A stretch of 64,000 nt of DNA from positions 15,719,365 to 15,783,364 of the forward strand of contig NC_087082.1 of the NCBI RefSeq assembly GCF_026151205.1, written 5' to 3'. Origin of the DNA: Bolinopsis microptera (lineage: Eukaryota > Ctenophora > Tentaculata > Lobata > Bolinopsidae). Below the pieces are notes generated by a model. It searched no databases, was not told the origin of the DNA, and worked only from the letters and a program-made list of their open reading frames with translations. The position numbers and the translations under genes are program-made. Shown piece after piece: positions 1-64,000 of this stretch (positions within the stretch are counted from its first letter, which is position 1; each line of letters begins with the position of its first letter).

Positions 1-2633
1 AAGACCCAGGAGGAGGAGGACCCAGAAGGAGGACCTAGGAGGAGGAGGAGGAGAACTGAGGAGGATGACTCAGGAGGAGGAGGACTCAGGAGGAGGACTG
101 AGGAGGACTGAGAAGGAGGAGGACTGAGGAGGATGGCTGAGGAGGATGGCTGAGGAGGATGACTGAGAGGGAGGAGGAGGAGGAAGAGGAGGAAGAGGAG
201 GAAGAGGGCTGAGGAGGAGGAGGAGAAGGACTGAGGAGGAGAAGGAGGACCCAGGAGGAGGAGGACCCAGGAGGAGGACCCAGGAGGAGGACCCAGGAGG
301 AGGACCCAGGAAAAGGCCCCAGGAGGAGGAGGACTGGGGAGGAGGAGAACTGTTGAGGACTGATGAGGAGGACTGAGGACGAGGAGGAGGAGTAGGAGGA
401 GGACTGAGGAGGGGAGGAGGAAGAGGACTGGGGAGGATCAGGAAGACCCAGGAGGACCCAGGAGGAGGAGGAGGACCCAGGAGGAGGAGGAGGAGGACTG
501 AGGAGGACTGAGGAGGAGGACTGACGATGACTGAGAAGGAGGAGGACTGAGGAGTACTGAGGAGGATGGCTGAGGAGGATGGCTGGGGAGGATGGCTGAG
601 GAGGATGACTGAGGAGGATGAATGAGATGGAGGAGGAGGAGGACTCAGGAGGAGGACTCAGAAGGAAGAGGAGGAGGACTCAGGAGGAGGACTCAGGAGG
701 AGGACTTAGGAGAAATGAGAAGGAGGACTGAGGAGAACTGAGGAGGAGGAGGAGGAGGACTGAATAGGAGGAGGAGAAGGAGGGGGACTGGGAGAGGACT
801 GGGGAGGAGGAGGACTGATGAGAAGGATGAGGAGGAGGACCCAGGAGGAGGAGGACTGAGGACCGAGGAGGAAGAGGAGGAGGATGAAGAGGAGGAGGAG
901 GACCCAGGAGGAGGAGGACTGAGGAGGAGGACTGAGGAGGACTGAGGAGGATGGCTGAGGAAGATGACTGAGAGGGAAGAGGAGGAGGAGGAGGAGGAGG
1001 ACTCAGGAGGAGGAGGAGGACTGAGGAGGACTGAGAAGGAGGAGGAGGAGGAGGAGGACTGAATAGGAGGAGGAGGGGGACTGGGGGAGGACTGAGGAGG
1101 AGGATGGAGGACTGAGGAGAAGGATGAGGAGGAGGACTGAGGACTGAGGAGGAAGAGGAGGAGGATGAAGAGGAGGAGGAGGACCCAGGAGGAGGACTGA
1201 GGAGGAGGATGGAGGACTGAGGAGAAGGATGAGGAGGAGGACTGAGGACTGAGGAGGAAGAGGAGGAGGATGAAGAGGAGGAGGAGGACCCAGGAGGAGG
1301 ACCCAGAAGGAGGACTCAGGAGGAGGAGGAGGACTGGGGAGGAGAAGGACTGTTGAGGACTGATGAGGAGAACTGAGGACGAGGAGGAGGAGTAGGGAGG
1401 AGGACTGAGGAGGGGAGGAGGAAGAGGACTGAGGAAGATCAGGAAGACCCAGGGGGAGGAGGAGGAAGAGTAGGAGGAGGAAGCATCTAAATGTTATTTC
1501 CATTTTTGTCCGTTTTTGTCCATTTTTGTCCGCTCTATTTTTTTGATCCCCCTATAACAGCAAAAATTGAACATTTTATTTGGCAATTTAGGTGTCCATT
1601 AGTAGGAGGAGGACTGAGGAGGGGAGGAGGAAGAGGACTGGAGAGGATCAGGAAGACCCAGGAGGACCCAGGAGGAGGAGGAGGAGGAGGACCCAGGAGG
1701 AGGAGGAGGACTGAGGAGGACTGAGGAGGAGGACTGACGATGACTGAGAAGGAGGAGGACTGAGGAGTACTGAGGAGGATGGCTGAGGAGGATGGCTGGG
1801 GAGGATGGCTGAGGAGGATGACTGAGGAGGATGAATGAGAGGGAGGAGGAGGAGGACTCAGGAGGAGGACTCAGAAGGAAGAGGAGGAGGACTCAGGAGG
1901 AGGACTCAGGAGGAGGACTCAGGAGGAGGACTTAGGAGAAATGAGAAGGAGGACTGAGGAGAACTGAGGAGGAGGAGGAGGAGGAGGACTGAATAGGAGG
2001 AGGAGAAGGAGGGGGACTGGGAGAGGACTGGGGAGGAGGAGGACTGATGAGAAGGATGAGGAGGAGGACCCAGGAGGAGGAGGACTGAGGACCGAGGAGG
2101 AAGAGGAGGAGGATGAAGAGGAGGAGGAGGACCCAGGAGGAGGAGGACTGAGGAGGAGGACTGAGGAGGACTGAGGAGGATGGCTGAGGAAGATGACTGA
2201 GAGGGAAGAGGAGGAGGAGGAGGAGGAGGAGGACTCAGGAGGAGGAGGAGGAGGACTGAGGAGGACTGAGAAGGAGGAGGAGGAGGAGGAGGACTGAATA
2301 GGAGGAGGAGGGGGACTGGGGGAGGACTGAGGAGGAGGATGGAGGACTGAGGAGAAGGATGAGGAGGAGGACTGAGGAGGACTGAGGACTGAGGAGGAAG
2401 AGGAGGAGGATGAAGAGGAGGAGGAGGACCCAGGAGGAGGACCCAGAAGGAGGACTCAGGAGGAGGAGGAGGACTGGGGAGGAGAAGGACTGTTGAGGAT
2501 TGATGAGGAGAACTGAGGACGAGGAGGAGGAGTAGGAGGAGGACTGAGGAGGGGAGGAGGAAGAGGACTGAGGAAGATCAGGAAGACCCAGGGGGAGGAG
2601 GAGGAAGAGTAGGAGGAGGAAGCATCTAAATGT
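1..2633. repeat. GGA-rich minisatellite with ~1.15-1.2 kb higher-order unit
   Basis: Almost pure (GAGGAG/GAGGACT)n purine-rich sequence. Landmarks recur at long range: the block near 399 matches 1605 (offset ~1206), and the block near 1394-1500 matches 2534-2640 (offset ~1140). The array is therefore a higher-order duplication rather than a simple microsatellite. A non-GGA spacer at about 1485-1605, rich in TTTTTGTCCG words, recurs with an extra ~40 bp at about 2625-2780. Long open frames here (poly-Leu/Ser/Pro on one strand, Glu/Gly on the other) are by-products of base composition and not genes. Confidence 0.9.
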
Positions 2634-2777
2634 TATTTCCATTTTTGTCCGTTTTTGTCCATTTTTGCCCGCTCTATTTTTTGTCCGTTTTGAAAATATA
2701 GGGTACCGAACGGACAAAAAACATGATCCCCTATAACAGCAAAAATTGAACATTTTATTTAGCAATTTAGGTGTCCA

Positions 2778-2890
2778 TTAATGTCCGCTTATGTCCGCCT
2801 ATGTCCGTCTATGTCCGCCTATGTCCGCCTATGTCCGCCTATGTCCGTCTATGTCCGCCTATGTCCGCCTATGTCCGCCTATGTCCTGTC
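2778..2890. repeat. 10-bp minisatellite (ATGTCCGCCT)n
   Basis: Eleven or so near-perfect copies of a 10-bp unit follow the GGA array. The same GTCCG words occur in the spacer just upstream and in the ends of the TIR elements near 54.2 and 62.4 kb. The array may have grown out of a transposon end; that origin is inference. Confidence 0.85.
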
Positions 2891-2934
2891 CTTTTTGGAT
2901 TCTATGAGACAAGCGTACATAGACGGACGTGACA

Positions 2935-2955
2935 CCCCCCCCCCCCCCCCCCCCC
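2935..2955. repeat. poly-C run
   Basis: About 21 consecutive C. Length may be unreliable in the assembly. Confidence 0.9.
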
Positions 2956-3242
2956 AACTTTACAAGTTATTTGATGTGTTAAACCCAACAATCGTATAAG
3001 GCATCGTTATATAATACGACGACTACGTGCTGTTGAATAATAAATGTAAAAGCTGCAAATTTGTCGAATTGTTCGGCTTAATTGCGGTGTTTTTGTCTCC
3101 AAATTATCCGCATATAGCAGGTGCAGAATCGCACTATTTGCAAAATATTACCGCACCTACATGTTGCCTCTGTTCAAGACAGTTAATTAATATCGATGAG
3201 AAGTTTATTGGAAACCACGTGACACCACAAAATACTTTGTAC

Positions 3243-3346
3243 CTGATGGAAAAAAGATCACCACAGGGGCAGGGATAATAATAAACCTCTTCGTCCTCGT
3301 CATAGTCCATATCTTCTATTTCAATCTCATCGTGAAAAGTCGTCAT
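3243..3346 (-). CDS. DPH3: DPH3, first coding exon (CSL zinc finger, diphthamide synthesis)
   Basis: The exon encodes 34 residues beginning [12 protein letters not shown], then an acidic D/E stretch, then [13 protein letters not shown]. This is the conserved N-terminus of DPH3, which carries the first CxC half of its zinc-binding CSL domain. DPH3 is the small electron carrier that supports the Dph1-Dph2 radical step of diphthamide formation on eEF2 and also works with Elongator in tRNA modification; that role is family knowledge. The ATG is at 3346 and a GT donor follows base 3243. The second half (the CPSC cysteine pair and C-terminus) would lie at lower coordinates, but I cannot find it between the exon and the GGA array. 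Either the exon lies beyond the window or the gene is broken. The next minus-strand gene upstream is SDHAF1. Confidence 0.85.
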
Positions 3347-3805
3347 GATTCTACATTTAACATAAAACCTGAGTTTTATTGTGTTCACATCAAGCATAAT
3401 ATTATGTAATAACCACTCAGCAATCTCATAATTTAGTCAAAGTAGTTTGGAAAAACTTAATAACAAGTGACGGATATTCTTTGCCTCATTTCATTTTATG
3501 TGCCAATCAATCAGTTAATCAATCAAGCACATGTTTCAATCCATCATTATGTTACAAACGTACAATTACTGATAATACTATTAAATTCGTAAACTTCCAC
3601 AGATGGCAAACATCTACACAAAATATAAATATAAATTTAGTTATATAAATTTAGTTTAGTAAATTGAGGGTCACTGAATATATCATTTATTTGAGGGTAC
3701 ATTACAATCGTATAAATAGTAATTAATAGTTAAACGTCTTGTAGACCTGTATTACCGGCCGGTTGAAAAGATATTACAATTTGAAAACACTAGGATGCCA
3801 ATGCA

Positions 3806-4057
3806 TCACCTATCCATATCCTTGTTCTTCCCTACGTAACGGATGCCATCAACGCCCTCATCTTTCAGCATTTTAAGCTGTTTGTCTCCCCTCCGCAACA
3901 TGTGTTCGATGTGCAGAAAGTCTGATCTAGGAATGTTATCACTGTACTTCCTGAACTCTGTTTTTATGTGATCTTTAAGAGACGGGTTACTCCAGGATAT
4001 CTTCAAAAAGGAGCGGTACTGAGCAAGAATCTTTTTCTGAAGAGAACTTCGAGCCAT
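3806..4057 (-). CDS. SDHAF1: SDHAF1, succinate dehydrogenase assembly factor 1 (LYR-motif protein)
   Basis: A complete 83-residue single-exon frame. The N-terminus has the LYR-family signature (QKKILAQYRSFLK, residues ~7-19), followed by IPRSDFLHIEHMLRRGDKQL, the Complex1_LYR pattern specific to SDHAF1 (PRSD, then RRG). SDHAF1 acts in the mitochondrial matrix, where it receives Fe-S clusters from the ISC machinery through its LYR motif and protects and matures the SDHB subunit of complex II; this is family knowledge. The length fits the usual short form of the family, and vertebrate proteins only add a variable tail. Start chosen at the only upstream ATG (4057); stop TGA at 3806. About 460 bp separate it from the DPH3 exon on the same strand. 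Confidence 0.88.
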   Translation of the reverse strand: MARSSLQKKILAQYRSFLKISWSNPSLKDHIKTEFRKYSDNIPRSDFLHIEHMLRRGDKQLKMLKDEGVDGIRYVGKNKDMDR

Positions 4058-5514
4058 GGCTCTATTATTTTGTTTCCTCTTCTTTTAATTGAAATATCTG
4101 AATATTTCAGCTGCTTATAAATAAAAGTGTCCTTCTGACTGGCATGAAAATTTGAATATAAAAGAGCGACTAAGAGTCAGGACTCAGGTTGGCAGAGCTT
4201 CTATCTGCACGCAAATTCACTAATTTCTTCCTTTGTCTTTTGCTATCATTATTTTGTTGCTGAAGATGGTTGTCATTGATAAATAATATTTCTAATGATA
4301 TTTTATTTTGATTTGGGTATGTAGTTAAAATAAGTTACAAATAAATTGTAGATTCGATAACAGTGAGAATTAATCATCGTTAGTGACTACTGACTATAAT
4401 TAGTGTCAATAGTAATTATATCAAGGATTTAACTTCAACTATAATGAGAATTCATGATTTTAAAAATAAAGCAATCAATAAATAATCTGTAATGTTGCGC
4501 CATACACTGATGAATAATGATAAAGGACTGAAGAGATGACCATTTATTTTAAATAAACCAATAAGTATTTTTTAAATTGGTAACAATCGAGACTGCTTGA
4601 GGCTAGGGCTCTTGAAGAGCAAACCTCAATGCGAAACTTTAAATCTCAGAACCCCTCAAATTTTAAAGCTCATTCTTAACATGAATAATTTGACTCCCAT
4701 TCAGGAAGCGACCAACTGTATAATTATACTCATAATACAGTGTATGAATATCCCCAATAATGTAGCTAAAACAGACAAAATTACTTCGTCCTTGAAAACG
4801 AATCTTAAAGAGGAGAAAATAAAACATATTTTTGGTATCATTTGGTACCAAATTATATAATCAGCAAAAGGTCTGAAGCTTCATAAGTTAAAATCACCAA
4901 AAGAGCTATAACAAATTAGAACTTACATGTATTATATCTACGATATAATACGTATAACCAATTCTTAATGGAGCACAGCAATTTTTGGACAAAATTTAAA
5001 GTTTTTATGATATCATATTATTATAAAACTAGATGCAGCATCTACAACGACGCAGAGGACAACAAATTATATCAATATCGTCTACTATTAGTCTGTTGTT
5101 GAAAATGGTGTCCATCAGCGAATGTCGCCATCTGAAGGAATAACAGATCAGTTGTGATTTTATTTACCAAATTAACTAAACGAAAAAATGTGGGTTTCCA
5201 AAGCCGTGGGCCCTTGGAGACTATTCCAAGGGATTTAAATAATAAATAGAGCCGAGTGATGGCCTTCAATCACTAATGACTGACTGTGGGGTAAAGAGCA
5301 ACAAAAATAGAATACAAATACTAAATAATTGAAACTTTAAACACATGTATTGATTGAAAACTTTTAAATTAAATCTAGCATGACCATAAAAGAACAGTGG
5401 TAGTTGCTTCACCTTATTCAGTTGAGCATGCTGGTTTTTACTGACTATCTCTTCCATTATCTCCCCCGTACCCCGGACCAGCCTGATATTGAAATTGTTT
5501 AATCCTAAGTGTTT
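4058..5514. other. intergenic, nothing recognised
   Basis: AT-rich sequence with short open frames that have no recognisable domain, splice context or similarity to known proteins. I see no RNA gene or repeat structure here. Confidence 0.6.
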
Positions 5515-5699
5515 TAGGGGTCCTTAACATAATATTACGTAATCACTTTTTGGATAACTTTTAACCCCCTCCCCGGCCCCCTCCGTAATCAGTTTTACAC
5601 ATAGCTATTCAAATGTCAAAATCACACCAGCGTTATCATTTGGTACCCCCCTCCCCCCTCGGCTGATTACGTAATATGTGAAGTGTGAACGACCCCTTA
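5515..5699. mobile_element. MITE with ~30-bp terminal inverted repeats
   Basis: The left end reads TAGGGGTCCTTAACATAAT and runs into ATTACGTAATCA. The right end, read on the minus strand, gives TAAGGGGTCGTTCACA and also runs into ATTACGTAATCA. The element is ~185 bp with C-rich internal tracts and no coding capacity. It is a non-autonomous DNA element; the superfamily is not assigned. Confidence 0.75.
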
Positions 5700-6060
5700 C
5701 TGGCAGCAGGATCCGTGTCACAAAAATCAAATGTGAATTAGAGAGTTGTACTTATTTGGCAATTTGAACGATGTGACTTTCAGAGATTTTGGCAAGATTA
5801 GCAATTTATAGGTGCGTTCTGCACCAACATTCCAACAATGATTCAAATTATGAAATTAATTTCTCAAAAATCTTATGAACCTTTCCATCATCAGGTTCAA
5901 GTTTTTACTTTTTGGAAAATTTTGGAGGGTTTTGCACAGCATACATATGCATATGGTCAGCAAAAGATTGTCCTCTAGTCAAACGCTTGTATTTATATTA
6001 TAAAATATACAGGTTAAACAGCTATGAAATGAAAATGATTTCAATTTATATAATTATTAT

Positions 6061-8466
6061 TTAATACATGACGTATCCAATAATTTTACCATGGCGAGGT
6101 GGCCTTGGTGCATTATGAGCATGTTGGTTTGGGTCTTTCCCAGGCTGCTCATATTGTGGTCTTCTGCCTGGGGTGCGAAGTAAAGCAGCAGGAGGTGGTC
6201 TTTGTGGAGGTCCTGCAGTAGCCGGAGTTTGCAACAGACCTGATGGAGTTCTGGGAGGTGTTCCTGGAGACGCTCTCATATCTCCAAACGGTGGTCTCGT
6301 ATCTTCTGGATGTCTTCTGGGTTCTCTTGCTGGTGGTTCTCGAGGTGCATACTCTCTTGGTGCATACTCTCTCGGTGGTAGCTCTCTTTCTAGTGGTTCC
6401 CGGGGTGCATAGTCTCTTGGTGCATACTCTGTTGGTGGTAGCTCTCTTGCTGGTGGTTCCCTTGGTGCATACTCTCTTTGTGCATACTCAGTTGGTGGTA
6501 GCTCTCTTTCTAGTGGTTCCCTTGGTGCATACTCTCTTTGTGCATACTCTGTTGGTGGTAGCTCTCTTGCTGGTGGTTCCCGGGGAGCATACTCTCTTGG
6601 TGCATACTCTCTAGGTTGCAGTCCTCTTGCTGGTGGTTCTCTTGGTGCATACTCTCTAGGTTGCAGTCCTCTAGGTTGGTGCTCTATTGGTGGTTGCTCT
6701 CTGGAAGGTTGCTCTCTTGGACCTAACCGTTGCATAGGTGGTCTCCTACCATGGCCATAGTCACTCTCTTCGTACGGAGGTACAGCCATAGCGGGTGGTC
6801 TCTCGTCATTTCTCCCCACAAAATCAGTCTCAGAAGAATGTCGAGCACCCCTGCGATGTTTTGACTGAGGACTCTCATTGGCCCTGGCACCATAGCCACT
6901 TGGTGGAATGTCAGTAGGCATTGAGCTGCCGTCCAGATCATCATACTGTATCTCTTCCGGCTCTACGGACCGGGCAGCAGAATTTCCCCTTTTGATCGCT
7001 GCTTCTAGCTGGTCTCCAAGATTTTGTTGATTGCTCTGTGCTTTGACAACCTTTCGGCCGAACTCTTGTGTCACTTTCACTGAAAAATACATTACATCAT
7101 TTGAAGATATGATTGTAATGTAAAAGCAAACAATCTGATAACAACTTAACCTTTTAAAGCAAGACATTGTCTTAAATCGGGCAGATATCTATTTTATTAT
7201 TAAGCTCCTAAATGTATCTCAAGAGATACGGTCAGTAAAAAGGCTCTAATGGCCTGACTATAAAACATTCCTTTCTCACCTGGCTCAGGAAGTGTATCGA
7301 TGTGCTTTCTGAAAACTTCCATTCGTAGAGCTCTTTCGTTCTTCCTCACATCATTTTCAACTATCACTTTCGTCATAAGTTCTTTCTTGTTTTTCAAGGA
7401 GACTAATTTGTCGGTGTTATCTTTGATTTGGGACCTTAAGTCCTGGATACGGCGTGTATCTGATTTGTACCTTTCTAGGTACATTTTACCCTGAACAATA
7501 AACTTTCATTAAACTTTGAAATACTGAGCTGAAAAGTATGCTAAAAATTAACATGCTATTACTGGCTCCAGAACTGATTAAGAGTCACTCTCTTTTAAAT
7601 CATACTGAGACATTCAAAGAAGAACTTCAATTTGCACAAAATGTTTTAAATTTACTCAGAATATTTATTCAAAAGTTTATAGTACTCATTATTCAATAGA
7701 TATCATAAAATGTTCTAAAGAATTTAGGTACGACTGTCATGACTCATGACTGACATGAATAGATATGATTCTGTAAATTTGTGTTCTGTCGGAATATCAA
7801 CACAACCTACCTTCTTACACAAGCTCGAGCTTTCGTTGTTGACATTAGAATTGATAGTATGATACAGCTCACAGAAAATGCACTTTCCACTAAAGGTGAC
7901 ACCACGTGCCGTGGTACTTTCAGTGTTCTTAGATTGTACTGGTTCTGTAATCTCAGGCAAGTCTAAGAATAGGAATGGTTTTTGAACTCAGTGGAGTTCA
8001 TAAAAGTTGAATTCAGTATCTATAGTTTATAAATTTAACAAATTGAAAAATTGTATAGTTTGTTGTGTCGAAACTTTAATAAGATTTGTTTGTGGTATCC
8101 ATTTTCTACTGGACCACAACATTTTATAAGAAACAATTCAAATCAAAAGGTCCAGCGAATTTACCTTCTTCAGCTGTAATTACAGCCAATTCTTCTTCTT
8201 CATAGAAATCTTTTATCAGATTTTTGGCTGCATTCGATCTTACAACGACCTCCCTTCCTTCACTAGATTTTCGCCTCCTTGATTGGCTATTTTTATCAGG
8301 TTCTGACTCAGAACTACTCTTGTAACCACGCTCATGGTGTGATGGCTTGTTTTTATGCCCTTTCTTGAGGATTTTATCTAAATCTTGCAAATTTTGGGAA
8401 GTATCAGACTTTTGAGTCTGTTGATATTGTTGTTGTTGTTGTTGTTGTTTTTGTTGTTGTTGTTGC

Positions 8467-8527
<61 letters not shown>

Positions 8528-9054
8528 GCTGTTGTTGTTGTTGTTGTTGTTGATGATGATGTTGATCTTGTTGTTGTTGTTGGGTAGCACGATTGATAGA
8601 CCCGATTGATGATATGTTTTGTTGGCCTGGAGCCAATCTGGGTTGGTTTGATCTCGACATTTCTTGGTATGTCTGACTTGACCTTGGTACAATATTTTGG
8701 TTTGGTTGTTGGAGATTTGTATTAAGTTTCGGTTTTTTCTTTTCTTTTCCTTTGAAGACGTCTAAATACAGATCGTCGTCGCTTGGATAATTTTTAACAG
8801 GACTATTTCCTCTCACATTTTTTATTTCCATCACTTCATTATCAAGTGATGATACAGGGTTGAACGGTGGATTTGCTGGCATAATCAAAGGTGCAGCGCT
8901 CATAGGCATCTGGAGCATTGGACCTGGGGGCATAGCTGGCATTTGTCCAAGTGGCATTTGAGGCATTGGTGGCATTCCAGCAGGCATCTGTCCTTGCATC
9001 GACTGTGGCATGAGTCCTGGGGGAGGAGCCGGTGACATGATATCAGGAACATCC
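6061..9054 (-). CDS. Pro/Met/Gln-rich coiled-coil protein, 4 visible exons (751 residues from first in-exon ATG)
   Basis: Exons 9054-8165, 7962-7811, 7490-7280 and 7079-6061 join with consistent phase and GT..AG borders. From the ATG at 9038 the frame is 751 residues. In order: a Pro/Met-rich head (MPPMPQMPLGQMP type), a basic Asp/Lys segment, a Gln tract of about 45 with few interruptions, a Ser-rich RS-like stretch (SRRRKSSEGRE), a small C-x2-C segment in exon 2, a heptad-like coiled coil in exon 3 (RRIQDLRSQIKDNTDKLV), and a last exon with tandem REYAPREPPARELPPTEYA-type repeats of ~13-26 residues. The first exon has an AG acceptor before it and lies two bases out of codon register, so an upstream exon probably exists. 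Composition suggests a disordered nuclear scaffold or RNA-associated protein, but I do not recognise the family. Confidence 0.72.
8424..8582 (-). repeat. CAA/CAG tract encoding poly-Gln
   Basis: (TTG)n on the plus strand with a few CTG and ATG interruptions. In the minus-strand gene it encodes about 45 Gln, with single Lys, Tyr and His interruptions. It is a likely length polymorphism and splits the protein into two low-complexity halves. Confidence 0.9.
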
Positions 9055-10044
9055 CTGGGACGGATCACATACGTTAGGAGAAGCAGATGGTTTTTGTTAT
9101 TCGATAAGGTCAATACAATTTCACTTAAAACATTTAAAGAGCTTGAATATATCGTTTAAATCAAAGCAAATATATTATAAAGATATGATTTTAATCGAGT
9201 AGCAATTTATATGTGAGCTTACTAGAAGTGCAGTGAAATTGTCTAAGGAAACGGAATGGAAAATCGTATACTTTATTCTATATTATGATAATAATATTTT
9301 AACAGTAAGTATAATACATTTAATTACATTTTCACTAGTCTAACGTAAGATACCCAGCTTGATTTCAAAATACAAATCCAGGTAATGATTAATAACTAGA
9401 GGACAATCTTTTTGCTGTGTCTGGGGTTGAAGCCAATGGTGAACTTTATTATCCTAATCGTAACTCTGTCACAATTAGCATAAATTAGCATACCATCAAG
9501 TTAGATGCAAGTTAGCAAGCTTAGTGGTAAGATGGTAATATTTAATTTGTAATTGTACAAATTACACTCTTACACTCACACAAATTGGAACCAAATTTGA
9601 TTAAATTTGTTCAATTCAATTTATAGAAGTATACGACTTAATTAAGAGGAATATAAACACTCCAACTTCTTTTTGGAATCCTTTTTAAAATGTTTTAAAT
9701 CTATTGATCTAATTTATTTAATTGGTGGAAAATGTTATAATTTTCAGAGGAAAATTTTCTATTATTATATTATATATTTTATTGTGAGACTGTACTGTAC
9801 TAAACAGTATCATATAACTTATACTGCCAGATTCTTGAAGAACATGTACAATTGACGGAATTAACTTTTAAAAAGCCTAAAATAAAAATGGTGTGGATGT
9901 TTAAATAGTGAGCTCTGTGTTAATGGTGGATGAGATAACGATGAGATAACGATTTCGTAATTCAAGTTAATTAAAGTAGTTCTTAACAAATCTTACTATA
10001 GCAAGTGAGGAGTTGACAATCTCTACTAACAAGGGAGTATATTA
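9055..10044. other. intron or intergenic, AT-rich, no exon recognised
   Basis: This is the interval between the last exon of the 333-residue gene and the first visible exon of the Gln-rich gene. I see no convincing start exon, signal or repeat here. Confidence 0.5.
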
Positions 10045-13000
10045 TTATTGGAACCTGTATTGTCCTGTTTGAGGGTCGTACTGTCTTCGCATTTGTGACT
10101 GTTGGGCGGAGTATTGTTGTGGAGTCATGGGGGCTAGCGCACCCTGAAACGAGACACGAGCTAAACCACATACTTAGCTGTTGAATATACGAATATATTG
10201 TAAATATGAATTCGTGGAAATGAAAAAAAACAGTTCTCCACCTTTACCCGTGTTAGGGGAATCAATGCTCATATTATCAACAAACACAATCAATAGTTCA
10301 TAATAACCAGTAATTATTATACTTGAGGTTGTGCCGGTGGTTGGGGTCGTGGCGGCACTTTGTTTTCCACTATCTGACCGTGGGAATTTCTTTGGACGCT
10401 GCAAGTTGATCAGTGTGACTAATCAAATAACTTGGTGTAAATTGAGCAAATAGATTTAAATGTAGTGTCGTACTGCAGAACGTGATATTCATTTATGATA
10501 CATTTTCAAGGAGGACGAAATTTTATTATCTTCTCACCTTTTAGCTTGTTTGTCGTCCTTTTTAGCTAATTTTTTGTCTTTTAGTTTCTTTTTCAATGCT
10601 TTAACTTTTTTTGTTAATTTCTTGTTCCTAGCTTTTAACTTCTTGACTTTCTTCGCTAACTTATGAGAATCTTCGTCACTGTCGCTGAAAAAAAAATATC
10701 ATGTAAAAATATCAAAATCGAAAAGAGTTCAATAATTTGAAAGTACAATCATAAACATGATAAAAGATGGGCCAAAAGATCAGATAAACACGCAAAGGGC
10801 AAATTGGCCACGATAATATAATAATATTGAGAAACAAGATTGAAATAAATCAATTTGAGATCTGGGATATTAATCAAATACCTCTCGCTCGATATGTCAG
10901 TATCTAAGCTTGATTCGCTGGACGATTCTGAACTTTCTGAACTTATAGTGCCCATGCCGGTCGATTTCTTTTTTTTCGATCTTGACGAGGCTTTTGAAGA
11001 GGCCCTTGACTCACTCTTCTGTTTTAGAGCTGGAGGAGGAGGTGGATTGGAGCCGTCCCTCATCCTCATCAGTGGGTTATAAGCTGCTTGCTGAATTTAA
11101 ATATAGACGGTTACATTTCGATACTATACACGTACTACCATAGTGAACATTCCATTATCAATAATACCACAAATACAACACAATCTAGAATATTAGAATT
11201 TAAGAATCAGACCACTGCCACAGGAAGTATTTTAGGTTTACAAATTATTTCTGAATGTTATTAGTTAAGGGGGCCGGGGGGGGTCTTCATCAAAATTCTC
11301 TCGAAATCGACTTTATAGTTGTTTCTAATAGAGGGGAGTGATATCTATCAGCTGCTTTTGGTCCCATGGAAAAATATTGTTCCTAGCCGAAATTATCGCC
11401 GGTCTAAGGTCAGCGCTTATGTGTAATTGTATTGCGCGAGCGATTTTCAATCGCAAATTCTGAAAATCGAGTCTAAAAATCTATCTTCTCCCACATTTTT
11501 TGAGCAATCACCCTGAAACTTTCAGGATATGTTCTAGGGACCATTTAGAAGAGATCGCTCAGACAAAATTTTGAGATAGGCCTTTAAAAATTTTTATTCG
11601 ATTTTGAAAATCTTGGACCTCAAAAAATCGTAAAAAAACGAGGTCCAAGATTTTCAAAATTGAATACAAAATTTTTAAAGGCATATCTCAAAATTTTGTC
11701 AGCGCGATCTCTTCTAAATGGTCCCTAGAACATATCCTGAAAGTTTCAGGGTGATTGCTCAAAAAATGTGGAAGAAGATAGATTTTTAGACTCGATTTTC
11801 AGAATTTGCGATTGAAAATCGCTCGCTCAATACAATTACACATAAGCGCTGACCTTAGACCGGCGATAATTTCGGCTAGGAGCAATATTTTTCCATGGGA
11901 CCAAAAGCAGCTGATAGATATCACTCCCCTCTATTAAAAACAAGAATTTTGATGAAGACCCCCCCCCCCCCCCCCCCCCCCGTCGACGGTCCAATATATG
12001 GAACAGATATTTTACGAGTATCACCCGTTAAGTAAAATCATGTTCAAACTTAGTCTGTATTAAGACTGTAAGACTTTCATGTTAGCACATACATGTATTT
12101 TAATGCAAATTTAAACTGTATTGCTTGACAATTGTGCCTAAGCTTGGTATACGTGACTACTGTCTAAGTGTGGCCTGCCTGAAGTCTAGGATGAAGCAAT
12201 CACTGCTCGTCAACCAGCATAACCATGCTGATCTTGATTGGACAAACAAAGATTTCGAATGCTCTAATCTAAATTTTGACATTAAGTCTACCCTAGGGTC
12301 CACACATCCAAAATGATTATCTTGAAATTGAAAATTAGCTGCCAGGTGTGCATTTTCCTTTGTCTTACTAACGTGTGTGAGCGCAGTGTAGTGAGAAAGT
12401 GTTTTTAACAGATTTATTATTAGACTTAGGATTATGATTTTTAATATATTACATTGATATAAGATTTATTTTTGATAGGTACTTAATAAAGTTGATGAAT
12501 TTCCCTCCCTATTAAAATTTTAAACCCATTTAGTGAAAATTGATAAACGAAGATCTAGATATTGATACATATTATAACCAACATTGCTTATATTCTGCCT
12601 TGTAAACAAAGAGCAAATCTTCTTAATGCCTTCTTCCTGTCCTAAAACTAAAACTTCATCCTATTAAAGTAAAGGCCTGTTGTTACCACAAGCTATTATA
12701 CCGTCCCTCTCAAAAACATGCCTCAGCCTCCATCAAAAACAATTTTAGTTTTCAGTCCTTCTAGTTTCCAAAAATCTACCGAGCTAGTGTTCTGGTGTGC
12801 ACAAAAGCCCCTAAGCCCGTGCATTCCTTGCCCCCGCTAGCTGCCAGTCCTTGACAAACTTCCAATAGCAAAGATCAACTAGTCATTTACAAATTGAGCA
12901 CTATACAATTTTAATTGTTTTAAATATTTGACTTTGTAAAATGAGCTAAAACATTGATTTATTAGTTTCATTGATTTATTAGTTTCATTGATTCAATTCG

Positions 13001-14525
13001 TCATTGGTGTGGTGATAATTTGTCCCAAGATGCCAGAATTTATTTATTTATTTTACTTGATATTACTTTTTAGAAACAAAATAAAGCAGTGAAGGCACAG
13101 TCATTGAAATAAGCTAAAAGATAATGCGACGGATTCTATTACGACGACCGAAATTTTGGCGGTCCGAAAATATGGCGAAATTTTCGGAAAACCGCCACAT
13201 TTCGTACGTTATAAATATGTCTTGTAAGGTATGTTAATATCACGAATAATTATAATATATTGTGGTGTGTCCGCTTATCCTTGATAAAAAGACATGAAGT
13301 ATGAAAATATTATGTCAATAATATGAAATGATATAATACTGTTATACTGTACCATCTGTGGTGGGGACTGTACAGGAGGTGGAGGAGGGGCTGGAACAGG
13401 AGCAGGGGCTGGGGCAGATGTAGATTCAGCAGTTGTCACCGGAGTACCATCTATGTCAATGTTCATCACTGAGTAAGAAAACGTTTGAGAAAGCTGATGA
13501 AACCGCACCAGAAGGAAACTATTTTTTTAATGAAAGGGACAGACTGTATTTTTCTATTTTACAAACGACTCAGATTTCAAAATGATGTTACTAAGTGACT
13601 AACTTTGTTTCCGAAGTTTCTCTTTAAGAAAGGTGCTGTCAACTTGACCACTTTTTAACAAGTCCATAACGTCAATCTGTCCGTTCATGACCTGTTCTAA
13701 CAATGCCATTTCTACCAACTTCGCTTGCTCACTCTTTTGGTTCTCTGATTAAAGATGTGCATTATCAATCTGTAAATTCGTATTAAAACTAAGAACTGTG
13801 TTTTGACAATCTGTTTAGACATCTTGACAAACAGACATTGAAAGATTCAAACATGGAATATGCTGACATGGTTAACAAGATTGAAGTAGGAGTGACGAGA
13901 TTATCATAACTTTGTAGTCAGATATTATCTTGACCACACTTTGATAATATCTGACTATGTAATATGTTTAGTAAAATATCCAATATTACCAATCTCAGCC
14001 TTTCTCGTCTTCTCGAGAACATCTTCTTCAGACGATGAGGAGTTGTCCATATCATTTGATTTCTATGGGAGACACACGGTAATTAATAGAATTATAATTA
14101 GAATTCGTAACAATAATACTATCAAAATACATTATATTTTCTCTAACATTTGAATTAAATAACAATTCAATAGGCAAGTTTGAAAGGTGCTGTCAGATAA
14201 AATAAGTTAATAAATACGTGCACTAGTGGTAACATTTACTTGATTAAATTATTAAATGTAAGTTTTTGGGATTAACCTTTACAGATCTTGTGGGTTGGTC
14301 GTGTTTTCTTAAGTCACCAGTTGCCTGAAATAATGCTAATTTGATATGCTCCACAAGACACAAACAACATTTGAAATAACATTTAAAAACTAGTGGGCAA
14401 AGTTTTTGTTCTCTCTCTATAAATTTTCGTACAGGTATAGATGCTGAGATCTTTTTGGGGGGTTTCTTGAAGTCGGGGTTTCGTTTCTTGAATGCCATCT
14501 TGAATCCAGCCTCATTTTTCTGCAT
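10045..14525 (-). CDS. Lys/Ser/Pro-rich nuclear-type protein, 9 exons, 333 residues; C-terminal motif like ARL6IP4
   Basis: Exons (minus): 14525-14433, 14324-14277, 14062-13990, 13744-13604, 13468-13353, 11090-10882, 10684-10538, 10398-10323 and 10143-10045. All junctions are GT..AG and every phase agrees, giving 1002 nt with a TAA (a second TAA follows at once). Order: basic N-terminus (MAFKKRNPDFKKPPKK), an acidic Ser/Glu patch, a helical segment (LVEMALLEQVMNGQIDVMDL), a Pro/Ala tract, a Ser-rich RS-like region, then a very Lys-rich coiled coil (exon 7). The C-terminus APMTPQQYSAQQSQMRRQYD followed by PQTG resembles the APMT..E.w...QS.IR...DPeTGR motif I associate with ARL6IP4/SRrp37-like speckle proteins. 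Its usual ~40 further residues are missing, so the assignment is weak. The start is the first ATG of exon 1; an upstream exon cannot be excluded. Confidence 0.75.
11270..11980. mobile_element. ~700-bp foldback (palindromic) element in an intron
   Basis: Two arms of about 340 bp are inverted copies of each other. They start at GGGTCTTCATCAAAATTCT on the left (about 11281) and end with its complement at about 11962, around a loop of ~15-20 bp near 11625-11645. The arms are nearly identical, except that the left arm has a 22-nt segment missing from the right (about 11300-11322) and the bordering G/C runs differ in length (8 versus 21). The element lies in the intron between exons 5 and 6 of the 333-residue gene and has no coding capacity. 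The high arm identity indicates recent origin or arm-to-arm conversion. Confidence 0.88.
11981..12031 (+). mobile_element. Element A, 3' half (copy A1)
   Basis: Matches the last ~51 bp of the A consensus, from CGTCGACGGTCC to ATCACCCGTTAA. The 5' half is missing, replaced by the foldback element's C run. The foldback may have inserted into a full A copy or captured it. Confidence 0.8.
12032..13352. other. intron sequence, nothing recognised
   Basis: AT-rich intron remainder with a short direct repeat near 12957-13000 (TTGATTTATTAGTTTCA units). No gene or named element was seen. Confidence 0.55.
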
Positions 14526-15278
14526 TGCTTTAGAATATTGTAAACGTTAATATTACCTAACATTTTGTAGTTCCAGATGAATTATTGAGAAATAATTGAT
14601 TAAAAACATTTAAAAGTAGTGTTCAAAATCAGAAAATTGCTGCCAGCAAATTTTGGCAAGGTGATGCAAGGTGTAATAGCAGTTAATAAAACAATGAAAT
14701 ATATAAAAAAATATTACGCAATATTATCTTATTACATAGCATAAATAATTTCACAAATACATACACTTTTTAGAAATAGCAATCTATAAATATTATTGCA
14801 CAAATACATACACATTTTATAACTAGCAATTTCTAATAAAAACAGCTTCTCTTAACTCGATTGTAATAACTTAATAAATAACTTTTCATGCTTTAATACT
14901 TGAATACTAAATACTAAAATCTATTAAATATTTTGGAAAGAATAAAAAACATACATTTCTTAAGGAGCAATTGTCAAGTCGGGATCTTTCACAAAACATA
15001 ACCTGGCTCCAAATAAATAAACAGTAAATTCGAATCGAATAATGATTGCATGAGAATCATGCAACACCTAAAAGGTATTATATAATACACAGTTAAAGGA
15101 TGTTAAATCCTAAAAGATTTCTTTAAAATTTCCAGCATTTAAGGGAACTACAGATATTTAAGGATACAACAAATCCTGTCAAAAATAAATATTTCTAATC
15201 TAAAAAGATGGCATGAAATTTAATCTGCAGTGCATTATGACAAAGTAAGTAAGTATGAACTTATTGATCAGTAGGAAC
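14526..15278. other. intergenic, AT-rich
   Basis: No exon, RNA gene or repeat family recognised. The stretch separates the 5' end of the 333-residue gene from the 3' end of the PLPPR-like gene, on the same strand. Confidence 0.6.
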
Positions 15279-17143
15279 TTATTGGTCATCCATCTCAACT
15301 TGAAGGTCAGTGTAGGGCAAGTTGGAGAGCTCATCAAATGTGATGTTAGCCGTCTGTTGAGTATGTGTTGGGTGCCTCATGTCTCCGTCAGGACTCCTCA
15401 ATTTTCCAAACAACCTGGATAGTGATATTTTAATGAGTATTGTCTCTAAATTCAATGATTATTGCATGGGTCAAACTTCTGTTATTATATGCATTATAAA
15501 GATTATACAGAACAGGAAAGTTACAAGTTGTCATAGATCATCACAAAACACTGATGCACATTCCCTTTCAAGAACCAACAGTAAGCTTACCTGAGAGAAT
15601 CAAAGACAATGTAAGCAGCAGAGGTAACCCCAACAACAATCCCTACAAACACGTCAACAAGATGGTTGAATCCCTCTGTGTATCTAGTTAGACTACTGAG
15701 GATAGCTACAGCCATCAGGAGAAACAAACACAAAACTCTTGTCATGGGTACCTGGTTATTTTAGTTTAATTTGACACAAACAGACTTATTTACACGGTTA
15801 ACTACATACATTGTACAAGTTCTTTCATTGAACTCCCATATTGACATTTAAATAACGAGGACAATATTTATAGTATATTACATACTACATTCATAGTATA
15901 GCAAACAATCTCAGGATTACTTTTTAACAAAACTACAAATAATAAAATATAAATCTTAGATTACCTTACCTTTCTGAGTTGAGGTATGCAGTATACAATA
16001 GCTATGTTGAAGAAGAATCCAAAAGAGAGGTGGGACGCATACTCAGCGGGGAATGATAAGGATGCCTTTACGATATCTTCTTCTTCTCCTAGATTCAATA
16101 AGTTCTTTTTAGACTTCATGGTTATTTTCACAATTATGGAATTATTAACTTGCGATTATGACGTGTGTAAAATATAAATTTAACAGAATACACAACAACA
16201 ACAATGAACAACAGCAAAATGCACTTTAAAAACTCGGCCATTACCGACCACATTGAACATACCAGAACAGACGCGTCTAGTGAAAACAAGGGCTCCACTT
16301 GTGTAGTTCGGCTTGCAGACAGACAGGAAGTTTGGGGAGAGTTTTCCAACCATGTGGGCCACCCCTTTGTTCAGTATAGCCATCAGGCAAGCACCAAAGA
16401 AGAAGTAACCAGTGTAAAATAATCCAGCCATTATGGCCGGAGGGATTTGTAACTGTCCCAGTTTTTGAGGGGGGACTATGGTTTTAAGTCCACTGTTGAA
16501 ACCCTCTCTCTGAAAAATGTTTTACATGGACAATCAAAATTTTTGATTAAATAATACTAATAATACAAATGATTGTGCTGAAATTACGAATTTTCCATAT
16601 CAGGTCATTCATAGATTTAAGTTTTACTGACACTATTTAAGAAAGAAGGTAACTTGCTACCTGCAATGCTCGCAGGACACAGAGCACAACTATAAATATT
16701 ATCGGTGTGACATGCGATAAATGGACATCAATCCGGGAGTTATAGTCGGCAGCTGAGAAGGGACCTGGAAATGTTGTAATGTTATCAACTGTTGTTCAAG
16801 CTCAGGGTAGATAGTATATTGCAAGATCAGCTCTACAGTGCGGAGCAGTACAAAGTAAATATATACCCTGACAATATCCCAACACTGGCATGACTTTCAA
16901 AAAGTGTTTCTACAACAATCTGAAACGAATAGTTCTCAATATTATATTAGTGGACAGTTCTCTCAAGAAGTTAAGCAAATGTTAGATAGCACTTACCATG
17001 TAATTAGCATCATCTCTTACAAACTCCACGGAATAAACCGGGAGAGAAGATGAGCTTTTGAGGGCCAGGAAAATAACACAGACAGAGACAAAGGAGATGG
17101 TGTCAACGAGGAATAGACAAATGTGCTCCGGGAGGTTCAACAT
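15279..17143 (-). CDS. phospholipid-phosphatase-related membrane protein (PLPPR-like), 6 exons
   Basis: Exons: 17143-16997, 16764-16661, 16509-16245, 16088-15970, 15751-15591 and 15414-15279. Hydrophobic segments match the six-helix PAP2/LPP fold. The C1 region is VGKLSPNFLSVCKPNYTSG. LPP enzymes have K-x6-RP there; the SP in place of RP, together with the CKPNYT tail, is typical of the catalytically silent PLPPR (plasticity-related) branch. The C2 region is SFPAEYASHLSFG where active enzymes have PSGH, so the catalytic His is absent. The C3 region, LTRYTEGFNHLVDVFVGIVV, keeps H and D. PLPPRs are membrane proteins that modulate lysophosphatidate signalling and membrane protrusions (family knowledge). 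Exons 2-6 join in phase. Exon 1 to exon 2 needs one more base, so a microexon or another exon-1 border is missing. A piece of exon 1 and its intron is duplicated at 24.03-24.38 kb. Confidence 0.82.
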
Positions 17144-17507
17144 CCTGAATAATAGGTAAAACCGGTAAATTAATTTCTCAACGGGTCATAGACTGCGGAG
17201 TGATGTACTTAAACAATGGTGATGTAATTAAACAATGGTAATTACATGAATGATTAATAATTATAGATGATTTAAAAATTCTAGTATTAATCAGACGCTA
17301 CGACAGTAAAACCATAATACAATAAAATGGGTACAAAATATATAATATTACTGTATAAAATTCCACAAGCTGGTTACAATTAACACGTCTTTAATTTTTG
17401 GAAATCATTTTTAATATTAATAAATGACTAAAAAGGGGACGTTTCTTCCAATCAAGATATAATAGCATGTAAAATACAGAACATTAAAAAAGAGTTCTAT
17501 CGAGGGC

Positions 17508-19215
17508 TCAATCAACCTCTTTTAAGAGAAGTACATGTTTGCAATTTGTTCTAAATCTTACAGCTGTACACCTTCTCAACCATATCTGGTGATCAGTCTT
17601 ATAACCTGGTGAGTAGTCGGTAGCAAAGTTAAAATTGAGTACTGTCACATTGTTACACACAACCTTTAGGTGGGTACAAGTTTTAGTTATAATCCAGTGT
17701 TTTACTTTGTCAGGTGGAACACTGTCTAAGTACTGTGTATTGTAACTAAGTACAGTACATCCCGCAATGCAATAACTCCACAGACTGGTGTCTTTATTCT
17801 CACATATCATACCAAACCACTTCTCATCAGTACAACCCTCTACAGGTAGATTATAATACACAGCAATATCTTTCTGTAACTCATTATCTGTTGTTATGAA
17901 CTGTACTGGTTCGTCTGGTAACAAAGGGTAGAATTTGCCACTTACAATCTGCATCCAACCTGCAAATAAATTAGTTACAATGAACAAATAAAGTGACACA
18001 ACGTGTAACTGTTAATAAAATGGTTAACTCAAAATTAATAATATAACTAAGTTAGAGACATAAAATTTGGGTGAAAAGAAATATTTAAATGTTAATTAGT
18101 GACTACTAATAGTAATAAAATTCCATTTACCTGTTTTAAACTCATCAGTTTGTATAGCAACGTCTTTGCAACTCTCCTGTACATCTTCATCATCACTATC
18201 TTTTGAATCTCCACTACATTGACTGTCTTCTAGCACCTCATCAGAACCACCAGCTACACCTTCACTCCTCAACTTGACCACCTTTTCTACCAACTCTTTT
18301 ACTTTACCACTCTCAGATCCTCCCGACAGTTCAGTCATCAGGTCTACTACTTCAACAAACTGGTCCGGATATCTTTGCTGAAATAGTCTCATATCTACTT
18401 GTTTGAATAAATACAGAGAGTTCTCATCAAATCCTGTGTACTTCAACCCAAACGTGAGATAACTCACTAAACAATCAAACAGAATGTTCAATTCTCTCCC
18501 GGCTATTTGTATTGACATGTCTATCTGACGCTTTGACAGCTCAGCAAAGTTGGACATGTATTTCCGTAGAAATACACTTTTGCCTATGTTCCTGGATGTC
18601 AAATTTCTGACAAATAGCCCCACAAACTTGCTCTGTTTCAAGTTGAAGTATGCACGACTTGCAATCTCACAGGCAAACAAAATCTCCTCATATGAATTGT
18701 TCTTAAAGTTTAGAACATTTGTTTTGAAGAAGTTAAGACTCGTCTTACTCAGCCAACTCACGTCAAAAACATAAGCCATCTTATTAACATCTTCGAAATT
18801 ATCTCTATCCATGTTTTCAGCTTCACCAGAGTACATTGCATCCACAAAACAATGTACTGCTTCAACACTAAAGTCATCCATCTCAAGGGAAGACTGAAAT
18901 AAAGAGAACTGTAAGTTTAATGTACAGGTGTAGTGAATTACGAATAATGGAACTTGTATTTTAAACAAATAACTTTATAAAACTTGCATTTTCATAACAC
19001 TAACAAACATCAAATCTATATAATAATATACTTTCTCTCAGTACCTGACAAAGATTGGTGGTGATGTTTCTAATAACCGGACTATTGAGGGACATTATGA
19101 CCGAGTTTACCCTCAACACTGATCCATCTTTCAGATTCAGCACCAGGTTACCATGTACTGGGGAGTTGATAAATTCTCTACCAAAGTTGGCAGGAACTTT
19201 TACTTTGGGGATCAT
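17508..19215 (-). CDS. BTB/POZ (BTB-BACK type) protein, 3 exons, 461 residues
   Basis: Exons 19215-19045, 18893-18131 and 17959-17508 join in phase. Residues ~20-115 read as a BTB domain: GNLVLNLKDGSVLRVNSVI, then SLNSPVIRNI, then FSVEAVHCFVDAMYSGE and VNKMAYVFDVSWL. Residues ~120-230 resemble a BACK helical region (FACEIASRAYFNLKQ). An acidic Ser/Asp tract (~285-305) separates this from a C-terminal ~150-residue region with several Cys that I do not recognise; it is not a clear Kelch repeat. BTB-BACK proteins commonly act as substrate adaptors for Cullin-3 ubiquitin ligases; that is inference here. Start is the ATG at 19215, with no in-phase upstream exon seen. A LINE inserted about 100 bp upstream of this start, in opposite orientation. 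Confidence 0.82.
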
Positions 19216-19312
19216 CACTAAGATTGTTGTATGGGATAGAATTGATTATTTTGTAACATACCTACAATGTTTGTAAAATTGACAGGTTACTATTTCTGAT
19301 AAACTTCAATAG

Positions 19313-20236
19313 AAATATAATATTACTAAGGATTCATCTTCTGATAATGTCCCAGTGCCAGAGGAAAAATACTGCCAATGTGATGTTTACATGTCAGAAG
19401 AACTATCAGTTGAATGTGAAGCTTGCCAATTATTTTGGCACCTGAGTTGTGTTGGTTTATCTGGCCTTAAAAACGAGATGTTACTGAATCTTACAAACTG
19501 GAAGTGCCCATACTGTTTTGTGGCGCCTCATACCTCAGCTGACACTAATGAAAACGGGGTTGTCAGGGCTATTATTAAAGAGGAACTCCAACATTTGACC
19601 CCAGCCCTGACTAACTCGATTAAGGAAGCTATTAAAGGAAGTGCAGAGAAAACAGTTGATAAAGCTGTTCGTCTTTATTCTGAGGTAACAGCACAAACCC
19701 AGAAGAAGGTTCTCGATGACATGAGTCGTGAACAAGCTTCTGAAACTGTTATTTCGGAAGTGCAAATGAAGATGCACACTGATACATTTGAGCGAAACAA
19801 ACGAAAACTCAATCTGTGTGTGCTCAAGGTTCCAGAGAGCAAAAAGACTACCTCTAAGCAACGCCAGGAGGACGACTCCAAGTTCTGCAGGGAGACCCTA
19901 AAGATTAAGAAGGACGACATGATAAGTTGCCATCGCTCTGGCAAGCTTGATGCTGACAAGCCAGATCACCGTCGCCCGCTCATCATCCAGACACGAGATG
20001 AAGAGTCAGTAAATTTCTACGCTGACCATGGTAAGGGCTGGAAAGAGTCAACTTTTTGGATCAACTTGGACCTATGCAAGGCAGACAGAGATATTCGTTT
20101 TTTAGCCAGAAAGGAGAGGAAGAAGAGGCAGGAGGAAGCGAAGAAAAGAGAGACAGAAAAGACGAAGGAGGAAGCAAAGAAAAGAGAGCCAGAGAAGACA
20201 GAGGAAAAAGCGGAGGCCGCAGTGCCCAGCCGTTAA
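19313..20236 (+). CDS. LINE ORF1 with N-terminal PHD finger
   Basis: The open frame begins at 19313 after a stop, with no ATG before the PHD finger, so the natural start codon is probably lost by 5' truncation (a GTG lies at 19355). The first ~55 residues carry a C4HC3 PHD pattern: CQCDVYM, then CEACQLFWHLSCVGL, then WKCPYCF. Next come a coiled coil (~70-140), a mixed alpha/beta segment with ISCHRSGKLDADKPDHRRP similar to ORF1 RNA-binding folds, and a Lys/Glu-rich tail. PHD-bearing ORF1 proteins are known in several CR1/Jockey-group LINEs and may steer RNPs to chromatin; this is inference. It overlaps ORF2 by about 180 nt in another frame. Confidence 0.82.
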   Translation, partial: KYNITKDSSSDNVPVPEEKYCQCDVYMSEELSVECEACQLFWHLSCVGLSGLKNEMLLNLTNWKCPYCFVAPHTSADTNENGVVRAIIKEELQHLTPALTNSIKEAIKGSAEKTVDKAVRLYSEVTAQTQKKVLDDMSREQASETVISEVQMKMHTDTFERNKRKLNLCVLKVPESKKTTSKQRQEDDSKFCRETLKIKKDDMISCHRSGKLDADKPDHRRPLIIQTRDEESVNFYADHGKGWKESTFWINLDLCKADRDIRFLARKERKKRQEEAKKRETEKTKEEAKKREPEKTEEKAEAAVPSR

Positions 20237-23200
20237 ATATTTTTTATACCAATGCTAACGGCCTATTTAATAAAATTGATGAACTAAAATATATTTTATC
20301 AATGTATAAATCTATTGAGGTAATTTGTGTAACAGAAACTCATTTTAGTAGTGATATATTAGATGCCGAAATTTATATTGAAGGATTTAGTATGTTTAGA
20401 AAAGATAGAGATTTTAGAATTGACAATTCCACTGGCAGTATAAGTGGTGGAGGAGGCTCTATAATTTATGTTAAAAACTGTTGTAATGCTTCACTAGTGA
20501 ACTCTTTTTTAAAGGCACCGGATTCTTTAGCTGTTAATATCAACACATCAGGTGGACTGATTAGTATTTGCTGTATTTACAGATCCACTTCATTGAATTT
20601 AGAACAGAATAATGCGTTAATATCTTGTATCAAGAGCATCTGTAGTGAAAGGAATGATTTTGAAACACTCCTTTTAGGAGATTTTAATTTACCAAATGTT
20701 TTATGGGAAACTGGTAGCATAAATAGTAATATTGTTAGCAAGAACCAGTTTTTAGTTACTCAACAGAAATTCACGGATGTTTTTAATGACAGTGGTTTAA
20801 CTTGGTATTTCACCAACGAGACAACTAGAAGACGGCTTGTGAAGGATACTCTCCAGGAGAGTCTTCTTGATCAGGTCCTGTATACAAATGATGCTCTTGT
20901 CAACGGTTGTAAGATCGTTTCTCCGCTTGGTAAGAGTGATCATGTTGGGATACTTGTCGAACTAGTTGTTTCGCCGGATACTAGCAAATGTTTAAAAGAG
21001 AAGATTATCAAACCTATATGGGGTAAGATTTCCTCTGAAGAGTTATTAAATTTTAGTTTGAAAAATATCGACTGGGATTATAGTTCTACCAATGATGTTC
21101 AAGATATGTGGGCTGAATTACATGGTAAACTGGAGACTGTTGCTGCAGCTGTTCCGACTGCTTCGGTTTATCTCGACAACAGACCTGTCAAGTTGCCATG
21201 GAGTACATCTGCACTTAAACGAATGAGAAAGAATAAAGATAAAGCATGGGCTGAGTTTGATATTAATCCATCTGATGTTAATTTTAGTTATGCAAGTAGC
21301 AAACAACATACTTATGAAGTAGCAGAAATTAAAGCTAAAGTTAACTATGAAAAGAAAATTACATCTAATCTGAAGCAGAATTGTAAGTCTTTTTACTCTT
21401 ATTTACGAAATAAACGTCAAATTAAATCAAGTGTGGTTTCTTTAGATAGAGGAGATGGTACACGCACAGATAGTTCAACTGAGTCAGCTGAGGTACTCGC
21501 AAGTGCCTTTAGCTCTGTTTTTGTGCGTGAACCACCTGGCCCTCTCCCTAAAACTGAGAATTTAAGACCTGACAATGAGAGTATTGATGATATTGATGAT
21601 ATGGAAGTCAGCAGTTCTGATATAAAAAAGCAACTTTTAAAGCTTAACATTTTTAAGAGTTCTGGTCCGGATGGTGTTCATCCGAAGTTGTTGAAATCGC
21701 TAGCTTATGACAACAATTTTGTTGAAGCATTAACTAAATTATTTCAAAAGTGTTCAGATACAGGATCTTTACCTGCAGTGTGGAAATCTGCATCTGTTGT
21801 AGCATTGTTTAAAAAGGGTATTAAATCGGACCCCTTAAATTATAGACCAGTTTCATTAACGTGTATTTTGTGCAAAGTGTATGAAAAGTTGGTGAGAGCA
21901 CATGTATTAAATTTTCTAGAACATCGAATTTCGAAGCATCAGCATGGATTTGTTAAGGGTAAATCGTGTTTATCTAATCTTTTAGAGACATTTGATGACA
22001 TTCTTGACATTTTAGATGAAGGTGCCCCGGTTGATCTTCTATACTTTGATTTTAGTAAGGCATTCGACACAATCCCCCACTTTAGACTTCTGTCTAAATT
22101 GGAAGGCTTTGGTGTCAAAGGAAAGGTTTTAGATGTTATTAAAGATTTTCTGACAGACAGGACTATGAGGGTTTCTGTAGAAGGACAATGGTCCGAGGTT
22201 AAACATGTTTTATCTGGTGTTCCTCAGGGGTCAGTTCTAGGCCCTCTCCTATTCATTCTGTATATTAATGATTTGCCTGACCTTGTAAAAAATAAGATAA
22301 AGTTATTTGCTGATGATCTTAAATTAATTGGTAATGCAGCTAACCACGGTAGTGTTGCTGAAGATATCGAAGAATTAGAAGTTTGGGAAAGTATTTGGCT
22401 TTTACAATTTAATCCTGCCAAGTGCAAAGTAGTGCACATTAATTTTAACAACAATCCTAATTTAAATTATAAGGTAAATGGTATAGAACTTGAAGTATCT
22501 GCACAGGAAAAAGATTTGGGGGTTATCACCCATAGCTCCCTGCTTTGGAACGAACAGATCAAAGCATGTATCGCTAAGGCAAATCGTATGATTTGTTGGA
22601 TTGTAAGGAATTTAGTTATTAGAGAAAAGGTTGTTATGATTGCTATATATAAAGCTTTAATAAGACCTCATCTTGAGTATTGTGTCCAATTGTGGAATCC
22701 ACCTGCGGCTCATGGAAGTTGGGGGACTGTTTTGGAGCTGGAGAGCGTCCAGAGGCGGTTTACCCGTCTGATTGATGAGGTGGGTACTCTTCCTTACAGC
22801 CGTAGACTGGAAATCCTCAATTTGACAACGCTGGCAGAGCGGCGAATACGTGGGGACCTTATTGAAGCTTTTAAGGTTATTAATGCTATGACTGATTATG
22901 GTTCAGACTTGTTCAGACCAAGCAGATCAGGTCTTAATCTGGTTTCATCCAATAGATGTAGTAAAAGTGTGACAAAGGTCAAGAATATCCAGAAGTCTTT
23001 TCTCCCGGAGCGAGTTATTCCATATTGGAACAAACTCCCTCCGGACGTCAAGAACTCTGTGACAGTTTTAGGTTTTAAAATTAAATTAGAAGGATATAAG
23101 ATAGATATGATTTCTAAAAGTATTACAAATGATTGCTTTTTTTGGAATGTTTCTAATGAAGTTTTAGTAAGAATTGAGGGAGCCAGTTATGTCAGTAATA

Positions 23201-23292
23201 AAGAGAAACATAACAATTATCTTTGGTTCCATCCTTATGTGGCAAAGAAGCGTTTTATAAATCTTTATTCCACTGGGAAGTTTTTAAAATAG
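20056..23292 (+). CDS. LINE ORF2: AP endonuclease + reverse transcriptase (CR1/L2 group)
   Basis: A 1078-codon open frame. The endonuclease spans ~62-300 (FYTNANGLFNKIDELK, TETH, GDFNLPN near 207, SDHVG). The reverse transcriptase spans ~530-800: SGPDGVHP, YRPVSLT near 596, FDFSKAFDTI near 661, GVPQGSVLGPLLF near 720, and catalytic FADD near 750. C-terminal region: LEYCVQLWNPP, then LNLTTLAERRIRGDLIEAFK and IPYWNKLPPDVKNS, the usual CR1/L2 thumb and tail. All catalytic motifs are present and the frame is uninterrupted. The ATG at 20056 overlaps ORF1; the true start may be later, near 20230. Confidence 0.92.
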   Translation: MDQLGPMQGRQRYSFFSQKGEEEEAGGSEEKRDRKDEGGSKEKRAREDRGKSGGRSAQPLNIFYTNANGLFNKIDELKYILSMYKSIEVICVTETHFSSDILDAEIYIEGFSMFRKDRDFRIDNSTGSISGGGGSIIYVKNCCNASLVNSFLKAPDSLAVNINTSGGLISICCIYRSTSLNLEQNNALISCIKSICSERNDFETLLLGDFNLPNVLWETGSINSNIVSKNQFLVTQQKFTDVFNDSGLTWYFTNETTRRRLVKDTLQESLLDQVLYTNDALVNGCKIVSPLGKSDHVGILVELVVSPDTSKCLKEKIIKPIWGKISSEELLNFSLKNIDWDYSSTNDVQDMWAELHGKLETVAAAVPTASVYLDNRPVKLPWSTSALKRMRKNKDKAWAEFDINPSDVNFSYASSKQHTYEVAEIKAKVNYEKKITSNLKQNCKSFYSYLRNKRQIKSSVVSLDRGDGTRTDSSTESAEVLASAFSSVFVREPPGPLPKTENLRPDNESIDDIDDMEVSSSDIKKQLLKLNIFKSSGPDGVHPKLLKSLAYDNNFVEALTKLFQKCSDTGSLPAVWKSASVVALFKKGIKSDPLNYRPVSLTCILCKVYEKLVRAHVLNFLEHRISKHQHGFVKGKSCLSNLLETFDDILDILDEGAPVDLLYFDFSKAFDTIPHFRLLSKLEGFGVKGKVLDVIKDFLTDRTMRVSVEGQWSEVKHVLSGVPQGSVLGPLLFILYINDLPDLVKNKIKLFADDLKLIGNAANHGSVAEDIEELEVWESIWLLQFNPAKCKVVHINFNNNPNLNYKVNGIELEVSAQEKDLGVITHSSLLWNEQIKACIAKANRMICWIVRNLVIREKVVMIAIYKALIRPHLEYCVQLWNPPAAHGSWGTVLELESVQRRFTRLIDEVGTLPYSRRLEILNLTTLAERRIRGDLIEAFKVINAMTDYGSDLFRPSRSGLNLVSSNRCSKSVTKVKNIQKSFLPERVIPYWNKLPPDVKNSVTVLGFKIKLEGYKIDMISKSITNDCFFWNVSNEVLVRIEGASYVSNKEKHNNYLWFHPYVAKKRFINLYSTGKFLK

Positions 23293-23564
23293 GATAATGT
23301 TTTTGATGAAATTGTTTTTAAATATTGTATTTGATAATTAATTAATGTTGGTGGGGAAATATTTATTATATATTTTTTCACACAGTGCGATGATAGTTTG
23401 TAGACATGTGTGATGATGTGATGTCATAAATTTTACTTTACTTTACTTTACTTTACTTTACTTTACTTTACTTTACTTTACTTTACTAATTGGGCTTTAG
23501 ATTACCAATTTGAGCTAATAGGCGCTAATATATATTGTAAATAATAACGGAGCACGACTTTAGG

Positions 23565-24015
23565 GTATGCAAGGCCAAGTCATGGGATGCCTGCCACAAA
23601 ATGAAGGCTATGTGGAAGTCCAATCTGAGCCGAGATTTAAAGATAAAGTAAAGTAAAGTAAAAGGATAGACGGATGTTAAAATAGAATGCTTCGGATGGC
23701 CCTAAACGTGGACTGGAGAGAACATTGCACTAACAAGGAGGTCTTTGGATCACTCCCAAGAGTGAGTTCGAAGATTCAGGCCAGAAGAATGAGGTAGCTG
23801 GGCACATCCAGCGACATGATGACCCGGCAGCACACCAACTTCTCCTTTGGGAACCTCGCCACGGGACCAGGGGGCGGGGCAGATCACCGCTCACTTTCGT
23901 CGAAAACCTAAGAAATGACACCGGACTCAAGAACACTGAGGAGATTAAGAAGCTTATGTCGGACAGAAAGCTTTGGAGACACATCATCGAGACTCTGACT
24001 CTGAAGCCGCCATAA
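23565..24015 (+). mobile_element. LINE ORF2 C-terminal remnant (different family)
   Basis: Two stretches read as the C-terminus of a non-LTR reverse transcriptase: MWKSNLSRDLKI (near 23605), and AGHIQRHDDPAAHQLLLWEP with RGRGRSPLTFVENLRNDTGL ending at a TAA at 24013-24015. Between them are stops, frame changes and a short (AAAGT)n run at 23641-23660. It is a 5'-truncated, decayed copy, placed directly after the CR1/L2-type LINE. Confidence 0.75.
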
Positions 24016-24025
24016 GTCAAGTCAT

Positions 24026-24379
24026 TTATTGTAAGATCAGCTCTAGAGTGCAAAACAGTACAAAGCGAAAATGTATATTGTATACCCTGACAATACCCCA
24101 ACACTTTCAAAAAGGGCTTCTACAACAATCTGAAACGAATGGTTCTTGATTGACGATGTCAATCCTTCGCATCTCGCCGATCTGCTGTGGTTGCGAGAAG
24201 CATTATTGGATGCGCGCGCGACCCAGTAGTGCATCGCGCTACAAGAATGGTTCTCGATACTACTTTAGTGGACAGTTCTCTAAAGAAGTTAAGCAAATGT
24301 TAGATAGCACTGACCATGTAATTAGCATCATCTCTTACAAACTCCACGGAATAAACAGGAAGATAAGATGAGCTTTTAT
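24026..24379 (-). pseudogene. duplicated fragment of the PLPPR-like gene (exon 1 part + intron)
   Basis: Aligns over its whole length, in the same orientation, with 16815-17063: the 3' part of PLPPR exon 1 and the start of its intron. Intron sequence is included, so this is a DNA-level duplication, not a retrocopy. The copy has lost the GTAAGT donor (GTCAGT here) and carries one B element at 24147-24244. It cannot code alone. Confidence 0.9.
24147..24244 (+). mobile_element. Element B, copy B1
   Basis: Starts TGATTGACGATGTCAATCC and ends CATCGCGCTACAA, 98 bp. It is flanked by GAATGGTTCT at 24137-24146 and 24245-24254. The parent PLPPR locus has a single unoccupied GAATAGTTCT at the matching place near 16928. 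Internal hairpins: CTTCGCA..TGCG(A)GAAG and GATGC..GCATC around a CpG-rich core. Confidence 0.93.
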
Positions 24380-24422
24380 AAATAATTTTTTTAATTTAAG
24401 CCCCACGCAAGCAGCAAATGCT

Positions 24423-24519
24423 TGATTCACGATGTCAATCCTTCGCATCTCGCCGATCTGTGGTTGCGAGAAGCATTATTGGATGCGCGCGCGCGACCCA
24501 GTAGTGCATCGCGCTACAA
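24423..24519 (+). mobile_element. Element B, copy B2
   Basis: Nearly identical to B1, flanked by GCAAATGC(T) on both sides (24414-24422 and 24520-24528). If the element is taken to begin TTGATTCACG, the target duplication is exactly 8 bp. Confidence 0.93.
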
Positions 24520-24780
24520 GCAAATGCTGGAGCAGTTATCTCCGGAAGTAAAATGAATAGAAACTTTTGGTTTTTATGCAAAAATTTTGCCTTGTAGTTG
24601 TATAAATAACGTTACCCTTTTAAGTACTAAAAAGAAAATTAGGGACATTTTAGATTTTGAGTTATCCCAAAAACATTTATTTTGGGCCTCATAAATTTCG
24701 CAGCTTTAACTTTGCAAATTTTTGTTCTTTGATTGGCTGAATCGTATCACGTGGTGATTGCATTTTTTGCAATGCTTAGC

Positions 24781-24873
24781 TTGTATGTTTACAACTTACC
24801 AGGACGCGCGCCGAGTTGGAATCGTCGACGGTCCTGTATATGGAACAGATATTTTACGAGTATCACCCGTTAA
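24781..24873 (+). mobile_element. Element A, copy A2
   Basis: Runs from TTGTATGTTTACAACTTACC to ATCACCCGTTAA, 93 bp. The exact 8-bp duplication TGCTTAGC flanks it (24773-24780 and 24874-24881). The core contains GGACGCGCGCCGAGTTGG. Confidence 0.95.
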
Positions 24874-25200
24874 TGCTTAGCGCGAGCTTCATGAGCTTGG
24901 AGGACTTCGCCGCTTCGACGCGCCGCGCAAACTATCATTTTGATTTTGCTTCGCATCGTCGATCGTTGGCCGTTCACTGTTGCTTTGCTTCGCAGAGCAA
25001 CGATCTCGATGGATTGACATCGTCGCGTCAATCATTATCAATGATCAAGCTTGATCGAGCATGCTATGGAAAGATTGACGGCCGGTGTTACTCGTCTACC
25101 TTATTTCTTCGAAGTAGCGCGCGCCGCCCGCGCTTTCTTCTCGAAATGGCCTGATGGCAAGTGCTACAAAGTAGCGCGCGCCGGGCCAGACCATTAACAA
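24874..25200. other. CpG-rich island packed with short hairpins, unexplained
   Basis: About 300 bp of GC-rich sequence in an AT-rich setting, with many small inverted repeats, for example GATTGAC..GTCAATC near 25012-25035 and repeated TAGCGCGCGCCG words near 25113 and 25173. It resembles the style of elements A-C but matches none of them. No convincing coding function; a 112-codon frame crosses it without recognisable motifs. Confidence 0.45.
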
Positions 25201-25335
25201 TGGTCAATGGAAACACTATTACTTTTACAGTAATACGCTCAGCCATGCCAATAAGTTAATTGCTGGCGGTAAAAACCGGAGCCGATAGTTCAACGATCAA
25301 CTGTAAAGTGATTTAGCACGATGATCTTCGAGATT

Positions 25336-25560
25336 CACTTCGAGATGGCCAGGCCTACTCTCATGCTGTCTATTATATGTGATGATTAATTCTGAAAAAC
25401 TAGGGACAACTGGGGAATGATCCCAGAACCTCGAGATTTCGCGTATCTTGCTCTACCAATTGAGCTACTGACCCTGATTCTCAGAGCGAAATCACCACTC
25501 ATATACAGCACAATTTTATGCTATAGACAGCATGAGAGTAGGCCTGGCCATCTCGAAGTG
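25336..25560. repeat. ~40-bp inverted repeat enclosing a tRNA-like sequence
   Basis: The arm at 25336-25376 (starting CACTTCGAGATGGCCAGG) is repeated in inverse at 25521-25560 with essentially full identity. The 144-bp loop holds, on the minus strand near 25425-25492, a tRNA-like sequence with a good A box (TAGCTCAATTGG, then TAGAGC) and a 5-bp T-stem-like CTGGG..CCCAG. The acceptor stem does not pair and the B box is poor, so it is not a functional tRNA. It is probably a SINE or MITE hybrid. Confidence 0.7.
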
Positions 25561-25807
25561 ATAATAATAATTAACTGTTTCGCAGATTGGCAATTGATCG
25601 GTGTAGTTGGTGTTGTACACACTGCACTGATAACGATATCACGTTGTACTGTGTACGTGTAATGTAAATATAGTGTGGATAAATGCGAATATATATTCTA
25701 AATAACTGATAAATCTTCGAGATTGTTCTAAAAGGGCTCCATACAATTGAAATTAGACGAATTTGAAGCGATGTATTTTAAAACGCTGATTCCAAATTAC
25801 ACCCCCC

Positions 25808-25876
25808 TTGTAGGTTTACAACCTACCAGGACGCGCGCCGAGTTGGAACAGATATTTTACGAGTATCACCCGTTAA
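25808..25876 (+). mobile_element. Element A, copy A3 (internally shortened)
   Basis: Has both A ends but lacks the ~25 bp between GAGTTGGA and ACAGATAT. Length 69 bp. The 8-bp duplication CACCCCCC flanks it (25800-25807 and 25877-25884). Confidence 0.92.
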
Positions 25877-25899
25877 CACCCCCCCCCCCCCCCGCCCCC

Positions 25900-25968
25900 A
25901 GTGTAGAGTTTCTACGATACAGGGGAAGCCGCGTACTCGTGCACGGAGGGTCATACTACGTAAGACAA
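25900..25968 (-). mobile_element. Element C, diverged truncated copy (C5)
   Basis: Matches the C consensus from TACGATACAGGGG through the GGGTCATAC end to GACAA, with several substitutions. The other end is lost in a C-rich run. Confidence 0.75.
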
Positions 25969-26073
25969 GGGTTTCGAATAGTCGTTTAGGGTCGGCTAGA
26001 AAACGTGTTGAAAAATTTACGTGACAGTTGAGTCAGTGTATTGAGTGTAGACTGATTTATTACATTATTTAAT

Positions 26074-26165
26074 TTAACGGGTGGTACCTGAAAATATTTG
26101 TTTCACAACCGTCGACGAGTCCAACTCGGTGCGCTTCTTTGAGTTTGTAGGTTATAAACCTACAA
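26074..26165 (-). mobile_element. Element A, copy A4
   Basis: Full-length A on the minus strand (TTAACGGGTGG to AACCTACAA), diverged in the core. Flanks TATTTAAT and CATATCAT are only partly alike, so the target duplication is decayed or absent. Confidence 0.85.
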
Positions 26166-26222
26166 CATATCATCCGACAGGCTGAGCGCCGCTCAGTAAG
26201 CTTTATTTTTACGTTGGATATT

Positions 26223-26609
26223 GATGAAAGCAAGCTTCTAAATTCAGGATAGCCTGTGGCAGGCAACGCCCGATTCTAATGCTTCTACAGACCTACACAA
26301 GTGCAAGTAAGTAGGTAAATATTTCATGCTAGGCATGTGGCACCCATTACGGTAACCAATAACCATCCATTGAGTTTTTGCTTTTTTGCTGTACTATATT
26401 GCACAGCTCCCCATTTAACCCTCACACACGATTTCTCGAGCATTCGGCTGGGTGGACCGGGAGGCTGCATAAATCCTATGGGATCCTTAGCAGAACGTCG
26501 ACGACGCTCACCCCACGACTAGGTAGACAGCGGGTATTGAACTTGCAACCTCACGATTGCTGGCGTTCTAAGAACTTCCCTCTAACCAACTGAGCTACCA
26601 GTACCTGGC
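26223..26609 (-). mobile_element. tRNA-derived SINE with 11-bp target duplication
   Basis: The minus-strand head at ~26605-26525 is tRNA-like: GGTACTGGTAGCTCAGTTGG carries a perfect A box, and a B-box-like GTTCAATACC follows at pol III promoter spacing. The ~310-bp body ends at 26223. CGTTGGATATT flanks the insertion at 26212-26222 and 26610-26620. The anticodon arm is degenerate. Confidence 0.85.
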
Positions 26610-26939
26610 CGTTGGATATTATTACCTATATAATTAAAAAACATGAACAATAAAACTAGAACTACTGCAATATACAATGTACAAATGTATCATTTTTCAA
26701 TTGGGAGTGCTTCTGGACTTGTTTTGCGTTTGGTTTACAATTACATTTTTCTTTCCCATTTCCGTACACTTTAATTGTAATCTACTGATCGTCTGTGTTA
26801 TTCAGTTTTACTAGCACAATGAACAAACGACCACGTACTTCCGGAGATTTACCCCAGCCAGTAAGGTTTCCTGTGTATTTTCTGAGTCGCCCGACGCCCA
26901 ATCGCAGAATCGCTCCTGTATTGGCTGACACGGAGATAG

Positions 26940-27033
26940 TTGTAGGTTTATAACCTACCAGGACGCGCGCTGAGTTGGACTCGTCGACGGTCCTAATATT
27001 TGAAACAAATATTTTACGAGTATCATCCGTTAA
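26940..27033 (+). mobile_element. Element A, copy A5
   Basis: Full-length, TTGTAGGTTTATAACC to ATCATCCGTTAA, 94 bp. Flanks GGAGATAG and GGAGATTT agree at 6 of 8 positions. Confidence 0.9.
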
Positions 27034-27348
27034 GGAGATTTTGATTGGGAACTGGGTTTTACTACCCCAGTTAATGTTTACTAAAAATAGATATTGAACA
27101 GCAATTTAAAATTGTAAATATACATATAAAAGTATGTATAAAGGCTGCACCAGCTGACTAAGAGTAATGAAACAGCGATCTCTGAACAAGATTCGCCTAA
27201 AACCAGATTAATCCCTTGAAAACTATACAGTTTTGTATAAGTGAAATAAAATGGTTAGATCCTTCGACAAAAACTAAGCACACAGAAGACAAATACTCAT
27301 AGAGCTAAACTTTTTGATTTGCTCACAACACGAAAAATATTTAGAAAC

Positions 27349-28224
27349 TCATTTTTGCCTCTCAAGGCTACAAATCTTCCCTTCACGAATGAAGAGTTTT
27401 TTGTCCTTCTCAATACCAGCTCTTCTTTTTAGCTCTAGGACAAGTTCTTTACGCTGAGCTCTCTCTTCTGCTGTACGATCTGGAGCTAGGAACACCCTCT
27501 TAAATCTCTCTGTTCCACACAGTTTACTCGACTTCTTCAGTATTTGTTGCACAATCGAAGAACTGGAAAAGGAAACTTTAACCGGTCTTGCAGCTGACGG
27601 TGATTTCTTGCCGATTCTACAAGCCTCAACTCGGGGTTTCTCTCCCAATGATTCCAATACTGCAGCGACTTTTGTATTGATCTCCTCATTGACCTCCTCG
27701 CATAGCCCAAAGGCCATGATGTTCCTACCCAACTCCTCCTCCAAAGCAATTTGCTTGGCAACTGATTTAATGGATTCTGTAGAAATCGCAGCTGAGTTCT
27801 CGATACTACCGGATTTCACCACATCGCTAAAACTTTGTTTAACTGAACTGACTTCTTTCTGAACACCCTCAAAAAACTCAGTCTTGAGATGTTCGTTAAA
27901 CTCTATCGCCTTAGAAAGTCCTTCTTTTGCAGATAATAGTTGCTCCTGTAGTTTTATAACTTGGTCCTGCAGCTGTATCATACTAGACTGATACTGACTA
28001 ACGTGTACCCTCTGATTTATGATCATGTTATGCTGTCTCTCAATGAGCTGCATGGCTTGCAAAAACTTTGCCGCTAAATCCCCCTTGTTACCAATTTTGT
28101 TCCCGCTCTCATGATTTAGTTCTTGAACACAATCGACTTTACACTGTTTCACGGTATCAAGTAGGAACTTTTGTCCATCGGTCTCTACTAAGTCAAATTT
28201 GAAACGTTCTGCTACTGTCGGCAT
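27349..28224 (-). CDS. LINE ORF1 (coiled coil + RRM-like + CTD-like), 291 residues
   Basis: An intact frame with ATG at 28224. A Gln/Leu-rich coiled coil (~60-130) is followed by a segment with NIMAFGLCEEVNEEI, VEACRIGKK and RPVKVSFSSSSIVQQILKKS, then RVFLAPDRTAEERAQRKELV. This is the RRM plus C-terminal domain order seen in ORF1 RNA-binding chaperones of LINEs. No ORF2 follows at lower coordinates, so this copy lost its 3' part. The DNA upstream of the ATG carries a tandem repeat like a LINE 5' UTR. Confidence 0.8.
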   Translation of the reverse strand: MPTVAERFKFDLVETDGQKFLLDTVKQCKVDCVQELNHESGNKIGNKGDLAAKFLQAMQLIERQHNMIINQRVHVSQYQSSMIQLQDQVIKLQEQLLSAKEGLSKAIEFNEHLKTEFFEGVQKEVSSVKQSFSDVVKSGSIENSAAISTESIKSVAKQIALEEELGRNIMAFGLCEEVNEEINTKVAAVLESLGEKPRVEACRIGKKSPSAARPVKVSFSSSSIVQQILKKSSKLCGTERFKRVFLAPDRTAEERAQRKELVLELKRRAGIEKDKKLFIREGKICSLERQK

Positions 28225-28343
28225 ATCGTTGATCAGTTATACACAGTGTATAGTATCCGTAAAACAAGCTGTAGCTGCGAGTATGAGATAGTTGTTGAGA
28301 TGATAAGCGCTGCTGATAACAGAGGCACAAATTAGCAACGAAA

Positions 28344-28443
28344 TAAAAGCGTGTATAACTGCACTGATAAAAGCGTGTATAACTGCACTGATAAAAGCGT
28401 GTATAACTGCACTGAATAAAAGCGTGTATAACTGCACTGAGAA
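28344..28443 (-). repeat. 24-bp tandem repeat, four copies, in LINE 5' leader
   Basis: Four copies of an AAAAGCGTGTATAACTGCAC-type unit lie ~120 bp upstream of the 291-residue LINE ORF1. Tandem 5' UTR units often act as LINE promoters (family knowledge; inferred here). Confidence 0.8.
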
Positions 28444-28674
28444 AGCGATGGCATGTGCAGCAGTGTTTTTAGCATCTGCTGCATCACGCATATAGTTGAT
28501 CTGATGTCATTGCAAAGAAGAAGAGAACGGTATTTAATCATCAACTTGTGGAAAGTTCTGCATTGCAAGTGCCCTAATGATATTGGTATCCAGCTCTCGG
28601 TGACTCTCAGACATGGTCAAAAAGCAGTTGTGCCCAGTATAGCTAAGTCCAGCAGTCAACGTAATCAAGCTTTA

Positions 28675-29092
28675 CAATATACATGATATGACAACTCATT
28701 TGCAGTCACTGGACCTCGATTATGGAATGTAATGTAATCGGAGCTCCGGAGTGCCACATTGCTAGACAGTTTCAAAGTTGGTCTACGCCCTGCCAAACTC
28801 ACCAAAACGTACCGAAACGTACGTACGTAATCCCAATACATATGCACACCATCGAGGATACTATGCAATTCAAAGCAGCTTTAACGAACTTTGTCAAGTC
28901 ATTTCCGGAGGAGCCTCCAGCTCCAGGATACAGCCGTCGGAATGGAAACTCCTTGCTGGATTGGAGTGGTATGGTGATAAAACAATTTCTATACTGTCCG
29001 GGGATCGACTTCTTCGATGGCCCGATAGAGGATTCTATGAAGCCCAACAAAGTAACAAAGTACAGTAATGTATTCTGTGTAAATACACTCAT
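28675..29092 (+). mobile_element. LINE ORF2 C-terminal remnant
   Basis: Fragments include DYGM, then VKLTKTY-like debris, then FKAALTNFVKSFPEEPPAPG and NGNSLLDW, a common C-terminal ending of non-LTR reverse transcriptases in aquatic invertebrates. Frames are broken and the copy is 5' truncated. Confidence 0.65.
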
Positions 29093-29180
29093 AAATAATA
29101 CTCCAATCCGGATTTTACAAAGTAAAGTAAGTACTAAGTAGTTATACTACTAGATTTGATTCGGAGTACTGGGTTACTGG

Positions 29181-29285
29181 GCGGCGCTCAGCCAGCAGCC
29201 TGTCAATGACCGCCTGTCAATGACAGCCTGTCATTCCGCCGAATCTCTATATCATATATGTTTATGAACATCATTTAATAGCCTG
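29181..29285 (-). repeat. Element D, copy D1 (longest)
   Basis: On the minus strand it reads AGGCTATTA..TTCATAAACATA..TAGAGATTCGGCGGAATG, then GACAGGCTG repeated with CAATGAC/CATTGAC spacers. Shorter copies occur at 36282-36338 and 50793-50835. Target duplications are not clear. Confidence 0.65.
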
Positions 29286-29675
29286 GGATCCCCTCGGGTG
29301 ATTTCTGGGTCGGTTTCCTGTTTAACATGGCAACAGACCAGGGTGGTATAAGCACGAATGCAGGACTGACAGTGCTGAAGAAGGCTGCTCCCGGAAGTGC
29401 AGATAGCGGAGGTCACTGGACACTAGACATAGTATGCTATATAATAATATATCGGTCTGAATTTGCAATAGATACGTGCCTCCCATAATAATGTAAGATG
29501 TTCTATTTAGTCCAGCTATATTTTTCCTGATAAGAAGTTTAATCGAGGCAATATGCAATGGTATATTACCAGGAATACACACAGACAATATTATTAATAA
29601 TGACTTTTTATTTTTATAACTTTAGATTAAGAAACACTAGACGTAGACCAGTCTAAACAAATTAGGATAAATTTT

Positions 29676-29763
29676 GATTCACGATGTCAATCCTTCGCAT
29701 CTCGCCGATCTGCGAGAAGCATTATTTGATGCGCGCGCGACCCAGTAGTGCATCGCGCTACAA
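29676..29763 (+). mobile_element. Element B, copy B3
   Basis: 88-bp copy lacking ~9 bp of the first hairpin loop (no TGTGGTTGC). GATAAATTTT flanks it at 29666-29675 and 29764-29773; reading the element from TTGATTCACG gives an 8-bp GATAAATT duplication. Confidence 0.93.
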
Positions 29764-29887
29764 GATAAATTTTGGTTTCTCCAATTCGATTTTTGAGAAA
29801 AAATACATACAACAATTTATGAAAGCAACATGTAATGCATGTTTTTGTGATTTTGTCATCCTTAGCACTATAACGGGTGTATTGATG

Positions 29888-29955
29888 ACTCGGATCAGTT
29901 TCTAACTCCGACTTTAGTTTCTAACTCCGACTTTAGTTTCTAACTCCGACTTTAC
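29888..29955. repeat. 19-bp tandem repeat, ~3 copies
   Basis: AGTTTCTAACTCCGACTTT repeated about three times. Confidence 0.85.
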
Positions 29956-30514
29956 TCCTGATCCAGAATATCGGAGTTTGCTAGGGTCTCCAGATGGCTA
30001 ATTCAAATTGGTGTCTCCAGATGGCAAGGCATCAGGTTTCAACTCACTTTGTTCGGCGGAATTTCATGGACCGTGTACCACCTTTCTTACAACTGTATTG
30101 ATCGCACACAAAAACAATTATTCCATGGCAACCGTCGCGTGTGATCTTATTGCCATTGATCACATGTACAGAATTTGTTTCATGCTAGTCTTTGTTGGTG
30201 TTCCGAGCTTCCTTCCGTCTGGCTCAGTACTAAACTCATTCTTGAAAATTGAAATTTACTCTACTATTTGAACATTTAGCAGGATCGACTAAGCGAGCAT
30301 GGATCCTGATGTTTTGCTTTTTTTTGCGTACTGTTGATGTTAGGCCCAAGGGATTTGATAGACCATATTATATCTTTCAATCACCTTCGTATACCATCAA
30401 TTTGCTGTTTAAATTTGTTTCAGTAATCAATTTATTTATCCCAAAAGGGGTTACATTTTTTCTTCTTTTAGAAGTACAGTCCAAAGTAAAGTGCTACTGC
30501 AGATAGCTGTGCAG

Positions 30515-33500
30515 ATGATACGGTTATTATCTACAATATTGCCTTGGTTAGGCTTCTTTCTTGTTCGGGAAGCAACATGTGATGACTCAGACCAAGGTTT
30601 CTATTTTCTAGTATTATGTTAAATATGTTATTTATCTTTACATTTTATGTAACATTTATTTTTAATCAATTATAGCATCTCTATCATTTGCAACGGGTAA
30701 TCGCGGGAAGTGGTGGGTACGGTTAGCAGCATACATTTCTAACTTTGCAATCGTATAAAACGTTTCGTCGATGTATAATTCGATTGTAGATGAATAGTAT
30801 TAAATTTGAATATGTAGTTGCAATATTAAAAAACATTAAAAAACAATACACCTTGCTGCTCGCAGTAAGTTTATAATTATATCATTCTCATTTAATGAAT
30901 ATCATCAAATAATGCAGCTATTCTTCAGAGGCTACATTACAACTGTTACTCAATTCGTCTCCAGTAACACAGCTTGTCTCCGGTTTCAAGCTAACGTTGG
31001 AGTGTGATATTGCCGGTGGAGCGAAATCGATTAATTGGTCAGTTACAATACTATATGAATGTACTCTGTTATCGGCTTCATGAAATTCTCCCTAAGACTA
31101 AGTTTCTTTGAGTAATAGCCACAATGAATTAGATGTCTATAATCATAAGATTTAAATCAAATCTCATTGAAATAATTGTAACGGTTTGTAAGGTTTCAAA
31201 ACGACGAAAAGTTAACAGTCTACGAAGAGGTATCCAAAAAGAAAGTGGAATCAAATGATGAACTCATCGAAAAGATGACAATATCACTGATAACGAACAA
31301 CGATAACAATGACCCGGTGTATAATCAATTTAAGTGTCAAGGGATGATATCGGACGAGACAAATTTCAATTCCAACAGTATTCTTCTTCAAGTGTTTCCT
31401 GCTAAAACTACAAAGGTTCCTGCAGATAAAGAACATACTTATGAGGATGAGTCCCACGAGTTTGTGTGTCAGTTCCCAAACGGTGATGTGCCGACTACGT
31501 ACACTGTATCGTGGGAATTTAATAAACAAGTAAGAGTGGAAAAACTTCTTCACCCTTAACTTTCATTTACTCCCAAATCACAACCAAATTTTTATCGATT
31601 TCGAAGTTTTTAGTTCAATTTCATACAGGATAATCGTAGATCTCAAACTGCAAGTAAAGATTACCTATATTATTATCCCTGAAACAAAGAAATTCCGAAA
31701 TAAATCATGGTCAAAATCGTGTATACAAATACAATGGATATAAAATTTTTTTAAATGTTCATTATCAAACTATCTTCCAAATATACCGGGGCATACCACT
31801 AACTAAAATCATGTCTGATGCTGAAAAAAGGGCATTACTCACGGAAACCAGTACACATTGTTTACTGGTCCAACTTTCACAGAGTATGGTGGATCAAACC
31901 TGGTACACAATTGACACCAAAGTGACCAAACCAACTCTTGCTGATGGAAATACAGTCATCGAAACTATTTTTAAGATAACCAAGGTAAGATACAAATTAT
32001 TATTATCATTTAATTACAACAAGTATTACAGTAATACCCCGATTTACCGCGGAGTTTGGGAGAAAGGAAATAGCCGTGGTAAATCGAGGTTTGCGGTAAA
32101 TCGGGGCATTGCGTGGTAAATCGGGGTTTTACTTTATTAGGTAGAAATATGCACAAAATGTTTCCCTCGATAATAGTAACGTGAGTACTCACTATGTAAC
32201 CAGTCACGTCATCAATCAAACTGTAAACAAAGTCCTTAACATCCAGGTAGATGCAGGAGCCAACGGAGAGTACTCTTGTTCCATTACCTGGCCGGATGAT
32301 GGAGTTGTCATTAGTTCTGGAGAAATAACACTGGCAGTGCGATTAATATCAGATACTACAGAAGCATTCTCCATGTCCTCTGGATTCCCTGCAATGTTCA
32401 TGTGCTCCGCAGTAGGTGACAAAGTTGCTGCCATAACATTTTCAATTACAGATGCAGTTACGGACATGTCACGTGATGTAACAGTGGTGGTAACAGAATC
32501 CGTTGATGATCAACAAAGAGTTACCACAGTTGGGAATTTGGACCTCAGTCAGCTCACAGCTAGCTCTTTTATTAATTGTGCTGTTCAGTGGGATGGTGAT
32601 GCAACCATTCTCACATCCAACCCAAATCTTGTGACTGTCATGTCAGTCGATATCACCGATAAAGGGGTCGGAAAAAAGAGATCCGATGGATGGGTTGCTG
32701 AAAAGGTGTATCTGGAGCTTAAGTGTATAGCTGATGTGCAGCTACCTCATCATTTACCATATTGGGTGTATCCTAACCCTGATTTTGAATGGATGCTACG
32801 TACAGAAAAATCATCTAAGTGGGTTAAAATTGTGGACAGCGATGATATCGAGTGAGTCCAGTGATTTAAACGGTTTTGTTACTGCTAATATCTAGTGATG
32901 GAATTGAAAATGTCACGATGAAATTATATGATAAACCGATATTAATACTACCAGAAATAAATCTTAATCTTAATTACCGAGTCTATAGCTAACAATTGTT
33001 ACTATAAATAAGAAATAACAGTCACAGTTGACACCATATGATATAATCCCAAATCTTATATGTACAGAGTACATACAATATACACATACATGTATGTATT
33101 ATGTTTGAACCTATTTTTTATTGCAATTTTTCCTTCATTAAAATGCAATAGATAACCAAATGATACCCAGATTTACGATCAAGAGTTCGAAAACGTATGG
33201 CGACAGACTTATGAGTGCTCTAACTCTTGGCCCAATACAGATTGAACACAATAAATACGATGTAAAATGTAACGTCGACTATCACAGCAATGTTGAGCAA
33301 AATTTTCAGGGAGGAAAGGTATCATCAGAGGAATTTGAAGTAAAAGTGATGCACATCAAGTCTTTCTTGGTTGTCTCTGATGACACCATCGTTGTGGGCG
33401 AGGATTTTGATCTTGTATGCTTGGCTTATGGGCCTCCTGATTCCAAACAGGAGATCGAATTGTTAAACAATTCAGAGGGCAAATTCTATCATTTCCACAC

Positions 33501-36500
33501 TAAAGTGTATGACGGGGACGGGGAGAATTACCGCGAAGATTTCACAGTGAACGCAGAATATGTTGTATTAGATGGGGCCAATCTCACTTGCCAGGTAAGT
33601 TCTTGATGTAACTTTATTGTATTTTTTAGTACTCATTGGTCAATATTATTCCACTAATAACTTTGCATTTTTGTTATTCTCAGATGCCCTAGTAACAAAT
33701 CAAGATTGTTAGTCGAATTGATATAGCCGTGCTTTAAAATTGAATCATGTACAAATACATTTGTTCTGATAGATACCTTTATTCGGTTAGGTCGGATTTG
33801 AAGATTACTCATTTAACGTAAGTAAATCGTTACTAGTGAAATCATACTACGATTGCACCAAAGCTCCGATATCGTCCTTCGACACATGTAAGAATGTACA
33901 TTGTACCTTATCGGTCGTAATTATCACGGACAACTTTTTCACGGACCATATTTTTCACGGACATAATTATTTACGATCATGACCGCCCAAACATTTCCAA
34001 AAAATTGTGAAAATGTTTGGTGATTTATTAAGAAGTGTTTTACTCTTTTTCTGAATTCTAGAATGTGACTGAGGTGTGATTATATTTGTCCTCGTATACT
34101 AATAAGCTAATATAGTAAACGGCTACACACATATCATTATCTACGCATATGTAGGGACACACACACTAAGATTAATGGATATAATTTCCGGACTTTATTA
34201 TTCACGGACCTTAATGCCACAGACATTATTTTCACTGACATAATTATTCATGTTAAAGTCTTCAACGTGAAAGCAATGTCCGCGATAATCATGACCGATA
34301 AGGTAATCATTAACTTAACACTATTATAGTGTTATTGAATGATTAAGAGTGAAATTGAATTTTAATCGAAAATATTATTATAATGATATTTCCGATTAAC
34401 ATTAAAATTCAATTTCACTCTAAATCATTCAATATTAATAACAGCAGGAGAAGATGATACTGACAGAGTTAAAAATAATTACATCTTATATTATCGCGAT
34501 CGAGGCTACTTTTTTCATAACTGATGGCATATAAACTATCTTCCTCAGTACCGCCGGTACTACCGGGAATGTCAATTGAGTACACAGATGATAAAGGGGA
34601 CAGAACAGCTAAAGTAATTTGTCCTGATGATGATGTCCACGGGAAATACATAATAGATGGTAAGAAAGACCTATAGAAACTGCGGCCATAATCCAGTATC
34701 TAACTTGTAATGTTAACCTTACCTATAAATAACCTCATATATGAGAGGCCAAAATTTTGTTGTCTGAGACACAAATTTTGAATGTTGGAGGGCAGGGTGC
34801 AGTTGTGATTGGTCATTGTTCTTCATTATCTCTAAATACCTTACTTTTCAGGCACCGATTACGTCAAGGAGGAATCATTTTGCTCAAAGCGCACTGGCGC
34901 CTACGAACCACCTCAACTTGCATCGTGCAAATTTGTGTATCCCTTCGTCCATGGAACGTATGAGCAAGTTTGGGATCTTCAAAAAGCTGATTTCACGGTC
35001 AGTTTCCACTCCACACAAGCTTTCATATTCTAATTACATTTCTAAAATGTTTTAAACCTATATCACCTTCATTAAAACGCTTTAATTCTATATAAATTAA
35101 AATAGGTTTGCGAATATGAAGACACTAATGAAGACTACTACTACTCTTCAACGCAAATATGGAAAAATTTAGTTACAAGATCAGATAAATGTGGTACTCA
35201 CATAGTGGTACCATGTCTCCAAACTAACGGTATTTACATTGTTTACATAATTATGCTGACAACAAAGTGGTGATTGTCTTAGCTTTCATGTAATGATTAT
35301 TTCTTTTTCCATGGTCAATTTTAGATCTGGATTCTGTTTATGATAAAAATATTTTCTATCTACGTATGTGAAATTCAAATAACGTTTACACAATTATAGC
35401 GATATTAATTCATAATAATAAATCTGTGATGTTGTATTCAATTTCATAGGTATTTTATGTTCGGATACTGCATTAACATCTCTTCAGAATGCACGTTAGT
35501 GGATGTAAGAGGGAAAACTGGTTGTCGCTGGAACGATGAGACAAAAGCACTAACCATCTTCTACACAGTTAAACTAACAAATAAAGTGTGGACAGAAAAA
35601 GAAAGGGACGCTCTTGTAAACTTGCCTTTGACTGACTACCGGGGCGTGCCTTTGGCTGTAGAAACAAAGATTCCGTTTTATGATTGTTCTGGGGCTGAAT
35701 GGAGATCCCGGATCAAATTCAAGTATCTCGGTAGGATGGAGTTTGATGCTGATTCCAATACGGTCATTGGTAAGAATAGTAATCACCTGTTCTTGTGTTT
35801 GTGAGCTGGTGTTGGAATTCGAGTAATTTCTTCAAAAGTTTCAATATCATGCTTTTATAATTTATAACCAAACATATGGTACTACTAAATATTGTACTAC
35901 TAAATATGGTACAACTAAATATGGTACTACTAAATATGGTACTTCATTGATTGTCATTAAAAGCTGGACGGTGCCAGGCGGACGGCGGTTCTAATGACCA
36001 ATTAAAACATATAAAATAATAGTGAATAATTTATAATATTTGATGGACAGCGCTGTGACTTGATAACGAAACCTTGACTGGGCGCTTCGATTTCTCTTTA
36101 CGAATCTTTCCTATACTATCATGGTAGCCTGCAGAGTAGGTTTTACTTTTAGTCCTATCTCCTGGAATATCTCCTGTACCCGCTCTTCAACATTCTCGTC
36201 CTTCTGTTCTGGCAGTCCAAATAATACAACGTTCCTGCTCCGACCCTCCTCCTGGGACCTGGATGTTACCTGGGGACCCTGCAGGCTATTATGTTCATAA
36301 ACATAGAATATAGATTCGGCGGAATGACAGGCTGAGCGAGTCTGGCAGACCATAACGTTCTCCGCAGCAGCTTCACTGTATGACTTGAACTGTTCATTCA
36401 AGTTGCTCTCCACTGAAGACTTGACCACAGTCTTTACTCATACTGCGTCGAGCTGCTTGTCCTTCATGTTGTGGACAACCTGCTCCTGTAATACTAATTA

Positions 36501-39500
36501 GCTGATTACCGCCACGTCTGATTCTCGATAACTATTAGCTGGCTCTTGATGGAGCTCAGCTCAGCCTTCAGCTGTTTCATTTTTTCCGCCTGAAACCGCA
36601 CAAAGTGGAACGATTCAGAAAACAATAATACCAAAGTGTCCTTCATCCTAGAGCCAGTCTTAGGGTAGGTTCTTTCAATTGCAATGGCCTCGGAAACCCC
36701 GAGAAACGTAGATCGGTTCTTGGTTGGCTACTAGCTAAACCAGAAGATATTATTATGGTACAAGAATCTCACTCTGTAGTTGAAACGGAAGACTTCTGGA
36801 GGACAATCTGGGGGGGGGAGATATTTATTTCAATCATGGTACCTCTAAGTCCACTGGGGTTACATTCCTGGTCAAACCCAATTCTAATATTAAAATTTGC
36901 AGTCACAGGATCATCACACAGGGACGTGTATCACTGTTAGAAATTGAGAAGGATTCCATCAAGTATTGCTTGGTAAACGTCTATTGTCCTAATAGCAATG
37001 ATACTTATGTTGTAGAGAACTTGTTCCTGGAAACTCTAGGACGTACAAGGGATGATTATCGTATCTTGGCTGGGGACTGGAATACTATCTTAAATAATAA
37101 TCTTGATAAATATGGTGGTAATAGTTCCCACAGTAATACTAAGCGTCAGCAATATTTGAACCAGGTGACCGCTGATCATGGCATCAGTGATATCTTCCGT
37201 CTTAGTAGGGGTAATGAGCGTGTTTATACTCACGTAAATAAACAGCACAAAACCCAAACACGCCTAGATTTCTTCCTTATAGATGATAGTCTGGTTAATT
37301 ATCCGGTCTGTAACGCAGATATTAGTCATGGTTTTCGATCTGATCACAGCTACATTTCATTATCTCTACAGGGTTCCCCCATTAAACGTGGAATAGGATA
37401 TTGGAAACTTAATAATAGCCATCTAAATAATGAGTCGTTTTTGAGTAATGTACGGGAGATTATCAATGAAACTGCTGACAGTAATTTTGATTCGTACTCG
37501 GGACTCTGGGACGTGATTAAAATGAAAATTAAAGATTTTGCGATCAGATTCGGAAAAAAAGAAAAGAAAGAAAAAGTTGCAAAAAAGAAAAAAATATCCT
37601 CTGATATTGAAGAGGTTAAAAAGATAACTGATTTTATGCAGAAAGATGATCTGCGCAAAAAATTGTATGACTTGGAATCCCAGCTTGATGGTATCATTAA
37701 AGCTGAGGTTAACGGGGCCATGACCAGGTCTAGGATTCAGTGGACAGAGGAGGGTGAAAGGTCCACCAAATATTTCTTCGGGCTGGAGAAAAGTAGAGCA
37801 AAAAAAAAGTCTATTACCAAACTTATTAACAGCGATCAGAGTGTACTACGCACACAGCAGGATATTTCTGAGCACGTAGTTAACTTTTATCAGGACATCT
37901 TTAGCTCTACGAATCCAAACGAGCATGAAATAACCGATTATATTAATTCCAGTAACCTAGATACTATTGATCAGGAGAACGCGGATAGGTTAGATAGGCC
38001 AATTTCCCTCCTGGAGATGGATAGTATTATCAGTAAATTTAAGAAAAATAAATCTCCAGGGTGGGACGGCCTCACTGCTGAATTCTACAAAGTATTCTGG
38101 GAGGACATTAAGAATATCCTATTTAACTCCTTTTTAGAGTCGGTTGATAATGGGGTTATGTCACCTTCACAACGTCTAGGAATTATAACACTTATCCCGA
38201 AACCTAAAACCCCCATTGAGTTAAACTATATAAAGAACTGGCGACCAATCACCCTTTTGAATGTAGACTATAAGATATTCACTCATATTATAAAAAATAG
38301 GATCTTAAGTTCACTTCCAACACTTATTAGTACAGCCCAATCCGGGTTTCAAAAAGGGAAGAGTACCAGCGATAATCTGATCTTAATGTATCTAACCTTA
38401 GAACATTACCATGAGAACCAAGAGGATACTGGTATGATTATGCAGGTCGACCTCCAACGGGCTTTCGACTCGGTCGAACATAAGTTTCTTTTCAGTGTCT
38501 TGGAAGGTATGGGGTTTGGAAATTATTTAATCAACTTGGTGAGAGTGGCATTTCACGCTGGTATGAGTTACGCTAACGTTAACGGACACCTTAGCAGCCC
38601 TGTTCACATACTTCGTGGCGTCCATCAGGGGAGCCCCCTTTCCCCAATTCTTTTCCTCCTAGTGTCCCAGGTACTTAGTAATAAGCTACAGTATAACCCT
38701 TATATTAAAGGCCTCAGCATTAATGGTATCGACATACTCATGAGTCTGTTTGCTGATGACACGGATCTGTACCTGGATCCCTCCCAGGCTTGCGTAGATG
38801 CAGTTATCCTAGAGCTCAACCTGTTCGGTCAGCACTCAGGCTGTAAGCCCAACATCAGTAAAACTAAGTGCATACCTTTAGGAGCTACCAGAGACAACAC
38901 TAGTCTTCGAAATTACCTTACCAGTACATACGGGGAAGACATGGTAGCTAACGAGTTTACAGCATTAGGAGTCAAGTTCGACAACACGTCTAGTGGAGCT
39001 GATCTCTGCAAAATGAACTACCACAGTAAACTTAGTAACGCCAGCACCGCTATCAACACTTGGAGTAAGAGAGACTTAACTCTGATAGGAAAGTGTACAA
39101 TTGTTAAATCTCTTATTCTTTCCCAGTTCACTTACCTTATCATACCACTAGAAACTCCTGATACTAACACCATCAGTAAAATAGACACTATGATATTTCA
39201 CTTCTTGTGGGGTTGTAAGAGGGATAAGTTGAAACGTGATATTGTTACTTCTCCTCGTGAATGTGGGGGTCTAGGTCTCTTCTATACTAACGATTTTATT
39301 ATAGGTTTAAAAGTGTCACTTATAGGAAAAGTTATCGATCCTAATTTCCAACATGCCTGGAAAAATATTATCATCAATCAGCTTTTACACCCAAATATAC
39401 CAACTGTGTGTATAGAAAACTGTCTCACATTAAAGAATACTGGTTTTACCTTTAACCTTCTTCGCCATTATAAGCTTTGGAAGTCTATTTCTTCACAGTC

Positions 39501-40913
39501 AAGTAAGAGTACAGTCAACCACTGTGTGTGGGGAAGCGACGTAATAACGGACATTGGCTCCAAGCTCTGGAACGATATTCTTATTGATAGAAATATCATC
39601 TATCTTTCTGATTTCGTTTCAGAGGAAGGTAACCTCTTAAGTTTTCAGCAATTTCTGAGAAAGTGGGGCCAAACAAGTAGTATAATCTCTTCGACTCAAT
39701 ATGCGAGTATAAAATTGGGAATACGTCGATTTAATAATACCGATACGTTTACAAGTAACATTACATTTATCGATACCCAACTTTCACTTCGCTTTTGGGG
39801 AGGTAGGAATACCCCCAACTCTAGAGATACTCCTCTCACTATCAAAGGTAGAAACATTAGAGATACCATGTCTAAGCGTTTAGATCCCAGCACCCTTCCT
39901 CCAATGAGGAACTGGAGTGCTAACCTCTCCTTAACGGATATTGATTGGATTAGTATTTTTACGGATATTTTTACTTCTTTCTCAAATAACTTCAAACTTA
40001 TTCAGTACCAATATAAGCTCCTTCACCGGATTAGTACTTGTCGGTACATGAGATATAAAATGAAGATTGAAAAAGATAGTCCAAATTGCTCGTTATGTAA
40101 TCACAACCTCGAAACTATCTCTCACATATTTATTGACTGTCCAGCCACAAGCTCTTTCCTACAGGGAGTAAATCTGTTTATTAGATCGAATATTGACGCA
40201 AATTATGACGACCCATATCGCCACTATTTGATTTGCTTAAATCACAGAGATAAAAGTGTTAACTTCATAAATTCGGTTTGCTGTTGGTTTATTGGAAGGA
40301 GTTTCCAGAACAAGGAACCCCTATAATTCTGGGAGCGTTATCTTAAACATCTTAAGCTTTTCTTATTAGGTGAAAAACCGGATATTATACGGTGCCTTAA
40401 AGACGTTATACCTTGATGACCATTTTATACCCAAAGTTCTGGATCCACTATACACTCTTGTTTATTTATTCTCTCGAAATTACAGCCGTGCCTTACCTTT
40501 ACCCTTTATTTCACAAGTTGTAGCCAGTGGAGTTATCTCCACTACTAGTATTGATATAGAGTCATATTTAAAACCAGTAGTATCTCTCCTTTTTCTCTCC
40601 ATCTTATGTGCATTTTATTACTCTATATCCACTGACTTTATTCGACGTATTATCTAAAAGAATAAAAAATTGTGTGCGTGTGTTTTTATATTTATTTTGC
40701 TACGGCGCATGTGAAACCCCAGGGCATCCAGCACCAGAGAAGCTGAAATGACACTCTCTGAACCCTTGGTGCCGCTCAGATTTTGCCTCTTGGCTGGTAA
40801 GCCGAGTCTTGATCGATTAACTCAGCTTCTTCGGTACAACACAGACCGGAGGGTACTATTAGCCGCTTTGCCGGTGGTATCCTCCTGGTGTCCTGGGGTT
40901 TGGCAGGTTCCTC

Positions 40914-40952
<39 letters not shown>

Positions 40953-41530
40953 CACGTTTACACACTGACACTGCTGACGACACGTCAGCTGGAGCAGTGC
41001 ACCCGACTTGTTCCATCGCTTTAGGTATACAAGCAGAGAATTTCCCGAGCAGACCCTCCAACTCCTTGTCGTTAACAGCTGTAGCCATGGCTTAAAAGCT
41101 ATCAGCACACACAGTAATCTCGCCGTTAAACAGTAAACTAGGCGAGATAAGCAAGCTGATAACCCTAATTCGAACCCTAAAGTGGTGTCAGAAATTTATT
41201 TGTTGTGTGATTTTTGCACCACTTGGGAATCCAAATTTTGGGACTTAAAGTTTTAATTCCTTGGCCAATTTTTAATTTCTTATTTTTAATACTGGTCAAA
41301 AAAGTGAACGGAAAAATTCAAATTTTTTCACTGTTCTCAAATTGATTCATAAAATCCATTTTTCGGCCAACAGTTAAAAAAACTGACCGAACTTTTCACA
41401 GCCGAAATTATGATTCTTACCCAAAATCTTGTGCAGAAAGAAAAAAAGGAAAAAGCCTCACTGGTCTGTACATTGGTATCGTTGTAGCGATTTTATTGGC
41501 AATTGGGGCAGCTATAGTCGTATATTACAG
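30515..41530 (+). CDS. type I membrane receptor with Ig-like ectodomain, 12 exons (signal peptide to TM); 3' end uncertain
   Basis: Exons: 30515-30596, 30929-31037, 31193-31529, 31883-31984, 32247-32851, 33171-33594, 33791-33887, 34549-34659, 34852-34997, 35106-35229, 35488-35769 and 41437-41530. All borders are GT/AG and every codon phase agrees, giving 837 residues to the end of the membrane helix. Exon 1 is a signal peptide (MIRLLSTILPWLGFF). About five Ig-like domains follow to ~570, with C..W..C spacing and a textbook DxGxYxC-type strand F (VDAGANGEYSCSI at an exon join). Residues ~575-805 are a Cys-rich stalk I do not recognise. A helix (GLYIGIVVAILLAIGAAIVV) lies near 814-836 after RKKGK. 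The exon 1 donor (GTTTCT) and exon 3 acceptor are weak. The intron before the last exon is 5.7 kb because of LINE insertions. The cytoplasmic tail is unresolved; 42104-42260 is an in-phase candidate. Ligand and role unknown. Confidence 0.8.
32028..32135. mobile_element. short MITE, pogo-like ends, in an intron of the Ig gene
   Basis: The left end CAGTAATACCCCGATTTACC is matched in inverse by GGTAAATCGGGGTTTTACT on the right, with internal repeats of GTAAATCG. About 108 bp, non-coding. Confidence 0.75.
33904..34305. mobile_element. 402-bp MITE, TIR TACCTTATCGGTC
   Basis: TACCTTATCGGTCGTAATTA at the left is matched in inverse by a right end reading TACCTTATCGGTCATGATTA on the minus strand; similarity continues into CACGGAC/CGCGGAC. 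The TA at both ends is consistent with TA target duplication (Tc1/mariner/pogo type). It lies 16 bp after an exon of the Ig gene. Confidence 0.85.
34327..34441. repeat. palindromic hairpin ~115 bp
   Basis: GTTATTGAATGATTAAGAGT at the left is matched in inverse at the right, with arms of ~45 bp and an AT-rich loop. Probably another MITE, next to the 402-bp element. Confidence 0.75.
35874..35945. repeat. 15-bp tandem repeat (ATATGGTACTACTAA)n
   Basis: Four to five copies in the intron after the Ig gene's 11th exon. Confidence 0.85.
36110..36640 (-). mobile_element. decayed LINE ORF1 (minus), 3' part, split by a later LINE
   Basis: Minus-strand frames give FQAEKMKQLKAELSSIKSQ, VKSSVESNLNEQFKSYSEAA and EGRSRNVVLFGLPEQKDENV, the coiled coil and RRM start of an ORF1. 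A D element sits inside it (36282-36338). Its N-terminal piece appears on the far side of the plus-strand LINE at 40952-41092, so that LINE jumped into this ORF1. Confidence 0.7.
36282..36338 (+). repeat. Element D, copy D2
   Basis: Reads CAGGCTATTATGTTCATAAA to GACAGGCTGAGCG and interrupts the minus-strand ORF1 remnant, so D is a mobile insertion. Confidence 0.7.
36640..40951 (+). mobile_element. LINE of L1/Tx1 type, 5' truncated, poly-A tail
   Basis: Begins near the ORF2 start, carries the 1118-codon frame below and a 3' UTR, and ends in a 33-nt A run (40919-40951). Truncated before ORF1. It lies within the last mapped intron of the Ig gene, same strand, and splits an older minus-strand LINE ORF1. 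Confidence 0.85.
36970..40326 (+). CDS. LINE ORF2 (endonuclease, RT, CCHC-like end), L1/Tx1 type, lightly broken
   Basis: The main open frame starts inside the endonuclease. Upstream, 36660-36810 encodes its N-terminus in another frame (VGSFNCNGLGNPEKRRSVLG, QESHS); the shift coincides with a run of nine G at ~36810. Motifs in the main frame: GDWNTIL (~37), SDHSYI (~124), RT SPGWDGLTAEFY (~362), WRPITLLNVDYKIF (~427), VDLQRAFDSVEH (~492), GVHQGSPLSPILF (~555), FADDTDLY (~593) and CSLCNHNLETISHIFIDC (~1039). The stop at 40324 looks premature, because the related 43-47 kb element continues for ~30 residues and similar sequence follows here. The copy is therefore probably inactive by one shift and one stop. 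Confidence 0.88.
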   Translation: MVNVYCPNSNDTYVVENLFLETLGRTRDDYRILAGDWNTILNNNLDKYGGNSSHSNTKRQQYLNQVTADHGISDIFRLSRGNERVYTHVNKQHKTQTRLDFFLIDDSLVNYPVCNADISHGFRSDHSYISLSLQGSPIKRGIGYWKLNNSHLNNESFLSNVREIINETADSNFDSYSGLWDVIKMKIKDFAIRFGKKEKKEKVAKKKKISSDIEEVKKITDFMQKDDLRKKLYDLESQLDGIIKAEVNGAMTRSRIQWTEEGERSTKYFFGLEKSRAKKKSITKLINSDQSVLRTQQDISEHVVNFYQDIFSSTNPNEHEITDYINSSNLDTIDQENADRLDRPISLLEMDSIISKFKKNKSPGWDGLTAEFYKVFWEDIKNILFNSFLESVDNGVMSPSQRLGIITLIPKPKTPIELNYIKNWRPITLLNVDYKIFTHIIKNRILSSLPTLISTAQSGFQKGKSTSDNLILMYLTLEHYHENQEDTGMIMQVDLQRAFDSVEHKFLFSVLEGMGFGNYLINLVRVAFHAGMSYANVNGHLSSPVHILRGVHQGSPLSPILFLLVSQVLSNKLQYNPYIKGLSINGIDILMSLFADDTDLYLDPSQACVDAVILELNLFGQHSGCKPNISKTKCIPLGATRDNTSLRNYLTSTYGEDMVANEFTALGVKFDNTSSGADLCKMNYHSKLSNASTAINTWSKRDLTLIGKCTIVKSLILSQFTYLIIPLETPDTNTISKIDTMIFHFLWGCKRDKLKRDIVTSPRECGGLGLFYTNDFIIGLKVSLIGKVIDPNFQHAWKNIIINQLLHPNIPTVCIENCLTLKNTGFTFNLLRHYKLWKSISSQSSKSTVNHCVWGSDVITDIGSKLWNDILIDRNIIYLSDFVSEEGNLLSFQQFLRKWGQTSSIISSTQYASIKLGIRRFNNTDTFTSNITFIDTQLSLRFWGGRNTPNSRDTPLTIKGRNIRDTMSKRLDPSTLPPMRNWSANLSLTDIDWISIFTDIFTSFSNNFKLIQYQYKLLHRISTCRYMRYKMKIEKDSPNCSLCNHNLETISHIFIDCPATSSFLQGVNLFIRSNIDANYDDPYRHYLICLNHRDKSVNFINSVCCWFIGRSFQNKEPL
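40952..41092 (-). mobile_element. N-terminal piece of the split LINE ORF1
   Basis: From ATG at 41092 it reads MATAVNDKELEGLLGKFSAC and continues to AVSVCKRA, where the poly-A end of the plus-strand LINE interrupts it. The remainder continues at ~36640 and below. Confidence 0.65.
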
Positions 41531-42103
41531 GTAAGATTGAAAATTAAAAAGCTGCAATAAAATGTATTGATCATACGATAGAAACTGATCCCTCAACTCT
41601 GATCTCTTGAAATTTGTGAGCTTAACACACAATATTCCCATACTGTCCAGAAAGGCGCTAATAGGAAGACTCAGGAATTAAACAGGAATCAGTGTAAACA
41701 CCAAGAACTCAAAAATCGTGTGAGCGGTAGGGAGACAACCTTGAGCTTAAAGTTAATTACGATGTGTTGAGTAAGCCGTAAGGCAGATGCTACCTCATCA
41801 ACAGCTCAAACTATATCTGAAACTATACTTACTATCAAACTGTTGATTGGACTCAAAAAGGATGATATTCGCTGTCATATCTTTTAATGATGTATAACTA
41901 TTATAATATATGCCATGATGCATGATATTTAGCCGCAAAATCATTAATTATTGCAAAAAGTGATTGATCATCGATTTAAACCTGCATGCATATAAGTTAT
42001 TTGCGTTATCAATAACCCAACTCTTTTTATTTAGCTTGAATTTATTTCATTTTTTGATGATGTAATTTCACTAATTGACAAGTGAATTTATTTTGATTAT
42101 TAG

Positions 42104-42260
42104 ATTTATTTTATATGAGCAAATTTGGTATCATGTAAACATGGTGTTGAGGAGTATGTTAAGTTGCATGCAGAATGTTACTAATAATAGATGTGGATTC
42201 TGGTGTAGTTGTACCATTGGGGAGTGTGTGTATTACTATACACAGATGTTTCGTTATTAA
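42104..42260 (+). CDS. candidate cytoplasmic-tail exon of the Ig gene (tentative)
   Basis: An AG acceptor after TTTTGATTATT at 42103 would continue the AG left over from the TM exon as an Arg codon and stay open for 51 residues to a TAA, including a Cys-rich CGFWCSCTIGECVYYY. No conserved tail motif is visible. A second candidate is a short exon at ~49570-49615. Transcripts are needed to choose. Confidence 0.3.
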
Positions 42261-42595
42261 TAATTATTATTATGAGTATTTTAACTAATTATAATTGAAT
42301 ATCATCAGTATTTTAACTAATTATAATTGAATATAATCAGTATTTTAACTAATTATTATGGATGAAATTATTTATCATTATCACTGTTCGGAGCTGTAGA
42401 TTAGTTAATTAAAAAAATTTGACTGATATTGGTCAATAATCCAATAAGCAATAAGGTTTGCGTAGTATTCCATATTAGTATTACTATTACTTTGCATTCA
42501 AATTCGGATTTCGGGTACTAAATAATATTATACTTCCGTTTAGTTCCGTAAGTAGTGTAGTGCTTTTTAGTTTTACGACCACACCGCGCCGCAAA

Positions 42596-42654
<59 letters not shown>

Positions 42655-43111
42655 GCAACCTACTAAAACCAATGGGGCCCTCCCCGGGGTCATTACTCTC
42701 GCATTTGCGAGAGTCGTCCCTAAGGTGTGAAAGTAGGTCAAGATTTGTTCACACCAAGCCCTAGCATCGCTATTTGCTGACCATCTGCCTTCACTGAAGT
42801 ATGTTTTTTTGAGAGTGGAGGCCGACCGTCAGCTTGGGATGCAGGGCCAAGTGGTCAACAACGTCAAGGCCCCCTTCCACATGGGCCATGTTGGTTTTGG
42901 CAGATACTGTGGTAATAAGATATGAAGTGAATGAGTGAAATGAAGTGATTGAAAAGGGTGTAAAAGAGGAAGAGCTTGTAAGGTAGTTTAGGAATGGAAG
43001 GAAGCAGGGCATGTACTACAAAAAAACAGTTAGTAGTACTGTAGGATAGTAACAATAACCATTGATAATAAATAACAAAGACAGCAATATAAATGGGGTG
43101 GACAATTTGCC

Positions 43112-46100
43112 CTAATCGGCCAAGATCGACACAATAGAACTTTTGTGGCCTATTTTGTCACCAGTAAGTGAAAGTTTAAGAAGTTTGATATATCCCTGCC
43201 AGATCGGCATGTCCCCTGCCTGAAATCTTTTGCTAATGTACCATTTGGCAACAATATTAAAATAATTTATAATTTGTGAAGTGTGATTACAAACTATAAA
43301 ATTAATTTTATTGGGGTCTTTGTAATTTCTATCGATTTTCCTTTTTATAAAGTCTTCAAGTATTGTGATGAAGCTATTTGTGTGGATACAATGGAGATAG
43401 ATATGAGGGATTGTTTCTAAGTATGTGTTACACAGGCTACACATGGGAGTATCTGTAACAATTTTCATTTTGTGTCTCATGTATCTACACGTCGTGATCC
43501 TCATTAAAAGCTTGTACTGGAATTGAATCAACTTAAAATTTTTAGATACTAAGAAAAATAGGTTGCTAAGAACGACCGCCCAATCTATTGGTTGATTATT
43601 TAGGTCAATAACCCATTGACGTAATGGGGACAGCTCGTTTGGGCAGATAGAGTCGTACATTTTATCCCGAATTTTACTTCCCTTCACCTGTCCAGTTACA
43701 GAATGTAAAAATTTAAGTTTTATATTTGAGTCAACAAACTCAATATTCCTTGAGTTAATAGTGGGGCAGTTATATCTCCGTATCCCCATGATAATGTTAC
43801 AGTACTCAGTTTTGGAAATAGTATTTGGAGACAACTCCCACTTGTTAATGAACATATCGTAGTTAAGGATTGTACTTTGGTCTATAGAAAGAAAATCTGA
43901 GATGTAAAATATTCCCTTATCAATCAGATGATTGTTCCAAAGTTTGGCCCCGATGTCGGTTATTGCTTGGTTGTACCACACGCAGTGATCAATAGAACCC
44001 AAGGCTGCATTTACCGAACTTATCTTCCACTCAGTGTAACAATTAAGGACGTCTTGAGTAAAATGGCAGTTGGTTTTAGCGAGACCGTTTTCTACGGAGA
44101 TGGTGATATGGTCAGGAAATTTCAGCTGCATAATCATAATATCTTTCCAAGTGTGGTGAAAGGAATTATTTAGTAGCTTGGATATGAGGCTGGTTTTAAG
44201 ACCTATAATAAAATCAGATAAATAAAAAAGTCCCAGGCCTCCATGTTCCTTATTTCGGGTAATAATCTCACGTTTTACTTTATCGCGTTTGCAACCCCAA
44301 AGAAAATGGAAAATAGCCGTGTCAAAGATTTTGATAAAGGAAGCATCCGGTCGAGGGAGAGGAGAAACAAGATATGTTATTTGGGAAAAGAGAAGGGTTT
44401 TAATGACTGTGCATTTACCCATCAGCGTCAGATCCCTCTTGCTCCATCGGTTTATCCAAGACTGAACCTTAATCAATTTATCATTATAATTACTGTTGAC
44501 AATATCCATCAGTGAGCCATCGTTCATATAAACTATACCCAAAGCGGTGAAGTTATTTGTTATAAAATCATTGCCGTATAAACTTTGAAGGGATTCTAGT
44601 AGAGTTGTATTAAGACGAGCTCGACCTAGAGGAATACATCTAGTTTTGTCGATGTTAGCTTTACACCCCGAGCACTGAGCAAAAGTTCTGAGTTCTGTCA
44701 TAACCGCCTCTACACTTTCAATTAAGGCTTTCAGAAACAGATCAGTGTCGTCTGCAAAGAGACTCTGTAAGATTTCCACACCTGATATGTTAAGACCCCT
44801 GATATTAGGATTAATCTGAATTTTATTCGAGAAAGTTTGGGCCACAATCAGAAAGAGAATAGGAGACAGTGGACTACCCTGGTGAAGACCTCTTAGAATA
44901 TAAATAGGCGAGCTTAAAAACCCATTAATATTGGCGTAGCTAAAGCATGCTTGAAAAGCCACTTTAATCAGTTTAATAATGTATTCGCTGAAACCCAATT
45001 TTTCAAGAGTACTGAAGACAAAGTTATGTTCTACCGAATCAAAGCACTTTTCAAAATCAATCTGTAAAAGGAGGCCCTCTTGTTCCGTGTCGTTGTTAAA
45101 TGATTCCAGAACCATTGACATGAGAATAAGATTATCTGCTGTACTCCTGCCCGCTTGAAAGCCTGACTGGGTTTTGCTGATTATGCTAGGGATAGCCTTC
45201 ATAATCCTATTTTTAGCTATATGTGTGAAGATTTTATAGTCAATGTTTAGCAGAGTAATAGGTCTCCAATTCTTTATGTAATTAAGTTCCACTGGGCTTT
45301 TTGGCTTGGGAATAAGAGTAAGAATACCTATTCTCTGCGAGGGCGACAAGCATCCCCTGTTAATAGATTCTAAATAGGAGTTATACATGATCTGCCTGAT
45401 ATCCATCCAAAAAGTTTTGTAAAATTCAGCAGAAAGCCCGTCCCAACCTGGAGATTTATTGTTGGTTAACTTATTTACAATAGCATCCATTTCTTGCAAC
45501 GTGATAGGCCCCTCCAGAGTTTCCGTAATTTCTTGTGGGATCTGCTTTAAATCGCTACTGGTTACATAATTATCTATCTCAGTGGGAGATGGGTTAGTTG
45601 AGTTATACAGGTCCTGATAAAAGTTAACCACGTGACTGGAGATGTTTTCCTGGTCCGTGAGGTCATTGCCTTCGATGTCTATCAGTTTACTAATACTTTT
45701 TTTCTTGCCGTTTGATTTTTCCAGTCCAAAAAAGTATTTAGTCGAGCGCTCCCCCTCCTCTGTCCACTGCACACGTGATCTAGTAATTGCACCTCTCACC
45801 TCCTGATCTATAATATGATTTAAATCTAATTCTGCTTCAAATAATTTCTTCTGTAGTATCGTACAGTTTGTTAGGTTCGAATCTTTTTTACAATCTTCAA
45901 TATCTTTTTTTAACTTTTCTTTTTTTACTGTGATTTCTTTTTTTTTCTTTTTACCAAAAGTCATTGCGAACTGTTTTATTTTGATTTTTATAACGTCCCA
46001 AAGACCCCCGTAAGAATCGAAGCTATCCTCTTTAGTATTGTCAATGATTTTCTTTATTTCCTTAATAAAATTTTGATCCAGGAGATGAGAGTTGTTAATT

Positions 46101-46939
46101 TTCCAATATCCTTTTCCGTGTGCAATAGTAGAGCCCTGGAGGGATAGCGAGATGTAGCTGTGATCAGATTTATAGCCATGACTTATTTCTGTATCACATA
46201 CAGGTAGATTGACTAGGCTATCTTGGATCAAGAAAAAATCTAATCTAGACTGAGTTTTGTACTTTTTGTTAAAATGAGTAAAAACCCGTGCCTCAGCACC
46301 TCTGTTAAGACGGAAAATATCACTAAACCCATAGTCGGTAATGCAATCATTAATGAATTTCTGGCAGCGACTATTTGCATGGGTGGCGGACCCCCCCTGC
46401 TTATCCAACATGTTGTTCAGAACTGTATTCCAGTCTCCAACAAAAATTATTTGATCATCTCGTGAACGACTGAGAGTTTCTAGAAATATGTTTTCAAGAA
46501 ATGACACATCGTCATTATTTGGGCAGTATACATTCACCAAACACAATTTGAGAGAGTCGTACTCTATTTCTACGAGGGTCGCGCGACCTTGGCTGATGCT
46601 ACGATGGTTAATAATAGTGAGATTCGAAGCATCAGGTTTAACAAGTAGGGCGATACCGGTTGAGTTTGAGGTACCATGGTTAAAGATTATCTCCCCGTCC
46701 CAAGAATTTTTCCACTCTCTCTCAACTTGAGGTGTTGAGTGTGTTTCTTGAAGACAAATAATTTTCTCAGGTTTATTTTTTAACCAGTTTAAGACAAGAT
46801 TACGTTTAATCGGGTTTCCCATACCATTGCAGTTGAAAGAACCGATTTTTGGGCATGCCAACCCACTATTGCTGTTATTTTGCGGAGTCATTGTTAATCT
46901 GAAAAATGCCCCATCCTTCCTTGGTGTAGTTCTTAACAC
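43112..46939 (-). CDS. LINE ORF2: AP endonuclease + RT + Cys/His motif, 1275 residues
   Basis: Endonuclease: IGSFNCNGMGNPIKRN (~32), QETHS (~62), VGDWNTVL (~170), SDHSYI (~256). RT: NKSPGWDGLSAEFYKTFW, NWRPITLLNIDYKIFTH, QSGFQAGRSTADNL, QIDFEKCFDSVEH, RGLHQGSPLSPILFL, and catalytic LFADDTDLF near 726. C-terminal CSLCNTYLETIPHIYLHC near 1165. The WRPITLLNxDYKI block and HQGSPLSP are typical of the L1/Tx1 side of the LINE tree rather than CR1. No internal stop. It is the closest relative in the window of the plus-strand LINE at 36.6-40.9 kb. Confidence 0.93.
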   Translation of the reverse strand: MLRTTPRKDGAFFRLTMTPQNNSNSGLACPKIGSFNCNGMGNPIKRNLVLNWLKNKPEKIICLQETHSTPQVEREWKNSWDGEIIFNHGTSNSTGIALLVKPDASNLTIINHRSISQGRATLVEIEYDSLKLCLVNVYCPNNDDVSFLENIFLETLSRSRDDQIIFVGDWNTVLNNMLDKQGGSATHANSRCQKFINDCITDYGFSDIFRLNRGAEARVFTHFNKKYKTQSRLDFFLIQDSLVNLPVCDTEISHGYKSDHSYISLSLQGSTIAHGKGYWKINNSHLLDQNFIKEIKKIIDNTKEDSFDSYGGLWDVIKIKIKQFAMTFGKKKKKEITVKKEKLKKDIEDCKKDSNLTNCTILQKKLFEAELDLNHIIDQEVRGAITRSRVQWTEEGERSTKYFFGLEKSNGKKKSISKLIDIEGNDLTDQENISSHVVNFYQDLYNSTNPSPTEIDNYVTSSDLKQIPQEITETLEGPITLQEMDAIVNKLTNNKSPGWDGLSAEFYKTFWMDIRQIMYNSYLESINRGCLSPSQRIGILTLIPKPKSPVELNYIKNWRPITLLNIDYKIFTHIAKNRIMKAIPSIISKTQSGFQAGRSTADNLILMSMVLESFNNDTEQEGLLLQIDFEKCFDSVEHNFVFSTLEKLGFSEYIIKLIKVAFQACFSYANINGFLSSPIYILRGLHQGSPLSPILFLIVAQTFSNKIQINPNIRGLNISGVEILQSLFADDTDLFLKALIESVEAVMTELRTFAQCSGCKANIDKTRCIPLGRARLNTTLLESLQSLYGNDFITNNFTALGIVYMNDGSLMDIVNSNYNDKLIKVQSWINRWSKRDLTLMGKCTVIKTLLFSQITYLVSPLPRPDASFIKIFDTAIFHFLWGCKRDKVKREIITRNKEHGGLGLFYLSDFIIGLKTSLISKLLNNSFHHTWKDIMIMQLKFPDHITISVENGLAKTNCHFTQDVLNCYTEWKISSVNAALGSIDHCVWYNQAITDIGAKLWNNHLIDKGIFYISDFLSIDQSTILNYDMFINKWELSPNTISKTEYCNIIMGIRRYNCPTINSRNIEFVDSNIKLKFLHSVTGQVKGSKIRDKMYDSICPNELSPLRQWVIDLNNQPIDWAVVLSNLFFLVSKNFKLIQFQYKLLMRITTCRYMRHKMKIVTDTPMCSLCNTYLETIPHIYLHCIHTNSFITILEDFIKRKIDRNYKDPNKINFIVCNHTSQIINYFNIVAKWYISKRFQAGDMPIWQGYIKLLKLSLTGDKIGHKSSIVSILAD

Positions 46940-48026
46940 CCCCTAAATTAAACCCCAGAAATGAAGGTGATGGTGTTGTGAAAACGTGAGAATATACAAT
47001 GACAATAACACAAAAAACATGCACACACAACATAGAAACACGGAAAACGATCGTAGAGAAATAGACTCTACAGTGATACGGCATGTTTGTACTACAACCT
47101 ACACTAGCCCCGCCCTTATTATAACAGTTATTATCGGAATAATAGTAATACCAATTATTGAGGTGACGAGGTAGCAAGGTGAAAAACACACTGTACCTAG
47201 GAAACATGAGTGAACGCGTCGCAAGGAGAAGTTGTGACAGTGTACCCGAAAATGTAACAGGTAGAAGATCAGAAAATCTAGAACAAAATAAAAATAGCCT
47301 CAATATAGTGTGGAGAGGTTAAAGCTTTACACCGAACAGAATTTTTTTTTTGGTTTTTAGTTGGCATAGCCTGTATATAATTTTTTTAAACTTTTATTTA
47401 ATGAATAACTTTACTGTACTAAAAATCAGGACGAGCCCAAAGGACCCTGGTAATAGTACATATAACCATATTTAACAAGGTAAAGGTGGTATAAAGATGT
47501 GACTCACGTGGAGAAGGATCTGCAGCAATAAATTAATATTGGATCAGACATCCATACAGTAACCAGAATTTAGAACTGGTTCTCTCGAAGTCGGTAATAT
47601 ACAGGTGTAATAATGAGAGGGGATTAAATTATGAATAAAAAGTTCCCTAAACTAGACACGCGACTGAAAGGAGCAAATATTGCATTAAAAAGGTCAATGG
47701 TATCGAGCTGACGGATACAATAACATAAAGCTGGCGGTCACAATAATATAATGAGATACGCACGCTTGATAGCGAATGATAAAGTGATAATAAGCCCTAA
47801 ATAGTTCCTACACCACGGAATCAATGAAACACCACCTGAAGAATAGGCACACGCTGTACAATTACTAAACAGTAAAGCCGATGTTCAAAGTTTTTAAAAA
47901 TGAAGGGGTCCCTCGAACTTCGTAATCTATAACTTGATAATTACAGAGAAAACGCCTATAAATAAAAAATACCAATTTAAACGATTAGTAAATATTAACT
48001 GGGTGATATAAGAGTTACAACCGGTT

Positions 48027-49091
48027 TTAAGAGGTTGTCGGAGAATTACTTGACCTACGTTGGACCCGTTTGATATTTGGGAGGCCATGTCTGGCCCTTA
48101 GGGCAAATTTTAACCGGCTAAAATAAACCTTCAAACCGGCTTCGTTTAGATGAAAAGAGTCCGAGTTTCCGACTGAAAATTTCGGTAGCAGCTTGCCGTT
48201 GTTGCTTTGGAATGTTTTCATATCTACGTATGATGCATTCGGCAAATTTTGGCACATATCGTTCAAATAAAAGTTATATTTTGTGATTCTGGTGTTGATT
48301 GTGGTGGAGGTAGATGGGAGAACCCCGGGACAAAAGACATGACATGAAGGAAGTGCTTTCCTGACTTTCTTTATGTAGGAGTAAGTAGATTTAGCCAAAT
48401 CTTCCGGGACACAAGAATCTAACTTTAAGTTGTTAGTGCCTACTGCTAAAATAAGATCAGATATACCATTATATGTTTCTGGCTCTGGTAAATTCTCGAC
48501 CGTAGCTACAAAGGTATCAGATCCCGGTAAGGCGGCCCCTAGAGTTCCCTTTCCCTGTCCGAATTTAATTTTTCCCCCCGAATTAGAATCACCAAATAAG
48601 GCAATTTTGGTCTCAGGAGAACCTACTGGCTCCCATCCTGACTCTATGTTTAATGAGTTTGACCCTGAGAGTGTGTCTAGTTTCGCCTCAAGCTCAATAT
48701 TTAGGTTTTCCAAGGAAATGACACGGTCTGATAAATCTGTGAGTTCGAGCTGTTGTGACCCCGCTCTCTCCTCAATACTAGACATTCGGGAATCGTACGT
48801 ATCGAGTTTTGACGAGATAATATCTAATCTAGAATCGAAACATTCTAATTTAACGGAGATGGCATCAAGTCTGGAAACAGTCGAATTAGAAAAGTTATTA
48901 AACAGGGTTTCTATTAGCTTGACTATGGACTGCTCTTCGGTCTTGATAGGAGAGCCTGAGATGTTTAAGTTCGGACGTTTTGGAGCATCCTTGTCGGAGG
49001 GCGAACTACTAGCACTTACATTAGATAAAGTCCTTTTATTATCCGATTGCTGTGGCGGAGAACCAGAAAAGTACCCTAAGATACTCGACAT
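48027..49091 (-). CDS. LINE ORF1: coiled coil + SGNH/GDSL esterase domain, 354 residues
   Basis: Residues ~50-140 form a coiled coil with heptads (SRLDAISVKLECFDSRLDII). From ~160 an SGNH-hydrolase fold is visible: block I ALFGDSNSGG with the nucleophile Ser at 169, block III ILAVGTNNLK near 214-223, and block V DSFHLNEAG with Asp 311 and His 314. All three catalytic positions are present. Esterase-type ORF1 proteins are known from CR1/L2/RTEX-group LINEs and bind RNA or membranes; the pairing here with an L1/Tx1-like ORF2 is noteworthy. The link to the ORF2 rests on strand, order and absence of other element borders in between. Confidence 0.82.
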   Translation of the reverse strand: MSSILGYFSGSPPQQSDNKRTLSNVSASSSPSDKDAPKRPNLNISGSPIKTEEQSIVKLIETLFNNFSNSTVSRLDAISVKLECFDSRLDIISSKLDTYDSRMSSIEERAGSQQLELTDLSDRVISLENLNIELEAKLDTLSGSNSLNIESGWEPVGSPETKIALFGDSNSGGKIKFGQGKGTLGAALPGSDTFVATVENLPEPETYNGISDLILAVGTNNLKLDSCVPEDLAKSTYSYIKKVRKALPSCHVFCPGVLPSTSTTINTRITKYNFYLNDMCQNLPNASYVDMKTFQSNNGKLLPKFSVGNSDSFHLNEAGLKVYFSRLKFALRARHGLPNIKRVQRRSSNSPTTS

Positions 49092-49400
49092 AACCGATAA
49101 ATATGGGCACAGCTAAAGTGTAGCCGGTAAAAACTTATCACGTGGTAAATAAAATGTACGTGTTAAACTATGAATAGCATAGACGTTAGGAAGGTTCTAG
49201 AAAAACGGGTAAAAGGTCACAACTTTAACGGATAAAAATTATCTTAGATAAGCATTATAGTACATGATTGAAAAAACCGTTATAAAAACTTGAAATAATG
49301 GTGTAATCTAAAAAAGATAAGAGAGCTTAAGAAAAGGTGGCGAAATGAAAGTTTAAAATGAGAAGTGTTTAAAATGAGAAGTGTTTAAAATGAGAAGTGG

Positions 49401-49827
49401 TTTAAAACATTTAATTTAGCACATGTACCCTCTTTTCTTGCAGTATCAAGTTTAAAATTGGTTTTACTGTTCTCTTTACTGTTACAAACTCCATCACCTT
49501 TTAAACTAGAACGATGCCCACAATAATCATACTACAATCTACATCTGATCTATTCTCTATCTCACAGAGGACGCTTCAATGACAATGGAAGGGGATAAGG
49601 ATACAAAATAAATCAGTCAGTTATCAAAGTACGTTTAAAAAGTCACGTGACACTCATGACAGTCGAGTATAGAACTTTGGGAGTGATTAATCATCATCCC
49701 GAGAGCAGCTGTGAGTGTGTCATGAGTTTAAAATTGCTTTTGGTGACTACAAATACAATTATGGAAGCGTTTGATCGAAAGCGTTTTATCGAAAACAGAA
49801 AAGCTGGTTTCAGCACCCCGGTTCACA
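49401..49827. other. between LINE and micro-element cluster; possible terminal exon
   Basis: Contains a possible short terminal exon after TCTCACAG at ~49567, reading (AG)A GGA CGC to a TAA in phase with the Ig gene's TM exon, or EDASMTMEGDKDTK in another phase. Otherwise nothing recognised. Confidence 0.35.
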
Positions 49828-49926
49828 TTGTCATACGTCGTATGACCCGCCGCGCACGAGTGCGCGGCTCCCCCTGTATCGTAGAAACTCTAGTGAAACG
49901 ACCGTGGGGGTCACAACGTGATACAA
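49828..49926 (+). mobile_element. Element C, copy C1
   Basis: TTGTCATACG to GTGATACAA, 99 bp. Exact 8-bp duplication GGTTCACA at 49820-49827 and 49927-49934. Confidence 0.95.
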
Positions 49927-50061
49927 GGTTCACAAGCGAAAGGGTTCTGGTTAGATGTTAGAGCAAGCCCCCCGGCTCTGTACACGAAAATTTTCCTCAA
50001 AATTATTAATATTATGCATTGTGCTTCTGAAATTTTGGCTCTGGTAACTATAATAATGAAT

Positions 50062-50089
50062 GGCCGGTGATACTCGTAAAATATTTGAG
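50062..50089 (-). mobile_element. Element A, short fragment (A9)
   Basis: CGGTGATACTCGTAAAATAT matches the end of A on the minus strand. The rest is missing. Confidence 0.6.
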
Positions 50090-50385
50090 TAGAGGTCCCC
50101 TCAGGCTATTATATAGGGTAAAAATGCGTCCTTGGAGAGTTATGGGCAACATGTGACATGACAAGCTAGTAAAACTGACTCGAATGCTAAAGCATAAACA
50201 GCTGCACTGAAATATCGTTTTACAAGCTTGTCGCGTGCACGCGTTTAGTGAAAAATGGTTATTTGCTCATAACTCGCGTCAAAAAATGATGTTCATGATC
50301 ATCATGCTAAGCAATAGATTTTATTCGAAACCAGCATAAAACGTAAATTGGTATAGGCATAGCTTACTTTCACAATCCCATTTAA

Positions 50386-50479
50386 TTGTAGGTTTACAAG
50401 TTACAACCTACCAGGACGCGCGCCGAGTTGGACTCGTCGTCGATATATGGAACAGATATTTTACGAGTATCACCCGTTA
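50386..50479 (+). mobile_element. Element A, copy A6
   Basis: Full-length A with a short duplication in the first hairpin. ACAATCCCA occurs on both sides a few bases away, consistent with an eroded target duplication. Confidence 0.9.
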
Positions 50480-50551
50480 TAACAATCCCACAGTTTGTTC
50501 ATTCATATACCAAAACGTATAAGCATAACCACAGAACGGTCCAAATTTACC

Positions 50552-50661
50552 TTGTCATACGTTGTATGACCCGCCGCGCACGAAGTGCGCGGCTCCCCCT
50601 GTATCCCCCTGTATCGTCAGGACCATAGTGAAACGACCGTGGGGGTCGCAACGTGATACAA
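50552..50661 (+). mobile_element. Element C, copy C2
   Basis: 110 bp, with CCCCCTGTATC duplicated internally. Exact 8-bp duplication AATTTACC at 50544-50551 and 50662-50669. Confidence 0.95.
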
Positions 50662-50679
50662 AATTTACCTGGGGACATT

Positions 50680-50785
50680 TTGTATCACGTGGTAACCCCC
50701 ACGGTCGCTTCACTATAGTATCGTCTTCGACGATACAGGGGGAGCCGCGCACTTCGTGCGCGGCGGGTCATACAACGTATGACAA
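50680..50785 (-). mobile_element. Element C, copy C3
   Basis: 106 bp in inverse orientation, 18 bp from C2. Flanks GGGACATT and GGGACATC agree at 7 of 8. Hairpins GTATGAC/GTCATAC, CCGCGCAC-GAA-GTGCGCGG and GTATCGTC-GAA-GACGATAC are perfect in this copy. Confidence 0.95.
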
Positions 50786-50792
50786 GGGACAT

Positions 50793-50835
50793 CAGGCTAT
50801 TATAGAGATTCGGCGGAATGACAGGCTGAGCACGG
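50793..50835 (+). repeat. Element D, copy D3 (short)
   Basis: CAGGCTATTATAGAGATTCG to GACAGGCTGAGC, directly after C3. Confidence 0.65.
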
Positions 50836-50887
50836 CCCAATAAGGTGCTACCAGTAAAAATGAATGTTTATGTTAAACCGTTATGTT

Positions 50888-50966
50888 TGGCTACACTCTA
50901 CACTCTACACTCTACACTCTACACTCTACACTCTACACTCTACACTCTACACTCTACACTCTACAC
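50888..50966. repeat. 7-bp microsatellite (CTCTACA)n
   Basis: About 11 copies, nearly perfect. Confidence 0.92.
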
Positions 50967-51024
50967 GTGTACTGTCTAGACTCAGAGCTCTGAGGAACAT
51001 GGGATCGTATACTATTTCGGCACG

Positions 51025-52242
51025 GTGCCACACAGGCTTGCCTTGTGCCACGCAGGCTTGCCTTGTGCCACACAGGCTTGCCTGGTGCCACGCAGGCTTG
51101 CCTGGTGCCATATTGTATCACGCGGTGACCCCCACTGCCGCTTCACTATAGTGGCGTCTTCGACGCTACAGGGGGAGCCGCGCACTTCGTGCGCGGCGGG
51201 TCATACAACGTATGACAAGTGCCATACAGGCTTGCCTGGTGCCACGCAGGCTTGCTTGGTGCCACACAGGCTTGTCTGGTGCCACACAGGCTTGCCTGGT
51301 GCCACACAGGCTTGCCTGGTGCCACGCAGGCTTGCCTGGTGCCACGCAGGCTTGCATGGTGCCACGCAGGCTTGCCTGGTGCCACGCAGGCTTGCCTGGT
51401 GCCAAACAGGCTTGCCTGGTGCCACACAGGCTTGCCTGGTACCAAACAGGCTTGCCTGGTGCCACACAGGCTTGCCTGGTGCCACACAGGCTTGCTTGGT
51501 GCCACACAGGCTTGTCTGGTGCCACACAGGCTTGTCTGGTGCCACACAGGCTTGTCTGGTGCCACGCAGGCTTGCCTGGTGCCACACAGGCTTGTCTGGT
51601 GCCACGCAGGCTTGCCTTGTGCCACACAGGCTTGCCTGGTGCCACGCAGGCTTGCCTGGTGCCACGCAGGCTTGCCTTGTGCCACGCAGGCTTGCCTGGT
51701 GCCACGCAGGCTTGCCTTGTGCCACGCAGGCTTGCCTTGTGCCACACAGGCTTGCCTGGTGCCACGCAGGCTTGCCTGGTGCCATACAGGCTTGCCTGGT
51801 GCCACGCAGGCTTGCTTGGTGCCACACAGGCTTGTCTGGTGCCACACAGGCTTGCCTGGTGCCACACAGGCTTGCCTGGTGCCACACAGGCTTGCCTGGT
51901 GCCACGCAGGCTTGCCTGGTGCCACGCAGGCTTGCATGGTGCCACGCAGGCTTGCCTGGTGCCACGCAGGCTTGCCTGGTGCCAAACAGGCTTGCCTGGT
52001 GCCACACAGGCTTGCCTGGTGCCACACAGGCTTGCCTGGTGCCACACAGGCTTGCCTGGTGCCACACAGACTTGCCTGGTGCCAAACAGGCTTGCTTGGT
52101 GCCACACAGGCTTGTCTGGTGCCACACAGGCTTGCTTGGTGCCACACAGGCTTGTCTGGTGCCACACAGGCTTGCCTGGTGCCACACAGGCTTGCCTGGT
52201 GCCACACAGGCTTGCCTGGTGCCACACAGGCTTGCCTGGTGC
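51025..52242. repeat. 20-bp minisatellite with 28-monomer (560-bp) higher-order unit
   Basis: About 55 monomers of GCCACACAGGCTTGCCTGGT with recurring variants (CGCAGG, CATACAGG, AAACAGG; TCTGGT, CTTGGT, CCTTGT). The variant order around 51029-51420 repeats from 51701 on. After subtracting element C4 the offset is 560 bp, i.e. 28 monomers. Because 20 is not a multiple of 3 and few variants make stops, most frames stay open for 350-400 codons; these frames are not genes. Confidence 0.95.
51113..51218 (-). mobile_element. Element C, copy C4, inside the minisatellite
   Basis: 106 bp. Exact 8-bp duplication GTGCCATA at 51105-51112 and 51219-51226. The matching monomer in the second higher-order unit (51779-51786) has a single GTGCCATA and no insertion. 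Confidence 0.97.
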
Positions 52243-52578
52243 CTCACATATTGATTCCCTTCATTATCTCTCTGAAGTCACGTGTTCCCTCATTTCTTAA
52301 GGATTCAATCATGTTTTAGCCGAACATACCTCACCTATCATACACATATTAGTAATATATGTATCCGTATAAAGAACAAATAAAACCCAGGTTGTTAAAT
52401 TCGCCAAATTTTCGTCAAAAAGTACAGCGTTTTTAGAGTTTTCAAAAAGTACGCGAATAATTCGCCAATTTACAACTTCAAGTTTTAATTTTTAGGGCTA
52501 TAAAATTCACCAAAAAATGCGCGAAAAATTCGGTAAAAATGCGGCTTTGGGAACGCGCAGCATTCTCGAGTCTATAAT
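52243..52578. other. AT-rich, nothing recognised
   Basis: Several short CGCCAA/TTCGCC words but no clear element borders or exon. Confidence 0.5.
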
Positions 52579-53644
52579 CTACCTTACTCGGGAATATTAT
52601 AACCGGGATAAAGTGGTGGGTTTTGGAAGATTCCGCCATATTTTTCCCGGTAAAAAGTTTTACCAGTCATAAAAAAACCCGCCGACTCAGATTATGGGGT
52701 TCCAAGGGGGTGGTGATCATCATATTTTACCTGAAGTCTCATATGTGCTAGAGAAGACTTTTGAAGCAGTGGATGGAGGGCTGTAACTTTATTGGCGGTT
52801 GCTACCATAATTTCGTTATAAAAATCACAATTTGGTTATAGAAATCAGATTTCAGGGTGGACCGTGATTGTCACTTCTCTTGCCCATGAATCAGTGAATC
52901 GTAGAGAAGAAAACAATTTATATGTTATAGAAGAAAACGAAAATAATAATAATATATAATATATATTATAATAATAATGTCTCTAAAGATTGATCGCTTC
53001 TCGTGTTCAGTGTGTAGACTAAAGAAAGAGGGAGTTTTTCCCGTTTAAGTAACTTGTGGCCACATCCCGCTAGAAGTGAGTAAACTGTGCCACTATTTCA
53101 TGGTCCACGGTGGATTGATTACTGGAGCAGTTGAAGATGCAAAGCCAAGACGTTCCCCAATACCAAGCGGTGGGCAGGAAATTAAGCTCCGGCTGACCTT
53201 CAGAGCAGTAGCCCCATTAGCGGACAAAATGAAAGTCTTGTTAAGACAACAATACAACTTCGAATTTGACGGTCAGCAGCTCAGGGGGATATCAATAATG
53301 ATAATGGCGGGAACATTAGGGATAATGAGAATGAGAATACGCTTTAATGAAGATTTGACTTATTATTGCTTAGATTTATTTTCCTTTAAATAGACGTGTC
53401 TTTTTTTTCTATTTCTGAGTAATATCAATAACTGTAAATTGAAATAACTTCTTTAACAAGTAACAAAAACAGAAATTTCGGTTGAAAATTTGTTGACCTC
53501 TGAAAAAAAACTTGAAAGGTCGGCCACCGGTAAATACATGACCGGGATAATTTGGCGGGTTTTGGGAAAGTCCGCCATATTTTTCCCGGTCATTAATTTT
53601 CCCAGTCATAAATTAACCCGCTATAATATTCCCGAGTAAGGTAG
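52579..53644. mobile_element. ~1.07-kb TIR element, TIR CTACCTTACTCGGG, with unexplained internal frame
   Basis: The first 23 bp (CTACCTTACTCGGGAATATT onwards) occur in exact inverse at 53622-53644. Subterminal blocks with GGCGGGTTTTGG and CCGCCATATTTTTCCCGG recur near both ends. The TACCTTA(T/C)CGG start is shared with the MITE at 33904 and the elements near 54.2 and 62.4 kb. The interior holds weak frames near 52977-53393 with CSVCRLKKEG and a GGQEIKLRLTFRA-type segment that I do not recognise as a transposase. Confidence 0.75.
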
Positions 53645-54228
53645 TTGGATATGTGAATTGTGACGTTATGCTTCAAATCTCAAAGTTACAAATTTCGACT
53701 AGTAAACTAGACTGTGGAGGAAATTAAGTGATTTCAAGTTTATTAAGAGAAGTTAGTTTACTCCATAACGTCTTCGGGTATGACTATGAACTAAATTTAA
53801 CCCCTTGCGATCTTGGTCAGTACCCACGCTAGTCAATAACCAGTAACCACGCACGTGTTGCGGGAAACAAATGTTTTGGCAATATTCCACCATACAAAAC
53901 CAACTATCATGAATATTTTGATGCGGGCAAGTGATTTCCTGTTCCCGTATGTGGTATATTTTTTTAAATGCGGCAATTTTCAGAGAAAAATGCGAATTTA
54001 ATTCGAATAATTTAAATACGTTTAGTGCGAATTTAACAGCATTGAATGAAACAAAGTTCAAATGATGAGTTCAACTTTAAGTTTCATACTACAGTGATTA
54101 AAATACAGCAATCTTTAGGAAGCTGTAGATCTAAAAGTAAAATATTCTCTCAAAAGTCAGTTCGCTCCGTATATATCCGCCGCTGACTAGTGACTAGAAC
54201 TTCCTCCGTTAGCACCCTTCCTGTTCTA

Positions 54229-54302
54229 CCTTATCGGACCTTATTTGGACGGACATTAAATGACCGCTGGAGGCCCTAACGTTCATCTTAATGTCCGTTC
54301 AA
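54229..54302 (+). mobile_element. single transposon end (TACCTTATCGG family)
   Basis: TACCTTATCGGACCTTATTT and the following GGACGGACATTA..GAGGCCCTAACGTTCAT match the left end of the pogo-like fossil at 62.38 kb. The other end is not found; a minisatellite begins directly after. Confidence 0.75.
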
Positions 54303-54925
54303 ATAAAGGTTAATAGCCGGTCAATAGCCGGTTAATAGCTGGTTAATAGCTGGTTAATAGCCGCTTTATAGCAGGTTAATAGCTGGTTTATAACTGATTT
54401 ATAGCTGGTTAATAGCCGGTTAATAGCCGGTTAATAGTCGGTTAATAGCTGGTTAATAGCCGGTTTATAGCAGGTTAATAGCCGGTTAATAGCCGGTTAA
54501 TAGCTGGTTAATAGCCGGTTAATAACTGGTTAATAGCCGGTTAATAGCTGATTAATAGCTGGTTTATAGCTGATTTATATTTGGTTATTAGCCGGTTTAT
54601 AGCAGGTTAATAGCCGGTTAATAGCTGGTTAATAGCCGGTTAATAACTGGTTAATAGCCGGTTAATAGCTGGTTAATAGCTGGTTTATAGCTGATTTATA
54701 GCTGGTTAATAGCCGGTTAATAGCCGGTTAATAGCTGGTTTATAGCCAGTTAATAACAGGTTTATAGCCGGTTTACAGCCGGTTAATGGTCTGGTAATAG
54801 CCGGTTAATAGCAGGCTAAAATCCAGTTAGAGTTCTTAAATCATCACTCATCCTAATTGCTTAATTGCTGGTTAATAAGTTAATAGCCATTTAATAGCCA
54901 GTCAATAGTTGATTAATAACCAATT
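54303..54925. repeat. 11-bp minisatellite (GGTTAATAGCC)n
   Basis: About 50 copies with variants GGTTTATAGC, GATTTATAGC and AGGTTAATAGC. It starts where the transposon end stops and decays toward 54925. Confidence 0.92.
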
Positions 54926-55720
54926 ATTAGCCAGTTAAATCTCACATTCAGTTGATAAAATTGATGTAAATAGATTAGACGATTAGTAAACTAAAAAAAT
55001 CAAAAATTTCATGTGAAACTGGTTGAACTTTTATTTGAATTACATTAAATTTTAATTGTAGTGTATTTTAATGTTTTGTACAAGTAACGAATGCGATATT
55101 CAGGAGCCTGAAGTGGGCCAATGTTCAAATCTTACCTATTGCTTTAGAAATTGTAGTAATTATCACGTGACATCTTATAACCCAACAATTATAAACCTAG
55201 CCCAAACAAATTTCCCATCCTAATACATCTTTCAAATCAGAACACCTATTATCTTATTATTAACAAAATCTGTAAACGCCAAATCCAGAATACTCCGTTT
55301 CAATTAACTTTATAACCCAAAGTGTACTAAACCGCGACTGTAGATAATGTTAACTCCATCCATTAACTCTATTAATATTGTGCTCTAAAATTTACAGTAC
55401 ATGTACTAACCTTTTTAGTTCATGTACTATAAACTACTTACTTAAACCGAAAAATTATTTAAATTGCCTAAAATCCCAGTTATGCAAATAAAAGTCTCAA
55501 AATCTTGCAATAACATTTCAATAAAACATACGCCGCAGTAGATTAAAATTCACCCCTATTAAAGATCGATTTTTAAACCAAGAAAATAGATTTTAAAAAT
55601 GTTTAAAAATGTTTTGAAACCATATTATCATAATGATACTATAAGTTGGAAAATAACTTAACAAGTTAAACTAAACTAAATGGATTATATCAGTTTGAGT
55701 AAGGCCGTAAGGGTAATTTT
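54926..55720. other. AT-rich, nothing recognised
   Basis: No exon, RNA gene or repeat family seen. Confidence 0.55.
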
Positions 55721-55868
55721 TTATTTTAAGTTGTCTCTGATAGTGTAGTGAGGCATATATAAATGTATAATATGCAAGTTTTTTAGCTGCATGGTCAGTC
55801 CTTTAATTTGTCTCCAGACAGTTGATGCTTCTTTCGGCGGAGAGTTTTCATCTAGTCCGTTGTCTGAA
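55721..55868 (-). CDS. candidate terminal exon (48 residues), gene uncertain
   Basis: After the acceptor CTCCTATTTCAG, one frame reads NGLDENSPPKEASTVWRQIK and on to a TAA at 55721; the other two frames stop early. It may be the last exon of the discoidin/sushi gene upstream, but no chain of phase-matched exons links them. A further possible exon lies at ~56418-56493 (GTLQTRMNEGDTEETTHFEL). Confidence 0.4.
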
Positions 55869-57338
55869 ATAGGAGCTGATAATTTTAATAGTCAATCAAA
55901 TATCAATAGAATCAAACAATTAAATTTGAAATTCTTATTTCACAAGTCTACTTCAAAACTCCCTTAATAAGTTTTTAAAAAAGCGACGTCTCACAACCGC
56001 TATTTAATTTCAAGAGCTTAAGAAAGTTATGACTTAATATTAAAAATTGACTTTTGATACGGCCCCTTTGTTCTTTATTAACGGTGCTGTATAGTTTTTG
56101 ATATCTAGGCACGTACCGTGGTATTTGTTTGAGCTGAAAGGTTCCTACTTGAGTCCGCACTATTTAGCTAAGATCTAACTGATTAGAATTAATTTGGATC
56201 GATATCACGAAGTACTACTATTACGATAACGATCCAAATAAGTGTAACTCTGACTAGACGTTTAAAGAACTAGAAATAATTATGATGAATAATCTTTGAG
56301 GAAATGACCGTAGTTATACTGAAAACTGAGTTCTATCAAATTCATATTGAGAATGGGAACGGGTCTCAAATGCAAACACAAGTACTACAATTGATTGTTT
56401 AGTTTCTGAAGTGGTACCTGTTCAAGTTCAAAGTGTGTGGTTTCCTCCGTGTCACCTTCGTTCATTCTGGTTTGCAATGTACCACCTGTCCCTGCAGAGA
56501 GTAATGTGTTATTCGAAATTAAAATTAAAGTAATTTGTTATTTAATTAAGCTGAGTTTCACACAATCACTGAAATAAAATAATACCTCATGAGACTATTA
56601 AATATTTATCATTATTGAGAGTTTATTTATTGAGTCTTTCTAATGCCCACGTAATTGAAAGAAAATTGCCCTATCGATACTGAGAATAACCAATCAATGC
56701 TTACCGTCTGGACATCTTTCTTTCCGTGGTCATGATTCCTTCAAGTTTCTTCTATCTTCTGTTTTTCTGAAATTTTAGATAGCTTAATAACTGCCTTACT
56801 AACCCTTTTATCTTTTTATGCTTAAGCACAATGTACATTTTCACAACGAATTTGTTTATTTATCTAGAAACATGATTCCTGAATCAATATTTTACTTGTC
56901 GAGATTTTTGTATTTAAATAACACAACATTTATTGAAAATTGTACTCACTGATCACCGCCATACTCTGCTAAATAATCAAACTTTATTTGTAGGTTCGTA
57001 TGATATCTTGGGTAAGGAAAATAGCTAAAGTATTAACCTAAACCTATTCCAAAATTATTGAGTTATTGCCAGATTTCGCGCCATTTCGCGCCATATACAT
57101 ATATAATGGGCATATGTTAAATAAGTTCTGTTGACTAGTTAGAATTATAGTGTGGAATGTTTGCAGCGCCTCATCGCGATCTCGAAATTTGTATTTTGCT
57201 CTGCGGTTTAGTTACCAAAGTAACTCGCGCTAATATATTCGAGAAATTCGCAGTATCTCTTCCTCGTGCATGACATAAATATTAATTTAAGAGTTTATAT
57301 AATAATCTTATTAAGTGGGTTTTAAGGTGTTAACATAC

Positions 57339-57767
57339 TTATGATATCACAAAGTGGTGCATCATACTCATAGACAAGACCAACTATCTCTCCATCCATA
57401 CACCTTGCTTTTCCTTCTCTGTTGATGAACCCTGTTTCGCATTGTACCGTCATCAGTGTTCCATGTGCTACAGGAAGTCCAGGCTCTGTTGATGACAAGC
57501 TCTTTAGGCTCAGTTCCTCGCAACCTTTGGTAGATATTATAATTTTAGAATGTCGTTTTTTCGCGCAACTAGTAAACTGTCGTGAAATATCGTCTTAATC
57601 TAATGTCACTTTAAAAATATAGCTAAAGTAAGTATAACTCATGAAGCTATGACATGATATAATTTGATAATTTCTGAATAATATCTGGAAAAGCAACTTA
57701 AAATTAATGAGTTCAATAGACTACCTAATTTTGCGATGATCACTATTTCATTCACGTGGATATATGT

Positions 57768-57801
<34 letters not shown>

Positions 57802-59543
57802 TTCAGCTGTTATTTCTACAGTGTCTCCAAGTTTACACCCGGAGGGGACATAGTCTCCAGGGTCCGTGTTTTCATGGTACACTGTGAGGGTCCACCTATC
57901 ACACCTCCCTCCCTCACAGGTACACGAGTCTCTAGAGCAGGTGTGAGTGTTGTTGTGCTTTGAGCCTCTGCTATAATAATAATGCACTACTTGCTTAATG
58001 CAGTGTTCCTTATCTAGAGACGCTCTTAACCAGGTCTTACTATCCCCTCCTGGTTGTGCAAAAGCAAAGGTGGACAGGTCCCTGTCTATAGCATTATCTG
58101 CTCCATACTTAGCCACGTCATTAGCAGCAGTCGCAGACTGAGACACAGAGGCAGGTGTTATCTCTCCTGGTTCCTCCGGTCTTAGTGCACCTGAAGTAGT
58201 GAACACTTTAAGAGATTGTCACATTATAATTTATACCATTTTCAATCAGTCAAATTAAAGAAATAGTGTTGATTTGACTTAATTATAAAAACCTGAATTA
58301 CATAATTACATAATATGTGTAATATGTATCCTGATTGATTAATTGGTTGTCTAACTTAAACCGATAATAATAATAAAGCGACGCGGCGGACCTCGTTATA
58401 ACGCGGTATTTGTAATATGCAAAATGAAAATAGTACATAAAGTTACAATTTTAAGTTTGTGATAAACTTAAAGTTGCACTGTGCAGTATGGATTAATTGT
58501 ACATGACAAAGCTCTTTCAGCATCAAGAGAATATGTGCACCAAACACTGACCTTACATATTATGTGTTTAATTCTACAAAACTTCTTATAAGTAGGAGGT
58601 GCACCATAAAAATAAACTTGCTCGGATTTTGAAAATTTTTGTACCATTGTTTTCTAGAGACTGTGAGAATTTTCACAATACCAAATTTGTCATACCTTTT
58701 TGGAAAGATCAGTGAGTTTCGCCTAGGTGCCATATTTGATGGTGCGCGGCTTTTGGAGCAAAATTAGCTGTAAAAGTCGCGCAATTTGACCAAATTTGAC
58801 CAAATTCGTTGATTTTTGTCGTATTATTAATTGGATATATCTTCAGTTCCTTGAATGAGATCATTCTGAAAATTGGCGACGACCTTCCAATAGGGCTTTC
58901 ACAACTGTCCGAAAAATTTGGTGGATATCGGAGTTGATATAGTGATCAAAATGGGGCAAAATACGCTGCTTTTAGCTGTAACATAATGTCTGATGGTTGG
59001 ATATGCTTTAAACTTGTCGGACACCTTCCTTGTAAGTCTATGAGTAAGCTTACCAATTTTTGTTGCAATCGGAGGTCGGGAAGGATACTTAATATCTATT
59101 TGTTTGAAGAAAATTGTGCTGGCCGAAATTAGCGCTAAAAAACCATCCTACAGTCGGCACGCGCGGCTCACTGTCGATGGCGCACTACTATACCTATTAT
59201 AAGTCCACAAGCTCGGTATATGTGACAATTTGCCTTCAAAATCTTGTAGGTTTACAACCTACCAGGACGCGCGCCGAGTTGGACTCGTCGATGGAACAAA
59301 TATTTTACGAGTATCTCCCGTTAATCAAAATCAAACCTCGTTAAAATACAGACCTTGCTATAACGCGGTTTTTTTTGGGCTAAATTATCTCCTGAGGAAT
59401 AGTCTCCTCCATCGATGCGCGTTATAACGACGTAAGCTACTGTAATACTTATTAAAATTTAAATTCATCATTAGATTAAATTTATCCTTACCTGTTAGGG
59501 GTAACCAAAGCAAAGTCGTAATAATGATCACCGTCGTTTTCAT
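57339..59543 (-). CDS. secreted protein with discoidin/F5-8-like and sushi (CCP) domains, 3 exons seen
   Basis: Exon 1 (59543-59492) encodes a signal peptide, MKTTVIIITTLLWLPLT. Exon 2 (58190-57756) encodes ~130 residues with ASVSQSATAANDVAKYGADN, AIDRDLSTFAF, TWLRASLDK and IKQVVHYYYSR, the start of a discoidin (F5/8 type C) or F-type-lectin-like jelly roll, plus a six-Cys loop (CSRDSCTCEGGRC). Exon 3 (57524-57339) is a sushi/CCP-like module (CEELSL..VQCETGF..ARCMDG..PLCDI). Exon 2 ends in a 33-nt G run giving 11 Gly before a CCAC|GTGAAT donor; splicing before the run also fits the phase. No membrane helix was found. Sushi plus lectin-like modules are typical of extracellular recognition or complement-like proteins; ligand unknown. 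The 3' end is unresolved: a 19-nt microexon at 56968-56950 and a stop-containing exon near 56.75 kb would fit. Confidence 0.72.
57769..57801. repeat. 33-nt C run (poly-Gly codons on minus)
   Basis: A C33 homopolymer at the exon 2 / intron border of the discoidin-sushi gene. The length is a multiple of three, and its accuracy depends on the assembly. Confidence 0.85.
58560..59215. other. non-coding repeat-like block, unidentified
   Basis: Long stretch in the intron between exons 1 and 2 of the discoidin-sushi gene. Its base composition and word use (CGAAATTAGCGC, GGTCGGG, GCGCGGC) resemble the foldback arms at 11.3-11.9 kb in style but do not align with them. No TIRs seen. Confidence 0.35.
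59244..59324 (+). mobile_element. Element A, copy A7
   Basis: 81 bp, with a short internal deletion after GACTCGTCGA. Exact 8-bp duplication TCAAAATC at 59236-59243 and 59325-59332. Confidence 0.95.
59347..59444. mobile_element. 98-bp pogo-like MITE
   Basis: The right end in inverse reads TACAGTAGCTTACGTCGTTATAACGCG. The left end reads TACAGACCTTGCTATAACGCG. These are the TATAACGCG-type ends common in pogo/Tigger elements, with TA at both borders. Related debris occurs near 58383-58415 and 62036-62066. Confidence 0.75.
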
Positions 59544-59544
59544 G

Positions 59545-60666
59545 TTCTGGCTTCTGATATATTTAATTTTTTACATATGTACTACAAATACATAATTTAG
59601 TTTATTAGGACTGATAAAGTGATAATAATCAAATTTAACAACAAAAATATTTTTACCTTAAATATCAAATGTGACAAAACTATTTTATTATTGTTTGATA
59701 ATCTCATATCAGCGGACTTCGGAGACTTAAAAATATTTGACAGAATCTAAAAGATTTTTAATTACTGTATGATCCCTCTAATTCTGTTACGGTCTCACCG
59801 CGTGGAATTGATCAGTGATTAGGGACATGATTGACGTCCCTGGAACTGGACACCTTATAGATAAGATAAAACTATATGGAAAAGACAATAAACTCATTTC
59901 GATTACTGAGCACAGATTTGTGAAATATTAAAGTCTGTCTCTAAAAATATTATTTTTCACCATAAGTTTTTCCTTAAACAAAAAAAATAATGGTAAGAAC
60001 TAATGGATAAGAAGAAGACTTTTATAAGCTCCCCGACGCGATACACGAGTCCAGGATAGCGTTAGCCCTTAACGTTTATGTGCAGCCGGCATCAATCGAA
60101 TAATTTGTACGCTGTTCAGTGTTCTAGATATGAGAGCGTGCAAAAGAAAACCCTGACCCTAACCCTTAAATAGTGTACTGATCTACGAGAAAAGGACCGA
60201 GGTGATCTTTGTGTGTCACGTGTACCCATCGCCTTGCAATTGCCTTTGACCTGATGCCTCTTACGAGGTTCTTAGATAAGCTGATAACTAATGCACGATT
60301 AAGCTGGTGAGTTGGGGCAGCCTAATGATTTGTGAAAGAATCAGGTCTCATCTGTAGGTTTGAATATTCATCGTTACTAGAAAATCTGGGCAAGCCAAGT
60401 GGTCAGTGAAAGAATCAGGTCTCTTCTCCTAGTACAGCAGATCTGAATATATGAATATTTATTCTTATCAGAAAACCAGGCCGGAGAGTTTTGCAGTACA
60501 TGGCATGCGCCATGCAATAAAAAAAGGTGAGGGATCGTGAATGGTGCAGATAAAGATCATTTAACGATTTAATGATATCATGCTCACAAAATACTTACAG
60601 TTACAGCCCAACAGGTAACATACCTAGTCCTAAGATAATGATCCCACTCGCGAATTTTAAAATTCT
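59545..60666. other. intergenic, nothing coding
   Basis: Includes an imperfect ~70-bp direct duplication around 60335-60395 and 60400-60470 (sharing AGAATCAGGTCTC and CAGATCTGAATAT words). No exon recognised. Confidence 0.5.
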
Positions 60667-61164
60667 GACTGGACCGAATTTTATTACCGAGAGTTTATCA
60701 ATATCATCTTCGCAAAAAACCATATTTTGTGAATCTGTATAACCTTATCAACTGGTTAACTGGACAAAGGGACAAACAGTGCAGTTAGGAAATAGCGCAA
60801 GTAAAAGAGCGCACAAGAGATTCTATGTGAGTTTTAATTGTTTCCTATATAACCGCGTCATTCTATTCACTACATTCGGCTCGTTATGTGATTAGGACCG
60901 AGCTGTTAAGAATCTTTAGATCGCCTCTTCCAGGGATCCTCTAGTCTAAGTCAGCCTCCCTCGAATACCCCGCGAACTATTACGATTTCTCGTGGAAGAG
61001 GCTGGCATTTGCCGTGTGCAGTAATGAAAACCGATTAAACCCGCCTGGACAAAGGGACACACAGTGCTGTTAGGAAATAGTGGACTGAGATGTTTTACAC
61101 AGATTTATAGAATATAGTTTTTTGCGAAGACGGTAAATTATTGTCAATATAATTCGGTCCAGTC
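60667..61164. mobile_element. ~500-bp inverted-repeat element with internal direct repeats
   Basis: GACTGGACCGAATTTTATTA at the left recurs in inverse at the right border (about 61090-61164), with ~75-bp imperfect arms including TTTTTTGCGAAGA. Inside, TGGACAAAGGGACA followed by CAGTG..GTTAGGAAATAG occurs at 60761 and 61045 in direct orientation. Non-coding. Confidence 0.7.
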
Positions 61165-62379
61165 AGTTATTAACAAACTTCTTTTTACAACAACTCTACT
61201 GCATATTTAGAGAAAAATGCAACTAAGAACGACAATTCATGAGCCGTTTTTTAATAATTAGAAGAATGGGAATTTCTAAGGTAGATGGATGTGAGTGTAA
61301 TCATTTGTACAGAACAACACACCACCTTTACTGTCTCGTCAACGAAAAGATGATGGGTCTGACAAATAATCATAAAAAAACTGAAAGTCAAAAAGATATC
61401 ATTAAACTTATTGTAAACTAAAACTTTTATAAATTTCTGACTAACAGTTTGGTAAATGCAATTTTTCCTACCAAAATTTGATTTTCCTCAGGTATCCCTC
61501 AAAACAACCACTGCAGAGTCCCGTCCTGAAAATCCTCTCAGTCCTCACGTTCCTTTATAATTATACTTGGAGTTAATCGATCTTCCTATAGCTAACGACT
61601 ATACGAACAGGCTCACTTGCAGTACCTTGAATAAATACGCTAAGCTCGCAGCAGCCTGGCTAATACTCGTGGTGCCCTAAATGGTGCTTTTTGTTCTTCT
61701 CTTTTCAACCTGTTGAATATAAAGATGACTTAGTCTGTTTGTAATCCCGTATGAGATTAACAAGGACAGACAGGCTTGGTAAGTTTAACAAGAGTGTGAC
61801 TGCAATAGTTATAGTATATATTCTCTTAGCACAATGATCCTAGTGGCAAGTTACTTAGGGTATGGTGAAATATCGTTTTACTTTTATCATTGAATTCAGA
61901 ATCTAGTCTCTTACTTTGTGGCTTCTATGGAAATCTATAAATAAACGGACAATGAACTATTGGAGCTGAGAAAGGAGTGACAGTTACATTACGATAACTC
62001 CATAGTAATTACAGAATTTCCTCGGTATAACTATAAGTAAAACGCGCCTCGATATAACGCGGACCGAAAAAGGAAATACAGTGGCCACAGTCGACTCTAT
62101 CCATTTTTGGGGTTTGGCATGGGCAAAAACAATCACAGAATCTTAGGTATTACTTAAATATAATATACTTGTTTGTTGCAGATTCTCTGGCGCGAAACAA
62201 TGAAGAGAACAAGTTAGAATTTGACAAGATAAGCAAAGGTTGCTATGGAAGAGCATTTTGATCGGTTTTGTGGCAATTGTGTTGTGTTTAAAGTGTTTTA
62301 TGTTTTATTGGGCTGTATGGGATGGATATTTTGTTGATGTGATTAAAACTTTCTTTTAAGGAATACTCCTAGCTAAATA
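61165..62379. other. intergenic, nothing recognised
   Basis: AT-rich, with a small pogo-end fragment near 62036-62066 (CGATATAACGCGGACCG). No gene seen. Confidence 0.5.
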
Positions 62380-63371
62380 CTTTATCGGACCTTATTTGGA
62401 CGGACATTACTTGAACGATGGAGGCCCTAACGTTCATTTTAATGTCCGTTCAATTAAAGTCCGTTCATTTTTTTCAAAACTTCTAACTTTTCTTCAAAAA
62501 TTCTAACTTTTCGTCCAGAATATGACAACTATGAGAACTTTATTGTGCCGTAAGTTAACAACAGAACGGTTCTCCTTGATCTGCCGGAGGCACAGAAAAC
62601 GTTAATGGTATATGATGTTTTCAAGGGTTACTTGGCGGAAAAAGTCAACGAAATTATGGTACTCAACGACTTAGTTCATGAGCTAGTCCCCGCCAACATG
62701 ACAAACTTGTTCCAGCCTCTAGATATTACGGTAATCGTGTTGCCAAGGACATTGTCCGACGTTGTTATAGTTCATATTACTCAGGGGAGGTAATGAAACA
62801 GTGCTAGGAAAGCTGATCCAGGTGATGTTAAGGTTAACCTAAAGTTGTCTAAGATAAAACCACTTCACGCCGAATGGCTTGTAAAAGTTTACACTGAAAT
62901 GCAGGACCGGGGTAGTTTGATGAAAAAAGGTTTCCATAAAGCTAGCAATCACTGATGCTTTATTAACGGGTGATACTCGTAAAATATCTGTTCCATATAT
63001 TACAGCTGACCGTCGACGAGTCCAACTCGGCGCGCGTCCTGGTAGGTTGTAAACCTACAAATGCTTTAAGCATGGACTATAATTTAGTATTTCTTGCACG
63101 AAAACCCATTTGATGAAGATGATATGTGATATTAGACACTGATCATGTGCACATATTTTAAAATGTTTACTGCTGAACGACTGCTTTTCTTACTTTCTGA
63201 ATAAAAAATGGATTTAAAAATCATTTGCTGAAATAAAAAAACGTTAAAAAGAAAGAAAAAGAATTCGGATTTTTGATGGCTTTGAATGCCTTCTAGCGTG
63301 CATATTAATGTCCGTTCATAATTATGTCTGTTCATTTAATGTCTGTCCAGATAATAGTAGAGGCTCTTACG
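62380..63371 (+). mobile_element. decayed pogo-like DDE transposon with subterminal GGACGGACATTA repeats
   Basis: Left end TTATCGGACCTTATTTGGAC followed by GGACATTA. The right end, in inverse, reads TATTATCTGGACAGACATTA. The interior codes, in pieces, for the C-terminal part of a jerky/pogo-type DDE transposase: LPEAQKTLMVYDVFKGYLA, VHELVPANMTNLFQPLDITV, then after a one-base shift near 62730 GNRVAKDIVRRCYSSYYSG, then LKLSKIKPLHAEWLVKVYTE. The N-terminal helix-turn-helix and the first catalytic Asp residues are missing, so this is an internally deleted fossil. An element A copy sits inside it. Confidence 0.78.
62963..63060 (-). mobile_element. Element A, copy A8, nested in the pogo-like fossil
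   Basis: 98 bp, TTAACGGGTGATACTCG to AACCTACAA. Exact 8-bp duplication ATGCTTTA at 62955-62962 and 63061-63068. Confidence 0.96.
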
Positions 63372-64000
63372 GGCAAAAAGACGTGTTTTCTGCTACGAGT
63401 TTAGAGACCTAACCGCTAATTGGACACAATAGTATGATGCCTAAGGATCGATAATATGTTAAGAAGTATAAATTTGGCCTTATTAGTCACGTGCTATACC
63501 AATGCGCGTTTTAAACTTTGACAGTCTATTACTCTAAGGCAAATAAAGTAATTATATTCATATTTTGTCAGCAATAAGATCACATTGTTTTCTATTTGGT
63601 GTGAAAATATGAGCTAGAACGGACATAATCTCGCTGAGTTATAGCTGTTTGAAATTTATGATGAACGCGCGGATGCCAATTGATAACAACTAAATGCTTT
63701 TGCGCGTAGTGCGCGTCGAAAATTTGGCAAAAACGCTTGCGGAGTGACAATATTCAAACTTCGATAAAGTATATGAAGTGGGTACTTCTCGGAAAGGAAA
63801 AATTTAGGCAAACACGATGTGACTATTTTTGGGTTGATTTAATACAACTGCAAAAAATTATTCAAACTTCAAGCAAAAAAGTCAAAATTTTTACCACTTT
63901 TTTGGATTTTTACCTCAGAACAAATAGAGGGATTTGTTTTATTTTTATACAATCTTGTGCGGCTGTCTTTTAGCTATCTTTATGCAAGTTTTGCCCACAT
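63372..64000. other. end of window, nothing recognised
   Basis: AT-rich with a short CpG-containing hairpin near 63704 (TGCGCGTAGTGCGCG). No exon or known repeat seen. Confidence 0.5.

Follow-up and report, generated by a model that had tools for sequence, protein, structure and literature searches.

Abortive gap repair in Ac/Ds and P elements yields internally deleted derivatives in which conserved ends enclose an end-joined interior with filler, hAT elements generally have tips of the CA(A/G)GG type (Mar and L085, a hAT element found here, included), and Mutator-like elements (MULEs) usually make 9-bp target duplications. In Mar, a Drosophila hAT MITE, the tips are CAG(G/A)GGTAGGC and the duplications nnnTAnnn (PMC3517528). 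Merlin makes 8- or 9-bp duplications, has GG tips, and includes one family with very divergent 5' and 3' ends (PMC8101967); the left end of Hermes has a quasi-palindrome near its hAT tip that is bound by two BED domains (PMC10368747).

The Bolinopsis microptera families described here are probably non-autonomous DNA transposons of a design set apart from Mar, Merlin, and Hermes by these published descriptions, and no title or abstract start found in the literature describes such elements. They resemble Mar in 8-bp duplications, internal deletion derivatives, and highly similar ends, but their tips begin with TT and each bears a palindrome, neither of the duplication motifs considered below is enriched, the duplications are partly 9 bp, and the central seam differs in nearly every copy. 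Merlin shares the duplications of 8 or 9 bp and, in one family, divergent ends, but has GG tips, and no Merlin frame was found between TT tips here. The Hermes quasi-palindrome is likewise close to the tip, and its binding by a pair of BED fingers offers a precedent, but it occupies bp 11-27 at a single end of an element 3 kb long, whereas the palindromes here occupy bp 3-19 at either end of elements of about 100 bp, whose families have no sequence in common. Deletion derivatives of Ac/Ds and P have the same conserved ends, end-joined interior, and filler, but here the seam lies near one site of an about 100-bp element and differs in nearly every copy.

Repeat families A, B, and C, recognized in a sequence-only reading of the window (i.e., the entire 64-kb stretch analyzed), proved to be real, to lie where they had been placed, and to be inserted mobile elements (Table 1). 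That reading counted three families, but more exist: a scan for end shape alone added B2 (related to B), D, E, F, and G. Most elements are about 57-130 bp, as small as had been proposed, and several families have no mutual sequence likeness. Each of four end patterns searched had about 1,800-2,900 matches in the 265-Mb genome. Like MITEs, the elements are short, non-coding, high in copy number, and flanked by target duplications of fixed length; terminal inverted repeats are absent at the sequence level, the left and right tips matching in shape and in the leading TT but hardly in sequence.

Table 1. Copies of families A, B, and C in the 64-kb window.
Copy	Position	Strand	Target duplication	Remarks
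Family A, right part only	11981..12031	+		truncated; adjoins poly-C run; repeat family D14 (sequence)
B1 (family B)	24146..24244	+	9 bp, GAATGGTTC	
Copy B2 of family B	24422..24519	+	exact 8 bp, GCAAATGC	
A2	24781..24873	+	exact 8 bp, TGCTTAGC	
A3	25808..25876	+	exact 8 bp, CACCCCCC, low complexity	69 bp, short centre; duplication within C run
A4	26074..26165	-	none (by eye)	diverged
A5	26940..27033	+	6/8 (by eye)	
B3 (family B)	29674..29763	+	exact 8 bp, GATAAATT	
C1	49828..49926	+	exact 8 bp, GGTTCACA	
A6	50386..50480	+	only offset repeat ACAATCCCA (by eye)	first hairpin longer
C2	50552..50661	+	exact 8 bp, AATTTACC	repeated CCCCCTGTAT in centre
C3	50680..50785	-	7/8 (by eye)	
C4	51113..51218	-	exact 8 bp, TATGGCAC	in 20-bp tandem array
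A7	59244..59324	+	exact 8 bp, TCAAAATC	
A8	62963..63060	-	exact 8 bp, TAAAGCAT	

All of the exact 8-bp duplications that had been claimed for A2, A3, A7, A8, C1, C2, and C4 were found, as were those of copies B2 and B3 of family B. Scanning the window for an 8-bp duplication, TT, and a 7/3/7 stem (at most one mismatch) returned A, B, and C copies only, and the same scan of the reversed sequence, on either strand, returned 0 matches; A3 was missed because duplications with fewer than three different bases were skipped. Empty-site relatives were found for 15 of 194 copies; that of C4 is the same 20-bp tandem array at 51698-51878 (99.4%). No second copy of region 24000-27100 over its whole length was found, and the left end of family A had 0 exact matches in viral contigs. 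The pair L079/L064 was rejected as an old duplicate, since it resembles an error-rich second version of a single locus.

When copies were called by their ends alone (both ends required, at most four mismatches, repeats removed by their flanks), the duplication was 8 or 9 bp in 103 of 173; it was 7 bp in one, 5 bp in one, and 0-3 bp in 68. Its length is 8 bp in A, C, and F and mostly 9 bp in B; the fixed 8-bp duplication originally claimed thus holds for A and C but not for B. The check for duplications of variable length revealed no such spread, and insertion by a staggered cut of fixed length, as had been proposed, is supported. Retroposed repeats or simple hairpin repeats, with no transposase involved, might also be numerous, small, and rich in hairpins, but fixed 8/9-bp duplications, two defined tips, and the existence of empty sites render this explanation extremely improbable, and retroposition was rejected on duplication length. 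No poly-A tail was seen at the aligned element ends.

Target-motif and duplication statistics were confined to exact duplications (108 kept). A preference for C at -3 and G at +3 was found in 95 of 216 (P = 7e-16), with A contributing 18/56, B 27/62, C 18/34, D 17/24, and G 11/26. This separate enrichment supports the suggestion that one enzyme serves families that do not align, and because the target preference is shared, A, B, C, D, and G probably have one kind of enzyme in common. Family E is too small a sample (2/8). Counting against one enzyme for all are the stagger of B, the lack of a C-3/G+3 excess in F (4/16, counted by eye), and the absence from family C (2/34) of a second preference, G at -4. 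The Ac-group motif nTnnnnAn was not enriched (T at 2 in 18/57, A at 7 in 21/57, background 0.30), and the middle pair of 73 8-bp duplications had no excess of the TA that marks the Buster-group motif nnnTAnnn.

The shared end type that had been noted is stronger than first described: the tips consist of TT, a 7-bp stem, a 3-bp loop, and a 7-bp stem, which makes a palindrome of 17 bp set 2 bp in from the end. It is present at left tips and less perfect at right tips, and the tips are alike in form and not in sequence. Stem positions were paired in 53/56 cases at left ends and 39/56 at right ends, the right ends alone giving P = 3.7e-11; the left palindromes of D-G were the search criterion and are therefore not independent evidence, and the right tip of family E has no palindrome (2/7 pairs only). 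The 7-3-7 palindrome, which starts 2 bp from the cut, may be where transposase protomers bind as a pair.

CpG-richness, as initially described, holds for A, B, and C, and also for B2 and D, with observed/expected ratios of 1.4-1.8 where the window as a whole has 0.72; G, at 0.79, is not CpG-rich. The elements had also been described as made of short hairpins. In single-strand folding of one copy per family, C (z -4.0), D (z -3.4), and weakly A (z -1.9) exceeded shuffles, but B and B2 did not (z -0.4 and +0.4); the description therefore fits only some families.

Each element has two conserved side blocks; the seam between them, at the centre, is hypervariable and shows trims and fillers. Among 76 copies with an exact duplication and both side blocks (at most six mismatches per block), there were 71 distinct centres, and copy pairs with identical side blocks had a common seam in 3/71 and different seams in 68/71. 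We infer from these sequences that the seam reflects breakage and end joining tied to transposition. A post-insertion origin, in which centres rich in hairpins either decay or undergo breakage and repair with no tie to transposition, would suit the good folding of C and D centres and the greater deviation of older B copies (rho 0.60, P = 0.01); it is rather unlikely, given that the seam already differs in those 68 pairs, that the pool has no age effect (rho 0.16, P = 0.12), and that the B and B2 centres (one copy each) do not fold better than shuffles. L033 and L034, one duplicated locus, are uninformative on seam timing because they are 100% identical. Random pairing of halves was rejected, as there were 0 left-left or right-right forms among 105 duplication-flanked elements; cross-family tip pairs among these comprised only two neighbouring whole elements and five in the related B/B2/E group. 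Half-like pieces of another family are present inside L053 (an A) and L015 (a B2), loci of a set in which repeats were kept, some loci overlap, and many B copies were counted on both strands; end joining with foreign pieces therefore occurs.

The search for long elements with matching ends and a transposase found none for A-E or G; only F had such elements, with a damaged hAT gene. Long A copies were rejected as an autonomous form: a stretch of about 1.25 kb is common to L011 and L084, six of the L084 frames yielded no transposase domain, and no A right end was seen in L084 within 7 kb. Inspection by eye of 150 listed PF05699 matches (of 365 candidates) placed none within 20 kb of the listed long A copies.

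That all families are hAT elements, the gene in long F copies being the (remains of the) transposase of a lineage that changed its tips, is a tentative possibility. F copies from 57 to 7,628 bp have tips and 8-bp duplications in common, and long ones enclose collinear hAT gene pieces (six in L082 and L083, five in L081; 40-87% to L085), L085 itself being a sister hAT element with a Dimer_Tnp_hAT domain (1.9e-20). Tol2, also a hAT element, likewise has flank preferences at +-3 and +-1 (PMC2753552). However, L085 has canonical CARGGG tips (CAAGGGTCGACCGAG/CAGGGGTCGACCGAG), so the hAT gene that F carries is possibly a passenger. A 13/15 match to an L085 tip is located inside F (L081:6066), which together with the L085 tips weakens the argument from the F gene to a hAT enzyme in every family. 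The dimerisation part is absent from F copies (no Cterm match), and Pfam and PDB searches with pieces of the F gene gave nothing above cut-off. Tips of TTG/TTA rather than hAT type, 9-bp duplications in B, and the lack of enrichment for Ac- or Buster-type motifs also argue against a hAT mover.

A Merlin (IS1595-type) transposase is an unlikely mover: DDE_Tnp_IS1595 has 58 matches, of which several lie within open frames 318-337 aa long, and both 8- or 9-bp duplications and the very unlike ends of one Merlin family would fit, but Merlin tips have conserved GG (PMC8101967), here TT, and in two 2-kb Merlin loci no duplication-flanked pair of TT..AA tips was seen, although Merlin's own tips were not found there either. 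A MULE transposase is very unlikely, the 8-bp duplications of A, C, and F opposing the 9 bp usual for MULEs, although the MULE domain has 88 matches, some of them within frames about 480-500 aa long. The KDZ/Zisupton search gave 0 matches here and in the control genomes as well.

Overall, we think it fairly probable that the families are non-autonomous cut-and-paste elements mobilized by a DDE-type transposase whose target cuts are staggered by 8 or 9 bp, with one kind of enzyme serving A, B, C, D, and G, and that their centre is broken and end-joined in most transposition cycles. The simplest route to the seam would be that the gap left by excision at the donor is repaired and the repair fails in the centre; gap repair alone does not account for a seam at one site. 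Alternatively, the inner ends of two transposase-held halves might be joined after insertion. An undescribed route of this latter kind, with a new seam per insertion and an undescribed lineage reading the tip palindromes, is distinctly improbable; its premise is that so short an element cannot bend when both of its tips are bound, and its seam formation is likened to the coding joints of V(D)J recombination.

If the breakage and end joining proposed here make the seam anew at each jump, these elements would preserve, in one genome, the traces of thousands of natural end-joining events, and would let one test directly how the ends of very short DNA are paired by a transposase. That families agree in the shape of their tips and in their choice of target, but not in sequence, suggests that a transposase may read palindrome geometry, and elements recognized in that way would escape sequence-based repeat catalogues.

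The elements carry palindromic tips. The left tip of A reads TT-GTAGGTT-TAC-AACCTAC, that of B1 TT-GATTGAC-GAT-GTCAATC and that of C TT-GTCATAC-GTT-GTATGAC, i.e., TT, seven bases, three bases and the reverse complement of the seven. The sequence-only reading had proposed families A, B and C with 8-bp target duplications, and both copies and duplications were confirmed in the window sequence where it had placed them (the duplication of copy B1 is 9 bp); the observation is real and had been rated too low. Scanning the window for an 8-bp duplication plus TT and a 7/3/7 stem (up to one mismatch) picked out copies of A, B and C alone, with no matches in the reversed window sequence; on 60 loci of 3 kb, some of them overlapping and with many B copies counted on both strands, there were 143 matches vs 8 in the reversed control, and families B2 (related to B) and D to G emerged. 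In the 16 consensus ends, pairing holds at 92 of 112 stem positions, vs 15-37 at other offsets or loop sizes (72-81 where the dyad axis is the same), these ends being partly non-independent: the right ends of B and B2 are mostly common, and B, B2 and E resemble one another at the left end. The palindrome was the selection trait for the left ends of B2 and D-G and the right ends were unselected; right ends alone pair at 39/56 positions (P 3.7e-11 vs 0.27 per position), the palindrome failing at the right end of E (2/7 pairs).

The genome searched comprises 264.65 Mb in 232 contigs, at least 13 of which (C1-C13) are 15-26 Mb each and sum to ~258 Mb; the window lies on C11, at G000:C11:15719365-15783364. 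The A left end (28 bases, at most one mismatch) gave 888 + 953 genome matches, the B right end (16 bases, at most one mismatch) 1058 + 1089 and the D right end (23 bases, at most two mismatches) 1167 + 1084, all with controls of 0; the exact left 10-mer of family C gave 1425 + 1483 vs 144 + 189 in the control. These are non-autonomous cut-and-paste elements, an already known kind; no published description of them in this form was found among the titles and abstracts listed by literature searches. One locus, L079, is a second, indel-rich version of L064 and is probably an assembly duplicate of it.

Insertion occurs with a fixed stagger. When copies were called solely from their ends (173 copies), 103 had an exact 8- or 9-bp flank match; in the others the match spanned 7 bp (one copy), 5 bp (one) or 0-3 bp (68). 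In a larger set of 108 copies with exact duplications, the ninth base also matched in 23/31 B copies (P 6e-8), 7/28 A copies (chance level), 6/12 D, 4/13 G and 0/17 C. Of 194 copies, 15 had a related empty site. Nested elements, each with its own duplication, were D in C (locus L007), A in D (L023) and D in G in D (L055). At two further loci, adjoining elements use one duplication, as if an occupied insertion site had been struck a second time.

Five families have a target preference in common. With both flanks of the 108 copies taken towards the duplication (216 flanks), C at -3 occurred in 95 (P 7e-16), G at -4 in 75 (P 2e-7) and A at -1 in 83 (P 0.006). C-3/G+3 was found in 18/56 flanks for A (P 0.02), 27/62 for B (P 2e-5), 18/34 for C (P 2e-5), 17/24 for D (P 1e-7) and 11/26 for G (P 0.008), and in 2/8 for E and 2/6 for F; family C is missing the G-4 preference (2/34). 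At eight distinct exact-duplication sites of F, long copies included and judged by eye, C-3/G+3 occurred in 4/16, and 12/16 had either a pyrimidine at -3 or a purine at +3. The duplications themselves were not enriched for the Ac or Buster motifs. The hAT element Tol2 (PMC2753552) likewise has conserved positions at +-3 and +-1 outside the duplication, although the bases differ.

In alignments of A, C, D, G, B and B2, the sides are almost constant around a single variable site near the middle, the seam. Copies of A, for example, join GTCGACGG and GGAACAG via TCCAATATAT, TCCTGTATAT, TCAGCTGTAATATAT, TCAGAT and others, and some fillers (at L025 and L017, and in window copy C2) repeat sequence from close by. 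The 76 copies with an exact duplication and both side blocks have 71 distinct centres. Pairs with identical side blocks (57-105 bp) have a common centre in only 3/71 cases, one being the duplicated locus L033/L034, and pairs with one side-block difference in 0/54. Departure from the A reference on the left falls at positions 47-60 in 24 of 29 departing copies. Because variation of the centre exceeds divergence of the sides, we infer that the seam is part of the transposition cycle: breakage near the centre, followed by end joining with templated filler, would occur about once per transposition. Pooled age proxies did not correlate with centre deviation (101 copies, rho 0.16, P 0.12); in B alone they did (17 copies, rho 0.60, P 0.01). 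Tip pairs of the left-left, right-right or clearly cross-family kind were absent from a set of 105 elements, save for two cases of whole elements lying side by side and five cases inside the related B/B2/E group. Separately, the A element at L053:1745 holds a half-like right part of B without the B left tip, and the B2 element at L015:530 a half-like right part of A without the A left tip.

Copies of F sharing tips range from 57 to 7,628 bp. The long ones carry a gene, one piece of which occurs in 13 copies at 97-100%; pieces of it, six in L082 and L083 and five in L081, are collinear with the L085 hAT gene at 40-87%; L085 has a Dimer_Tnp_hAT domain (1.9e-20). F copies had no match to the L085 dimerisation piece, and the F copy L080 had none to the hAT pieces. 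Since L085 reads as a whole hAT with tips of its own, the dimerisation piece was not matched in F and a 13/15 match to the L085 tip (~0.03 expected by chance, by our estimate) lies inside F at L081:6066, the hAT gene within F might be a passenger nested there and not the source of F's own enzyme. Two pieces of a LINE-like frame flank the L085 hAT (by eye), and CCTCGG repeats are scattered near both its ends.

Features of the window, element families and candidate enzyme loci
Feature	Location	Length	Remarks
Family B2			TTAATTGACGATGTCAATTC..CTACAA; 60-locus scan
Family D			TTGACCATTGTTAATGATC..CATCCGTCAA; 60-locus scan
Family E			TTGATTGACGATGTCAATCCGTCG..GTCCTCCAA; 60-locus scan
Family F			TTGATACATGTTACGTATC..CGTATGTCAA; 60-locus scan
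Family G			TTACCTGGGGACCCCAGG..GCCCAGTAA; 60-locus scan
Long F copy	L081:136-6756	6,621 bp	GGCCAGCG; 91-bp tandem array, 4183-6052 (20 units)
Long F copy	L083:136-7763	7,628 bp	CTCAAAAC; 91-bp tandem array, 3861-7055 (35 units)
Whole hAT	L085:1382-5953 (G000:C6)	4,572 bp	CARGGG tips CAAGGGTCGACCGAG/CAGGGGTCGACCGAG, 8-bp duplication GTTGGAGC; by eye
C then B2, adjoining	L015:402-720		duplication GGGACCTC present three times
B and C, adjoining	L010:2105-2455		common duplication CACTTCAC
Second version of L064	L079 (G000:C4:388838-392461)
Candidate hAT	L086 (G000:C12)	513 aa	open frame, hAT domain match
Candidate Merlin	L087 (G000:C11)	318 aa	open frame, Merlin domain match
Candidate Merlin	L088 (G000:C3)	337 aa	open frame, Merlin domain match
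LINE frame	window 20056-23292		RVT_1 1.7e-30, endonuclease domain
Diverged E- and D-type matches	window 24913-25024, 25086-25209 (minus)		resemble elements at other loci
Separate repeat	window 26222-26599	~380 bp	many genome copies at 84-97%
LINE frame	window 36970-40326		RVT_1 3.3e-30, endonuclease domain
Long frame	window 43112-46939		similar-looking to the LINE frames
Array of GGTGCCACACAGGCTTGCCT	window 51004-52320	20-bp unit	several long mechanical frames; hosts C4 insertion

The genome holds at least 150 hAT, 88 MULE and 58 Merlin domain matches, and open frames of 318-337 aa are among the Merlin ones; L086, L087 and L088 were perhaps recently active. Of the candidates, Merlin fits best in its 8/9-bp duplications, but its GG tips (PMC8101967) do not fit. 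The tip palindromes could act as paired binding sites for a transposase, for which Hermes (PMC10368747) provides a precedent, and the seam could arise incidentally, when the gap at the donor is repaired or when two transposase-held halves are joined. We infer that one transposase lineage lies behind the families.
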